Positions 1-64,000 of a DNA stretch of 64,000 nt are shown in pieces. Source of the stretch: Chamaelirium japonicum (lineage: Eukaryota > Streptophyta > Magnoliopsida > Liliales > Melanthiaceae); assembly GCA_947650365.1 (NCBI GenBank), contig OX393550.1, positions 54,076,879-54,140,878 of the forward strand, written 5' to 3'. The notes beneath the pieces are model-generated. The model made no database searches and had not been told where the DNA came from. It saw only the letters and a list, made by a program, of their open reading frames with translations. The translations under genes and the position numbers were made by a program. How positions within the stretch are numbered: position 1 is the stretch's first letter; the number at the start of each line of letters is the position of its first letter.

Positions 1-312
1 TTCATTCATACGATCCATTCTAATTCATTCATACAATGCATTATAATTCTTTCACATGATCCATTCTAATTCATTCGTACGATCCATTCTAATTCATTCG
101 TACAATCCATTCTATTTCATTTGTACGATCCATTCTTACTCATTCGTATGATCCATTCTAATTCATTCGTACGATCCATTCTAATTCATTTGTACGATCC
201 ATTCTAATTCTTTCACACGATCCATTCTAATTCATTCGTAGGATCCATTCTAATTCATTCGTACAATCTATTCTAATTCATTCGTACGATCCATTCTAAT
301 TCATTCGTACGA
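1..312 (-). repeat. Satellite block 1, reverse orientation
   Basis: The block runs off the left edge of the window. The CTATTTC and CTTACTC variant monomers of the composite module are at about 110-145, and a GTAGG variant is at about 238. It ends inside a perfect palindrome, GTACGATCGTAC, at 307-318. The same switch, with the same neighbouring variants, recurs at 42937 and 60513. Confidence 0.95.
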
Positions 313-1389
313 TCGTACGAATGAATTAGAATGGATCGTACGGAATGAATTTGAATGGATTGTATGAATGAATTAGGATGGATACATTCGTGCGAATGAA
401 TTAGAATGGATCATACGAATGAGTAAGAATGGATCGTACGAATGAAATAGAATGGATTGTACGAATGAATTAGAATGGATCGTACAAATGAATTAGAATG
501 CATCGTACGAATGAATTAGAATGGATCATACGAATGAATTAGAATGGATCGTGTGAAAGAATTAGAATGGATTGTATGAATGAATTAGAATAGATCGTAT
601 GAATGAATTAGAATGGATCGTACGAATGAATTAGAATGGATCGTACGAATGAACTAGAATGGATACATTCATGCGAATGAATTAGAATGGATCGTACGAA
701 GGAATTAGAATGGATCGTACGAATGAATTAGAATGGATCGTACGAATGAATTAGAATAGATCGTACGAATGAATTAGAATGGATCGTACGAAGGAATTAG
801 AATGGATCGTACGAATGAATTAGAATGGATATATTCGTGCAAATGAATTAGAATGGATCGTATGAATGTATTAGAATGGATCGTATGAATGAATTAGAAT
901 GGATTCGTACGAATGAATTAGAATGGATACATTCGTGCGAATGAATTAGAATGGATCGTTCCAACGAGTAAGAATGGATCGTACGAATGAATAGAATGGA
1001 TCGTATGAATGAATTAGAATGGATACATTCGTGTGAATGAATTAGAATGGATCGTATGAATGAATTAGAATAGATTTTATGAATGAATTAGAACTGATCG
1101 TACGAATGAATTAGAATGGATACATTCGTGCGAATGAATTAGAATGGATTGTATGAATGAATTAGAATGGATCCTATGAATGAATTAGAATGGATCGTAC
1201 GAATGAATTAGAATGGATCTTACGAATGAAATAGAATAGATTGTACGAATGAATTAGAATGGATTCGTATGAATGAATTAGAATGGATGCATTCGTGCGA
1301 ATGAATTAGAATGGATCGTACCAATAAGTAAGAATGGATCGTACGAATGAAATAGAATGGATTGTGCGAATGAATTAGAATGGATCGCA
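313..1389 (+). repeat. Satellite block 2, forward orientation
   Basis: 23-bp monomers are interspersed with 28-bp ACATT variants, for example at about 660 and 920. A one-base insertion variant (TACGGAATG) sits one monomer after the switch, as it does after the sister switches at 42937 and 60513. Positions 690-890 are repeated inverted at about 1500-1712. Confidence 0.95.
690..890 (+). repeat. Left arm of a long inverted repeat (partner 1500-1712)
   Basis: The order of variants here is GAAGG, two standard, one AGAATAGA, GAAGG, the ATATATTCGTGCAAATG long variant, then GAATGTATTAG. The same order reads on the opposite strand in the next block. The spacing between the GAAGG and ATATATT markers is about 134 bp in both arms. 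The arms are therefore copies of one composite segment, not just generic monomers facing each other. Confidence 0.85.
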
Positions 1390-1764
1390 CGAATGTATCC
1401 ATTCTAATTCATTCGTACGATCCATTCTAATTCATTTGTATGATCCATTCTAATTCATTCGTATGATCCATTCTAATTAATTCGTACGATCCATTCTAAT
1501 TCACTCATACGATCCATTCTAATACATTCATACGATCCATTCTAATTCATTTGCACGAATATATCCATTCTAATTCATTCGTACGATCCATTCTAATTCC
1601 TTCGTACGATCCATTCTAATTCATTCGTACGATCTATTCTAATTCATTCGTACGATCCATTCTAATTCATTCGTACGATCCATTCTAATTCCTTCGTACG
1701 ATCCATTCTAATTCATTCGTACGATCCATTCTAATTCATTCGTACAATCTATTCTAATTCAATC
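1390..1764 (-). repeat. Satellite block 3, reverse orientation
   Basis: The block starts at GGATCGCACGAATGTATCC and ends with ...CGTACAATCTATTCTAATTC followed by AATCGTACGAATGGATACATT. That exit switch is shared with 8738, 47499 and 61803. Confidence 0.95.
1500..1712 (-). repeat. Right arm of a long inverted repeat (partner 690-890)
   Basis: Reverse-complemented, this stretch matches 690-890 monomer by monomer: GAAGG variants, AGAATAGA, the ATATATTCGTGC long variant and GAATGTATTAG. The two arms differ at a few single positions, such as GAATGAATT against GAGTGAATT. The loop between them is about 600 bp. Confidence 0.85.
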
Positions 1765-3770
1765 GTACGAATGGATACATTCGTATGAATGAATTAGAAT
1801 GGATCGTACGAATGAGTAAGAATGGATCGTACGAATGAAATAGAATGGATTGCACGAATGAATTAGAATGGATTGTACGAATGAATTAGAATGGATCGTG
1901 CAAATGAATTAGAATGGATCGTATGAATGAATTAGAATGGATCGCATGAGTGAATTAGAATGGATCGTACGAATGAATTAGAATGGATTGTATGAATGAA
2001 TTAGAATGGATCGTATGAATGAATTAGAATGGATCTTGTGAATGAATTAGAATGGATCGGACGAATGAATTAGAATGGATTGTACGAATGAATTAGAATG
2101 GATCGTACGAATGAATTAGAATGGATACATTCGTCCGAATGAATTTGAATGGATCATACGAATGAGTAAGAATGGATCGTACGAATGAAATAGAATAGAT
2201 TGTACGAATGAATTAGAATGGATCGTGCGAATGAATTAGAATGGATCGTACGAATGAATTAGAATGGATCGTGCGAATGAATTCGAATGGATCGTATGAA
2301 TGAATTAGAATGGATACCTTTGTGCAAATGAATTAGAATGGATCGTATGAATGAATTAGAATGGATCGTATGAGTGAATTAGAACGGATAGTACGAATGA
2401 AGTAGAATGGATCGTATGAATGAATTAGAATGGATACATTCGTGCGAATGAATTAGAATGGATCGTATGAATGAATTAGAATAGATTGTGCGAATGAATT
2501 AGAATGGATCGTACGAATGAATTAGAATGGATACATTCGTGCGAATAAATTAGAATGGATCGTACGAATGAATTAGAATGTATTGTACGAATGGATTAGA
2601 ATGGATCCTACGAATGGATTAGAATGGATACCTTTGTGCATATGAATTAGAATGGATCGTATGAATGAATTAGAATGGATCGTAGAATGGATCGTACGAA
2701 TGAATTAGAATGAATTAGAATGGATCGTACGAATGAATTAGAATAGATCATAGGAATGAATTAGAATGGATCGTGCAAATGAATTAGAATGGATACATTC
2801 GTGCGAATGAATTAGAATGGATCGGACGAATGAATTAGAATGGATCGTACGAATGAGTAAAAATGGATCGTACGAATGAAATAGAATAGATCGTACGAAT
2901 GAATTAGAATGGATCGTACGAAGGAATTAGAATGGATCGTACGAATGAATTAGAATGGATATATTCGTGCAAATGAATTAGAATGGATCGTATGAATGTA
3001 TTAGAATGGATCGTATGAGTGAATTAGAATGGATCGTACGAATGAATTAGAATGGATCGTATGAATGAATTAGAATGGATACATTCGTGTGAATGAATTA
3101 GAATGGATCGTATGAATAAATTAGAATAGATTTTGTTAATGAATTAGAACTGATCGTAAGAATGAATTAGAATGGATATATTCGTGCAAATGAATTAGAA
3201 TGAATTAGAATGGATCGGACGAATGAATTAGAATGGATCGGACGAATGAATTAGAATGGATCGTACGAATGAATTAGAATGGATCAAATGAATGAATTAG
3301 AATGGTTACATTCATGCGAATGAATTAGAATGGATCGTACGAATGGATTAGAATGGATCGTACGAATGGATTAGAATGGATACATTCGTGCGAATGAATT
3401 AGAATGGATCATACTAATGAGTAAGAATGGATCGTACGAATGAAATAGAATGGATTGTACGAATGAATTAGAATGGATCGTGCGAATGAATTTGAATGGA
3501 TCGTACGAATGAATTAGAATGGATCGTGCTAATGAATTAGAATTGATCGTACGAATGAAATAGAATGGATTGTACGAATGATTTAGAATGGATCGTACGA
3601 ATGAATTAGAATGGATCGTACGAATGATTTAGAATGGATACATTCGTGCTAATGAATTAGAATGGATCATACGAATGAGTAAGAATGGATCGTACGAATG
3701 AAATAGAATGGATTGTACGAATGAATTAGAATGGATTCGTACGAATGAATTAGAATGGATACATTCGTGC
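1765..3770 (+). repeat. Satellite block 4, forward orientation
   Basis: This is the forward arm of higher-order copy A1. Markers in order are GGATCTTGTG (2032), the ACCTTTGTGC long variant (about 2308 and 2630), GAACGGATAGTAC (about 2383), a monomer-internal fusion GATCGTAGAATGG (about 2680), GGTTACATTCATGC (about 3304) and GAATGATTTAG. It ends at ATTCGTGC joined to GATCCATTC. Confidence 0.95.
3379..3475 (+). repeat. Composite four-monomer module, forward example (97 bp)
   Basis: Four variants occur in fixed order: the 28-bp GATACATTCGTGC monomer, one beginning GATCATAC, one with GAATGAGTAAG, and one with GAATGAAATAG followed by GATTGTACG. The order holds at many places in both orientations. 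This shows that blocks of variants, not single monomers, are the unit that spreads. Confidence 0.85.
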
Positions 3771-4915
3771 GATCCATTCTAATTCATTCATACGATCTAT
3801 TCTAATTCATTCATACAATCCATTCTAATTCTTTCACACGATCCATTCTAATTCATTCGTACGATCCATTCCAATTCATTCGTACGATCCATTCTAATTC
3901 ATTCATAGAATGCATTCTAATTCTTTCACACGATCCATTCAAATTCAATCGTACGATCCATTCTAAATCATTCGTGCAATCCATTCTATTTTATTCGTAC
4001 GATCAATTCTAATTCATTCATAGGATCCATTCTAATTCATTCATACGATCTATTCTAATTCTTTCACACGATCCATTCTATTTCATTCGTACGATCCATT
4101 CTTACTCATTGGTACGATCCATTCTAATTCATTCGTACGATCCATTCTAATTCATTCGTACGATCCATTCTAATTTATTCGTCCGATCCATTCTAATTCA
4201 TTCGCACGAATGTATCTATTCTAATTCATTCGTACGATCCATTCTAATTCATTCGTACGATCCATTCTAATTCATTCGTAAGATCCATTTTAATTCATTC
4301 GTACGATCCATTCTAATTCATTCGTATGATCCATTTTAATTCATTCGTACGATCCATTCTAATTCATTTGTACAATCCATTCTATTTCATTCGTACGATC
4401 CATTCTAATTCCTTCGTACGATCTATTCTAATTCATTCGTACGATCCATTCTAATTCATTCGCGCAATCTATTCTAATTCATTCATACGATCCATTCTAA
4501 TTCATTCGTACGATCCATTCTAATTCATTCGCACGATCCATTCTAATTCATTTGCGCAATCTATTCTAATTCATTCGCACGATCCATTCTAATTCATTCG
4601 TACGATCCATTCTAATTCTTTCACACGATCCATTCTAATTCATTCGTACGATCCATTCTAATTCATTCGTACGATCTATTCTAATTCATTCGTACGATCC
4701 ATTCTAATTCATTCGTACGATCCATTCTAATTCCTTCGTAAGATCCATTCTAATTCATTCATATAATCCATTCTAATTCTTTCACACGATCCATTCTAAT
4801 TCATTCGTACGATCCATTCTAATTCATTCGTGCAATCCATTCTATTTCATTCGAACGATCCATTCTTACTCATTCGTACGATCCATTCTAATTCATTCAC
4901 ACGAATGTATCCATT
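3771..4915 (-). repeat. Satellite block 5, reverse orientation
   Basis: This is the reverse arm of higher-order copy A1. It opens with two CTATTCTAATTCATTCATAC-type monomers and a CTTTCACACG variant, and includes CGCGCAATC variants at about 4463 and 4553. It ends at CACACGAATGTATCCATTCG joined to TACGAATGAATT, a switch shared with 21912 and 33686. Confidence 0.95.
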
Positions 4916-6969
4916 CGTACGAATGAATTAGAATAGATTGTACGAATGAATTAGAATAGATCGTACGAATGAATTAGAATGGATCGTACGAAGGAATTAG
5001 AATGGATCGTACGAATGAATTAGAATGGATCATACGAATGAATTAGAATAGATCGTACGAATGAATTATAATGGATCGTACGAAGGAATTAGAATGGATC
5101 ATACGAATGAATTAGAATGGATATATTCGTGCAAATGAATTAGAATGGATCGTATGAATGAATTAGAATGGATCGTATGAGTGAATTAGAATGGATCGTA
5201 CGAATGAATTAGAATGGATTGTATGAATGAATTAGAGTGGATCATACGAATGAATTAGAATGGATCTTGTGAATGAATTAGAATGGATCGGACGAATTAA
5301 TTAGAATGGATTGTACGAATGAATTAGAATGGATCGTACGAATGAATTAGAATGGATACATTCGTCCGAATGAATTAGAATGGATCATACGAATGAGTAA
5401 GAATGGATCGTACGAATGAAATAGAATAGATTGTACGAATGAATTAGAATGGATCGTGCGAATGAATTAGAATGGATTGTACGAATGAATTAGAATGGAT
5501 CGTGCGAATGAATTCGAATGGATCGTATGAATGAATTAGAATGGATACCTTTGTGCAAATGAATTAGAATGGATCGAATGAATGAATTAGAATGGATCGT
5601 ATGAGTGAATTAGAACGGATAGTACGAATGAAGTAGAATGGATCGTATGAAAGAATTAGAATGGATACATTCGTGCGAATGAATTAGAATGGATCGTATG
5701 AATGAATTAGAATAGATTGTGCGAATGAATTAGAATGGATCGTACGAATGAATTAGAATGGATACATTCGTGCGAATAAATTAGAATGGATCGTACGAAT
5801 GAATTAGAATGTATTGTACGAATGGATTAGAATGGATCCTACGAATGGATTAGAATGGATACCTTTGTGCATATGAATTAGAATGGATCGCATGAATGAA
5901 TTAGAATGGATCGTAGAATGGATCGTACGAATGAATTAGAATGGATCGTACGAATGAATTAGAATAGATCATAGGAATGAATTAGAATGGATCGTGCAAA
6001 TGAATTAGAATGGATACATTCGTGCGAATGAATTAGAATGGATCGGACGAATGAATTAGAATGGATCGTACGAATGAGTAAAAATGGATCATACGAATGA
6101 AATAGAATAGATCGTACGAATGAATTAGAATGGATCGTACGAAGGAATTAGAATGGATCGTACGAATGAATTTGAATGGATATATTCATGCAAATGAATT
6201 AGAATGGATCGTATGAATGTATTAGAATGGATCGTATGAGTGAATTAGAATGGATCGTACGAATGAATTAGAATGGATCGTATGAATGAATTAGAATGGA
6301 TACATTCGTGTGCATGAATTAGAATGGATCGTATGAATAAATTAGAATAGATTTTGTGAATGAATTAGAACTGATCGTAAGAATGAATTAGAATGGGTAC
6401 ATTCGTGCAAATGAATTAGAATGAATTAGAATGGATCGGACGAATGAATTAGAATGGATCGGATGAATGAATTAGAATGGATCGTACGAATGAATTAGAA
6501 TGGATCAAATGAATGAATTAGAATGGTTACATTCATGCGAATGAATTAGAATGGATCGTACGAATGGATTAGAATGGATACATTCGTGCGAATGAATTAG
6601 AATGGATCATACTAATGAGTAAGAAAGGATCGTACGAATGAAATAGAATGGATTGTACGAATGAATTAGAATGGATCGTGCGAATGAATTTGAATGGATC
6701 GTACGAATAAATTAGAATGGATCGTGCTAATGAATTAGAATTGATCGTACGAATGAAATAGGATGGATTGTACGAATGATTTAGAATGGATCGTACGAAT
6801 GAATTAGAATGGATCGTACGAATGATTTAGAATGGATACATTCGTGCTAATGAATTAGAATGGATCATACGAATGAGTAAGAATGGATCGTACGAATGAA
6901 ATAGAATGGATTGTATGAATGAATTAGAATGGATTCGTACGAATGGATTAGAATGGATACATTCGTGCG
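4916..6969 (+). repeat. Satellite block 6, forward orientation
   Basis: This is the forward arm of copy A2 and keeps nearly the same marker order as block 4: GGATCTTGTG at 5263, GAACGGATAGTAC at about 5613, GATCGTAGAATGG at about 5910, GGTTACATTCATGC at about 6525. Differences are mostly CpG transitions and loss of single monomers. Confidence 0.95.
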
Positions 6970-7100
6970 ATCCATTCTAATTAATTCATACGATCTATTC
7001 TAATTCATTCATACAATCCATTCTAATTCTTTCACACGATCCATTCTAATTCATTCGTACGACCCATTCTAATTCATTCGCACAATCCATTCTATTTCAT
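4916..7100. repeat. Higher-order repeat copy A2 (reverse arm diverges after about 7.1 kb)
   Basis: The forward arm and the first part of the reverse arm match copy A1 in variant order. After about 7100 the reverse arm no longer follows block 5, so the copy was truncated or replaced. The end is approximate. Confidence 0.75.
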
Positions 7101-7573
7101 TCGTACGATCCATTCTTACTCATTAGTATGATCCATTCTAATTCATTCGCACGAATATATCCATTCTAATCCATTCGTACGATCCATTCTAATCCATTCG
7201 TACGATCCATTCTAATTCATTCGCATGAATGTAACCATTCTAATTCATTCATTTGATCTATTCTAATTCATTCGTACGATCCATTCTAATTCATTCGTCC
7301 GATCCATTCTAATTCATTCGTCCGATCCATTCTAATTCATTCTAATTCATTTGCACGAATGTATCCATTCTAATTCATTCTTACGATCAATTCTAATTCA
7401 TTCACAAAATCTATTCTAATTTATTCATACGATCCATTCTAATTCATTCACACGAATGTATCAATTCTAATTCATTCATACGATCCATTCTAATTCATTC
7501 GTACGATCCATTCTAATTCACTCATACGATCCATTCTAATACATTCATACGATCCATTCTAATTCATTTGCAC
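6970..7573 (-). repeat. Satellite block 7, reverse orientation
   Basis: The start matches blocks 5, 33 and 35. From about 7130 it carries CTAATCCATTCG monomers and GCATGAATGTAACC long variants. It ends at CATTTGCACG joined to AATTAGAATAGATCG, which removes part of a monomer. Confidence 0.95.
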
Positions 7574-8038
7574 GAATTAGAATAGATCGTACGAATGAAT
7601 TAGAATGGATCGTGTGAAAGAATTAGAATGCATTGTATGAATGAATTAGAATGGATCATATGAATGAATTAGAATGGATCGTGCGAATGAATTCGAATGG
7701 ATCGCATGATCCATTCGAATAGAATGGATCGTATGAATGAATTAGAATGGATCGGGCGAATGAATTAGAATGGATTATAGGAATGAATTAGAATGGATCG
7801 TATGAATGAATTAGAATGGATCGTATGAATGAATTAAAATGGATCGTGCGAATGAATTAGAATGGATCGTACGAATGAATTAGAATGGATCGTACGAATG
7901 AATTAGAAGGGATCATACGAATGAGTAAGAATGTATCGTACGAATGAAATAGAATGGATTGTACGAATGAATTAGAATGGATACATTCATGCGAATGAAT
8001 TAGAATGGATCGGACGATTGAATTAGAATGGATCGTAC
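7574..8038 (+). repeat. Satellite block 8, forward orientation
   Basis: A short block that begins a segment repeated near 60.8 kb. It contains the 30-bp palindrome at 7691-7720 and a GATCGGGCG variant at about 7758. It ends at GGATCGTACG joined to TTTCATTCTAATTC. Confidence 0.95.
7691..7720. repeat. 30-bp palindrome, copy 1
   Basis: Perfect inverted repeat with 13-bp arms, ATTCGAATGGATC and its complement, around a GCAT centre. It contains a micro-inverted stretch about half a monomer long. Copies are at 35952, 57088 and 60899, and in the opposite sense at 22931 and 59261. Confidence 0.95.
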
Positions 8039-8738
8039 GTTTCATTCTAATTCATTCGTACGATCCATTCTAATACATTCGTACGATTCATGCTAATTCA
8101 TTCGCACGATCCATTCTAATTCATTCGTACGATCCATTCTTATTCATTCATACGATCCATTCTAATTCATTCGCACAATCCATTCTAATTCATTCGTACA
8201 ATCCATTCTAATTTATTCGTATAATCCATTCTAACTCATTCGGTGGATCCATTCTAATTCATTCGTACGATCCATTCTAATTCATTCCCACGATCCATTC
8301 TAATTTATTCGTACGATCTATTCTAATTCATTCGTACGATCTATTCTAATTCATTCACACGAATGTAACCATTCTAATTCATTTATACGATTCATTCTAA
8401 TTCATTCGTATGAGCTATTCTAATTCATTCGTACGATCCATTCTAATTCATTCGTACGATCCATTGTAATTCATTCATACAATCCATTTAGATTCATTCG
8501 CAGAAATGTATCCATTCAAATTCATTCGTACGATCCAGTCTAATTCATTCGTACGATCCATTCTAATTCCTTCGTACGATCCATTCTAATTAATTCGTAC
8601 GATCTATTCTAATTCATTCGTACGATCCATTCTAATTCATTCGTACGATCCATTCTAATTCCTTCGTATGATCCATTCTAATTCATTCGTACGATCCATT
8701 CTAATTCATTCGTACAATCTATTCTAATTCATTCGTAC
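8039..8738 (-). repeat. Satellite block 9, reverse orientation
   Basis: Diagnostic variants are CTAATACATTCG, CGATTCATGC, CATTCGGTGG (8237-8246) and CATTTAGATTCATTCG. All recur in the same order in blocks 37 and 67, and in part in block 29. Confidence 0.95.
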
Positions 8739-11039
8739 GAATGGATACATTCGTGTGAATGAATTAGAATGGATCGTACGAATGAGTAAGAATGGATCGT
8801 ACAAATGAAATAGAATGGATTGCACGAATGAATTAGAATGGATCGTACGAATGAATTAGAATGGATCGTGTGAAAGAATTAGAATGGATTGTATGAATAA
8901 ATTAGAATGGATCGTACGAATGAATTAGAATGGATCATACGAAGGAATTAGAATGGATCGTACGAATGAATTAGAATGGATCGTACGAATGAATAAGAAT
9001 AGATCGTGCGAATGAAATAGAATGGATCATACGAATGAGTAAGAATGGATCGTATGAATGAATTAGATTGGATACATTTGTGCGAATGAATTAGAATGGA
9101 TCATACGAATGAATTAGAATGGATCGTATGAATGAATTAGAATGGATCGTACGAATGAATTAGAATGGATCGTGCGAATGAATTAGAATGGATCGTACGA
9201 ATGAATTAGAATGGATCGTGTGAAAGAATTAGAATGGATCGTACGAATGAATTAGAATGGATCGTGCGAATGAATTAGAATGGATCGTAAGAATGAATTA
9301 GAATGGATCTTACGAATGAATTAGAATGGATCGTACGAATGAATTAGAATGGATACATTTGTGTGAATGAATTAGAATGGATCGTACGAATGAATTAGAA
9401 TGGATCGTATGAATGAATTAGAATAGATACATTCGTGCGAATGAATTAGAATGGATCGTGCGAATCCATTAGACTGGATCGTGCGAACGAATAAGAATGG
9501 ATCATACGAATGAATTAGAATGGATCGTACGAATTAATTAGAATGGATACATTCGTGCGAATGAATTAGAATGGATTGTATGAATGAATTAGAATGGATC
9601 GTACGAATGAATTAGAATGGATCATACGAATTAATTAGAATGGATCATATGAATGAATTAGAATGGATCGTACGAATGAATTAGAATGGATCGTACGAAT
9701 GAACTAGAATGGATCGTACGAATGAAATAGAATAGATTGTACGAATGAATTAGAATGGATTCGTACGAATGAATTAGAATGGATACATTCGTGCGAATGA
9801 ATTAGAATGGATACATTCGTGCGAAAGAATTAGAATAGATCGTATGAATGAATTAGAATGGATCCTATGAATGAAATAGAATGGATCGTGCGAATGAAAT
9901 AGAATGGATCGTACGAATGAATTAGAATGGATCGTGCTAATGAATTAGAATTGATCGAATGAATGAATTAGCATGGATCGTGCTAATGAATTAGAATGGA
10001 TCGTACGAATGAATTAGAATGGATCAAATGAATGAATTAGAATGGTTACATTCATGCGAATGAATTAGAATGGATCGTACGAATGGATTAGAATGGATCG
10101 TACGAATGGATTAGAATGGATACATTCGAGCGAATGAATTAGAATGGATCGTACGGAATGAATTAGAATGGATTGTATGAATGAATTAGAATGGATCGTG
10201 CGAATGAATTAGAATGGATCGTAAGAATGAATTAGAATGGATCTTAAGAATGAATTAGAATGGATCGTACGAATGAGTAAGAATGGATCGTACAAATGAA
10301 ATAGAATGGATTGTACGAATGAATTAGAATGGATTCGTACGAATAAATTAGAATGGATACATTCGTGCGAATGAATTAGAATGGATCATACGAATGAGTA
10401 AGAATGGATCGTACGAATGAAATAGAATAGATTGTACGAATTAATAAGAATGGATCCTACGAATGAATTAGAATGGATCGTGTGAAAGAATTAGAATAGA
10501 TTGTATGAATGAATTAGAATGGATCATACGAATGAATTAGAATGGATCGTACGAATGAATTAGAATGGATACATTCGTGCGAATGAATTAGAATTGATCG
10601 TACGAATGAATTAGAATGGATCGTGTGAATGAATTAGAATGGATCGTACGAATGAATTAGAATGGATCGTACGAATGAACTAGAATAGATACATTCGTGC
10701 GAATGAATTAGAATGGATCGTACGAATGAATTAGAATGGATCGTACGAATGAATTAGAATGGATCTTACGAATGAATTAGAATGGATCGTACGAATGAAT
10801 TAGAATGAATCGTATGAATGAATTCGAATGGATACATTCGTGCGAATGAATTAGAATGGATCGGACGAATGAATTAGAATGGATCGGACGAATAAATTAG
10901 AATGGATCGTACGAATGAATTATAATGGATCGTACGAATAAATTAGAATGGATCGTACGAATAAATTAGAATGGATACATTCGTCCGAATGAATTAGAAT
11001 GGATCATACGAATGAGTAAGAATGGATCATACGAATGAA
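8739..11039 (+). repeat. Satellite block 10, forward orientation
   Basis: It opens with GGATACATTCGTGTG and a GATTGCACG variant. The GAATCCATTAGACTGG marker is at about 9462, and CGTACGGAATG appears again at about 10153. It ends abruptly at GAATGAATCCATTC, where AAT is shared by both orientations. Confidence 0.95.
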
Positions 11040-11319
11040 TCCATTCTAATACATTCGTACGATCCATTTTAATTCCTTCGTACGATCCATTCTAATTCAT
11101 TCGTACGATCCATTCTAATTCATTCATACAATCCATTCTAATTCATTCACACGATCCATTCTAATTCATTCGTACGATCCATTCTAAATCATTCGTGCAA
11201 TCCATTCTTTTTCATTCGTACGAATGTATCCATTCTAATTCATTCGTACGATCCATTCTAATTCTTTCACACGATCCATTCTAATTCATTCGTAGGATCC
11301 ATTCTAATTCATTCGTACA
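11040..11319 (-). repeat. Satellite block 11, reverse orientation
   Basis: A short reverse block of about 12 monomers including a GTGCAATCC / CTTTTTC variant pair. It exits at CGTACAA joined to CGAGTAAG, so the first half of a forward monomer is missing at the junction. Confidence 0.95.
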
Positions 11320-13355
11320 ACGAGTAAGAATGGATCGTACGAATGAAATAGAATGGACTGTACGAATGATTTAGAATGGATACATTCGTGCGAATGAATT
11401 AGAATGGATTGTCCGAATGAATTAGAATGGATCGTACGAAGGAATTAGAATAGATCGTGTGAAAGAATTAGAATGGATTGTATGAATGAATTAGAATAGA
11501 TCGTATGAATGAATTAGAATGGATCGTATGAGTGAATTAGAATGGATACGAAGGAATTAGAATGGATCGTACGAAGGAATTAGAATGGATCATACGAATG
11601 AATTAGAATGGATCGTGCTAACGAATTAGAATGGATATATTCGTGCGAATGAATTAGAATGGATCGTATGAATGAATTAGAATGGATCGTACGAATGAAT
11701 TAGAATGGATCGTGCGAATGAATTAGAATGGATATATTCGTGCTAATGAATTAGAATGGATCGTGCGAATGAATTAGAATGGATCATATGAATGAATTAG
11801 AATGGATACATTCGTGCGAATGAATTAGAATGGATCGTATGAATGAATAAGAATAGATCGTGCTAATGAATTAGAATTAGAATGGATATATTCGTGCAAA
11901 TGAATTAGAATGGATTGTACGAATGAATTAGAATGGATCATATGAATTAATAAGAATGGATCATATGAATGAATTAGAATGGATCGTACGAATGAATTAG
12001 AATGGATCGTACGAATGAATTAGAATGGATTATACAAATGAATTAGAATGGATACATTTATTCGAATGAATTAGAATGCATCGTACGAATGAACTAGACT
12101 GGATACATTCGTGCGAATGAATTAGAATGGATCGTACGAATGAATTAGAATGGATCATACGAATGAGTAAGAATGGATCGTACGAATGAAATAGAATGGA
12201 TTGTACGAATGAATTAGAATGGATTCGTACGAATGAATTAGAATGGATACATTCGTGCAAATGAATTAGAATGGATCATACGAATGAGTAAGAATGGATC
12301 GTACGAATGAAATAGAATAGATTGTACGAATGAATTAGAATGGATCCTACGAATGAATTAGAATGCATCATGTGAAAGAATTAGAATGGATTGTATGAAC
12401 GAATTAGAATGGATCGTACGAATGAATTAGAATGGATCGTACGAATGAATTAGAATGGATACATTCGTGCGAATGAATTAGAATTGATCGTACGAATGAA
12501 TTAGAATGGATCGTGCGAATGAATTAGAATAGATCGTACGAATGAATTAGAATGGATCGTACGAATGAACTAGAATGGATACATTCGTGCGAATGAATTA
12601 GAATGGATCGTACGAATGAATTAGAATGGATCGTACGAATGAATTAGAATGGATCTTACGAATGAATTAGAATGGATCATACGAATGAATTAGAATGGAT
12701 CGTACGAATGAATTAGAATGGATACATTCGTGCGAATGAATTAGAATGGATCGGACGAATGAATTAGATTGGATCGTACGAATGAATTAGAATGGATCGT
12801 ACGAATGAATTAGAATGGATCGTACGAATAAATTAGAATGGATAAATTTGTCCGAATGAATTAGAATGGATCATACGAATGAGTAAGAATGGATCGTACG
12901 AATGAAATAGAATGGATCGTACGAATGAACTAGAATGGATAAATTCGTGCGAATGAATTAGAATGGATCGTACGAATGAATTAGAATGGATCGTACAAAT
13001 GAATTAGAATGGATCTTACGAATGAATTAGAATGGATCGTACGAATGAATTAGAATGGATCGTACAAATGAATTAGAATGGATACATTCGTGCGAATGAA
13101 TTAGAATGGATCGGATGAATGAATTAGAATGGATCGTACGAATGAATTAGAATGGATCGTACGAATGAATTAGAATGGATCGTACGAATAAATTAGAATG
13201 GATACATTCATCCGAATGAATTAGAATGGATCATACGAATGAATTAGAATGGATCGTACGAATGAATTAGAATGGATCATATTAATGAATTAGAATGGAT
13301 CGTACGAATGAATTAGAATGGATACATTCGTGCGAATGAATTAGAATGGATCGTG
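11320..13355 (+). repeat. Satellite block 12, forward orientation
   Basis: It contains GGATACGAAGG at about 11545, AGAATTAGAATGG slippage at about 11870, and two near-copies of a stretch of several hundred bp (about 12540-12860 and 12900-13220) with the same variant order. It ends at GGATCGTGCACGAATG, a GTGCAC palindrome. Confidence 0.95.
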
Positions 13356-14106
13356 CACGAATGTATCTATTCTAATTCATTCGTACGATCCATTCTGCAC
13401 AAAGGTATCCATTCTAATCCATTCGTAGGATCCATTCTAATCCATTCGTACGATCCATTCTAATTCATTCGTACGATCCATTCAAATTCATTCGCTCGAA
13501 TGTATCCATTCTAATCCATTCGTACGATCCATTCTAATCCATTCGTACGATCCATTCTAATTCATTCGCATGAATGTAACCATTCTAATTCATTTATTTG
13601 ATCCATTCTAATTCATTCGTACGATCCATTCTAATTCATTCGTCCGATCCATTCAAATTCATTCGCACGAATGTATCCATTCTAATTCATTCGTACGATC
13701 CATTCTAATTCATTTGTACGATCCAATCTAATTCATTCGTAAGATCCATTCTAATTCATTCATACGATCCATTCTAATTCATTCGTACGATCTATTCTAA
13801 TTCATTCGTACGATCCATTCTAATTCATTCGCACGAATGTATCCATTCTAGTTCATTCGTACGATACATTCTAATCCATTCGTACGATCCATTCTAATTC
13901 ATTCGCATGAATGTAACCATTCTAATTCATTCATTTGATCCATTCTAATTCATTCGTACGATCCATTCTAATTCATTCGTCCAATCCATTCTAATTCATT
14001 CGCACGAATGTATCCATTCTAATTCATTCGCACGATCCATTCTAACTCATTCGTATGATCCATTCTAATTTATTCGTACGATCCATTCTAATTCATTCGT
14101 AGGATC
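13356..14106 (-). repeat. Satellite block 13, reverse orientation
   Basis: Long variants GCACAAAGGTATCC, GCTCGAATGTATCC and GCATGAATGTAACC occur with CTAATCCATTCG monomers. These are the reverse complements of the ACCTTTGTGC, ATTCGAGCG and GGTTACATTCATGC markers of the forward blocks. Confidence 0.95.
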
Positions 14107-14235
14107 TTAGAATGGAATATATGAATGAATTAGAATGGATCGTACGAATAAATTAGAATGGATCGTATGAATGAATTAGAATGGATCGTACGAATGAATT
14201 AGAATGGATCGTGCGAATGAATTCGAATGGATCGT
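14107..14235 (+). repeat. Satellite block 14, short forward block
   Basis: About 5-6 monomers. It enters through a damaged junction (GGATCTTAGAATGGAATATATG) and leaves at GGATCGTACGATCC, a 14-bp perfect palindrome centred at 14235/14236. Confidence 0.95.
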
Positions 14236-15123
14236 ACGATCCATTCTAATTCATTCATACAATCCATTCTAATTCATTCGCACGAATGTATCCATTCTAA
14301 TCCATTCGTACGATCCATTCTAATCCATTCGTACGATCCATTCTAATTCATTCGCACAAATGTATCCATTCTAATTCATTCGTACGATCCATTCTAATTC
14401 ATTCGTAAGATCCATTCTAATTCATTCGTACGATCCATTCTAATTCATTCGTACGATCCATTCTAATTCATTCGCACGAATGTATCCATTCTTGTTCATT
14501 CGTACGATCCATTCTAATTCATTCGTACGATCCATTCTAATTCCTTCGTACGATCCGTACTAATTCATTCGTAATTCATTCTAATTCATTCATACAATCC
14601 ATTCTAATTCTTTCACACGATCCATTCTAATTCATTCGTACGTTCCATTCCAATTCATTAGCACGATCCATGCTAATTCATTCGTTCGATCAATTCTAAT
14701 TCATTAGCACGATCCATTCTAATTCATTCGTACGATCCATTCTAATTCATTCGCACGATCCATTCTAATTCATTCATCGGATCCATTCTAATTCATTCAT
14801 ACGATCTATTCTAATTCTTTCGCACGAATGTATCCATTCTAATTCATTCGCACGAATGTATCCATTCTAATTCATTCGTACGATCCATTCTAATTCATTC
14901 GTACGATCCATTCTAATTCATTCGTACGATTCATTCTAATTCATTCATACGATCTATTCTAATTCATTCATACAATCCATTCTAATTCTTTCACACGATC
15001 CATTCTAATTCATTTGTACGATCCATTCTAATTCATTCGCACAATCCATTCTATTTCATTCCTACGATCCATTCTTACTCATTCGTATGATCCATTCTAA
15101 TTCATTCTCACGAATGTATCCAT
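14236..15123 (-). repeat. Satellite block 15, reverse orientation
   Basis: Contains two consecutive 28-bp variants (about 14820-14870) and CATTAGCACGATCCATGC monomers. It ends at GTATCCATAATGGATCG, a switch shared with 41901 and 52274. Confidence 0.95.
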
Positions 15124-15293
15124 AATGGATCGTACGAATGAGTAAGAATGGATCGTACGAATGAAATAGAATGGATTGTGCGAATGAATTAGAATGGACC
15201 GTACGAATGAATTAGACATACGAATGAATTAGAATGGATACATTCGTGCGAATAAATTAGAATGGATCATACGAATGAGTAAGAAAGGATCGT
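15124..15293 (+). repeat. Satellite block 16, short forward block
   Basis: About seven monomers carrying the GAGTAAG / GAAATAG pair. It ends at AAGGATCG joined to TCATTC, with several bases lost. Confidence 0.95.
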
Positions 15294-15651
15294 CATTCTA
15301 ATTCATTCGTATGATCCATTCTAATTCATTTGCGCAATCTATTCTAATTCATTCGTACGATCCATTCTAATTTATTCGTACGATCCATTCTAATTCATTC
15401 ATACAATCCATTCTAATTTATTCGCACGAATGTATCCATTCTAATTCATTCGTACGATCCATTCTAATTCATTCGCACAATCTATTCTAATTCATTCATA
15501 CAATCCATTCTAATTCATTCGCACGAATTATTCTAATTCATTTGTAAGATCCATTCTAATTCATTCGTACGATCCATTCTAATTCATTCGTATGATCCAT
15601 TCTAATTCATTAATATGATCCATTCTAATTCATTCGTACGATCCATTCTAA
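15294..15651 (-). repeat. Satellite block 17, reverse orientation
   Basis: Ends in CATTAATATGATCC monomers and then CCATTCTAATGAATTAGAATTG, where the switch lies in the shared TAAT. The same exit occurs at 37254. Confidence 0.95.
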
Positions 15652-16416
15652 TGAATTAGAATTGATCGTACGAATGAAATAGAATGGATTGCACGAATGA
15701 TTTAGAATGGATCGTACGAATGAATTAGAATGGATCGTGTGAAAGAATTAGAATGGATTGTATGAATGAATTAGAATGGATCGTACGAATGAATTAGAAT
15801 AGATCGTACGAAGGAATTAGAATGGATCGTACGAATGAATTAGAATAGATCGTACGAATGAATTAGAATGGATCATACGAATGAGTAAGAATGGATCGTA
15901 CGAATGAAATAGAATGGATTGTACGAATGAATTAGAATGGATACATTTGTGCGAATGAATTAGAATGGATCGTACGAATGAATTAGAATGGATCGTACGA
16001 ATGAATTAGAATGCATCGTACGAAAGAATTAGAATGGATATATTCGTGCGAATGAATTAGGATGGATCGTACGAATGAATTAGACTGGATCGTACGAATG
16101 AATTTGAATGGATACATTTGTGCGAATGAATCTAAATGGATTGTATGGATGAATTACAATGGATCGTACGAATGAATTAGAATGGATCGTACGAATGAAT
16201 TAGAATGGATCAAATGAATGAATTAGAATGGTTACATTCATGCGAATGAATTAGAATGGATCGTACGAATGGATTAGAATGGATCGTATGAGTGAATTAG
16301 AATGGATACGAAGGAATTAGAATGGATCGTATGAAGGAATTAGAATGGATCATACGAATGAAATAGAATGGATCGTACGAAGGAATTAGAATGGATCGTA
16401 CGAAGGAATTAGAATG
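15652..16416 (+). repeat. Satellite block 18, forward orientation
   Basis: Includes GAATCTAAATGGATTG and GGATGAATTACAATGG variants. The last 110 bp are the uninterrupted paralogue of the solo LTR 1 target. It ends at AGAATGCATTCG, sharing ATGCAT with the next block. Confidence 0.95.
16303..16412 (+). other. Paralogous empty site for solo LTR 1
   Basis: The variant order GGATACGAAGG, GATCG, GAAGG, GATCATACG, GAATGAAATAG, GAAGG, GAAGG matches 34851-34876 joined directly to 35593-35674. The only differences I see are one CpG transition at GATCGTATG and one at GAAGG/AAAGG. The LTR lies exactly between the two copies of GATCG at the other locus. Confidence 0.85.
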
Positions 16417-17088
16417 CATTCGTATGATCCATTCTAATTCATTCGGACGAATGTATCCATTCTAATTTATTCGTACGATCCATTCTAATTCATTCGTACT
16501 ATCCATTCTAATTCATTCGTACGATCCATTCTAATTCATTCGTCCGATCCATTCTAATTCATTCACACGATCCATTCTAATTCATTCGTACGAATGTATC
16601 CATTCCATTCGTACGATCCATTCATACGATCCATTCTAATTCATTCATACAATCCATTCTAATTCTTTCACCCGATCCATTCTATTTCATTCGTACGATC
16701 CATTCTAATTCATTCGTACGATCCATTCTAATTCATTCGTACGATCCATTCTACGATCCATTCTAATTTATTTGTGTCCATTCTATTTCATTCGCACGAT
16801 CCATTCTAATTCATTCGTGCAATCTATTCTAATTCATTCGTACGATCCATTCTAATTCATTCGTACGATCCATTCTAATTCATTCATACAATCCATTCTA
16901 ATTTATTCGCACGAGTGTATCCATTCTAATTCATTTGCACGATCCATTCTAATTCATTCCTATGATCTATTCTAATTCATTCGTACGATCCATTCTAATT
17001 CATTCTAATTCATTCGTACGATCCATTCTACGATCCATTCTAATTGATTCGTATATTCCATTCTAATTCATTAGCACGATCCATGCTA
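16417..17088 (-). repeat. Satellite block 19, reverse orientation, disordered
   Basis: Contains several partial monomers and small deletions, e.g. GTATCCATTCCATTCG (about 16590), CATTCTACGATCC (about 16750) and CATTCTAATTCATTCTAATTC (about 17000). It is less regular than neighbouring blocks. Confidence 0.9.
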
Positions 17089-17108
17089 ATGAATTAGAAT
17101 GGATCGTA
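17089..17108 (+). repeat. Single-monomer inversion (block 20)
   Basis: One forward monomer flanked by reverse arrays on both sides: CCATGCTAATGAATTAG enters through TAAT, and GGATCGTACGATCC leaves through a 14-bp palindrome. It is the smallest inversion in the window. Confidence 0.9.
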
Positions 17109-17742
17109 CGATCCAATCTAATTCATTCATACGATCCATTCTTACTCATTCGTATGATCCATTCTAATTCAATCATACGATCCATTCTAATTCATTCGTA
17201 CGATCCATTCTAATTCCTTCGTACGATCCATTCTAATTCATTCGTACGATCCATTCTAATTCATTCGTACGATCCATTCTAATTTCTTCGTACGATCCAT
17301 TCTAATTCATTCATACGATCCATTCTAATTAATTCTAATTCATTCGCACGATCCATTCTAATTCATTCGTACGATCCATTCTAATTCATTCATACGATCC
17401 ATTCTAATTCATTCGCACAAATGTATCCATTCTAATTCATTCGTACGATCCATTCTAATTCATTCGTATGATCCATTCTAATTCCTTCGTACGATCTATT
17501 CTAATTCCTTCGTATCCATTCTAATTCACTCATACGATCCATTCTAATTCATTCATACGATCTATTCTAATTCATTCATACAATCCATTCTAATTCTTTC
17601 ACACGATCCATTCTAATTCATTCGTACGATCCATTCTAATTCATTCGCACAATCCATTCTAATTCATTCGCACGAATGTATCCATTCTAAATCATTCGTA
17701 CAATCCATTCTATTTCATTCGTACGATCCATTCTTACTCATT
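17109..17742 (-). repeat. Satellite block 21, reverse orientation
   Basis: Carries CCTTCG monomers and a truncated CTTCGTATCCATTC (about 17510). That truncation also occurs at about 58000 and 58815. Confidence 0.95.
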
Positions 17743-18895
17743 GTACGAATGAATTAGAATGGATCCTACGAATGAATTAGAATGGATCGTGTGAAAGAAT
17801 TAGAATGGATCGAACGAATGAATTAGAATGGATACATTCGTGCGAATGAATTAGAATGGATACATTCGTGCGAATGAATTAGAATGGATACATTCGTGCG
17901 AAAGAATTAGAATAGATCGTATGAATGAATTAGAATGGATACTATGAATGAATTAGAATTGATTGTACGAATGAAATAGAATGGATTGCACGAATGATTT
18001 CGAATGGATCGTACGAATGAATTAGAATGGATCGTGTAAAAGAATTAGAATGGATTGTATGAATGAATTAGAATGGATCGTACGAATGAATTAGAATGGA
18101 TCGTACGAAGGAATTAGAATGGATCGTACGAATGTATTAGAATGGATCCTATGAATGAATTAGAATGGATCGTGCAAATGAATTAGAATGGATCGTATGA
18201 ATGAATTAGAATGGATCGTGCTAATGAATTAGAATTGATTGAACGAATGAATTAGCATGGATCGTGCTAATGAATTAGAATGGATCGTGCGAATGAATTA
18301 GAATGGATCGTACGAATGAATTAGAATGGATCGTACGAATGAACTAGAATGGATACATTCGTGCGAATGAATTAGAATGGATCGTACGAATGAATTAGAA
18401 TGGATCATACGAATGAATTAGAATGGATCGTACGAATGAATTAGAATGGATACATTCGTGCGAATGAATTAGAATGGATCGTACGAATGAATTAGAATGG
18501 ATCATGCGAATGAATTAGAATGGATCGTACGAATGAATTAGAATGGATTCGTACGAATGAATTAGAATGGATACATTCGTGTGTACGAAAGAATTAGAAT
18601 GGATCGTACGAATAAATTAGAATAGATTGAATGAATGAATTAGAATGGATCGTACGAATGAATTAGAATGGATCATACAAATTAATTAGAATGGATCATA
18701 CGAATGAATTAGAATGGATCGTACGAATGAATTAGAATGGATACATTCGTGCGAATAAATTAGAATGGATTGTGCGAATGAATTAGAATGGATCGTACGA
18801 ATGAATTAGAATGGATCATATTAATGAATTAGAATGGATCGTACGAATGAATTAGAATGGATACATTCGTGCGAATGAATTAGAATGGATCGTGC
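17743..18895 (+). repeat. Satellite block 22, forward orientation
   Basis: Three successive 28-bp variants occur at about 17830-17900, denser than elsewhere. It ends at GGATCGTGCAAGAATG. Confidence 0.95.
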
Positions 18896-21800
18896 AAGAA
18901 TGTATCCATTCTAATTCATTCGTACGATCCATTCTAATTCATTAATATGATCCATTCTAATTCATTCGTACGATCCATTCTAATTCATATGCACAAAGGT
19001 ATACATTCTAATCCATTTGTAGGATCCATTCTAATCCATTCGTACGATCCATTCTAATTCATTCGTACGATCCATTCTAATTCATTCGCTCGAATGTATC
19101 CATTCTAATCCATTCGTACGATCCATTCTAATCCATTCGTACGATCCATTCTAATTCATTCGTACGATCCATTCTAATTCATTCGTCCGATCCATTCTAA
19201 TTCATTCGCACGAATGTATCCATTCTAATTCATTCGTACGATCCATTCTAATTCATTCATACGATCCATTCTAATTCATTCATAAGATCCATTCTAATTC
19301 ATTCGTACGATCCATTCTAATTCATTCGTACGATCCATTCTAATTCATTCGCACGAATGTATCCATTCTAGTTCATTCGTACGATCAATTCTAATTCATT
19401 CGTACGATCCATTCTAATTCATTCGCACGATCCATTCTAATTCATTCGTACGATCAATTCTAATTCATTCGCACGAATGTATCCATTCTAATTCATTCAT
19501 ACGATCCATTCTAATTCATTCGTACGATCCATTCTAATTCATTCGTACGATCCATTCTAATTCATTCATCCGATCCATTCTAATTCATTCGCACGAATGT
19601 ATCTATTCTAGTTCATTCATACGATCCATTCTATTTCATTCGTACGATCCATTCTTACTCATTCGTATGATCCATTCTAATTCATTCGGACGAATGTATC
19701 CATTCTAATTTCTTCGTACGATCCATTCTAATTCATTCGTACGATCCATTCTAATTCATTCGTACGATCCATTCTAATTCATTCGTCCGATCCATTCTAA
19801 TTCATTCGCACGAATGTATCCATTCTAATTCATTCGTACGATCCATTCTAATTCATTCGGAAGATCCATTCTAATTCATTCGTACGATCCATTCTAATTC
19901 ATTCGTACGATCCATTCTAATTCATTCGCACGAATGTATCCATTCTAGTTCATTCGTACGATCCATTCTAATTCATTCGTACGGTCCATTCTAATTCATT
20001 CGCACGATCCATTCTAATTCATTCGTACGATCAATTCTAATTCATTCGCAAGAATGTATCCATTTTAATTCATTCGTACGATCCATTCTAATTCATTCGT
20101 ACGATCCATTCTAATTCATTCATACAATCCATTATAATTCTTTCACACGATCCATTCTAATTCATTCGTAGGATCCATTCTAATTCATTCGTACAATCTA
20201 TTCTATTTCATTCGTACGATCCATTCTTACTCATTCGTATGATCCATTCTAATTCATTTGCACGAATGTATCCATTCTAATTCATTCGTACTAATCCATT
20301 CTAATTCATTCGTACAATCCATTCTATTTCATTCGTACGATCCATTCTTACTCATTCGTACGATCCATTCTAATTCATTCGTAAGATCCATTCTAATTTA
20401 TTCGTACGATCCATTCTAATTCATTCGCACGATCCATTCTAATTCATTCATACAATCCATTCTAATTCATTCCGTACGATCCATTCTAATTCATTCGCTC
20501 GAATGTATCCATTCTAATCCATTCGTACGATTCATTCTAATCCATTCGTACGATCCATTCTAATTTATTTGCATGAATGTAACCATTCTAATTCATTCAT
20601 TTGATCCATTCTAATTAATTCGTACGATCCATTCTAATTCATTAGCACGATCCATGCTAATTCATTCGTTCGATCAATTCTAATTCATTAGCACGATCCA
20701 TTCTAATTCATTCGTACGATCCATTCTAATTCATTCGCACGATCCATTCTAATTCATTCATAGGATCCATTCTAATTCATTCATACGATCTATTCTAATT
20801 CTTTCGCACGAATGTATCCATTCTAATTCATTCGCACGAATGTATCCATTCTAATTCATTCGTACGAATCCATTCTAATTCATTCGTACTATCTATTCTA
20901 TTTCATTCGTACGATCCATTCTAGTTCATTCGTACGATCCATTCTAATTCATTCGTACGATCCATTCTAATTCATTCATACGATCCATTCTAATTCATTC
21001 GTACGATCCATTCTAATTCATTCATACGATCCATTCTAATTCATTCATACAATCCATTCCAATTCATTCGCACGAATGTATCCATTCTAATTAATTCGTA
21101 CGATCCATTCTAATTCGTTCGTATGATCCATTCTTATTCATTCGCACGATCGAGTCTAATGGATTCGCACCATCCATTCTAATTCATTCGCACGAATGTA
21201 TCCATTCTAATTCATTCATACGATCCATTCTAATTCATTCGTACGATCCATTCTAATTCATTCGCACAAATGTATCCATTCTAATTCATTCGTACGATCC
21301 GTTCTAATTCATTCGTATGATCAGTTCTAATTCATTCACAAAATCTATTCTAATTCATTCATACGATCCATTCTAATTCATTCGCACGATCCATTCTAAT
21401 TCATTCGTACGATCCATTCTAATTCTTTCACACGATCCATTCTAATTCATTCGTACGATCCATTCTAATTCATTCGCACGATCCATTCTAATTCATTCGT
21501 ACGATCCATTCTAATTCATTCATACGATCCATTCTAATTCATTCATACGATCCATTCTAATTCATTCGCACGAATGTATCCAATCTAATTCATTCATACG
21601 ATCCATTCTTACTCATTCATATGATCCATTCTATTTCATTCGTACGATCTATTCTAATTCATTCGTACGATCCATTCTAATTCATTCGTACGATCCATTC
21701 TAATTCCTTCGTACGATCCATTCTAATAAATTCGTACGATCCATTCTAATTCATTCATACCATCCATTCTAATTCTTTCACACGATCCATTCTAATTCAT

Positions 21801-21912
21801 TCGTACGATTCATTCTAATTCATTCGTGCAATCCATTCTATTTCATTCGTACGATCGATTCTTACTCATTCGTACGATCCATTCTAATTCATTCACACGA
21901 ATGTATCCATTC
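18896..21912 (-). repeat. Satellite block 23, longest reverse block (about 3.0 kb)
   Basis: 28-bp variants occur about every 100-250 bp. CATTCTAGTTCATTCG marks subsegments at about 19365, 19605 and 19945 that repeat the same run of variants. It ends at GTATCCATTCC joined to TACGAATG. Confidence 0.95.
19680..20440 (-). repeat. Duplicated segment (partner 46300-47060)
   Basis: Collinear marker order: CTAGTTCATTCG (19946 and 46565), GATCAATTC, CTTTCACACG, GTAGGATCC, CGTACAATCTATTCTATTTC (20190 and 46808), CTTACTC. The offset is constant at about 26618 bp, so indels between the copies are few. Confidence 0.8.
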
Positions 21913-22591
21913 CTACGAATGAATTAGAATAGATTGTACGAATGAATTAGAATGGATCGTACGAATGAATTAGAATGGATCGTACGAAGGAATTAGAATG
22001 GATCGTACGAATGAATTAGAATGGATCATACGAATGAATTAGAATGGATCGTACGAAGGAATTAGAATGGATCGTACGAATGAATTAGACTGGATCGTAC
22101 GAATGAATTTGAATGGATACATTTGTGCGAATGAATCTAAATGGATTGTATGAATGAATTTCAATGGATCGTACGAATGAATTAGAATGGATCGTACGAA
22201 CGAATTAGAATAGCTCATACGAATGAATTAGAATGAATCATATGAATGAATTAGAATGGTTACATTCGTGCGAATGAATTAGAATAGATCGTACGAATGA
22301 ATTAGAATGGATCGTACGAATAAATTAGAATGGATCGTGGGAATGAATTGGAATGGATCATACGAATGAATTAGAAGGGATCCACCAAATGAGTTAGAAT
22401 GGATCATGCGAATGAATTAGAATGGATTGTACGAATGAATTAGAATGGATTGTGCGAATGAATTAGAATGGATCGTATGAATGAATAAGAATGGATCGTA
22501 CGAATGAATTAGAATGGATCGTGTGAATGAATTTGCATGAATCGTACGAATGTATTAGAATGGATCATACGAATGAATTAGAATGAATCGT
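21913..22591 (+). repeat. Satellite block 24, forward orientation
   Basis: Contains GAATCTAAATGG, GATCGTGGG and GATCCACCAAATGAG variants. A related set recurs in block 52 (about 49370-49440). It ends at AATCGTACGATCC. Confidence 0.95.
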
Positions 22592-23347
22592 ACGATCCAT
22601 TCTAATTCAATCGTCCGATCCATTCTAATTCATTCACATGAATGTATCCATTCTAATTCATTCGTACAATCCATTCTATTTCATTCGTACGATCCATTCT
22701 TACTCATTCGTATGATCCATTGTAATTCATTCGTATGATCCATTCTAATTCATTCGTACGATCCATTCTAATTCATTCGTACGATCCATTCTAATTCATT
22801 CGCACGATCCATTCTAATTCATTCATACGATCCATTCTAATTCATTCATACGATCCATTCTAATTCATTCCTACAATCCATTCTAATTCATTCGCCCAAT
22901 CCATTCTAATTCATTCATACGATCCATTCTATTCGAATGGATCATGCGATCCATTCGAATTCATTCGCACGATCCATTCTAATTCATTCATACGATCCAT
23001 TCTAATTCATTCATACAATGCATTTTAATTCTTTCACACGATCCATTCTAATTCATTCGTACGATCCATTCTAATTCATTCGTACAATCCATTCTATTTC
23101 ATTTCTACGATCCATTCTTACTCATTCGTATGATCCATTCTAATTTATTCGTATGATCCATTCTAATTCATTTGTACGATCCATTCTAATTCATTCGTAC
23201 AATCCATTCTATTTCATTCGTACGATCCATTCTTACTCATTCGTATGATCCATTCTAATTCATTCGCACGAATGTATCCATTCTAATTCATTCAAACAAT
23301 CCATTCTAATTCATTCCGTACGATCCATTCTAATTCATTCGTACGAT
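22592..23347 (-). repeat. Satellite block 25, reverse orientation
   Basis: Holds the opposite-sense 30-bp palindrome at 22931 and exits through GTACGATCGTAC. Confidence 0.95.
22931..22960. repeat. 30-bp palindrome, opposite sense, copy 2
   Basis: Same 13-bp arms as at 7691, with an ATGC centre. The flanking monomers (CCTACAATCC, CGCCCAATCC upstream; GAATTCATTCGCACG downstream) are the ones seen around 59261, so the two are copies. Confidence 0.95.
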
Positions 23348-23721
23348 CGTACGAATGAATTAGAATGGATCGTACGAATGAATTAGAATGGATCGTACGA
23401 ATGAATTAGAATGGATCCTACGAATGAGTAAGAATGGATCGTACGAATGAATTAGAATGGATCGTACGAATGAATTAGAATGGATCGTACGAATAAATTA
23501 GAATGGATACATTCGTCCGAACGAATTAGAATGGATCATACGAATGAGTAAGAATGGATCGTACGAATGAAATAGAATAGATTGTACGAATGAATTAGAA
23601 TGGATCCTACGAATGAATTAGAATGGATCGTGTGAAAGAATTAGAATGGATTGTATGAATGAATTAGAATGGATCGTATGAATGAATTAGAATGGATCGT
23701 GCGAATGAATTCGAATGGATC
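23348..23721 (+). repeat. Satellite block 26, forward orientation
   Basis: Ends at GAATTCGAATGGATC joined to AATTCTAATTC; GAATTC and AATT are shared by the two orientations. Confidence 0.95.
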
Positions 23722-24941
23722 AATTCTAATTCATTCGTCCGATCCATTCTAATTCATTCGTACAATCCATGCTAATTCATTCGTTCGATCAATTCTAAAT
23801 CATTAGCACGATCCATTCTAATTCATTCGTACGATCCATTCTAATTCATTTGCACGATCCATTCTAATTCATTCATAGGATCCATTCTAATTCATTCATA
23901 CGATCTATTCTAATTCTTTCGCACGAATGTATCCATTCTAATTCATTCGCACGAATGTATCCATTCTAATTCATTCGTACGATCCATTCTAATTCATTCG
24001 CACGAACCATTCTAATTAATTCGTACGATCAATTCTAATTCATTCGCACGAATGTATCCATTCTAATTCATTCGTACGATCCATTCTAATTCATTCATAG
24101 GATCCATTCTAATTCATTCATACAATCCATTCTAATTAATTCGCACGAATGTATCCATTCTAATTCATTCGTACGATCAGTTCTAATTCATTCACAAAAT
24201 CTATTCTAATTCATTCATACGATCCATTCTAATTCATTCGTACGATCCATTCTAATTCAGTCATACGATCCATTCTAATACATTCATACGATCCATTCTA
24301 ATTCATTTGCGCGAATATATCCATTCTAATTCATTCGTACGATCCATTCTAATTCCTTCGTACGATCCATTCTAATTCATTCGTACGATCTATTCTATTT
24401 CATTCGTACGATCCATTCTTACTCATTCGTACGATCCATTCTAATTCATTCGTCCGATCCATTCTAATTCATTCGTACAATCCATGCTAATTCATTCGTT
24501 CGATCAATTCTAATTCATTAGCACGATCCATTCTAATTCATTCGTACGATCCATTCTAATTCATTCGCGCGATCCATTCTAATTCATTCATAGGATCCAT
24601 TCTAATTCATTCATACGATCTATTCTAATTCTTTCGCACGAATGTATCCATTCTAATTCATTCGCACGAATGTATCCATTCTAATTCATTCGTACAATCC
24701 ATTCTAATTCATTCTCACGATCCATTCTAATTCATTCGTACGATCAATTCTAATTCATTAGCACAATCCATTCTAATTCATTCGTACGATCCATTCAAAT
24801 TCATTCGCACGATCCATTCTAATTCATTCGTACAATCCATTCTAATTCATTCGTACGATCCATTCTAATTCACTCATACGATCCATTCTAATTCATTCAT
24901 ACGATCCATTCTAATTCATTCGTAAGATCCATTCTAATTCC
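23722..24941 (-). repeat. Satellite block 27, reverse orientation
   Basis: A run with CCATGCTAATTCATTCG, GATCAATTC and CATTAGCACG variants followed by two adjacent 28-bp variants appears twice (about 23755-23960 and 24475-24680), indicating a duplication with a period of about 720 bp inside the block. Confidence 0.95.
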
Positions 24942-25018
24942 TATGAATGAATTAGAATGGATCGTACGAATGAAATAGAATAGATTGTACGGACGATTGA
25001 ATTAGAATGGATCGTACG
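24942..25018 (+). repeat. Satellite block 28, 77-bp forward remnant
   Basis: Three monomers. The last two fuse at GATTGTACGGACGATTG, and the exit is the same CGGACGATTG ... GTACGATTC switch seen at 36322 and 61247. It looks like a deleted remnant of blocks 8, 36 or 66. Confidence 0.9.
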
Positions 25019-26114
25019 ATTCATTCTAATTCATTCGTACGATCCATTCTAATACATTCGTACGATTCATTCTAACACATTCGGTGGATCCATTCTAATT
25101 CATTCGTACGATCCATTCTAATTCATTCCCTCGATCCATTCTAATTTATTCGTACGATCCATTCTAATTCATTTGTACGATCTATTCTAATTCATTCGCA
25201 CGAATGTAACCATTCTAATTCATTCATATGATTCATTCTAATTCATTCGTATGAGCTGTTCTAATTCATTCGTACGATCCATTCTAATTTATTCGTACGA
25301 TCCATTGTAATTCATTCATACAATCCATTTAGATTCATTCGCACAAATGTATCCATTCAAATTCATTCTTACGATCCATTCTAATTTATTCGTACGATCC
25401 ATTCTAATTCATTCATACAATCCATTCTAATTCTTTCACACGATCCATTCTAATTCATTCGTACGATCCATTCTAATTCATTCGTACGATCCATTCTAAT
25501 TCATTCGTACGATCCATTCTAATTCATTTGCACGAATGTATCCATTTAAGTTCATTCATACGATCCATTCTAATTCATTCGTACGATCCATTCTAATTCA
25601 TTCGCACCATCCATTCTAATTCATTCGTACGATCCATTCTAATTCTTTCATATGATCCATTCTAATTCGTTCGCACGAATGTATCCATTCTAATTCATTC
25701 ATACGATCCATTCTACTTCATTCGTACTATCCGTTCTAATTCACTCGTACGATCCATTCTAATTCATTCATACGATCCATTCTAATTCATTTGCACGATT
25801 ATATCCATTCTAATTCATTCGTACGATCCATTCTAATTCCTTCGTACGATCCATTCTAATTCCTTCGTACGATCCATTCTAATTCCTTCGTACGATCCAT
25901 TCTATTTCATTCGTATGATCCATTCTAATTAATTCGTACGATCCATTCTAATTCATTCGTATGATCCATTCTAATTCATTCGTACGATCCATTCTTACTC
26001 ATTCGTACGATCCATTCTAATTCATTCATACAATCCATTCTAATTCATTCCGTACGATCCATTCTAATTCATTCATACGATCTATTCTTTCATACAATCC
26101 ATTCTAATTCTTTC
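25019..26114 (-). repeat. Satellite block 29, reverse orientation
   Basis: Starts with the CTAATACATTCG, CATTCGGTGG (about 25078) and CATTTAGATTC markers of block 9, then moves into a segment shared with 54.9 kb. It ends at CTATTCTTTCATAC ... CTTTCGTGCGAATG. Confidence 0.95.
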
Positions 26115-26338
26115 GTGCGAATGAATTAGAATGGATACCTTTGTGCATATGAATTAGAATGGATCGTACGAATGAATTAGAATGGATCATATTAATGAAT
26201 TAGAATGGATCGTACGAATGAATTAGAATGGATACATTCGTGCGAATGAATTAGAATGGATCGTGCGAATCAATTAGACTGGATCGTGCGAATGAATAAG
26301 AATAGATCGTGCTAATGAATTAGAATTGATCGAACGAA
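25690..26338. repeat. Duplicated segment spanning a switch (partner 54905-55500)
   Basis: Shared unusual markers are CATTCTACTTCATTCG, CGTACTATCCGTTC, a run of CCTTCG monomers, CTATTCTTTCATAC, the switch at 26114/55311, ACCTTTGTGCATATG and GAATCAATTAGACTGG. The order is the same in both copies. Confidence 0.85.
26115..26338 (+). repeat. Satellite block 30, short forward block
   Basis: About ten monomers, with ACCTTTGTGCATATG, GATCATATTAATG and GAATCAATTAGACTGG variants. It ends at GATCGAACGAATTCATTC, where GAATTC is shared. Confidence 0.95.
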
Positions 26339-26650
26339 TTCATTCTAATTCTTTCATACAATCCATTCTAATTCTTTCACACGATCCATTCTAATTCATT
26401 CGTACTATCCATTCTTACTCATTGGTACGATCCATTCTAATTCATTCGCACGAATGTATCCATTCTAATTCATTCGTACGAATCCATTCTAATTCATTCG
26501 TACAATCTATTCTGTTCCATTCTTACTCATTCGTACGATCTATTCTAATTCATTCATACGATCCATTCTAATTCATTCGTACGATCCATTCTAATTAATT
26601 CGTACGATCCATTCTAATTCATTCGTAAGATCCATTCTAATTCATTCGTA
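26339..26650 (-). repeat. Satellite block 31, reverse orientation
   Basis: Contains a collapsed monomer CTATTCTGTTCCATTC (about 26508). It leaves through ATTCATTCGTACGAATGAAT, a 20-bp palindrome. Confidence 0.95.
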
Positions 26651-29277
26651 CGAATGAATTAGAATGGATCGTACGAATGAATTAGAATGGATCGTACGAA
26701 GGAATTAGAATGGATCGTACGAATGAATTAGAATGGATCATACGAATGAATTAGAATAGATCGTACGAATGAATTAGAATGGATCTTATGAAGGAATTAG
26801 AATGGATCATACGAATGAATTAGAATGGATATATTCGTGCAAATGAATTAGAATGGATCGTATGAATGAATTAGAATGGATCGTATGAGTGAATTAGAAT
26901 GGATCGTACGAATGAATTAGAATGGATTGTATGAATGAATTAGAATGGATCGTACGAATGAATTAGAATGGATCTTGTGAATGAATTAGAATGGATCGGA
27001 CGAATGAATTAGAATGGATTGTACGAATGAATTAGAATGGATCGTACGAATGAATTAGAATGGATACATTCGTCCGAATGAATTAGAATGGATCATACGA
27101 ATGAGTAAGAATGGATCGTACGAATGAAATAGAATAGATTGTACGAATAAATTAGAATGGATCGTGCGAATGAATTAGAATGGATCGTACGAATGAATTA
27201 GAATGGATCGTACGAATGAATTAGAATGGATCGTGCGAATGAATTCGAATGGATCGTATGAATGAATTAGAATGGATACCTTTGTGCAAATGAATTAGAA
27301 TGGATCGTATGAATGAATTAGAATGGATCGTATGAGTGAATTAGAACGGATAGTACGAATGAAGTAGAATGGATCGTATGAATGAATTAGAATGGATACA
27401 TTCGTGCGAATGAATTAGAATGGATCGTATGAATGAATTAGAATAGATTGTGCGAATGAATTAGAATGGATCGTACGAATGAATTAGAATGGATCTTGTG
27501 AATGAATTAGAATGGATCGGACGAATGAATTAGAATGGATTGTACGAATGAATAAGAATGGATCGTACGAATGAATTAGAATGGATACATTCGTCCGAAT
27601 GAATTAGAATGGATCATACGAATGAGTAAGAATGGATCGTACGAATGAAATAGAATAGATTGTATGAATGAATTAGAATGGATCGTGCGAATGAATTAGA
27701 ATGGATCGTACGAATGAATTAGAATGGATCGTACGAATGAATTTGAATGGATCGTGCGAATGAATTCGACTGGATCGTACGAATGAATTAGAATGGATAC
27801 CTTTGTGCTAATGAATTAGAATGGATCGTATGAATGAATTAGAATGGATCGTATGAGTGAATTAGAACGGATAGTACGAATGAAGTAGAATGGATCGTAT
27901 GAATGAATTAGAATGGATACATTCGTGCGAATGAATTAGAATGGATCGTATGAATGAATTAGAATAGATTGTGCAAATGAATTAGAATGGATCGTACGAA
28001 TGAATTAGAATGGATATATTCGTGCGAATAAATTAGAATGGATCGTACGAATGAATAAGAATGTATCGTACGAATGGATTAGAATGTATCGTACGAATGG
28101 ATTAGAATGGATCCTACGAATGGATTAGAATGGATACCTTTGTGCATATGAATTAGAATGGATCGTATGAATGAATTAGAATGGATCGTAGAATGGATCG
28201 TACGAATGAATTAGAATGAATTAGAATGGATCGTACGAATGAATTAGAATAGATCATAGGAATGAATTAGAATGGATCGTGCAAATAAATTAGAATGGAT
28301 ACATTCGTGCGAATGAATTAGAATGGATCGGACGAATGAATTAGAATGGATCGTACGAATGAGTAAAAATGGATCGTACGAATGAAATAGAATAGATCGT
28401 ACGAATGAATTAGAATGGATCGTACGAAGGAATTAGAATGGATCGTACGAATGAATTAGAATGGATATATTCGTGCAAATGAATTAGAATGGATCGTATG
28501 AATGTATTAGAATGGATCGTATGAGTGAATTAGAATGGATCGTACGAATGAATTAGAATGGATCGTATGAATGAATTAGAATGGATACATTCGTGTGAAT
28601 GAATTAGAATGGATCGTATGAATAAATTAGAATAGATTTTGTGAATGAATTAGAACTGATCGTAAGAATGAATTAGAATGGATACATTCGTGCGAATGAA
28701 TTAGAATGAATTAGAATGGATCGGACGAATGAATTAGAATGGATCGTATGAATGAATTAGAATGGATCGTATGAATGAATTAGAATGGATCAAATGAATG
28801 AATTAGAATGGTTACATTCATGCGAATGAATTAGAATGGATCGTACGAATGGATTAGAATGGATCGTACGAATGGATTAGAATGGATACATTCGTGCGAA
28901 TGAATTAGAATGGATCATACTTATGAGTAAGAATGGATCGTACGAATAAAATAGAATGGATTGTACGAATGAATTAGAATGGATCGTGCGAATGAATTTG
29001 AATGGATCGTACGAATGAATTAGAATGGATCGTGCTAATGAATTAGAATTGATCGTATGAATGAAATAGAATGGATTGTACGAATGATTTAGAATGGATC
29101 GTACGAATGAATTAGAATGGATCGTACGAATGATTTAGAATGGATACATTCGTGCGAATGAATTAGAATGGATCATACGAATGAGTAAGAATGGATCGTA
29201 CGAATGAAATAGAATGGATTGTACGAATGAATTAGAATGGATTCGTACGAATGAATTAGAATGGATACATTCGTGCG
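26651..29277 (+). repeat. Satellite block 32, forward orientation
   Basis: Forward arm of higher-order copy B1, longer than other copies because of a 521-bp internal tandem duplication. Its marker order otherwise follows blocks 4 and 6. Confidence 0.95.
26971..28012 (+). repeat. 521-bp tandem duplication (two units)
   Basis: GATCTTGTG is at 26971 and 27492, and GAACGGATAGTAC at 27344 and 27865, both 521 bp apart. 521 bp equals 19 monomers of 23 bp plus three of 28 bp, so the unit is a whole number of monomers. Copies differ at a few sites, e.g. GAATTAG against GAATAAG and CGTATG against CGTACG. Confidence 0.9.
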
Positions 29278-30315
29278 ATCCATTCTAATTCATTCATACG
29301 ATCTATTCTAATTCATTCATACAATCCATTCTAATTCTTTCACACGATCCATTCTAATTCATTCGTACGATCCATTCTAATTCATTCGCACAATCCATTC
29401 TATTTCATTCGTACGATCCATTCTTACTCATTGGTACGATCCATTCTAATTCATTCGCACGAATGTATCCATTCTAATTCATTCGTACGAATCCATTCTA
29501 ATTCATTCGTACAATCTATTCTATTTCATTCGTACGATCCATTCTTACTCATTCGTATGATTCATTCTAATTCATTCGGACGAATGTATCCATTCTAATT
29601 TATTCGTATGATCCATTCTAATTCATTCGTACGATCCATTCTAATTCATTCGTACGATCCATTCTAATTCATTCATCCGATCCATTCTAATTCATTCGCA
29701 CGAATGTATCCATTCTAATTCATTCGTACGATCCATTCTAATTCATTCGTAAGATCCATTCTAATTCATTCGTACGATCCATTCTAATTCATTCGTATGA
29801 TCCATTCTAATTCCTTCGTACGATCCATTCTAATTCATTCGTACGATCCATTCTAATTCATTCATATGATCCATTCTAATTCCTTCGTACGATCCATTCT
29901 AATTCATTCGTACAATCCATTCTAATTCATTCGCGTAATCTATTCTAATTCATTCGTACGATCCATTCTAATTCATTCGTACGATCCATTCTAATTCATT
30001 CGCACGATCTATTCTAATTCATTCGCGCAATCTATTCTAATTCATTCGCACGATCCATTCTAATTCATTCGTACGATCCATTCTAATTCTTTCACACGAT
30101 CCATTCTAATTCATTCGTGTGATCCATTCTAATTTATTCGTACGATCTATTCTAATTCATTCGTACGATCCATTCTAATTCATTCGTACGATCCATTCTA
30201 ATTCCTTCGTACGATCCATTCTAATTCATTCATACAATCCATTCTAATTCTTTCACACGATCCATTCTAATTCATTCGTACGATCCAATCTAATTCATTC
30301 GTGCAATCTAATTCA
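29278..30315 (-). repeat. Satellite block 33, reverse orientation
   Basis: Reverse arm of copy B1. It ends at GTGCAATCTAATTCATTAG, which drops the CTATTTC / CTTACTC monomers found at the end of blocks 5 and 35. Confidence 0.95.
29391..29470 (-). repeat. Composite four-monomer module, reverse example
   Basis: The reverse complement of the module at 3379: CAATCCATTCTATTTC, CGATCCATTCTTACTC, a standard monomer, then the GCACGAATGTATCC end of a 28-bp variant. The order is preserved although the orientation is opposite. Confidence 0.85.
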
Positions 30316-32575
30316 TTAGAATGGATCGTACGAATGAATTAGAATAGATCGTACGAATGAATTAGAATGGATCGTACGAAGGAATTAGAATGGATCGTAC
30401 GAATGAATTAGAATGGATATATTCGTGCAAATGAAGTAGAATGGATCGTATGAATGTATTAGAATGGATCGTATGAGTGAATTAGAATGGATCGTACGAA
30501 TGAATTAGAATGGATTGTATGAATGAATTAGAATGGATCGTACGAATGAATTAGAATGGATCGTGTGAATGAATTAGAATGGATCGTACGAATGAATTAG
30601 AATGGATCGTACGAATGAATTAGAATGGATCGTACGAAGGAATTAGAATGGATCGTACGAATGAATTAGAATGGATATATTCATGCAAATAAAGTAGAAT
30701 GGATCGTATGAATGTATTAGAATGGATCGTATGAGTGAATTCGAATGGATCGTACGAATGAATTAGAATGGATTGTATGAATGAATTAGAATGGATCGTA
30801 CGAATGAATTAGAATGGATCGTGTGAATGAATTAGAATGGATCGGACGAATGAATTAGAATGGATCGTACGAATGAATTAGAATGGATCGTACGAATGAA
30901 TTAGAATGGATCGTACGAATAAATTAGAATGGATACATTCGTCCGAATGAATTAGAATGGATCATACGAATGAGTAAGAATGGATCGTATGAATGAAATA
31001 GAATAGATTGTACGAATGAATTAGAATGCATCGTGCGAATGAATTAGAATGGATCGTACAAATGAATTAGAATGGATCGTACGAATGAATTAGAATGGAT
31101 CATGCGAATGAATTCGACTGGATCGTACGAATGAATTAGAATGGATACCTTTATGCAAATGAATTAGAATGGATCGTATGAATGAATTAGAATGGATCGT
31201 ATGAGTGAATTAGAATGGATAGTACGAATGAAGTAGAATGGATCGTATGAATGAATTAGAATGGATACATTCGTGCGAATGAATTAGAAAGGATCGTATG
31301 AATGAATTAGAATAGATTGTGCGAATGAATTAGAATGGATCGTACGAATGAATTAGAATGGATACATTCGTGCGAATAAATTAGAATGGATCGTACGAAT
31401 GAATTAGAATGTATCGTACGAATGGATTAGAATGGATCCTACGAATGGATTAGAATGGATACCTTTGTGCATTTGAATTAGAATGGATCGTATGAATGAA
31501 TTAGAATGGATCGTAGAATGGATCGTACGAATGAATTAGAATGAATTAGAATGGATCGTACGAATGAATTAGAATAGATCATAGGAATGAATTAGAATGG
31601 ATCGTGCAAATGAATTAGAATGGATACATTCATGCGAATGAATTAGAATGGATCGGACGAATGAATTAGAATGGATCGTACGAATGAGTAAGAATGGATC
31701 GTACGAATGAAACAGAATAGATCGTACGAATGAATTAGAATGGATCGTACGAAGGAATTAGAATGGATCGTACGAATGAATTAGAATGGATATATTCGTG
31801 CAAATGAATTAGCATGGATCGTATGAATGTATTAGAATGGATCGTATGAGTGAATTAGAATGGATCATACGAATGAATTAGAATGGATCGTATGAATGAA
31901 TTAGAATGGATACATTCATGTGAATGAATTAGAATGGATCGTATGAATGAATTAGAATAGATTTTATGAATGAATTAGAACTAATCGTACGAATAAATTA
32001 GAGTGGATACATTCGTGCGAATGAATTAGAATGAATTAGAACGGATCGGACGAATGAATTAGAATGGATCGGGCGAATGAATTGAATGGATCAAATGAAT
32101 GAATTAGAATGGTTACATTCATGCGAATGAATTAGAATGGATCGTACGAATGGATTAGAATGGATCGTACGAATGGATTAGAATGGATACATTCGTGCGA
32201 ATGAATTAGAATGGATCATACGAATAAGTAAGAATGGATCGTACGAATGAAATAGAATGGATTGTAATGAATTAGAATGGATCGTGCGAATGAATTTGAA
32301 TGGTTCGTACGATTGAATTAGAATGGATCGTGCTAATGAATTAGAATTGATCGTACGAATGAAATAGAATGGATTGTACGAATGATTTAGAATGGATCGT
32401 ACGAATGAATTAGAATGGATCGTACGAATGATTTAGAATGGATACATTCGTGCGAATGAATTAGAATGGATCATACGAATGAGTAAGAATGGATCGTACG
32501 AATGAAATAGAATGGATTGTACGAATGAATTAGAATGGATTCGTACGAATGAATTAGAATGGATACATTCATGCG
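30316..32575 (+). repeat. Satellite block 34, forward orientation
   Basis: Forward arm of copy B2. It opens with a 258-bp tandem duplication. The sister of GAACGGATAGTAC here reads GAATGGATAGTAC (about 31214), a back-to-standard base. Confidence 0.95.
30330..30845 (+). repeat. 258-bp tandem duplication (two units)
   Basis: ATTCGTGCAA at 30421 pairs with ATTCATGCAA at 30679, and GATCGTGTG at 30559 with 30817, both 258 bp apart (ten 23-bp monomers plus one 28-bp). The rare GAAGTAG variant is in both units and not in the other higher-order copies, so the event is local and recent relative to them. Confidence 0.88.
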
Positions 32576-33686
32576 ATCCATTCTAATTCATTCATACGAT
32601 CTATTCTAATTCATTCATACAATCCATTCTAATTCTTTCACACGATCCATTCTAATTCATTCGTACGATCCATTCTAATTCATTCGCACAATCCATTCTA
32701 TTTCATTCGTACGATCCATTCTTACTCATTAGTACGATCCATTCTAATTCATTCGCACGAATGTATCCATTCTAATTCATTCGTACGAATCCATTCTAAT
32801 TCATTCGTACAATCTATTCTATTTCATTCGTACGATCCATTCTTACTCATTCGTATGATCCATTTTAATTCATTCGGACGAATGTATCCATTCTAATTTA
32901 TTTGTATGATCCATTCTAATTCATTCGTACGATTCATTCTAATTCATTCGTACGATCCATTCTAATTCATTCGTCCGATCCATTCTAATTCATTCGCACG
33001 AATGTATCCATTCTAATTCATTCGTACGATCCATTCTAATTCATTCGTACGATCCATTCTAATTCATTCGTAAGATCCATTCTAATTCCTTCGTACGATC
33101 CATTCTAACTCATTCGTACGATCCATTCTAATTCCTTCGTACGATCCATTCTAATTCATTCGTACGATCAATTCTAATTCATTCGTACGATCCATTCTAA
33201 TTCCTTCGTACGATCCATTCTAATTCATTCCTACGATCCATTGTAATTCATTCGCGCAATCCATTCTAATTCATTCGTACGATCCATTCTAATTCATTCG
33301 CACGATCCATTCTAATTCATTCGCGCAATCTATTCTAATTCATTCGCACGATCCATTCTAATTCATTCGTACGATCCATTCTAATTCTTTCACACGATCC
33401 ATTCTTATTCATTCGTACGATCCATTCTAATTCATTCGTACGATCTATTCTAATTCATTCGTACGATTCATTCTAATTCATTCGTACGATCCATTCTAAT
33501 TCCTTCGTACGATCCATTCTAATTCATTCATACAATCCATTCTAATTCTTTCACACGATCCATTCTAATTCATTCGTACGATCCATTCTAATTCATTCGT
33601 GCAATCCATTCTATTTCATTCGTACGATCCATTCTTACTCATTCGTACGATCCATTCTAATTCATTCACACGAATGTATCCATTCG
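32576..33686 (-). repeat. Satellite block 35, reverse orientation
   Basis: Reverse arm of copy B2. CCTTCG monomers and CGCGCAATC variants are in the same order as in block 5, and the exit switch is the same as at 4915. Confidence 0.95.
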
Positions 33687-34840
33687 TACGAATGAATTAG
33701 AATAGATTGTACGAATGAATTAGAATGGATGGTACGAATGAATTAGAATGGATCGTACGAAGGAATTAGAATGGATCGTACGAATGAATTAGAATGGATC
33801 CTACGAATGAATTAGAATAGATCGTACGAATGAATTAGAATGGATCGTACGAAGGAATTAGAATGGATCGTACGAATGAATTAGAATGGATATATTCGTG
33901 CAAATGAATTAGAATGGATCGTATGAATGTATTAGAATGGATCGTATGAGTGAATTAGAATGGATCGTACGAATGAATTAGAATGGATTGTATGAATGAA
34001 TTAGAATGGATCGTACGAATGAATTAGAATGGATCGTGTGAATGAATTAGAATGGATCGGACGAATGAATTAGAATGGATCGTACGAATGAATTAGAATG
34101 GATAGTACGAATGAATTAGAATGGATCGTACGAATAAATTAGAATGGATACATTCGTCCGAATGAATTAGAATGGATCATACGAATGAGTAAGAATGGAT
34201 CGTACGAATGAAATAGAATAGATTGTACGAATGAATTAGAATGGATCGTGCGAATGAATTAGAATGGATCGTACGAATGAATTAGAATGGATCGTACGAA
34301 TGAATTAGAATGGATCGTGGAATTCGAATGGATCGTACGAATGAATTAGAATGGATACCTTTGTGCAAATGAATTAGAATGGATCGTAGAATGAATTAGA
34401 ATGGATCGTATGAGTGAATTAGAACGGATAGTACGAATGAAGTAGAATGGATCGTATGAATGAATTAGAATGGATACATTCGTGCGAATGAATTAGAATG
34501 GATCGTATGAATGAATTAGAATAGATTGTGCGAATGAATTAGAATGGATCGTACGAATGAATTAGAATGGATACATTCGTGCTAATAAATTAGAATGGAT
34601 CGTACGAATGAATTAGAATGTATCGTACGAATGGATTAGAATGGATACTACGAATGGATTAAAATGGATACCTTTGTGCATATGAATTAGAATGGATCGT
34701 ATGAAAGAATGGATTAGAATGGATTAGAATGGATCGTACGAATGAATTAGAATAGATCATAGGAATGAATTAGAATGGATCGTGCAAATGAATTAGAATG
34801 GATACATTCGTGCGAATAAATTAGGATGGATTGCATGAAT
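33687..34840 (+). repeat. Higher-order repeat copy B3 (truncated)
   Basis: Follows copy B2 from its start through GAACGGATAGTAC (about 34424), ACCTTTGTGC (about 34355 and 34670) and the AATAGATCATAGG monomer, then stops. The later forward markers and the reverse arm are missing. The truncation point is about 40-70 bp left of solo LTR 1. Confidence 0.75.
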
Positions 34841-34871
34841 GAATTAGAATGGATACGAAGGAATTAGAATG

Positions 34872-34876
34872 GATCG
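34872..34876. repeat. Left target-site duplication of solo LTR 1 (GATCG)
   Basis: GATCG directly precedes the TGTGGG terminus and is repeated at 35588-35592. It is part of the satellite monomer, and deleting the LTR plus one copy restores a perfect GGATCGTACGAAGG monomer. Confidence 0.95.
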
Positions 34877-34910
34877 TGTGGGTGCAAATTTTGGCATAAG
34901 TTTACCTACT

Positions 34911-35108
34911 ACCACGGGACCCACCGGCCCTGCCTGGTGGGCCCACGAGGACTACCACGGGACCCACCGGCCCTGCCTGGTGGGCCCACGAGGACTACTA
35001 TGGGACCCACCGGCCCTGCCTGGTGGGCCACACGAGGACTACCACGGGACCCACCGGCCCTGCCTGGTGGGCCCACGAGGACTACCACGGGACCCACCGG
35101 CCCTGCCT
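34911..35108 (+). repeat. 43-bp GC-rich tandem repeat in the LTR U3 (4.6 copies)
   Basis: Units start at 34911, 34954, 34997 (44 bp, with a CA insertion and ACTATGG for ACCACGG), 35041 and 35084 (25-bp partial). Each has CCCACC and GGTGGG arms that can pair around a 10-base loop, and units 1, 2 and 4 contain the perfect palindrome GTGGGCCCAC (34937, 34980, 35067). The array lies just upstream of the TATA box, where LTR enhancers usually sit. Composition contrasts sharply with the AT-rich satellite. Confidence 0.93.
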
Positions 35109-35172
35109 TGAGGATCCCCAGATACGGCAGCAGAAACCGCCATTTACCCCGGAATTCCCCACCAGAGAAGCC

Positions 35173-35180
35173 TATAAATA
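35173..35180 (+). promoter_or_regulatory. Probable TATA box of solo LTR 1
   Basis: TATAAATA in the context CCTATAAATAGCAGAG, a strong plant-type TATA element about 65 bp after the end of the 43-bp repeats. Transcription would be expected to start about 30 bp downstream, near 35205. Whether it is active cannot be seen. Confidence 0.7.
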
Positions 35181-35392
35181 GCAGAGCCTTCGAATGTAAA
35201 AGGATTGATTCTGAAAAAAGATCGAATTCTCAGTTCTAAGAAACCAAAGCTCTGGGATTTCTAACTTCCGATCTACCATCTCTCTTTGATCTTCTTTTCT
35301 CTTTCGAAGAGATCAGAGAGTTTTCAGTGACACTCGGCCTGTCGAGGTTACTTCAACTGAAGTGTTAGTGAATTCGGGTTGCTCCCTATAGC

Positions 35393-35437
35393 ACGGAGAC
35401 GTAGGCTTCGGCTGAACTCCGAGATCACATCTTGTGT
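35393..35437 (+). other. Putative conserved R/U5 region of solo LTR 1
   Basis: CGGAGACGTAGGC, then GCTGAACTCCGAG and CTTGTGTC. In plant Ty3-type elements a similar string (GGACGTAGGC, a CCGAACCACG-like block, then CTTGTGT) is common in this part of the LTR. I recognise the resemblance from memory and have not aligned it. Confidence 0.45.
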
Positions 35438-35587
35438 CACAATTTCTCTGATTGCATTCCTCTATTTGCATATCTAAAGACTTCGACTTCAATCAACAGA
35501 TCGATCAACGATCTTCGACATCAACTTCGACTCCAATTGACTGGTGCTGCGAGAGTCTTCGGGTCGGCACGAAGATTTTCCCCCACA

Positions 35588-35592
35588 GATCG
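35588..35592. repeat. Right target-site duplication of solo LTR 1 (GATCG)
   Basis: Identical to 34872-34876 and continuous with TACGAAGG of the next satellite monomer. Confidence 0.95.
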
Positions 35593-35641
35593 TACGAAGG
35601 AATTAGAATGGATCATACGAATGAAATAGAATGGATCGTAC

Positions 35642-35733
35642 AAAGGAATTAGAATGGATCGTACGAAGGAATTAGAATGGATCGTACGAAGGAATTAGAA
35701 TGGATCGTACGAAGGAATTAGAATGGATCGTAC
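35642..35733 (+). repeat. Run of four consecutive GAAGG/AAAGG monomers
   Basis: The AGGAATTAG variant is at 35642, 35665, 35688 and 35711, exactly 23 bp apart. Elsewhere this variant is usually single or separated by standard monomers, so this is a local expansion of one monomer type. Confidence 0.9.
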
Positions 35734-35867
35734 GAATGAATTAGAATGGATATATTCGTGCAAATGAATTAGAATGGATCGTATGAATGAATTAGAATGG
35801 ATCGTATGAGTGAATTAGAATGGATCGTACGAATGAATTGGAATGGGTCGTATGAATGAATTAGAAT

Positions 35868-37000
35868 GGATCGTGCGAAAGAATTAGAATGCATTGTATG
35901 AATGAATTAGAATGGATCGTATGAATGAATTAGAATGGATCGTGCGAATGAATTCGAATATATCGCATGATCCATTCGAATAGAATGGATCGTATGAATG
36001 AATTAGAATGGATCGGGCGAATGAATTAGAATGGATTGTAGGAATGAATTAGAATGGATCGTATGAATGAATTAGAATGGATCGTATGAATGAATTAGAA
36101 TGGATCGTGCGAATGAATTAGAATGGATCGTACGAATGAATTAGAATGGATCGTACGGATGAATTAGAATGGATCATACGAATGAATTAGAATGGATCAT
36201 ACGAATGAGTAAGAATGGATCGTACGAATGAAATAGAATGGATTGTAAGAATGAATTAGAATGGATACATTCATGCGAATGAATTAGAATGGATCGGACG
36301 ATTGAATTAGAATGGATCGTACGATTCATTCTAATTCATTCGTACGATCCATTCTAATACATTCGTATGATTCATGCTAATTCATTCGCACGATCGATTC
36401 TAATTCATTCGTACGATCCATTCTTATTCATTCATATGATCCATTCTAATTCATTCGCACAATCCATTCTAATTCATTTGTACAATCCATTCTAATTCAT
36501 TCGTATGATCCATTCTAAGTCATTCGGTGGATCCATTCTAATTCATTCGTACGATCCATTCTAATTCATTCCCACGATCCATTCTAATTTATTCGTACGA
36601 TCCATTCTAATTCATTCGTACGATCTATTCTAATTCATTCGCACGAATGTAACCATTCTAATTCATTCATACGATTCATTATAATTCATTCGTATGAGCT
36701 ATTCTAATTCATTCGTACGATCCATTCTAATTCATTCGTACGATCCATTGTAATTCATTCATACAATCCATTTAGATTCATTCGCACAAATGTATCCATT
36801 CAAATTCATTCGTACGATCCATTCTTATTCATTCGTACGATCCATTCTAATTCATTCATACGATCTATTCTAATTCATTCATACAATCCATTCTAATTCT
36901 TTCACACGATCCATTCTAATTCATTCGTACGATCCATTCTAATTCATTCGTACGATCCATTTTAATTCACTCATACGATCCATTCTAATACATACATTCA
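35868..37000. repeat. Third, partial copy of the 7.6 kb / 60.8 kb segment
   Basis: Carries the GAAAG...GAATGCATTG monomers, the 30-bp palindrome (35952), GATCGGGCG, the switch at 36322, CATTCGGTGG (about 36521) and CATTTAGATTC, in the same order as 7617-8510 and 60826-61575. It departs from both near 36.9 kb. Confidence 0.8.
35952..35981. repeat. 30-bp palindrome, copy 3 (mutated left arm)
   Basis: The left arm reads ATTCGAATATATC instead of ATTCGAATGGATC, so two bases no longer pair. The right arm and GCAT centre are intact. Confidence 0.93.
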
Positions 37001-37254
37001 TACGATCCATTCTAATTCATTTGCACGAATATATCCATTCTAATTCATTCGTACGATTCATTCTAATTCATTCATACGGTCCATTCTAATTCATTTGCAC
37101 GAATATATCCATTCTGATTCATTCGTACGATCCATTCTAATTCCTTCGTACGATCCATTCTAATTCGTTCGTACGATCCATTCTAATTCATTCGTACGAT
37201 CCATTCTAATTCATTAATATGATCCATTCTAATTCATTCGTACGATCCATTCTA
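36323..37254 (-). repeat. Satellite block 37, reverse orientation
   Basis: Begins like blocks 9 and 67. A CTAATACATACATTC slippage is at about 36985, and two adjacent CATTTGCACGAATATATCC segments (about 37019 and 37092) suggest another small duplication. It exits through TCTAATGAATTAGA. Confidence 0.95.
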
Positions 37255-38240
37255 ATGAATTAGAATTGCTCGTACGAATGAAATAGAATGGATTGCACGA
37301 ATGATTTAGAATGGATCGTACGAATGAATTAGAATGGATCGTGTGAAATATTTAGAATGGATTGTATGAATGAATTAGAATGAATCGTACGAATGAATTA
37401 GAATGGATCTTACAAATGAATTAGAATGGATTAGAATGGATTGTGCGAATGAATTAGAATAGATCGTATGAATGAATAAGAATGGATCGTACGAATGAAT
37501 TAGAATGGATCGTGCGTGCGAATGAATTAGCATGAATCGTACGAATGTATTAGAATGGATCATACGAATAAGTAAGAATGGATCGTACGAATGAAATAGA
37601 ATGGATTGTACAAATGAATTAGAATGGATACATTCGTGCGAATGAATTAGAATGGATCGTACGAATTAATTAGAATGGATCATACGAATGAATTAGAATG
37701 GATCGTACGAATGAATTAGAATGGATCGTACGAATGAATTAGAATGGATCGTGCGAATGAATTAGAATGGATCGTACGAATGAATTAGAATGGATATATT
37801 TGTGCGAATGAATTAGAATGGATCGTACTAATGAATTAGAATGGATCGTATGAATGAATTAGAATGGATCGTACGAATGAATTAGAATGGATCGTGCGAA
37901 TGAATTAGAATGGATCGTACGAATGAATTAGAATGGATCGTGTGATAGAATTAGAATGGATCATACGAATGAATTAGAATGGATCGTGCGAATGAATTAG
38001 AATGGATCGTGTGATAGAATTAGAATGGATCGTACGAATGAATTAGAATGGATCGTGCGAATGAATTAGAATGGATTGTACGAATGAATTAGAATGGATA
38101 CATTTGTGCGAATGAATTAGAATGGATCGTACGAATGAATTAGAATGGATCGTATGAATGAATTAGAATGGATCGTACGAATGAATTAGAATGTATCGTG
38201 CGAATTAATTAGAATGGATCGTACGAATGAATTAGAATGG
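37255..38240 (+). repeat. Satellite block 38, left part before solo LTR 2
   Basis: Contains a GAATGGATTAGAATGGATTG slippage (about 37425), a CGTGCGTGCG doubling (about 37513) and two GTGTGATAG variants (about 37951 and 38009). It ends with AATGG, the left target duplication of the second LTR. Confidence 0.95.
38236..38240. repeat. Left target-site duplication of solo LTR 2 (AATGG)
   Basis: AATGG lies directly before TGTTGG and is repeated at 40456-40460. Removing the insert and one copy restores AGAATGGATCGTACG. Confidence 0.95.
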
Positions 38241-38571
38241 TGTTGGAAATAAATCAGAGGCGCAACGGAAGCCGGACTCGATCTTAGGATCGATACGGTG
38301 TGCGATACATTTTTAAAAATTTCTTAAGAAACAATCATATGTGCAAGATTAAAATGAAATGCAATCGAACCCCTATGGTCATCTATCGAAACACACCATA
38401 AATGTTATGCATGCAATTCAATCGATCTAGGGTTTTGTTTATTATACCTCCGTGCGGGATTTAACACCGCGATGTTAATCTTCCAAGTTGATGATGACGG
38501 AAGTATCCACATGCGTGGGAGAAGCCTCGTTCGTCTTCGGGTACACCCGATCTCGCGAATCGACCCGGATC

Positions 38572-38607
38572 CTTGCACTCCAATCTCTGAGTGCTTCGGA
38601 GTGCAAG
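38572..38607. other. Perfect 10-bp stem-loop in solo LTR 2
   Basis: CTTGCACTCC (38572-38581) pairs with GGAGTGCAAG (38598-38607) around a 16-base loop that contains another GAGTGC. It lies about 330 bp from the 3' end of the LTR on the minus strand, so it may fall in the transcribed R/U5 part. Confidence 0.85.
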
Positions 38608-38700
38608 CTTTCTCTTCTTCTTTATCACACCCACTCAATGAGGAGAAGATGATGAGATGATGAAGATTTTCTCTTCACACCTTAGGTCAAACCCAAAGAA

Positions 38701-38880
38701 TGAGAGAGATGAGTGCCCGAGAGAGAGAGGGAGGCCAAAACCGAACACAAGGGAGAGAGGGATCGGTCTTTCTCTTCAAAATCTGAATTAGGCTCGGTTT
38801 TCCTTGCCTAATATGTCTTGAAAACCGTGCCCCTCTCTCCCCTTGTCCATATGAACCGTTCCCCCTTCTCTCTCTCTCAT
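38701..38880. repeat. GA/CT low-complexity tracts in solo LTR 2
   Basis: GAGAGAGAGAGGGAGG near 38718 and CTTCTCTCTCTCTCATT near 38865. CAAGGGAGAGAGGG (38748-38761) can pair with CCCTCTCTCCCCTTG (38831-38845) apart from one bulged base. On the minus strand the first tract is a pyrimidine patch of the kind common near plant core promoters; no convincing TATA element was assigned. Confidence 0.7.
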
Positions 38881-39202
38881 TAATCCTCAAAAATAAATGC
38901 CCACTATTGTATAGTTGCCATATTTGGTTTTGCAATTAAAGGGAATAGATTCAAATCATTTCAAATCTGAATTAAACCCTTTAAATATGGATTTGATGGC
39001 CATGCATATTTTTCCTAATGGGGGGGTCGGCCATTAGGGCATGCGGGACATTTTAAAATGACCAAAATGCCCCCCATGCATCTAGTGGCCATCCACCTCA
39101 TACCGGAGCATATATGCTCCACCTCAGTGCATGATAAAGTACTCTAACACTTAGAGAACCTCATCCATACCTATTTAACATACCATAGAGCTTTGAATAG
39201 TG

Positions 39203-39259
39203 TTTTTACTATTTACTGGGGTGCCCTCAGTAAAACGTGGGGTGCCCCTATAGTAAAAA
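39203..39259. other. Nested inverted and direct repeats in solo LTR 2
   Basis: TTTTTACTAT (39203-39212) pairs with ATAGTAAAAA (39250-39259). Inside it, TTTACTG (39212-39218) pairs with CAGTAAA (39228-39234) around GGGTGCCCT. GGGGTGCCC followed by AGTAAAA also occurs twice as a direct repeat. The result is a compact structured element in the middle of the LTR. Confidence 0.85.
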
Positions 39260-40455
39260 TCACTAAATACACAGACCGTGCTCTAGTGCGACACGCACAC
39301 ACGGAACGAACTCCTTATGGCATTATGGCAACATCGTGTGTCCCTACACTACTCTGGGGTTTCCCCCTAGTGAACACACTTAGTCTTGTGCATCCACCAT
39401 GCCCTAGTGCAATACACTCATGGAAAACAGGACGATTAAGGCATTATTTCTTCAACTCGTATTGTACAGTGAGACAAGGAGAAAGTTATGATTCGTAACG
39501 ATCGTGGATAAGGTGGAACCTTCAGGGACTAGGATTCATGGCTTCCAACCGGACTCGATCGACACACTACCCAAGTGTCCCTGTCAACCCTCTAGGTCCC
39601 AGTTAACCTGCGTGGCCACCCAGAGTGCGATGCAGGCTGCACTCCAATTCTCCCAGACTTACTAAGCTCTCTCGCATACCCCTGCTCTCCGCTTAGATAG
39701 GTAATTAGATGTCCCTTCACTCGGTGCCATGTGTCAACTTGAGCGGTGGAGAGCACCGTCAGACTCAAGTGACTATATGACTAGGTTCCTTCCAGGTTGA
39801 TTAACACATCGTACCTCCGATCATTTTGGCCAAACAACCAGATTCGGTCTAACAGCTCAACTGTTAACCACCAGGCCTGGTTTTAGTACAGTGTATGTCA
39901 GACCAAGGAACGCACCTCCCAATGGGGATGTGAATAGCCTGCAGGAGTGACATGTCGATGCAACGCCAACTCAGCAACCCAGCGCACCGTGGTTTTGGGT
40001 CGTGGTTAGATCCCTCACACGTTGGTGAACCAAAGTTACCCAAATAGGTTAGTCGACCGGTCATGGTTCCTCAGGGTTTAGGACTTATTACCCTAAGCAG
40101 AAACACGGCTATGTGCACCAGTGTCTGCTCACCGATCTGTGCACCGTGTTGGTTCTGTTCAGCCACGGACACTGTGCTTGGCAATGACCATAGTGGAAAA
40201 ACCCATGCTTTGTCATTCCAACAGCTTAACCTGAAAGGGTGACCAACCCTAATCAGAACTGCGAACAATTTAGGCTAATAGTACTAATCAACTGAGTCTC
40301 CCACTCAGATGAACCACTATACAGCCATGGCTCTTATCAGTTCAATATATAGAACACGTAGAATACGCACCAATTAAGCTATTCTAATATAAATATCAAC
40401 TCATTTATTAATCAACCATGGTTTTTACAAGCCCTAGACCATATCTTACTCAACA

Positions 40456-40460
40456 AATGG
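40456..40460. repeat. Right target-site duplication of solo LTR 2 (AATGG)
   Basis: Identical to 38236-38240 and continuous with ATCGTACGAATG of the satellite. Confidence 0.95.
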
Positions 40461-40686
40461 ATCGTACGAATGAACTAGAATGGTTACATTCGTGCGAATG
40501 AATTAGAATGGATCGTACGAATGAATTAGAATGGATCGGACGAATGAATTAGAATGGATCTTACGAATGAATTAGAATGGATCGTACGAATGAATTAGAA
40601 TGGATCGTACGAATGAATTAGAATGGATATATTCGTACGAATGAATTAGAATAGATCGGACGAATGAATTAGAATGGATCATACGC
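40461..40686 (+). repeat. Satellite block 38, right part after solo LTR 2
   Basis: About ten monomers, including GGTTACATTCGTGC and GATCGGACG variants. It ends at GATCATACG joined to CTCGAATGTATCC. Confidence 0.95.
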
Positions 40687-41529
40687 TCGAATGTATCCAT
40701 TCTAATCCATTCGTACGATCCATTCTAATTCATTCGTACGATCCATTCTAATTCATTCGCATGAATCTAACCATTCTAATTCATTCATTTGATCCATTCT
40801 AATTCATTCGTACGATCCATTCTAATTCATTCATACGATCCATTCTAATTCATTCATACGATCCATTCAAATTCATTCGTATGAATGTAACCATTCTAAT
40901 TCATTCATTTAATCCGTTCTAATTCATTCATACGATCCATTCTAATTCATTCGTCCGATCCATTCTAATTCATTCGCACGAATGTATCCATTCTAATTCA
41001 TTCGTACGATCCATTCTAATTCAATCATACGATCCATTCTAATTCATTCGTAAGATCAATTCTAATTCATTCGTACGATCCATTCTAATTCATTCGTACG
41101 ATCCATTCTAATTCATTCGCACGATCCATTCTAATTCATTTGCATGAATATATCCATTCTAATTCATTCGTACGATCCATTCTAGTTCCTTCGTACGATC
41201 CATTCTAATTCATTCGTACGATCTATTCTAATTCATTCGTACGATTCATTCTAATTCATTCGCACGATCCATTCTAATTCATTCAAAGGATCCATTCTAA
41301 TTCATTCATACGATCTATTCTAATTCTTTCGCCCGAATGTATCCATTCTAATTCATTCGCACGAATATATCCATTCTAATTCATTCGTACGAATCCATTC
41401 TAATTCATTCGTACAATCTATTCTATTTCATTCGTACGATCCATTCTAGTTCATTCGTACGATCCATTCTAATTCATTCGTACATATTTCATTCGTACGA
41501 TCCATTCTTACTCATTCGTATGATCCATT
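40687..41529 (-). repeat. Satellite block 39, reverse orientation
   Basis: Carries GCATGAATCTAACC and GTATGAATGTAACC long variants. It exits at TGATCCATTATGGATACATTCG, as does block 55 at 51717. Confidence 0.95.
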
Positions 41530-41702
41530 ATGGATACATTCGTGCGAATGAATTAGAATGGATCATACGAATGAGTAAGAGTGGATCGTACGAATGAAAT
41601 AGAATGGATTGTGCGAATGAATTAGAATGGATCGTAGAATGGATCAGAATAGATCGTGTCAAAGAATTAGAATGGATTGTATGAATGAATTAGAATGAAT
41701 TC
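41530..41702 (+). repeat. Satellite block 40, short forward block
   Basis: Composite module followed by GATCGTAGAATGGATCAG. The whole block is nearly identical to block 56 (51718-51918), including both flanking switches except for the final monomers. Confidence 0.95.
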
Positions 41703-41901
41703 GTACGATCCATTCGAATTCATTCGCACGATCCATTCTAATTCATTCATACGATCCATTCTAATTCTTTCACACGATCTATTCTGATCCATTCTACGAA
41801 CCATTATAATTCATTCACACAATCCATTCTATTTCATTCGTACGATCCATTCTTACTCATTCGTATGATCCATTCTAATTCATTCGCACGAATGTATCCA
41901 T
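41703..41901 (-). repeat. Satellite block 41, short reverse block
   Basis: Entered through GAATTCGTACGATCCATTCG. A degenerate CTGATCCATTCTACG stretch is at about 41785. It exits through GTATCCATAATGGATC. Confidence 0.95.
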
Positions 41902-42345
41902 AATGGATCATACGAATGAGTAAGAATGGATCGTACGAATGAAATAGAATGGATTGTACGAAAGAATTAGAATGGATCGTGCGAATGAATTAGAATGGAT
42001 CACACGAATGAATTAGAATGGATCGTACGAATGAACTAGAATGGATACATTCGTGCGAATGAATTAGAATGGATCGTACGAATGAATTAGAATGGATCGT
42101 ACGAATGAATTACAATGGATCTTACGAATGAAATAGAATGGATTATACGAATGAATTAGAATGGATCGTACGAATGAAATATAATAGATTGTACGAATGA
42201 ATTAGAATGGATCGTACGAATGAATTAGAATGTGTACGAATGAATTAGAATGTGTACGAATGAATTAGAATGGATCCTACGAATGAATTAGAATAGATCG
42301 TGTGAAAGAATTAGAATGGATTGTATGAATGAATTAGAATGAATT
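41902..42345 (+). repeat. Satellite block 42, forward orientation
   Basis: Contains two short 18-bp units (GTGTACGAATGAATTAGAAT) at about 42232-42268, where GGATC is lost. It ends with the GAATTCGTACGATCC switch. Confidence 0.95.
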
Positions 42346-42937
42346 CGTACGATCCATTCGAATTCATTCGCACGATCCATTCTAATGCGTTCATACGATC
42401 CATTCTAATTCATTCATACAATCCATTCTAATTTTTTCACACGATCCATTCTAATTCATTAGTAGGATCCATTCTAATTCATTCGTACAATCTATTCTAT
42501 TTCATTCGTACGATCCATTCTTACTCATTCGTATGATCCATTCTAATTCATTCGGACGAATATATCCATTCTAATTTATTCGTACGATCCATTCTAATTC
42601 ATTTGTACGATCCATTCTAATTCATTCCTACAATCCATTCTAATTCATTTGTCCGATCCATTCGAATTCATTCGCACGAATGTATCTATTCTAATTCATT
42701 CGTAGGATCCATTCTAATTCATTCGTAAGATCCATTCTAATTCATTCATACAATCCATTCTAATTCATTCGTACGATCCATTCTAATTCATTCGCACGAT
42801 CCATTCTAATTCATTTGTACGATCCATTCTAATTCTTTCACACGATCCATTCTAATTCATTCGTAGGATCCATTCTAATTCATTCGTACAATCTATTCTA
42901 ATTCATTCGTACGATCTATTCTAATTCATTCGTACGA
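42346..42937 (-). repeat. Satellite block 43, reverse orientation
   Basis: The end (GTAGGATCC, CGTACAATC, two CGATC monomers, GTACGATCGTAC) copies the end of block 1. Confidence 0.95.
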
Positions 42938-43548
42938 TCGTACGAATGAATTAGAATGGATCGTACGGAATGAATTAGAATGGATTGTATGAATGAATTA
43001 GAATGGATACATTCGTGCGAATGAATTAGAATGGATCATACGAATGAGTAAGAATGGATCGTACGAATGAAATAGAATGGATCGTACAAATGAATTAGAA
43101 TGGATCGTACGAATGAATTAGAATGGATCGTACGAATGAATTAGAATGGATCATACGAATGAATTAGAATGGATCGTGTGAAAGAATTAGAATGGATTGT
43201 ATGAATGAGTTAGAATAGATGGTATGAATAAATTAGAATGGATCGTACGAATGAATTAGAATGGATCGTACGAATGAACTAGAATGGATCGTACGAATGA
43301 ATTAGAATGGATCGTACGAATGAATTAGAATAGATCGTACGAATGAATTAGAATGGATCGTACGAAGCAATTAGAATGGATCGTACGAATGAATTAGAAT
43401 AAATATATTCGTGCAAATGAATTAGAATGGATCGTATGAATGTATTAGAATGGATCGGATCGTACGAATGAATTAGAATGGATTCGTACGAATGAATTAG
43501 AATGGATACATTCGTGCGAATAAATTAGAATGGATCATACGAATGAGT
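42938..43548 (+). repeat. Satellite block 44, forward orientation
   Basis: The start copies block 2, including CGTACGGAATG. A GGATCGGATCG duplication is at about 43452. It ends at GAATGAGTGATCC. Confidence 0.95.
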
Positions 43549-44065
43549 GATCCATTCTAATTCATTCGTATGATCCATTCTAATTCATTTGTACGATCCA
43601 TTCTAATTCATTCGTACGATCCATTCTAATTCATTCGTACGATCCATTCTAATTCATTCGCACAAATGTATCCATTCTAATTCATTCGTACGATCCATTC
43701 TAATTCATTCGTACGATACATTCTTATTCATTCGTAAGATCCATTCTGATTCATTCGTACGATCCATTCTAATTCATTCGTACGATCCATTCTAATTCAT
43801 TCGCGAATGTATCCATTCTAATTCATTCGTACGATCCATTCTAATAATTCATTCGTACGATCCATTCTAATTCATTCGTACGATCCATTCTAATTCCTTC
43901 GTACGATCCATTCTAATTCATTCGTACGATCTATTCTAATTCATTCGTACGATCTATTCTAATTCCTTCGTACGATCCATTCTAATTCATTCGTACGATC
44001 CATTCTAATTAATTCGTACGATCCATTCTAATTAATTCGTACGATCCATTCTAATTCATTCGTAT
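43549..44065 (-). repeat. Satellite block 45, reverse orientation
   Basis: A deletion variant CATTCGCGAATGTATCC (about 43800) is a shortened 28-bp monomer, and CTAATAATTC shows 3-bp slippage (about 43845). Confidence 0.95.
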
Positions 44066-45067
44066 GAATTAGAATGGATCATACGAAGGAATTAGAATGG
44101 ATCGTACGAATGAATTAGAATGGATCGTACGAAGGAATTAGAATGGATCGTACGAATGAATTAGAATGGATCGTACGAATGAATTAGAATAGATCGTACG
44201 AATGAATTAGAATGGATCGTACGAAGGAATTAGAATGGATCGTACGAATGAATTAGAATGGATCATACGAATGAACTAGAATGGATACATTCGTGCGAAT
44301 GAATTAGAATGGATCGTACGAATGAATTAGAATGGATCGTACGAATGAATTAGAATGGATACATTCGCGAATGAATTAGAATGGATCGTACGAATGAATT
44401 AGAATGGATCTTACAAATGAATTAGAATGGATCGTATGAATGAATTAGAATGGATCGTACAAATTAATTAGAATGGATACATTTGTGCGAATGAATTAGA
44501 ATGGATCGTACGAATGAATTACGATGGATCGTACGAATGAATTAGGACGGATCGTACGAATGAATTAGAATGGATCGTACGAATGAATTAGAATGGATCA
44601 TACGAATGAATTAGAATGGATCATACGAATGAGTAAGAATGGATCATACGAATGAATTAGAATGGATCATTTGAAAGAAATAGAATGGATCGTACGAATG
44701 AATTAGAATGGATCGTGCGAATGAATTAGAATGGATCGTACGAATGAATTAGAATGGATACATTTGTGCGAATGAATTAGAATGGATCGTACGAATGAAT
44801 TAGAATGGATCGTGTGAAAGAATTAGAATGGATTGTACGAATTAATTAGAATGGATCCGATGAATGAATTAGAATGGATCGTGCGAATGAATTAGAATGG
44901 ATCGTACGAATGAATTAGAATGGATCAAATGAATGAATTAGAATGGATCAAATGAATGAATTAGAATGTACGAATGGATTAGAATGGATCGTACGAATGG
45001 ATTAGAATGGATACATTCGTGCGAATGAATTAGAATGGATTGTATGAATGAATTAGAATGGATCGTA
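44066..45067 (+). repeat. Satellite block 46, forward orientation
   Basis: Contains a shortened long variant GATACATTCGCGAATG (about 44360), matching the one in block 45 on the other strand. It exits through GGATCGTACGATCC, as at 60089. Confidence 0.95.
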
Positions 45068-45196
45068 CGATCCATTCGAATTCATTCGCACGATCCATTC
45101 TAATTCATTCGTACGATCCACTCTAATTCATTCATACGATCCATTCTAATTCATTCGTACGATCCATTCTAATTCATTCGTATATTCCATTCTAAG
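45068..45196 (-). repeat. Satellite block 47, short reverse block
   Basis: Five to six monomers, ending in GTATATTCCATTCTAAGATCC, where half a monomer is missing. Confidence 0.95.
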
Positions 45197-45827
45197 ATCC
45201 TACGAATGAATTAGAATGGATCGTACGAATGAATTAGAATGGATCGTACGAATGAATTAGAATGGATCGTGCGAATGAATTAGAATGGATACATTCGTGC
45301 GAATGAATTAGAATGGATCGGACGAATGAATTAGAATGGATCGTACGAATGAATTAGAATGGATCAAATGAATGAATTAGAATGGTTACATTCATGCGAA
45401 TGAATTAGAATGGATCGTACGAATGGATTAGAATGGATCGTACGAATGAACTAGAATGGATCTTACGAATGAATTAGAATGGATCGTACGAATGAATTAG
45501 AATTGATACATTCGTGCGAATGAATTAGAATGGATCGGACGAATGAATTAGAATGGATCGTACGAATGAATTAGAATGGATCAAATGAATGAATTAGAAT
45601 GGTTACATTCATGCGAATGAATTAGAATGGATCGTACGAATGGATTAGAATGGATCGTATGAATGGATTAGAATGGATACATTCGAGCGAATGAATTAGA
45701 ATGGATCGTACGTATGAATTAGAATGGATCGTACGAATGGATTAGAATGGATCCTACGAATGGATTAGAATGGATACCTTTGTCCAGAATGGATCGTACG
45801 AATGAATTAGAATGGATACATTCGTGC
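45197..45827 (+). repeat. Satellite block 48, forward orientation
   Basis: GATCAAATGAATG / GGTTACATTCATGC / GAATGGATTAG groups occur twice (about 45362 and 45583). A deleted ACCTTTGTCCAGAATGG is at about 45777. Confidence 0.95.
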
Positions 45828-47499
45828 ACGATCCATTCTAATTAATTCGCACGAATGTATCCGTTCTAATTCATTCGTACGATCCATTCTAATTCATTAA
45901 TATGATCCATTCTAATTCATTCGTACGATCCATTCTAATTCATTCATATGATCCATTCTAATTCATTCGGACGAATGTGTCCATTCTAATTTATTCGTAC
46001 GATCCATTCTAATTCATTCGTACGATCCATTCTAATTCATTCGTACGATCCATTCTAATTCATTCGTCCGATCCATTCTAATTCATTCGCACGAATGTAT
46101 CCATTCTAATTCATTCGTACGATCCATTCTAATTCATTCGTACGATCCATTCTAATTCATTCGTAAGATCCATTCTAATTCATTCGTACGATCCATTCTA
46201 ATTTATTCGTACGATCCATTCTAATTCATTCGCACGAATGTATCCATTCTAGTTCATTCGTACGATCCATTCTATTTCATTCGTACGATCCATTCTTACT
46301 CATTCGTATGATCCATTCTAATTCATTCGGACGAATGTATCTATTCTAATTTATTCGTACGATCCATTCTAACTCATTCGTACGATCCATTCTAATTCGT
46401 TGGTCCGATCCATTCTAATTCATTCGCACGAATGTATCCATTCTAATTCATTCGTACGATCCATTCTAATTCATTCGTACGATCCATTCTAATTCATTCG
46501 TAAGATCCATTCTAATTCATTCGTACGATCCATTCTAATTCATTCGCACGAATGTATCCATTCTAGTTCATTCGTACGATCCATTCTAATTCATTCGTAC
46601 GATCCATTCTAATTCATTCGCACGATCCATTCTAATTCATTCGTACGATCAATTCTAATTCATTCGCACGAATGTATCCATTCTAATTCATTTGTACGAT
46701 CCATTCTAATTCATTCGTACGTTCCATTCTAATTCATTCATATAATCCATTCTAATTCTTTCACACGATCCATTTTAATTCATTCGTAGGATCCATTCTA
46801 ATTCATTCGTACAATCTATTCTATTTCATTCGTACGATCCATTCTTACTCATTCGTATGATCCATTCTAATTCATTCGCACGAATGTATCCATTCTAATT
46901 CATTCGTACGAATCCATTCTAATTCATTCGTACAATCCATTCTATTTCATTCGTACGATCCATTCTTACTCATTTGTACGATCCATTCTAATTCATTCGT
47001 AAGATCCATTCTAATTCATTCGTACGATCCATTCTAATTCATTCGTACGATCCATTCTAATTCATTCGCACAAATGTATCCATTCTAGTTTATTCGTACG
47101 ATCCATTCTAATTCATTCGTACGATCCATTCTAATTCATTCGCACGATCCATTCTAATTCATTCGTACGATCAATTCTAATTCATTCGCACGAATGTATC
47201 CATTCTAATTCATTCATACGATCCATTCTAATTCATTCGTACGATCCATTCTAATTCACTCATACGATCCATTCTAATACATTCATACGATCCATTCTAA
47301 TTCATTTGCACGAATATATCCATTCGAATTCATTCGTACGATCCATTCTAATTCCTTCGTACGATCTATTCTAATTCATTCGTACGATCCATTCTAATTC
47401 ATTCGTACGATCCATTCTAATTCCTTCATACGATCCATTCTAATTCATTCGTACGATCCATTCTAATTCATTTGTACAATCTATTCTAATTCATTCGTA
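45828..47499 (-). repeat. Satellite block 49, reverse orientation
   Basis: 28-bp variants are regular and CTAGTTCATTCG occurs at about 46250 and 46565 (CTAGTTTATTCG at 47086). It holds the partner of the 19.7 kb segment. The end from about 47240 matches block 3. Confidence 0.95.
46300..47060 (-). repeat. Duplicated segment (partner 19680-20440)
   Basis: Collinear with 19680-20440 at an offset of about 26618 bp. Scattered single-base differences are mostly at CG, TG or CA positions. Confidence 0.8.
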
Positions 47500-48742
47500 T
47501 GAATGGATACATTCGTGTGAATGAATTAGAATGGATCGTACGAATGAGTAAGAATGGATCGTACGAATGAAATAGAATGGATTGCACGAATGAATTAGAA
47601 TGGATCGTACGAATGAATTAGAATGGATCGTGTGAAAGAATTAGAATGGATTGTATGAATGAATTAGAATGGATCGTACGAATGAATTAGAATGGATCGT
47701 ACGAATGAATTAGAATGGATATATTCGTGCAAATGAATTAGAATGGATCGTATGAATGTATTAGAATGGATCGTATGAGTGAATTAGAATGGATCGTACG
47801 AATGAATTAGAATGGATCGTATGAATGAATTAGAATGGATACATTCGTGTGAATGAATTAGAATGGATCGTATGAATGAATTAGAATAGATTTTGTGAAT
47901 GAATTAGAACTGATCGTATGAATGAATTAGAATGGATACATTCGTGCGAATGAATTAGAATGGATTGTATGAATGAATTAGAATGGATCATACGAATGAA
48001 TTAGAATAGATCGTATGAGTGTATTAGAATGGATACGAAGGAATTAGAATGGATCGTACGAATGAATTAGAATGGATCGTACGAAGGAATTAGAATGGAT
48101 CGTACGAATGAATTAGAATGGATCGTACGAATGAATTAGAATAGATCGTACGAATGAATTAGAATGGATCGTACGAAGGAATTAGAATGGATCGTACGAA
48201 TGAATTAGAATGGATCGTACGAATGAACTAGAATGGATACATTCGTGCGAATGAATTAGAATGGATCGTACGAATGAATTAGAATGGATCGTTCGAATGA
48301 ATTAGAATGGATCTTACGAATGAATTAGAATGGATCATACGAATGAATTAGAATGGATACATTCGTGCGAATGAATTAGAATGGATCGGACGAATGAATT
48401 AGAATGGATCGTACGAATGAATTAGAATGCATCGTATGAATGAATTAGAATGGATCGTACGAATGAATAAGAATGGATCATACGAATGAATTAGAATGGA
48501 TCGTACGAATAAATTAGAATGGATACATTCATCCGAATGAATTAGAATGGATCATACGAATGAGTAAGAATGGATCGTACGAATGTATTAGAATAGATTG
48601 TACGAATGAATTAGAATGGATTAGACGAATGAATTAGAATGGATCGTGTGAAAGAATTAGAATGGATTGTATGAATGAATTAGAATGGATCGTATGAATG
48701 AATTAGAATGGATCGTGCGAATGAATTCGAATGGATCGTACG
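47500..48742 (+). repeat. Satellite block 50, forward orientation
   Basis: Starts GAATGGATACATTCGTGTG like blocks 4, 10 and 68. It includes GGATACGAAGG at about 48027 and ends at GAATTCGAATGGATCGTACG joined to AATTCATTC. Confidence 0.95.
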
Positions 48743-49097
48743 AATTCATTCTAATTCATTCATCCAATCCATTCTAATTCTTTCACACGATCTATTCTAA
48801 TTCATTCGTAGGATCCATTCTAATTCATTCGTACAATCTATTCTATTTCATTCGTACGATCCATTCTTACTCATTCGTATGATCCATTCTAATTCATTCG
48901 GATGAATGTATCCATTCTAATTTATTCGTACGATCCATTCTAATTCATTCGTATGATCCATTCTAATTCATTCGTACGATCCATTCTAATTCATTCATAC
49001 GATGCATTCTAATTCATTCGTACGATCCATTCTAATTCATTCGTACGATCCATTCTAATTCATTCGCACAAATGTATCCATTCTAATTCATTCGTAC
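48743..49097 (-). repeat. Satellite block 51, reverse orientation
   Basis: Short reverse array with one composite module. It exits at ATTCGTACGAAGG. Confidence 0.95.
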
Positions 49098-49457
49098 GAA
49101 GGAATTAGAATGGATCGTACGAATGAATTAGAATGGATCGTACGAATGAATTAGAATGGATCCTACGAATGAATTAGAATGGATATATTCGTGCAAATGA
49201 ATTAGAATAGATCGTATGAATGTATTAGAACGGATCGTTTGAGTGAATTAGAATGGATCGTACGAATGAAATAGAATGGATCGTATGAATAAATTAGAAC
49301 GGTTACATTCGTGCGAATGAATTAGAATAGATCGTACGAATGAATTAGAATGGACCGTACGAATAAATTAGAATGGATCGTGGGAATGAATTAGAATGGA
49401 TCGTACGAATGAATTAGAATGGATCAACCGAATGAGTTAGAATGGATCATACGAATG
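49098..49457 (+). repeat. Satellite block 52, forward orientation
   Basis: Shares GAACGGTTACATTCG, GATCGTGGG and GATCAACCGAATGAG variants with block 24. It ends at GAATGATCCATTC. Confidence 0.95.
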
Positions 49458-49953
49458 ATCCATTCTAATTCATTCATACGATCCATTCTAATTCATTTGC
49501 ACGAATATATCCATTCTAATTCATTCGTACGATCCATTTTAATTCCTTCGTTCGATCCATTCTAATTCCTTCGTACGATCCATTCTAATTCCTTTGTACG
49601 ATCCATTCTATTTCATTAGTATGATCCATTCTAATTCCTTCGTACGATCCATTCTAATTCATTTGCACGAATATATCCATTCTAATTCATTCGTACGATC
49701 AATTCTAATTCCTTCGTACGATCCATTCTAATTCCTTCGTACGATCCATTCTAATTCCTTCGTACGATCCATTCTAATTCCTTCATATGATCCATTCTAA
49801 TTCCTTCGTACGATCCATTCTAATTCATTCGTACGATCCATTCTAATTCATTCGCACAATCCATTCTATTTCATTCGTACGATCCATTCTTACTCATTGG
49901 TACGATCCATTCTAATTCATTCGCACGAGTGTATCCATTCTAATTCATTCATA
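49458..49953 (-). repeat. Satellite block 53, reverse orientation, CCTTCG-rich
   Basis: Most monomers here are the CCTTCG (GAAGG) type. It contains the 166-bp duplication below and exits at ATTCATACGAATG. Confidence 0.95.
49497..49828 (-). repeat. 166-bp tandem duplication (two units)
   Basis: TTTGCACGAATATATCC starts at about 49497 and 49663, 166 bp apart (six 23-bp monomers plus one 28-bp). In the second unit CTATTTC has become CTAATTCCTTC, so conversion toward the CCTTCG type has continued. Confidence 0.88.
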
Positions 49954-51161
49954 CGAATGAATTAGAATGGATCGTGCGAATGAATTAGAATGGATCGTGC
50001 GAATGAATTAGAATGGATCGTACGAATGAATTAGAATGGATCGTACGAATGAACTAGAATGGATACATTCGTGCGAATGAATTAGAATGGATCGTACGAA
50101 TGAATTGGAATGGATCGTACGAATGAATTAGAATGGATCTTACGAATGAATTATAATGGATCGTACGAATAAATTAGAATGGATCGTATGAATGGTTTAG
50201 AATGGATAGATTCGTGCGAATGAATTAGAATGGATCGGACGAATGAATTAGAATGGATCATACGAATGAATTAGAATGGATCAAATGAATGAATTAGAAT
50301 GGTTACATTCATGCGAATGAATTAGAATGGATCGTACGAATGGATTAGAATGGATCGTACGAATGGATTAGAATGGATCGTGCGAATGAATTAGAATGGA
50401 TCGTGCTAATGAATTAGAATTGATCGTACGAATGAAATAGAATGGATTGTACGAATGATTTAGAATGGATCGTACGAATGAATTAGAATGGATCGTACGA
50501 ATAATTTAGAATGGATACATTCGTGCGAATGAATTAGAATGGATCATACGAATGAGTAAGAATGGATCGTACGAATGAAATAGAATGGATTGTACGAATG
50601 AATTAGAATGGATTCGTACGAATGAATTAGAATGGATACATTCGTGTGAATGAATTAGAATGGATCGTACCAATGAGTAAGAATGGATCGTACGAATGAA
50701 ATAGAATGGATTGTGCGAATGAATTAGAATGGATCGTACGAATGAATTAGAATGGATCGTGTGAAAGAATTAGAATGGATTGTATGAATGAATTAGAATA
50801 GATCGTATGAATGAATTATAATGGATCGTACGAATGAATTAGAATGGATCGTACGAATGAATTAGAATGGATACATTCGTGCGAATGAATTAGAATGGAT
50901 ACATTCGTGCGAAAGAATTAGAATAGATCGTATGAATGAATTAGAATGGATCCTATGAATGAATTAGAATGGATCGTGCGAATGAATTAGAATGGATCGT
51001 ACGAATGAATTAGAATGGATCGTGCTAATGAATTAGAATTGATCGAACGAATGAATTAGCATGGATCGTGCTAATGAATTAGAATGGAACGTACGAATGA
51101 ATTAGAATGGATCGTGTGAAAGAATTAGAATGGATTGTATGAATGAATTAGAATGAATTCG
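49954..51161 (+). repeat. Satellite block 54, forward orientation
   Basis: Contains a shuffled set of the block 10 and block 32 markers (GATCAAATG, GGTTACATTCATGC, GAATGATTTAG, GAATTAGCATGG). It ends with the GAATTCGTACGATCC switch. Confidence 0.95.
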
Positions 51162-51717
51162 TACGATCCATTCGAATTCATTCGCACGATCCATTCTAAT
51201 TCATTCATACGATCCATTCTAATTCATTCATACAATCCATTCTAATTCTTTCACACGATCCATTCTAATTCATTCGTAGGATCTATTCTAATTCATTCGT
51301 ACAATCTATTCTATTTCATTCGTACGACCCATTCTTACTCATTCGTATGATCCATTCTAATTCATTCGGACGAATGTATCCATTCTAATTTATTCGTACG
51401 ATCCATTCTAATTCATTCGTACGATCCATTCTAATTCATTCGTACGATCCATTCTAATTCATTCGTCCGATCCATTCTAATTCATTCGCACGAATGTATC
51501 CATTCTAATTCATTCGTACGATCCATTCTAATTCATTCGTATGATCCATTCTAATTCATTCGCACGAATGTATCTATTCTAGTTCATTCATACGATCCAT
51601 TCTAATTCATTCGTACGATCCATTCTAATTCATTCGCACGATCCATTCTAATTCATTCGTACAATCCATTCTATTTCATTCGTACGATCCATTCTTACTC
51701 ATTCGTATGATCCATTA
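51162..51717 (-). repeat. Satellite block 55, reverse orientation
   Basis: Entered like blocks 41, 43 and 59. It exits at TGATCCATTATGGATACATTCG. Confidence 0.95.
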
Positions 51718-51918
51718 TGGATACATTCGTACGAATGAATTAGAATGGATCATACGAATGAGTAAGAATGGATCGTACGAATGAAATAGAATGGATTGTG
51801 CGAATGAATTAGAATGGATCGTAGAATGGATCAGAATAGATCGTGTGAAAGAATTAGAATGGATCGTATGAATGAATTAGAATGGATCGTGCGAATGAAT
51901 TCGAATGGATCGTACGAA
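51718..51918 (+). repeat. Satellite block 56, short forward block
   Basis: Copy of block 40 in its first 150 bp. It then has GAATTCGAATGGATCGTACG and the same exit as block 50. Confidence 0.95.
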
Positions 51919-52274
51919 TTCATTCTAATTCATTCATACAATCCATTCTAATTCTTTCACACGATCCATTCTAATTCATTCGTCTAATCCATTCTAATTC
52001 ATTCGTACAATCTATTCTAATACATTCGTACGATCCATTCTTACTCATTCGTATGATCCATTCTAATTCATTCGGACGAATGTATCCATTCTAATTTATT
52101 CGTACGATCCATTCTAATTCATTCGTACGATCCATTCTATGATCCATTCTAATTCATTCTAATTTATTCTGATCCATTCTAATTCATTCGCACAATCCAT
52201 TCTATTTCATTCGTACGATCCATTCTAACTCATTCGTATGATCCATTCTAATTCATTCGCACGAATGTATCCAT
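51919..52274 (-). repeat. Satellite block 57, reverse orientation
   Basis: Disordered middle (CTATGATCCATTC, CATTCTAATTTATTCTG at about 52138-52170). It exits at GTATCCATAATGGATC. Confidence 0.95.
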
Positions 52275-53261
52275 AATGGATCATACGAATGAGTAAGAAT
52301 GGATCGTACGAATGAAATACGTACGAATGAATTAGAATGGATCGTACGAATGAACTACAATGGATCGTACGAATAAAATAGAATAGATTGTACGAATGAA
52401 TTAGAATGGATCCGTACGAATGAATTAGAATGGATACATTCGTGCGAATGAATTAGAATGGATACATTCGTGCGAAAGAATTAGAATAGATCGTATGAAT
52501 GAATTAGAATGGATCCTATAAATGAATCAGAATGGATCGTGCGAATGAATTAGAATGGATCGTACGAATGAATTAGAATAGATCGTACGAATGAATTAGA
52601 ATGGATCGTACGAAGGAATTAGAATGGATCGTACGAATGAATTAGAATGGATATATTCGTGCAAATGAATTAGATTGGATCGTGCGAAGGAATTAGAATG
52701 GATCGTACGAATGAATTAGAATGGATCGTACGAATGAATTAGAATGGATCTTACGAATGAATTAGAATGGATCGTGCGAATGAATTAGAATGGATCGTAC
52801 GAATGAATTAGAATGGATACATTCGTGCGAAGGAATTAGAATGGATCGGACGAATGAATTAGAATGGATCGTACGAATGAATTAGAATGGATCAAATGAA
52901 TGAATTAGAATGGTTACATTCATGCGAATGAATTAGAATGGATCGTACGAATGGATTAGAATGGATCGTACGAATGGATTAGAATGGATACATTCGAGCG
53001 AATGAATTAGAATGGATCGTACGAATGAATTAGAATGGATCGTACGAATGGATTAGAATGGATCCTACGAATGGATTAGAATGGATACCTTTGTGCATAT
53101 GAATTAGAATGGATCATACGAATGAATTAGAATGGATCATATTAATGAATTAGAATGGATACATTCGTGCGAATGAATTAGAATGGATCGTACGAATGAA
53201 TTAGAATTGATCGTACGAATAAATTAGAATAGAATTGTATGAATGAATTAGAATGAATTCG
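52275..53261 (+). repeat. Satellite block 58, forward orientation
   Basis: Junction-proximal fusion GAATGAAATACGTACG at about 52312. It contains GATACATTCGAGCG (about 52989) and ACCTTTGTGCATATG (about 53087) and ends with the GAATTCGTACGATCC switch. Confidence 0.95.
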
Positions 53262-55311
53262 TACGATCCATTCGAATTCATTCGCACGATCCATTCTAAT
53301 TCATTCATACGATCCATTCTAATTCATTCATACAATCCATTCTAATTCTTTCACACGATCCATTCTAATTTATTCGTAGGATCCATTCTAATTCATTCGT
53401 ACAATCTATTCAATTTCATTCGTACGATCCATTCTTACTCATTGGTACGATCCATTCTAATTCATTCCATTCTAATTCATTCGCTCGAATGTATCCATTC
53501 TAATCCATTCGTACGATCCATTCTAATCCATTCGTACGATCCATTCTAATTCATTCGCAAGAATGTAACCATTCTAATTCATTCGTACGATCCATTCTAA
53601 TTCATTCGTACGATCCATTCTAATTCATTCGTACGATCCATTCTAATTCATTCGCACGAATGTATTCATTCAAATTCATTCATATGATCCATTCTAATTC
53701 ATTCATACAATCCATTCTAATTCTTTCACACGATCCATTCTAATTCATTCGTACGATCCATTCTAATTCATTCGTACAATCAATTCGCATGAATGTATCC
53801 ATTCTAAATCATTCGCATGAATGTATCCATTCTAAATTCATTCGTACGATCCATTCTAAATCATTCGCATGAATGTATCCATTCTAGTTCATTCGTACGA
53901 TCCATTCTAATTCATTCTTACGATCCATTCTAATCCATTCGTACAATCCATTCTAATTCTTTCACACGATCCATTCTAATTCATTCATAGGATCCATTCT
54001 AATTCATTCGTACAATCTATTCTATTTCATTCGTACGATCCATTCTTACTCATTCGTATGATCTATTCTAATTCATTCGGACGAATGTATCCATTCTAAT
54101 TTATTCGTAAGATCCATTCTAATTCATTCGTACGATCTATTCTAATTCATTCGTACGATCCATTCTTACTCATTCGTATGATCCATTCTAATTCATTCGT
54201 ACGATCCATTCTAATTCATTCGTACGATCGATTCTAATTCATTCGCACTATCCATTCTAATTTATTCGTACGATCCATTCTAATTCATTCGTATGATCCA
54301 TTCTAATTTATTCGTTCCAATATATCCATTCTAATTCATTCCGTACGACCCTTTCTAATTCATTCGTACGATCCATTCTAATTCATTCGTACGAATGTAT
54401 CCATTCTAATTCATTCGTACGATCCATTCTAATTCATTCGTACGATCCATTCTAATTCATTCGTACGATCCATTCTAATTCATTCGGACGAATGTATCCA
54501 TTCAAATTTATTCGTACGATCCATTCTAATTCTTTTATTTGATCCATTCTAATTCATTCGTACGATCCATTCTAATTCATTCGTCCGATCCATTCTAATT
54601 CATTCGCACGAATGTATCCATTCTAATTCATTCGTACGATCCATTCTAATTCATTCGTACAATCCATTCTAATTCATTCGTAAGATCGATTCTAATTCAT
54701 TCGTACGATCCATTCTAATTCATTCGTACGATCGATTCTAATTCATTCGCATGAATGTATCCATTCTAGTTCATTCGTGCGATCCATTCTAATTCATTAG
54801 TACGATCCATTCTAATTCATTCGCACGATCCATTCTACTTCATTCGTACGATCCATTCTAATTCATTCATACGATCCATTCTAATTCATTCGCACGAATG
54901 TATCCATTCTAATTCATTCATACGATCCATTCTACTTCATTCGTACTATCCGTTCTAATTCACTCATACGATCCATTCTAATTCATTCATACGATCCATT
55001 CTAATTCATTTGCACGAATATATCCATTCTAATTCATTCGTACGATCCATTCTAATTCCTTCGTACGATCCATTCTAATTCCTTCGTACGATCCATTCTA
55101 TTTCATTCGTATGATCCATTCTAATTAATTCGTACGATCCATTCTAATTCATTCGTATGGTCCATTCTAATTCATTCGTACGATCCATTCTTACTCATTC
55201 GTACAATCCATTCTAATTCATTCATACAATCCATTCTAATTCATTCCGTACGATCCATTCTAATTCATTCATACGATCTATTCTTTCATACAATCCATTC
55301 TAATTCTTTCG
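53262..55311 (-). repeat. Satellite block 59, reverse orientation
   Basis: Shows several local irregularities: CATTCCATTC (about 53463), three GCATGAATGTATCC units near 53788-53882, and CGTACGACCCTTTC (about 54344). The end belongs to the segment shared with block 29. Confidence 0.95.
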
Positions 55312-55500
55312 TGCGAATGAATCAGAATGGATACCTTTGTGCATATGAATTAGAATGGATCGTACGAATGAATTAGAATGGATCATATTAATGAATTAGA
55401 ATGGATCCTACGAATGAATTAGAATGGATACATTCGTGCGAATGAATTAGAATGGATCGTGCGAATCAATTAGACTGGATCGTGCGAATGAATAAGAATA
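54905..55500. repeat. Duplicated segment spanning a switch (partner 25690-26338)
   Basis: Same rare markers and same orientation switch as at 26114. The forward part is longer here before it departs. Confidence 0.85.
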
Positions 55501-57909
55501 GATCATACGAATGAATTAGAATGGATCGTACGAATTAATTAGAATGGGTACATTCGTGCGAATGAATTAGAATGGATTGTATGAATGAATTAGAATGGAT
55601 CGTACGAATGAATTAGAATGGATCATACGAATTAATTAGAATGGATCGTACGAATGAATTAGAATGGATCGTACGAATGAATTAGAATGGATCGTGCGAA
55701 TGGATTAGAATGGATCGTACGAATGAATTAGAATGGATACATTTGTGCGAATGAATTAGAATGGATCGTACGAATGAATTAGAATGGATCGTATGAATGA
55801 ATTAGAATGGATCGTACGAATGAATGAGAATGGATCGTGCGAATGATTTAGAATTTATCGTACGAATGAATCAGAATGGATCGTGTGAAAGGATTAGAAT
55901 GGATCGTACGAATGAATTAGAATGGATCGTGCGAATGAATTAGAATGGATCGTACGAATGAATTAGAATGGATACATTTGTGCGAATGAATTAGAATGAA
56001 TCGTACGAATGAATTAGAATGGATCGTATGAATGAATTAGAATGGATTGTACGAATGAATTAGAATGGATCGTGCGAATGAATTAGAATGGATCGTACGA
56101 ATGAATTAGAATGGATCGTACGAATGAACTAGAATGGATACATTCGTGCGAATGAATTAGAATGAATCGTACGAATGAATTAGAATGGATCGTACGAATG
56201 AATTAGAATGGATCGTACGAATGGATTAGAATGGATCATACGAATGAATTAGAATGAATCGTGCGAATGAATTAGAATGGATCGAATGAATGAATTAGAA
56301 TGGATATATTCGAGCGAATGAATTAGAATAGATCGTAGGAATGAATTAGAATGGATCATACGAATGAATTACAATGGATCGTACGAATGAATTAGAATGG
56401 ATCCTACGAATGAATTAGAATGGATCGTGTGAATGTATTAGAATGGATACATTCATGCGAATGAATTAGAATGGATCGTACGAATGGATTAGAATGGATC
56501 GTACGAATGAATTAGAATGGATACATTTGTGCGAATGGATTAGAATGGATCGTACAAATGAATTAGAATGGATCGTATGAATGAATTAGAATGGATACAT
56601 TCGTGCGAATGAATTAGATTGGATCGGACGAATGAATTAGAATGGATCGTACGAATGAATTAGAATGGATCAAATGAATGAATTAGAATGGTTATATTCA
56701 TGCAAATGAATTAGAATGGATCGTACGAATGGATTAGAATGGATCGTACGAATGGATTAGAATGGATACATTCGAGCGAATGAATTAGAATGGATCGTAC
56801 GAATGAATTAGAATGGATCGTACGAATGGATTAGAATGGATTCTAAGAATGGATTAGAATGGATACCTTTGTGCATATGAATTAGAATGGATCGTACGAA
56901 TGAAATAGAATGGATCGTACGAAGGAATTAGAATGGATCGTACGAATGAATTAGAATGGATCGTACGAATGAATTAGAATGGATCGTACGAAGGAATTAG
57001 AATGGATCGTATGAATGAATTAGAATGCATTGTATGAATGAATTAGAATGGATCGTATGAATCAATTAGAATGGATCGTGCGAATGAATTCGAATGGATC
57101 GCATGATCCATTCGAATAGAATGGATCGTATGAATGAATTAGAATGGATCGGGCGATTGAATTAGAATGGATTATAGGAATGAATTAGAATGGATCGTAT
57201 GAATGAATTAGCATGGATCGTATGAATGAAGTAGAATGGATCGTGCGAATGAATTAGAATGGATCATACGAATGAATTAGAATAGATCGTACGAATGAAT
57301 TAGAATGGATCGTACGAATGAATTAGAATGGATCATACGAATGAATTAGAATAGATCGTACGAATGAATTAGAATGGATCGTACGAAGGAATTAGAATGG
57401 ATCGTACGAATGAATTAGAATGGATCGGACGAATGAATTAGAATGGATCGTACGAATGAATTAGAATGGATCAAATGAATGAATTAGAATGGTTACATTC
57501 ATGCGAATGAATTAGAATGGATCGTAGGATCGTATGATTGAATTAGAATGGATCGTGCGAAAGAATTAGAATAGATCGTATGAATGAATTAGAATGGATC
57601 GTACGAATGAATTAGAATGGATCGTACGAATGAATTAGAATGGATCGTACGAAGGAATTAGAATGGATCGTACGAATGAATTAGAATGGATATATTCGTG
57701 CAAATGAATTAGAATGGATCGTATGAATGTATTAGAATGGATCGTACGAATGAATTAAAATGGATTCGTATGAATGAATTAGAATGGATACATTCGTACG
57801 AATGAATTAGAATGGATCGTACCAATGAGTAAGAATGGATCGTACGAATGAATTAGAATGGATCGTGTGAAAGAATTAGAATGGATTGTATGAATGAATT
57901 AGAATGAAT
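55312..57909 (+). repeat. Satellite block 60, forward orientation
   Basis: One of the longest forward blocks, rich in standard monomers. It contains the 30-bp palindrome at 57088 and a GTAGGATCG fusion at about 57524. It ends at GAATGAATTCGTTCGATC. Confidence 0.95.
57088..57117. repeat. 30-bp palindrome, copy 4
   Basis: Perfect 13-bp arms around GCAT. Upstream GAATGCATTG and downstream GATCGGGCGATTG monomers match the surroundings of copies 1, 3 and 5. Confidence 0.95.
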
Positions 57910-58183
57910 TCGTTCGATCAATTCTAATTCATTAGCACGATCCATTCTAATTCATTCGTATGATCCATTCTAATTCCTTCGTACGATCCATTCAAATTCC
58001 TTCGTATCCATTCTAATTCACTCATATGATCCATTCTAATTCATTCAAACGATCTATTCTAATTAATTCATACAATCCATTCTAATTCTTTCACACGATC
58101 CATTCTAATTCATTCGTACAATCCATTCTAATTCATTCGCACAATCCATTCTATTTCATTCGTACGATCAATTCTAATTCATT
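57910..58183 (-). repeat. Satellite block 61, short reverse block
   Basis: Contains the truncated CTTCGTATCCATTC. It exits at CTAATTCATTAGAATGG, as at 30315. Confidence 0.95.
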
Positions 58184-58713
58184 AGAATGGATCGTACGAA
58201 TGAATTAGAATGGATCATATTAATGAATTAGAAAGGATCGTACGAATGAATTAGAATGGATCGTACGAATGAATTAAAATGGATCTTACAAATGAATTAG
58301 AATAGATCGTACGAATGAATTAGAATGGATCATACGAATGAATTAGAATGGATCGTACGAATGAATTAGAATGAATTAGAATGGATCGTACGAATGAATT
58401 AGAATGGATCGTACGAATGAATTAGAATGGATCGTACGAATGAAATAGAATGGATCGTGTGAAAGAGTTAGAATGGATTGTATGAATGAATTAGAATGGA
58501 TCTTATGAATGGATCGTACGAATGGAATGGATACATTCGTGCGAATGAATTTGAATGGATCGTACGAATGAATTAGAATGGATCATACGAATGAGTAAGA
58601 ATGGATCGTACGAATGAATTAGAATGGATCGTACGAATGAATTAGAATGGATCGTACAAATAAATTAGAATGGATACATTCGTCCGAATGAATTAGAATG
58701 GATCATACGAATG
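58184..58713 (+). repeat. Satellite block 62, forward orientation
   Basis: A deletion-bearing stretch GGATCGTACGAATGGAATGG is at about 58510. It ends at ACGAATGCATTCTAATTC, sharing ATGCAT. Confidence 0.95.
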
Positions 58714-59417
58714 CATTCTAATTCCTTCGTACGATCCATTCTAATTCATTCGTACGATCCATTCTATTTCATTCGTATGATCCATTCTAATTCCTTCGTA
58801 CGAACCATTCTAATTCCTTCGTATCCATTCTAATTCACTCATACGATCCATTCTAATCCATTCGTACGATCCATTCTAATTCATTCGCAGGAATGTAACC
58901 ATTCTAATTCATTCATACGATCCATTCTAATTCATTCACACGAATGTATCCATTCTAATTCATTCATACGATCCATTCTAATTCATTCGTACGATCCATT
59001 CTAATTCACTCATACGATCCATTCTAATACATTCATACGATCCATTCTAATTCATTTGCACGAATATATCCATTCTAATTCATTCGTACGATCCATTCTA
59101 ATTCATTCGTACGATCCATTCTAATTCATTCGTACGATCCATTCTAATTCATTCATACGATCCATTCTAATTCATTCATACGATCCATTCTAATTTATTC
59201 CTACAATCCATTCTAATTCATTCGCCCGATCCATTCTAATTCATTCATACGATCCATTCTATTCGAATGGATCATGCGATCCATTCGAATTCATTCGCAC
59301 GATCCATTTTAATTCATTCATACGATCCATTCTAATTCATTCACACAATGCATTCTAATTCTTTCACACGATCCATTCTAATTCATTCGTACGATCCATT
59401 CTAATTTATTAATATGA
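58714..59417 (-). repeat. Satellite block 63, reverse orientation
   Basis: Holds the opposite-sense 30-bp palindrome at 59261 within the same context as block 25. It exits at ATATGATCGTACG. Confidence 0.95.
59261..59290. repeat. 30-bp palindrome, opposite sense, copy 5
   Basis: Perfect 13-bp arms around ATGC, reverse-complement sense to the copies at 7691, 57088 and 60899. Confidence 0.95.
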
Positions 59418-60089
59418 TCGTACGAATGAATTAGAATGGACACATTTGTGCGAATGAATTACAATGGATCGTACGAATGAATTAGAATGGATCGTATGAA
59501 TGAATTAGAATGGATCGTACGAATGAATTAGAATGGATCGTGCGAATGAATTAGAATGGATCGTACGAATGAATTAGAATGGATCGTACGAATGAATTAG
59601 AATGGATCATATTAATGAATTAGAATGGATCGTACAAATGAATTAGAATGGATCGTACGAATAAATTAGAATGGATACATTCGTCCGAATGAATTAGAAT
59701 GGATCATAAGAATGAGTAAGAATGGATCGTACGAATGAAATAGAATAGATTGTACGAATGAATTAGAATGGATCCTACAAATGAATTAGAATAGATCGTG
59801 TGAAAGAATGTATCATACGAATGAATTAGAATGGATCGTACGAATGAATAAGAATGGATCGTACGAATGAATTAGAATGGAATAGAATAGATTGTACGAA
59901 TGAATTAGAATGGATCGTACGAATTAATTAGAATGGATCGTACGAATGAATTAGAATGGATCGTACGAATGAATTAGAATGGATACGTTTGTGCAAATGA
60001 ATTAGAATGGATCGTACGAATGGATTAGAATGGATACATTCGTGCGAATGAATTAGAATGGATTGTATGAATGAATTAGAATGGATCGT
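59418..60089 (+). repeat. Satellite block 64, forward orientation
   Basis: Contains GAAAGAATGTATCATACG and GAATGGAATAGAATAG fusions (about 59805 and 59875). It exits through GGATCGTACGATCC. Confidence 0.95.
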
Positions 60090-60513
60090 ACGATCCATTC
60101 GAATTCATTCGCACGATCCATTCTAATTTATTCATAGGATCCATTCTAATTCATTCATACAATCCATTCTAATTCTTTCACACGATCCATTCTAATTCAT
60201 TCGTAGGATCCATTCTAATTCATTCGTACAATCTATTCTATTTCATTCGTACGATCCATTCTTACTCATTCGTATGATCCATTCTAATTCATTCGGACGA
60301 ATGTATCCATTCTAATTTATTCGTACGATCCATTCTAATTCATTCATACGATCCATTCTAATTCATTCGTACGATCCATTCTTACTCATTCGTATGATAC
60401 ATTCTAATTCATTCGTACGATCCATTCTAATTCATTCGTACGATCCATTCTAATTCATTCACACAATCTATTCTAATTCATTCGTACGATCCATTCTAAT
60501 TCATTCGTACGAT
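60090..60513 (-). repeat. Satellite block 65, reverse orientation
   Basis: The end copies the ends of blocks 1 and 43 and passes through GTACGATCGTAC. Confidence 0.95.
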
Positions 60514-61247
60514 CGTACGAATGAATTAGAATGGATCGTACGGAATGAATTAGAATGGATTGTATGAATGAATTAGAATGGATACATTCATGCGAATGAA
60601 TTAGAATGGATCATAAGAATGAGTCAGAATGGATCGTACGAATGAAATTGAATGGATTATACGAATGAATTAGAATGGATCGTACAAATGAATTAGAATG
60701 GATCGTACGAATGAATTAGAATGGATCATACGAATGAGTAAGAATGGATCGTACAAATGAAATAGAATGGATTGTACGAATGAATTAGAATGGATCGTAC
60801 GAATGAATTAGAATGGATCGTGTGAAAGAATTAGAATGCATTGTATGAATGAATTAGAATGGATCGTATGAATGAATTAGAATGGATCGTGCGAATGAAT
60901 TCGAATGGATCGCATGATCCATTCGAATAGAATGGATCGTATGAATGAATTAGAATGGATCGGGCGAATGAATTAGAATGGATTGTAAGAATGAATTAGA
61001 ATGGATCGTATGAATGAATTAGAATGGATCGTATGAATGAATTAGAATGGATCGTGCGAATGAATTAGAATGGATCGTACGAATGAATTAGAATGGATCG
61101 TACGAATGAATTAGAATGGATCATACGAATGAGTAAGAATGGATCGTACGAATGAAATAGAATGGATTGTACGAATGAATTAGAATGGATACATTCATGC
61201 GAATGAATTAGAATGGATCGGACGATTGAATTAGAATGGATCGTACG
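60514..61247 (+). repeat. Satellite block 66, forward orientation
   Basis: Begins with CGTACGGAATG like blocks 2 and 44. It then carries the 60899 palindrome and ends with the CGGACGATTG / GTACGATTC switch. Confidence 0.95.
60899..60928. repeat. 30-bp palindrome, copy 6
   Basis: Perfect 13-bp arms around GCAT. Position and context are equivalent to copy 1 in the duplicated segment. Confidence 0.95.
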
Positions 61248-61248
61248 A

Positions 61249-61803
61249 TTCATTCTAATTCATTCGTACGATCCATTCTAATACATTCGTACGATTCATG
61301 CTAATTCATTCGCACGATCCATTCTAATTCATTCGTACGATCCATTCTTATTCATTCATACGATCCTTTCTAATTCATTCGCACAATCCATTCTAATTCA
61401 TTCGTACAATCCTTTCTAATTCATTCGTATGATCCATTCTATCTCATTCGGTGGATCCATTCTAATTCATTTGTATGATCCATTCTAATTTATTCCCACG
61501 ATCCATTCTAATTCATTCGTACGATCCATTGTAATTCATTCATACAATCCATTTAGATTCATTCGCACAAATGTATCCATTCAAATTCATTCGTACGATC
61601 CAGTCTAATTCATTCGTACGATCCATTCTAATTCCTTCGTACGATCCATTCTAATTCATTCGTACGATCTATTCTAATTCATTCCTACGATTCATTCTAA
61701 TTTATTCGTACGATCCATTCTAATTCCTTCGTATGATCCATTCTAATTCATTCGTACGATCCATTCTAATTCATTCGTACAATCTATTCTAATTCATTCG
61801 TAC
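61249..61803 (-). repeat. Satellite block 67, reverse orientation
   Basis: Copy of block 9 with a deletion of about 120 bp between CCACGATCC and CATTGTAATTC. It exits at ATTCGTACGAATGGATACATT. Confidence 0.95.
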
Positions 61804-64000
61804 GAATGGATACATTCGTGTGAATGAATTAGAATGGATCGTACGAATGAGTAAGAATGGATCGTACGAATGAAATAGAATGGATTGCACGAATGAATTA
61901 GAATGGATCGTACGAATGAATTAGAATGGATCGTGTGAAAGAATTAGAATGGATTGTATGAATAAATTAGAATGAATCGTACGAATGTATTAGAATGGAT
62001 CGTACGAAGGAATTAGAATGGATCGTACGAATGAATTAGAATGGATCGTTTGAATGAATTAGAATAGATCGTACGAATGAAATAGAATGGATCATACGAA
62101 TGAGTAAGAATGGATCGTATGAATGAATTAGATTGGATACATTTGTGCGAATGAATTAGAATGGATCGTACGAATGAATTAGAATGGATCGTATGAATGA
62201 ATTAGAATGGATCGTACGAATGAATTAGAATGGATCGTGCGAATGAATTAGAATGGATTGTACGAATGAATTAGAATGGATCGTGTGAAAGAATTAGAAT
62301 GGATCGTACGAATGAATTAGAATGGATCGTGCGAATGAATTAGAATGGATCGTATAAATGAATTAGAATAGATTTTGTGAATAAATTAGAACTGATCGTA
62401 CGAATGAATTAGAGTGGATCGTACGAATGAATTAGAATGGATACATTTGTGTGAATGAATTAGAATGGATCGTACGAATGAATTAGAATGGATCGTATGA
62501 ATGAATTAGAATGGATACATTCGTGCGAATGAATTAGAATGGATCGTGCGAATCCATTAGACTGGATCGTGCGAATGAATAAGAATGGATCATACGAATG
62601 AATTAGAATGGATCGTACGAATTAATTAGAATGGATACATTCGTGCGAATGAATTAGAATGGATTGTATGAATGAATTAGAATGGATCGTACGAATGAAT
62701 TAGAATGGATAATACGAATTAATTAGAATGGATCATACGAATTAATTAGAATGGATCATACGAATGAATTAGAATGGATCGTACGAATGAACTAGAATGG
62801 ATCGTACGAATGAAATAGAATAGATTGTACGAATGAATTAGAATGGATTCGTACGAATGAATTAGAATGGATAGATTCGTGCGAATGAATTAGAATGGAT
62901 ACATTCGTGCGAAAGAATTAGAATAGATCGTATGAATGAATTAGAATGGATCCTATGAATGAATTAGAATGGATCGTGCGAATGAAATAGAATGGATCAT
63001 ACGAATGAATTAGAATGGATCGTGCTAATGAATTAGAATTGATCGAACGAATGAATTAGCATGGATCGTGCTAATGAATTAGAATGGATCGTACGAATGA
63101 ATTAGAATGGATCAAATGAATGAATTAGAATGGTTACATTCATGCGAATGAATTAGAATGGATCGTACGAATGGATTAGAATGGATCGTACGAATGAATT
63201 AGAATGGATACATTCGAGCGAATGAACTAGAATGGATCGTACGTAATGAATTAGAATGGATTGTATGAATGAATTAGAATGGATCGTGCGAATGAATTAG
63301 AATGGATCGTACGAATGAATTAGAATGGATCTTACGAATGAATTAGAATGGATCGTACGAATGAGTAAGAATGGATCGTACGAATGAAATAGAATGGATT
63401 GTACGAATGAATTAGAATGGATTCGTACGAATAAATTAGAATGGATACATTCGTGCGAATGAATTAGAATGGATCATACGAATGAGTAAGAATGGATCAT
63501 ACGAATGAAATAGAATAGATTGTATGAATGAATTAGAATGGATCCTACGAATGAATTAGAATGGATCGTGTGAAAGAATTAGAATGGATTGTATGAATGA
63601 ATTAGAATCGATCGTACGAATGAATTAGAATGGATCGTACGAATGAATTAGAGTGGATACATTCGTGCGAATGAATTAGAATTGATCGTACGAATGAATT
63701 AGAATGGATCGTGCGAATGAATTAGAATGGATCGTACGAATGAACTAGAATGGATACATTCGTGCGAATGAATTAGAATGGATCGTACGAATGAATTAGA
63801 ATGGATCGTACGAATGAATTAGAATGGATCGTACGAATGAATTAGAATGGATCTTACGAAAGAATTAGAATGGATACATTCGTGCGAATGAAATAGAATG
63901 GATCGTACGAATGAACTAGAATGGATCGTACGAATGAACTAGAATGGATACATTCGTGCGAATGAATTAGAATGGATCGTACGAATGAATTAGAATGGAT
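61804..64000 (+). repeat. Satellite block 68, forward orientation
   Basis: Copy of block 10; runs off the right edge of the window still in forward orientation. Confidence 0.95.

Follow-up and report, generated by a model that had tools for sequence, protein, structure and literature searches.

Orientation switches in a Chio1/Chio2-like satellite array of Chamaelirium japonicum: breakpoints enriched for microhomology and probable copying within the array

The locus raises two questions: how a satellite of short monomers comes to reverse its direction 67 times, and whether these reversals arose one by one or are largely copies of one another. The window (the whole stretch of DNA analysed, 64,000 nucleotides) is satellite throughout, interrupted only by two inserts. 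The full monomers number 2548, of which 2090 are 23 bp long (consensus GATCGTACGAATGAATTAGAATG, mean identity 93.8%, 479 exact copies) and 321 are 28 bp long (consensus GATACATTCGTGCGAATGAATTAGAATG, mean identity 95.3%, 95 exact copies). When ACATT is removed from the 28-bp consensus, a single mismatch to the 23-bp consensus is left, which corresponds to a 5-bp indel and one substitution. The 9-bp motif TTCGTACGA was found on one strand of the 23-bp tandem, and the monomer contains the self-complementary 8-bp palindrome TCGTACGA. Throughout the window, the 5 bp by which the 28-bp monomer is longer create CATTCGTGCGAATG, a near-palindrome with two 7-bp arms; the longer form looks like a 23-bp form carrying a built-in miniature flip.

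The whole window was segmented with the aid of a two-orientation circular profile HMM, which gave 72 segments: 70 of satellite (20 to 3,009 bp, median 677) and the two non-satellite inserts. Because the orientation of the satellite does not change across either insert, the 70 satellite segments correspond to 68 blocks and 67 switches. The satellite assigned by the HMM totals 61,078 bp, with 35,135 bp in plus and 25,943 bp in minus orientation. An HMM-free check was performed with four 9-mers and their reverse complements (7485 tags); it gave 67 switches with the minimum run set anywhere from 1 to 4 tags, and 65 with it set at 6. A scan of the HMM switch penalty gave 67 switches at 1e-5 and 65 at 1e-7, 1e-9, and 1e-12, and lax penalties, by letting in extra short flips (several of 10-16 bp), gave 79 at 1e-4 and 81 at 1e-3. 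When six synthetic sequences, each built with 69 known switches, were run through the HMM, 69, 69, 69, 69, 67, and 69 were recovered, with a median position error of 0 in every sequence. The least secure block call is the 20-bp block at 17088-17107. The first-pass annotation had described about 68 blocks and about 67 switches in about 61 kb, or about one switch per 0.9 kb with both orientations well represented: its coordinates were correct, its counts were reproduced independently by the HMM and by the 9-mer tags, and its density and mixture agree with 67 switches in 61.1 kb and with the totals for the two orientations. Very short flips inside blocks, recorded at lax penalties only, lie at 7705-7720, 22931-22946, 35966-35981, 53787-53796, 57102-57117, 59261-59276, and 60913-60928; several of the 10-16 bp flips sit within mutual copies.

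Table 1. Coordinates of the array, its inserts, selected switches, and duplicated segments (positions within the window).
Feature	Position	Strand	Remarks
Satellite array, 68 alternately oriented blocks, 67 switches	1..64000		23-bp GATCGTACGAATGAATTAGAATG and 28-bp GATACATTCGTGCGAATGAATTAGAATG monomers
711-bp insert, TGTGGG...CCCACA	34877..35587		flanked by two GATCG copies (5-bp duplication)
2215-bp insert, TGTTGG...CAACA	38241..40455		flanked by two AATGG copies (5-bp duplication)
14 switches at TCGTACGA	8040, 14235, 17107, 22591, 25015, 26114, 26647, 36320, 45066, 49093, 49954, 55310, 60089, 61244		example 14235..14236
Five switches at GATC in a perfect palindrome, 30-bp arms	310, 23344, 42935, 59415, 60510		example 310..311
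Largest switch class at a flank score of 0.935	1768, 8738, 47500, 61803 (one orientation); 4916, 21912, 33685 (other)		flank comparison
1053-bp imperfect palindrome, 91.4% self-inverted match	43548..44600		centre near switch 44063
3.2-kb segment, switches 8040 and 8738	7735..10915	+	inverted copy 19713-22893 (switches 22591, 21912)
2.8-kb segment	28727..31542	+	direct repeat 3.2-3.3 kb further, 32029-34753, 96.5% over two matches

The satellite is very likely Chio1/Chio2, as judged by comparison with the printed description rather than letter by letter. Chio1 and Chio2 are the CENH3-enriched satellites of the holocentric plant Chionographis japonica, in which they account for approximately 16% of the genome (Kuo et al. 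2023, PMC10264360), and the present species, Chamaelirium japonicum at NCBI, appears to be the same plant. The features in common are the dominance of the 23-bp form over a scarcer 28-bp form, the separation of the two forms by a 5-bp deletion and a 1-bp substitution, a conserved 8-bp dyad able to pair neighbours, the mixture of forward and reverse arrays, and the presence of TTCGTACGA, which Chio has in common with the Chama satellite of Chamaelirium luteum according to the available text of PMC12722358. The palindrome TCGTACGA would be the eight dyad letters printed for Chio. Three and four dyad symmetries have been published for the Chio1/Chio2 monomers, and a hairpin from the 8-bp dyad was predicted by the authors of PMC10264360, who call its role unknown. 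Mixed or alternating orientation of Chio arrays has been in print since 2023 (PMC10264360) and again in 2025 (PMC12722358, available text), both reports coming from one group and concerning one species. All printed Chio1/Chio2 features that could be compared fit and no difference was detected, the comparison being with the printed description rather than with consensus letters; the literature search thus overturned the earlier statement that the family was not recognised, and an unknown satellite was ruled out by the published description (PMC10264360). Six 13-14-mers of the monomer had no match in literature text, the monomer letters matched 0 viral contigs and 0 prokaryote genome contigs, and an Rfam scan of the window returned nothing at gathering cut-offs. 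The window would come from a centromere unit of the holocentric C. japonica, each chromosome of which has many such units, a role that is taken from the published CENH3 data rather than from this window.

Two further systems were compared, both from the available text of their sources. The Chama satellite (PMC12722358) is likewise centromeric, is rich in dyad symmetry, and shares TTCGTACGA, but it has a 60-bp monomer and keeps a uniform orientation over hundreds of kilobases, in contrast with the 23/28-bp monomers and 67 switches of the window; its arrays are described there as being without retrotransposons. The macro-dyad arrays TmSat1 and TmSat2 of Tribolium madens (PMC13081366) share orientation changes at recurrent, conserved inversion sites. 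Their monomers, however, are unrelated to those of the window, and their subarrays measure several kilobases, mostly two per array, as against approximately 0.9 kb per block here; two inversion types predominate in TmSat1, whereas the window holds 18 or more, many of them in both orientations.

Each of the two inserts (Table 1) looks like a solo LTR, as would be consistent with its termini and 5-bp duplication. In the shorter one, a listing of ORFs from 80 aa upwards showed none longer than 100 aa; this insert carries the motif TATAAATA near its middle and a GC-rich 43-bp minisatellite of 4.7 copies at 34908-35108. The longest ORF of the longer insert is 101 aa. Solo LTRs within the array, if they are such, would point to recombination there.

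The breakpoints lie at particular monomer phases, with 28 phase pairs that reduce to 18 types after merging of reverse complements. Mean consensus overlap across the breakpoints is 3.03 bp, compared with 0.60-1.03 bp in six synthetic sets passed through the same HMM. Microhomology of at least 2 bp was found at 51/67 switches (10-15 of 67-69 in the synthetic sets), and an 8-bp overlap, which is the palindrome TCGTACGA, at 14/67 (0-2 of 67-69). Counted per lineage, as defined by flanking sequence below, microhomology of at least 2 bp is present in 29/41 and of 8 bp in 8/41, and 10/41 lineages are without it. Over the merged breakpoint types the mean is 2.33 bp versus 0.34 bp, a value reached in 0 of 2000 simulations. 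Template switching or the pairing of ends, acting at short inverted repeats, would be expected to leave such an excess, and either may have operated here. One breakpoint type, 2/13, falls inside CATTCGTGCGAATG of the 28-bp monomer. The phases also bear on the idea that the array was once uniform and that every minus block was simply cut out and flipped. Both orientations are common, as that idea would have it, but in a few blocks inspected by eye (for example 1397-1768, and the 5/5 type) the phases fail to rejoin on turning the block back, and we regard such an origin as very improbable.

Folding potential was predicted for six hand-picked pieces, which cover 4/67 switches. The four switch-spanning pieces (117-121 bases, single DNA strand) gave -38.8 to -52.7 kcal/mol with z-scores of -11.5 to -16.5, compared with -8.2 and -5.0 kcal/mol (z-scores -1.1 and -0.8) for two in-block pieces of 120-121 bases. 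In the in-block fold of 2901-3021, two adjacent TCGTACGA copies pair, and a hairpin was folded for a GATC-type switch (example 310). The earlier expectation of hairpin-prone arrays is in line with these six predictions, in which hairpin formation at switches is a potential of the sequence. The alternation might be kept by selection, with hairpins or cruciforms of the inverted blocks aiding CENH3 loading. The much better predicted folding of the switch pieces (four versus two pieces), the 8-bp dyad hairpin predicted in PMC10264360, and the conserved inversion sites described for Tribolium in the available text of PMC13081366 would all accord with such a role. Selection of this kind is nevertheless improbable, given that block lengths range from 20 to 3,009 bp and that the large CENH3 arrays of the related Chamaelirium luteum run in one orientation (PMC12722358, available text); as far as the latter source goes, alternation is therefore not required for a centromere.

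The two arms of each switch were compared with one another and with 40 random stretches per switch, and 8/67 switches with an arm shorter than 150 bp were omitted. For the 59 testable switches the arm-to-arm match averaged 0.674, as against 0.668 for the null, with a median rank of 20 of 40, and a simple fold-back origin of every switch was rejected on this result. Arms that beat all 40 random stretches were found at five switches (23344, 30317, 41700, 44063, and 45817), where approximately 1.4 would be expected by chance; the imperfect palindrome around one of these (Table 1) is perhaps a true fold-back duplication. Specially matching arms are absent from the other 54, so most switches connect stretches that are akin at the family level alone. 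The same comparison is relevant to the suspicion that the switches are artefacts of assembly or of fold-back reads. Satellites assemble poorly, and the five switches with specially matching arms are of the kind that such reads would leave. We nevertheless hold this explanation to be extremely improbable: 54/59 testable switches are without such arms, the same switches recur with unlike flanks, the longest matches at 95% identity or more (1.8 kb as a single match, 2.8 kb as a chain) do not reach the means of 14-26 kb published for the HiFi libraries, and the alternation has been reported in two publications, albeit by the same group for the same species.

Duplicated segments were sought by comparison of the window with itself, three monomer shuffles serving as controls. 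At 95% identity or more, 102 pairs of at least 200 bp were found (49 direct, 53 inverted; 18, 2, and 11 in the shuffles), 17 of them of at least 400 bp (0 in the shuffles); at 93% or more, 16 pairs reached at least 800 bp, as against 0 in the three shuffles. The median spacing of the copies is 14.3 kb for direct and 14.5 kb for inverted pairs, and 32 chains of at least 900 bp were assembled, 19 direct and 13 inverted. The clearest inverted case, with two switches per side, is that of 7735-10915 and 19713-22893, which are joined by three overlapping inverted matches (95.7, 96.3, and 95.7%), with a slip of one monomer in one of the three. Parts of 7735-10915 also match 60782-61805 and 62171-63875 in direct orientation. 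The clearest direct case is the 2.8-kb segment and its repeat (Table 1), in which one of two switches is shared: switch 29266/32564 is common to both copies, and 30317 and 33685, which differ in type, fall where the two matches leave a gap. Within homologous neighbouring segments (96.5%, 91.9%), the breakpoint type of 30317 differs from those of 4916 and 33685, as though the switch had been overwritten, or formed anew, on the spot.

Switches were then classed by flanking sequence over 150 bp around each switch, and five shuffles, in which the breakpoints were kept and full monomers redealt, served as nulls. At flank scores of 0.80, 0.85, 0.90, and 0.935, relatives within the window were found for 54, 50, 44, and 39 of the 67 switches, respectively; the corresponding ranges in the shuffles were 38-43, 15-23, 0-4, and 0. 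In view of these shuffle counts, the two upper cuts (0.90 and 0.935) are informative, more so than those at 0.80 and 0.85. A further null was drawn from the window itself and so includes true duplicates, of which the monomer shuffles are free. At 0.90 the switches fall into 14 multi-member classes (44 switches) and 23 singletons, or 37 lineages, and at 0.935 into 13 multi-member classes and 28 singletons, or 41 lineages. Both orientations are represented in 10/13 multi-member classes at 0.935 and in 12/15 at 0.85, the orientation of copies being uncertain in near-symmetric classes. In a stricter test, a BLAST partner with one match spanning the switch by 50 bp was found for only 23/67 switches at 93% and for 14/67 at 95%. 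These null-controlled classes supersede an earlier clustering over 120 bp without nulls, which gave 7 to 31 classes at several cut-offs. Because more than half of the switches have near-identical relatives in the window, many of them are likely copies of older ones.

The main rival to copying is independent recurrence: switches would have arisen repeatedly at palindromic hot spots, and would resemble one another less through descent than through the hot spot and local homogenisation. It draws on the 18 breakpoint types that serve all 67 switches, on the 23-28 lineages with a single member in the window, and on microhomology that is equally strong in the singletons (at least 2 bp in 20/28). It does not readily account for the sharing of flanks by 39/67 switches at a level reached by none in the five breakpoint-keeping shuffles, or for several shared flanks that extend over 0.7-3 kb. 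As a general explanation it is unlikely, and many of the switches may still be separate events at hot spots.

We therefore lean, with some reservation, towards a Chio1/Chio2-type array of a centromere unit in which switches were produced by template switching at monomer palindromes and were then copied and flipped with multi-kilobase segments, likely by homologous recombination. Fold-back of a replication fork, or of a break end, onto a palindromic monomer would give rise to a switch, which would then travel with the segments that contain it. Switches would be duplicated by unequal exchange between direct copies, and a crossover between inverted copies would turn whole segments round without creating a new switch type; together, the two processes would lead to equal numbers of direct and inverted copies, to classes in both orientations, and to unmatched arms. 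Founders would have to be numerous, with 18 by breakpoint type or 37-41 by flank, and 23-28 lineages occur singly in the window. Also weighing against this reading are the low counts of BLAST partners, the high shuffle counts at the 0.80 cut, the 10/41 lineages without microhomology, and the homologous neighbours whose switches differ (30317 as against 33685 and 4916). Birth by fold-back is argued from the breakpoints alone, since the matching arms that it leads one to expect were found at 5/59 switches, unless later exchange has erased them. Processes that work alike are described for yeast in the available text of two sources, namely inverted amplification by fork template switching at short inverted repeats (ODIRA, PMC10766183) and fold-back templated inverted insertions at short inverted repeats (PMC11724301). 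No satellite is involved in either system as described there, and matching arms, which are expected in both, are lacking in 54/59 testable switches here.

The satellite and its alternation were already known, and the anatomy of the switches is the addition made here; no analysis of Chio switch junctions was found in the literature among the matches listed and the text available. One fifth of the switch points (14/67) fall at what would be the palindrome put forward in print as a centromere hairpin. A more specific reading, offered tentatively, is that the array holds a library of discrete junctions that were born at the 8-bp or another short palindrome or microhomology and were then copied and flipped by recombination blind to direction. 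If this is true, the junctions would be inherited as markers, and a holocentromere's history could be traced from them. The question of how Chio expanded (by gene conversion, inversions, or circular DNA), left open by the authors of PMC10264360, becomes testable by means of the switch classes, and the 100 centromere units of the C. japonica assembly, within or between which such classes may be shared, provide the test ground.
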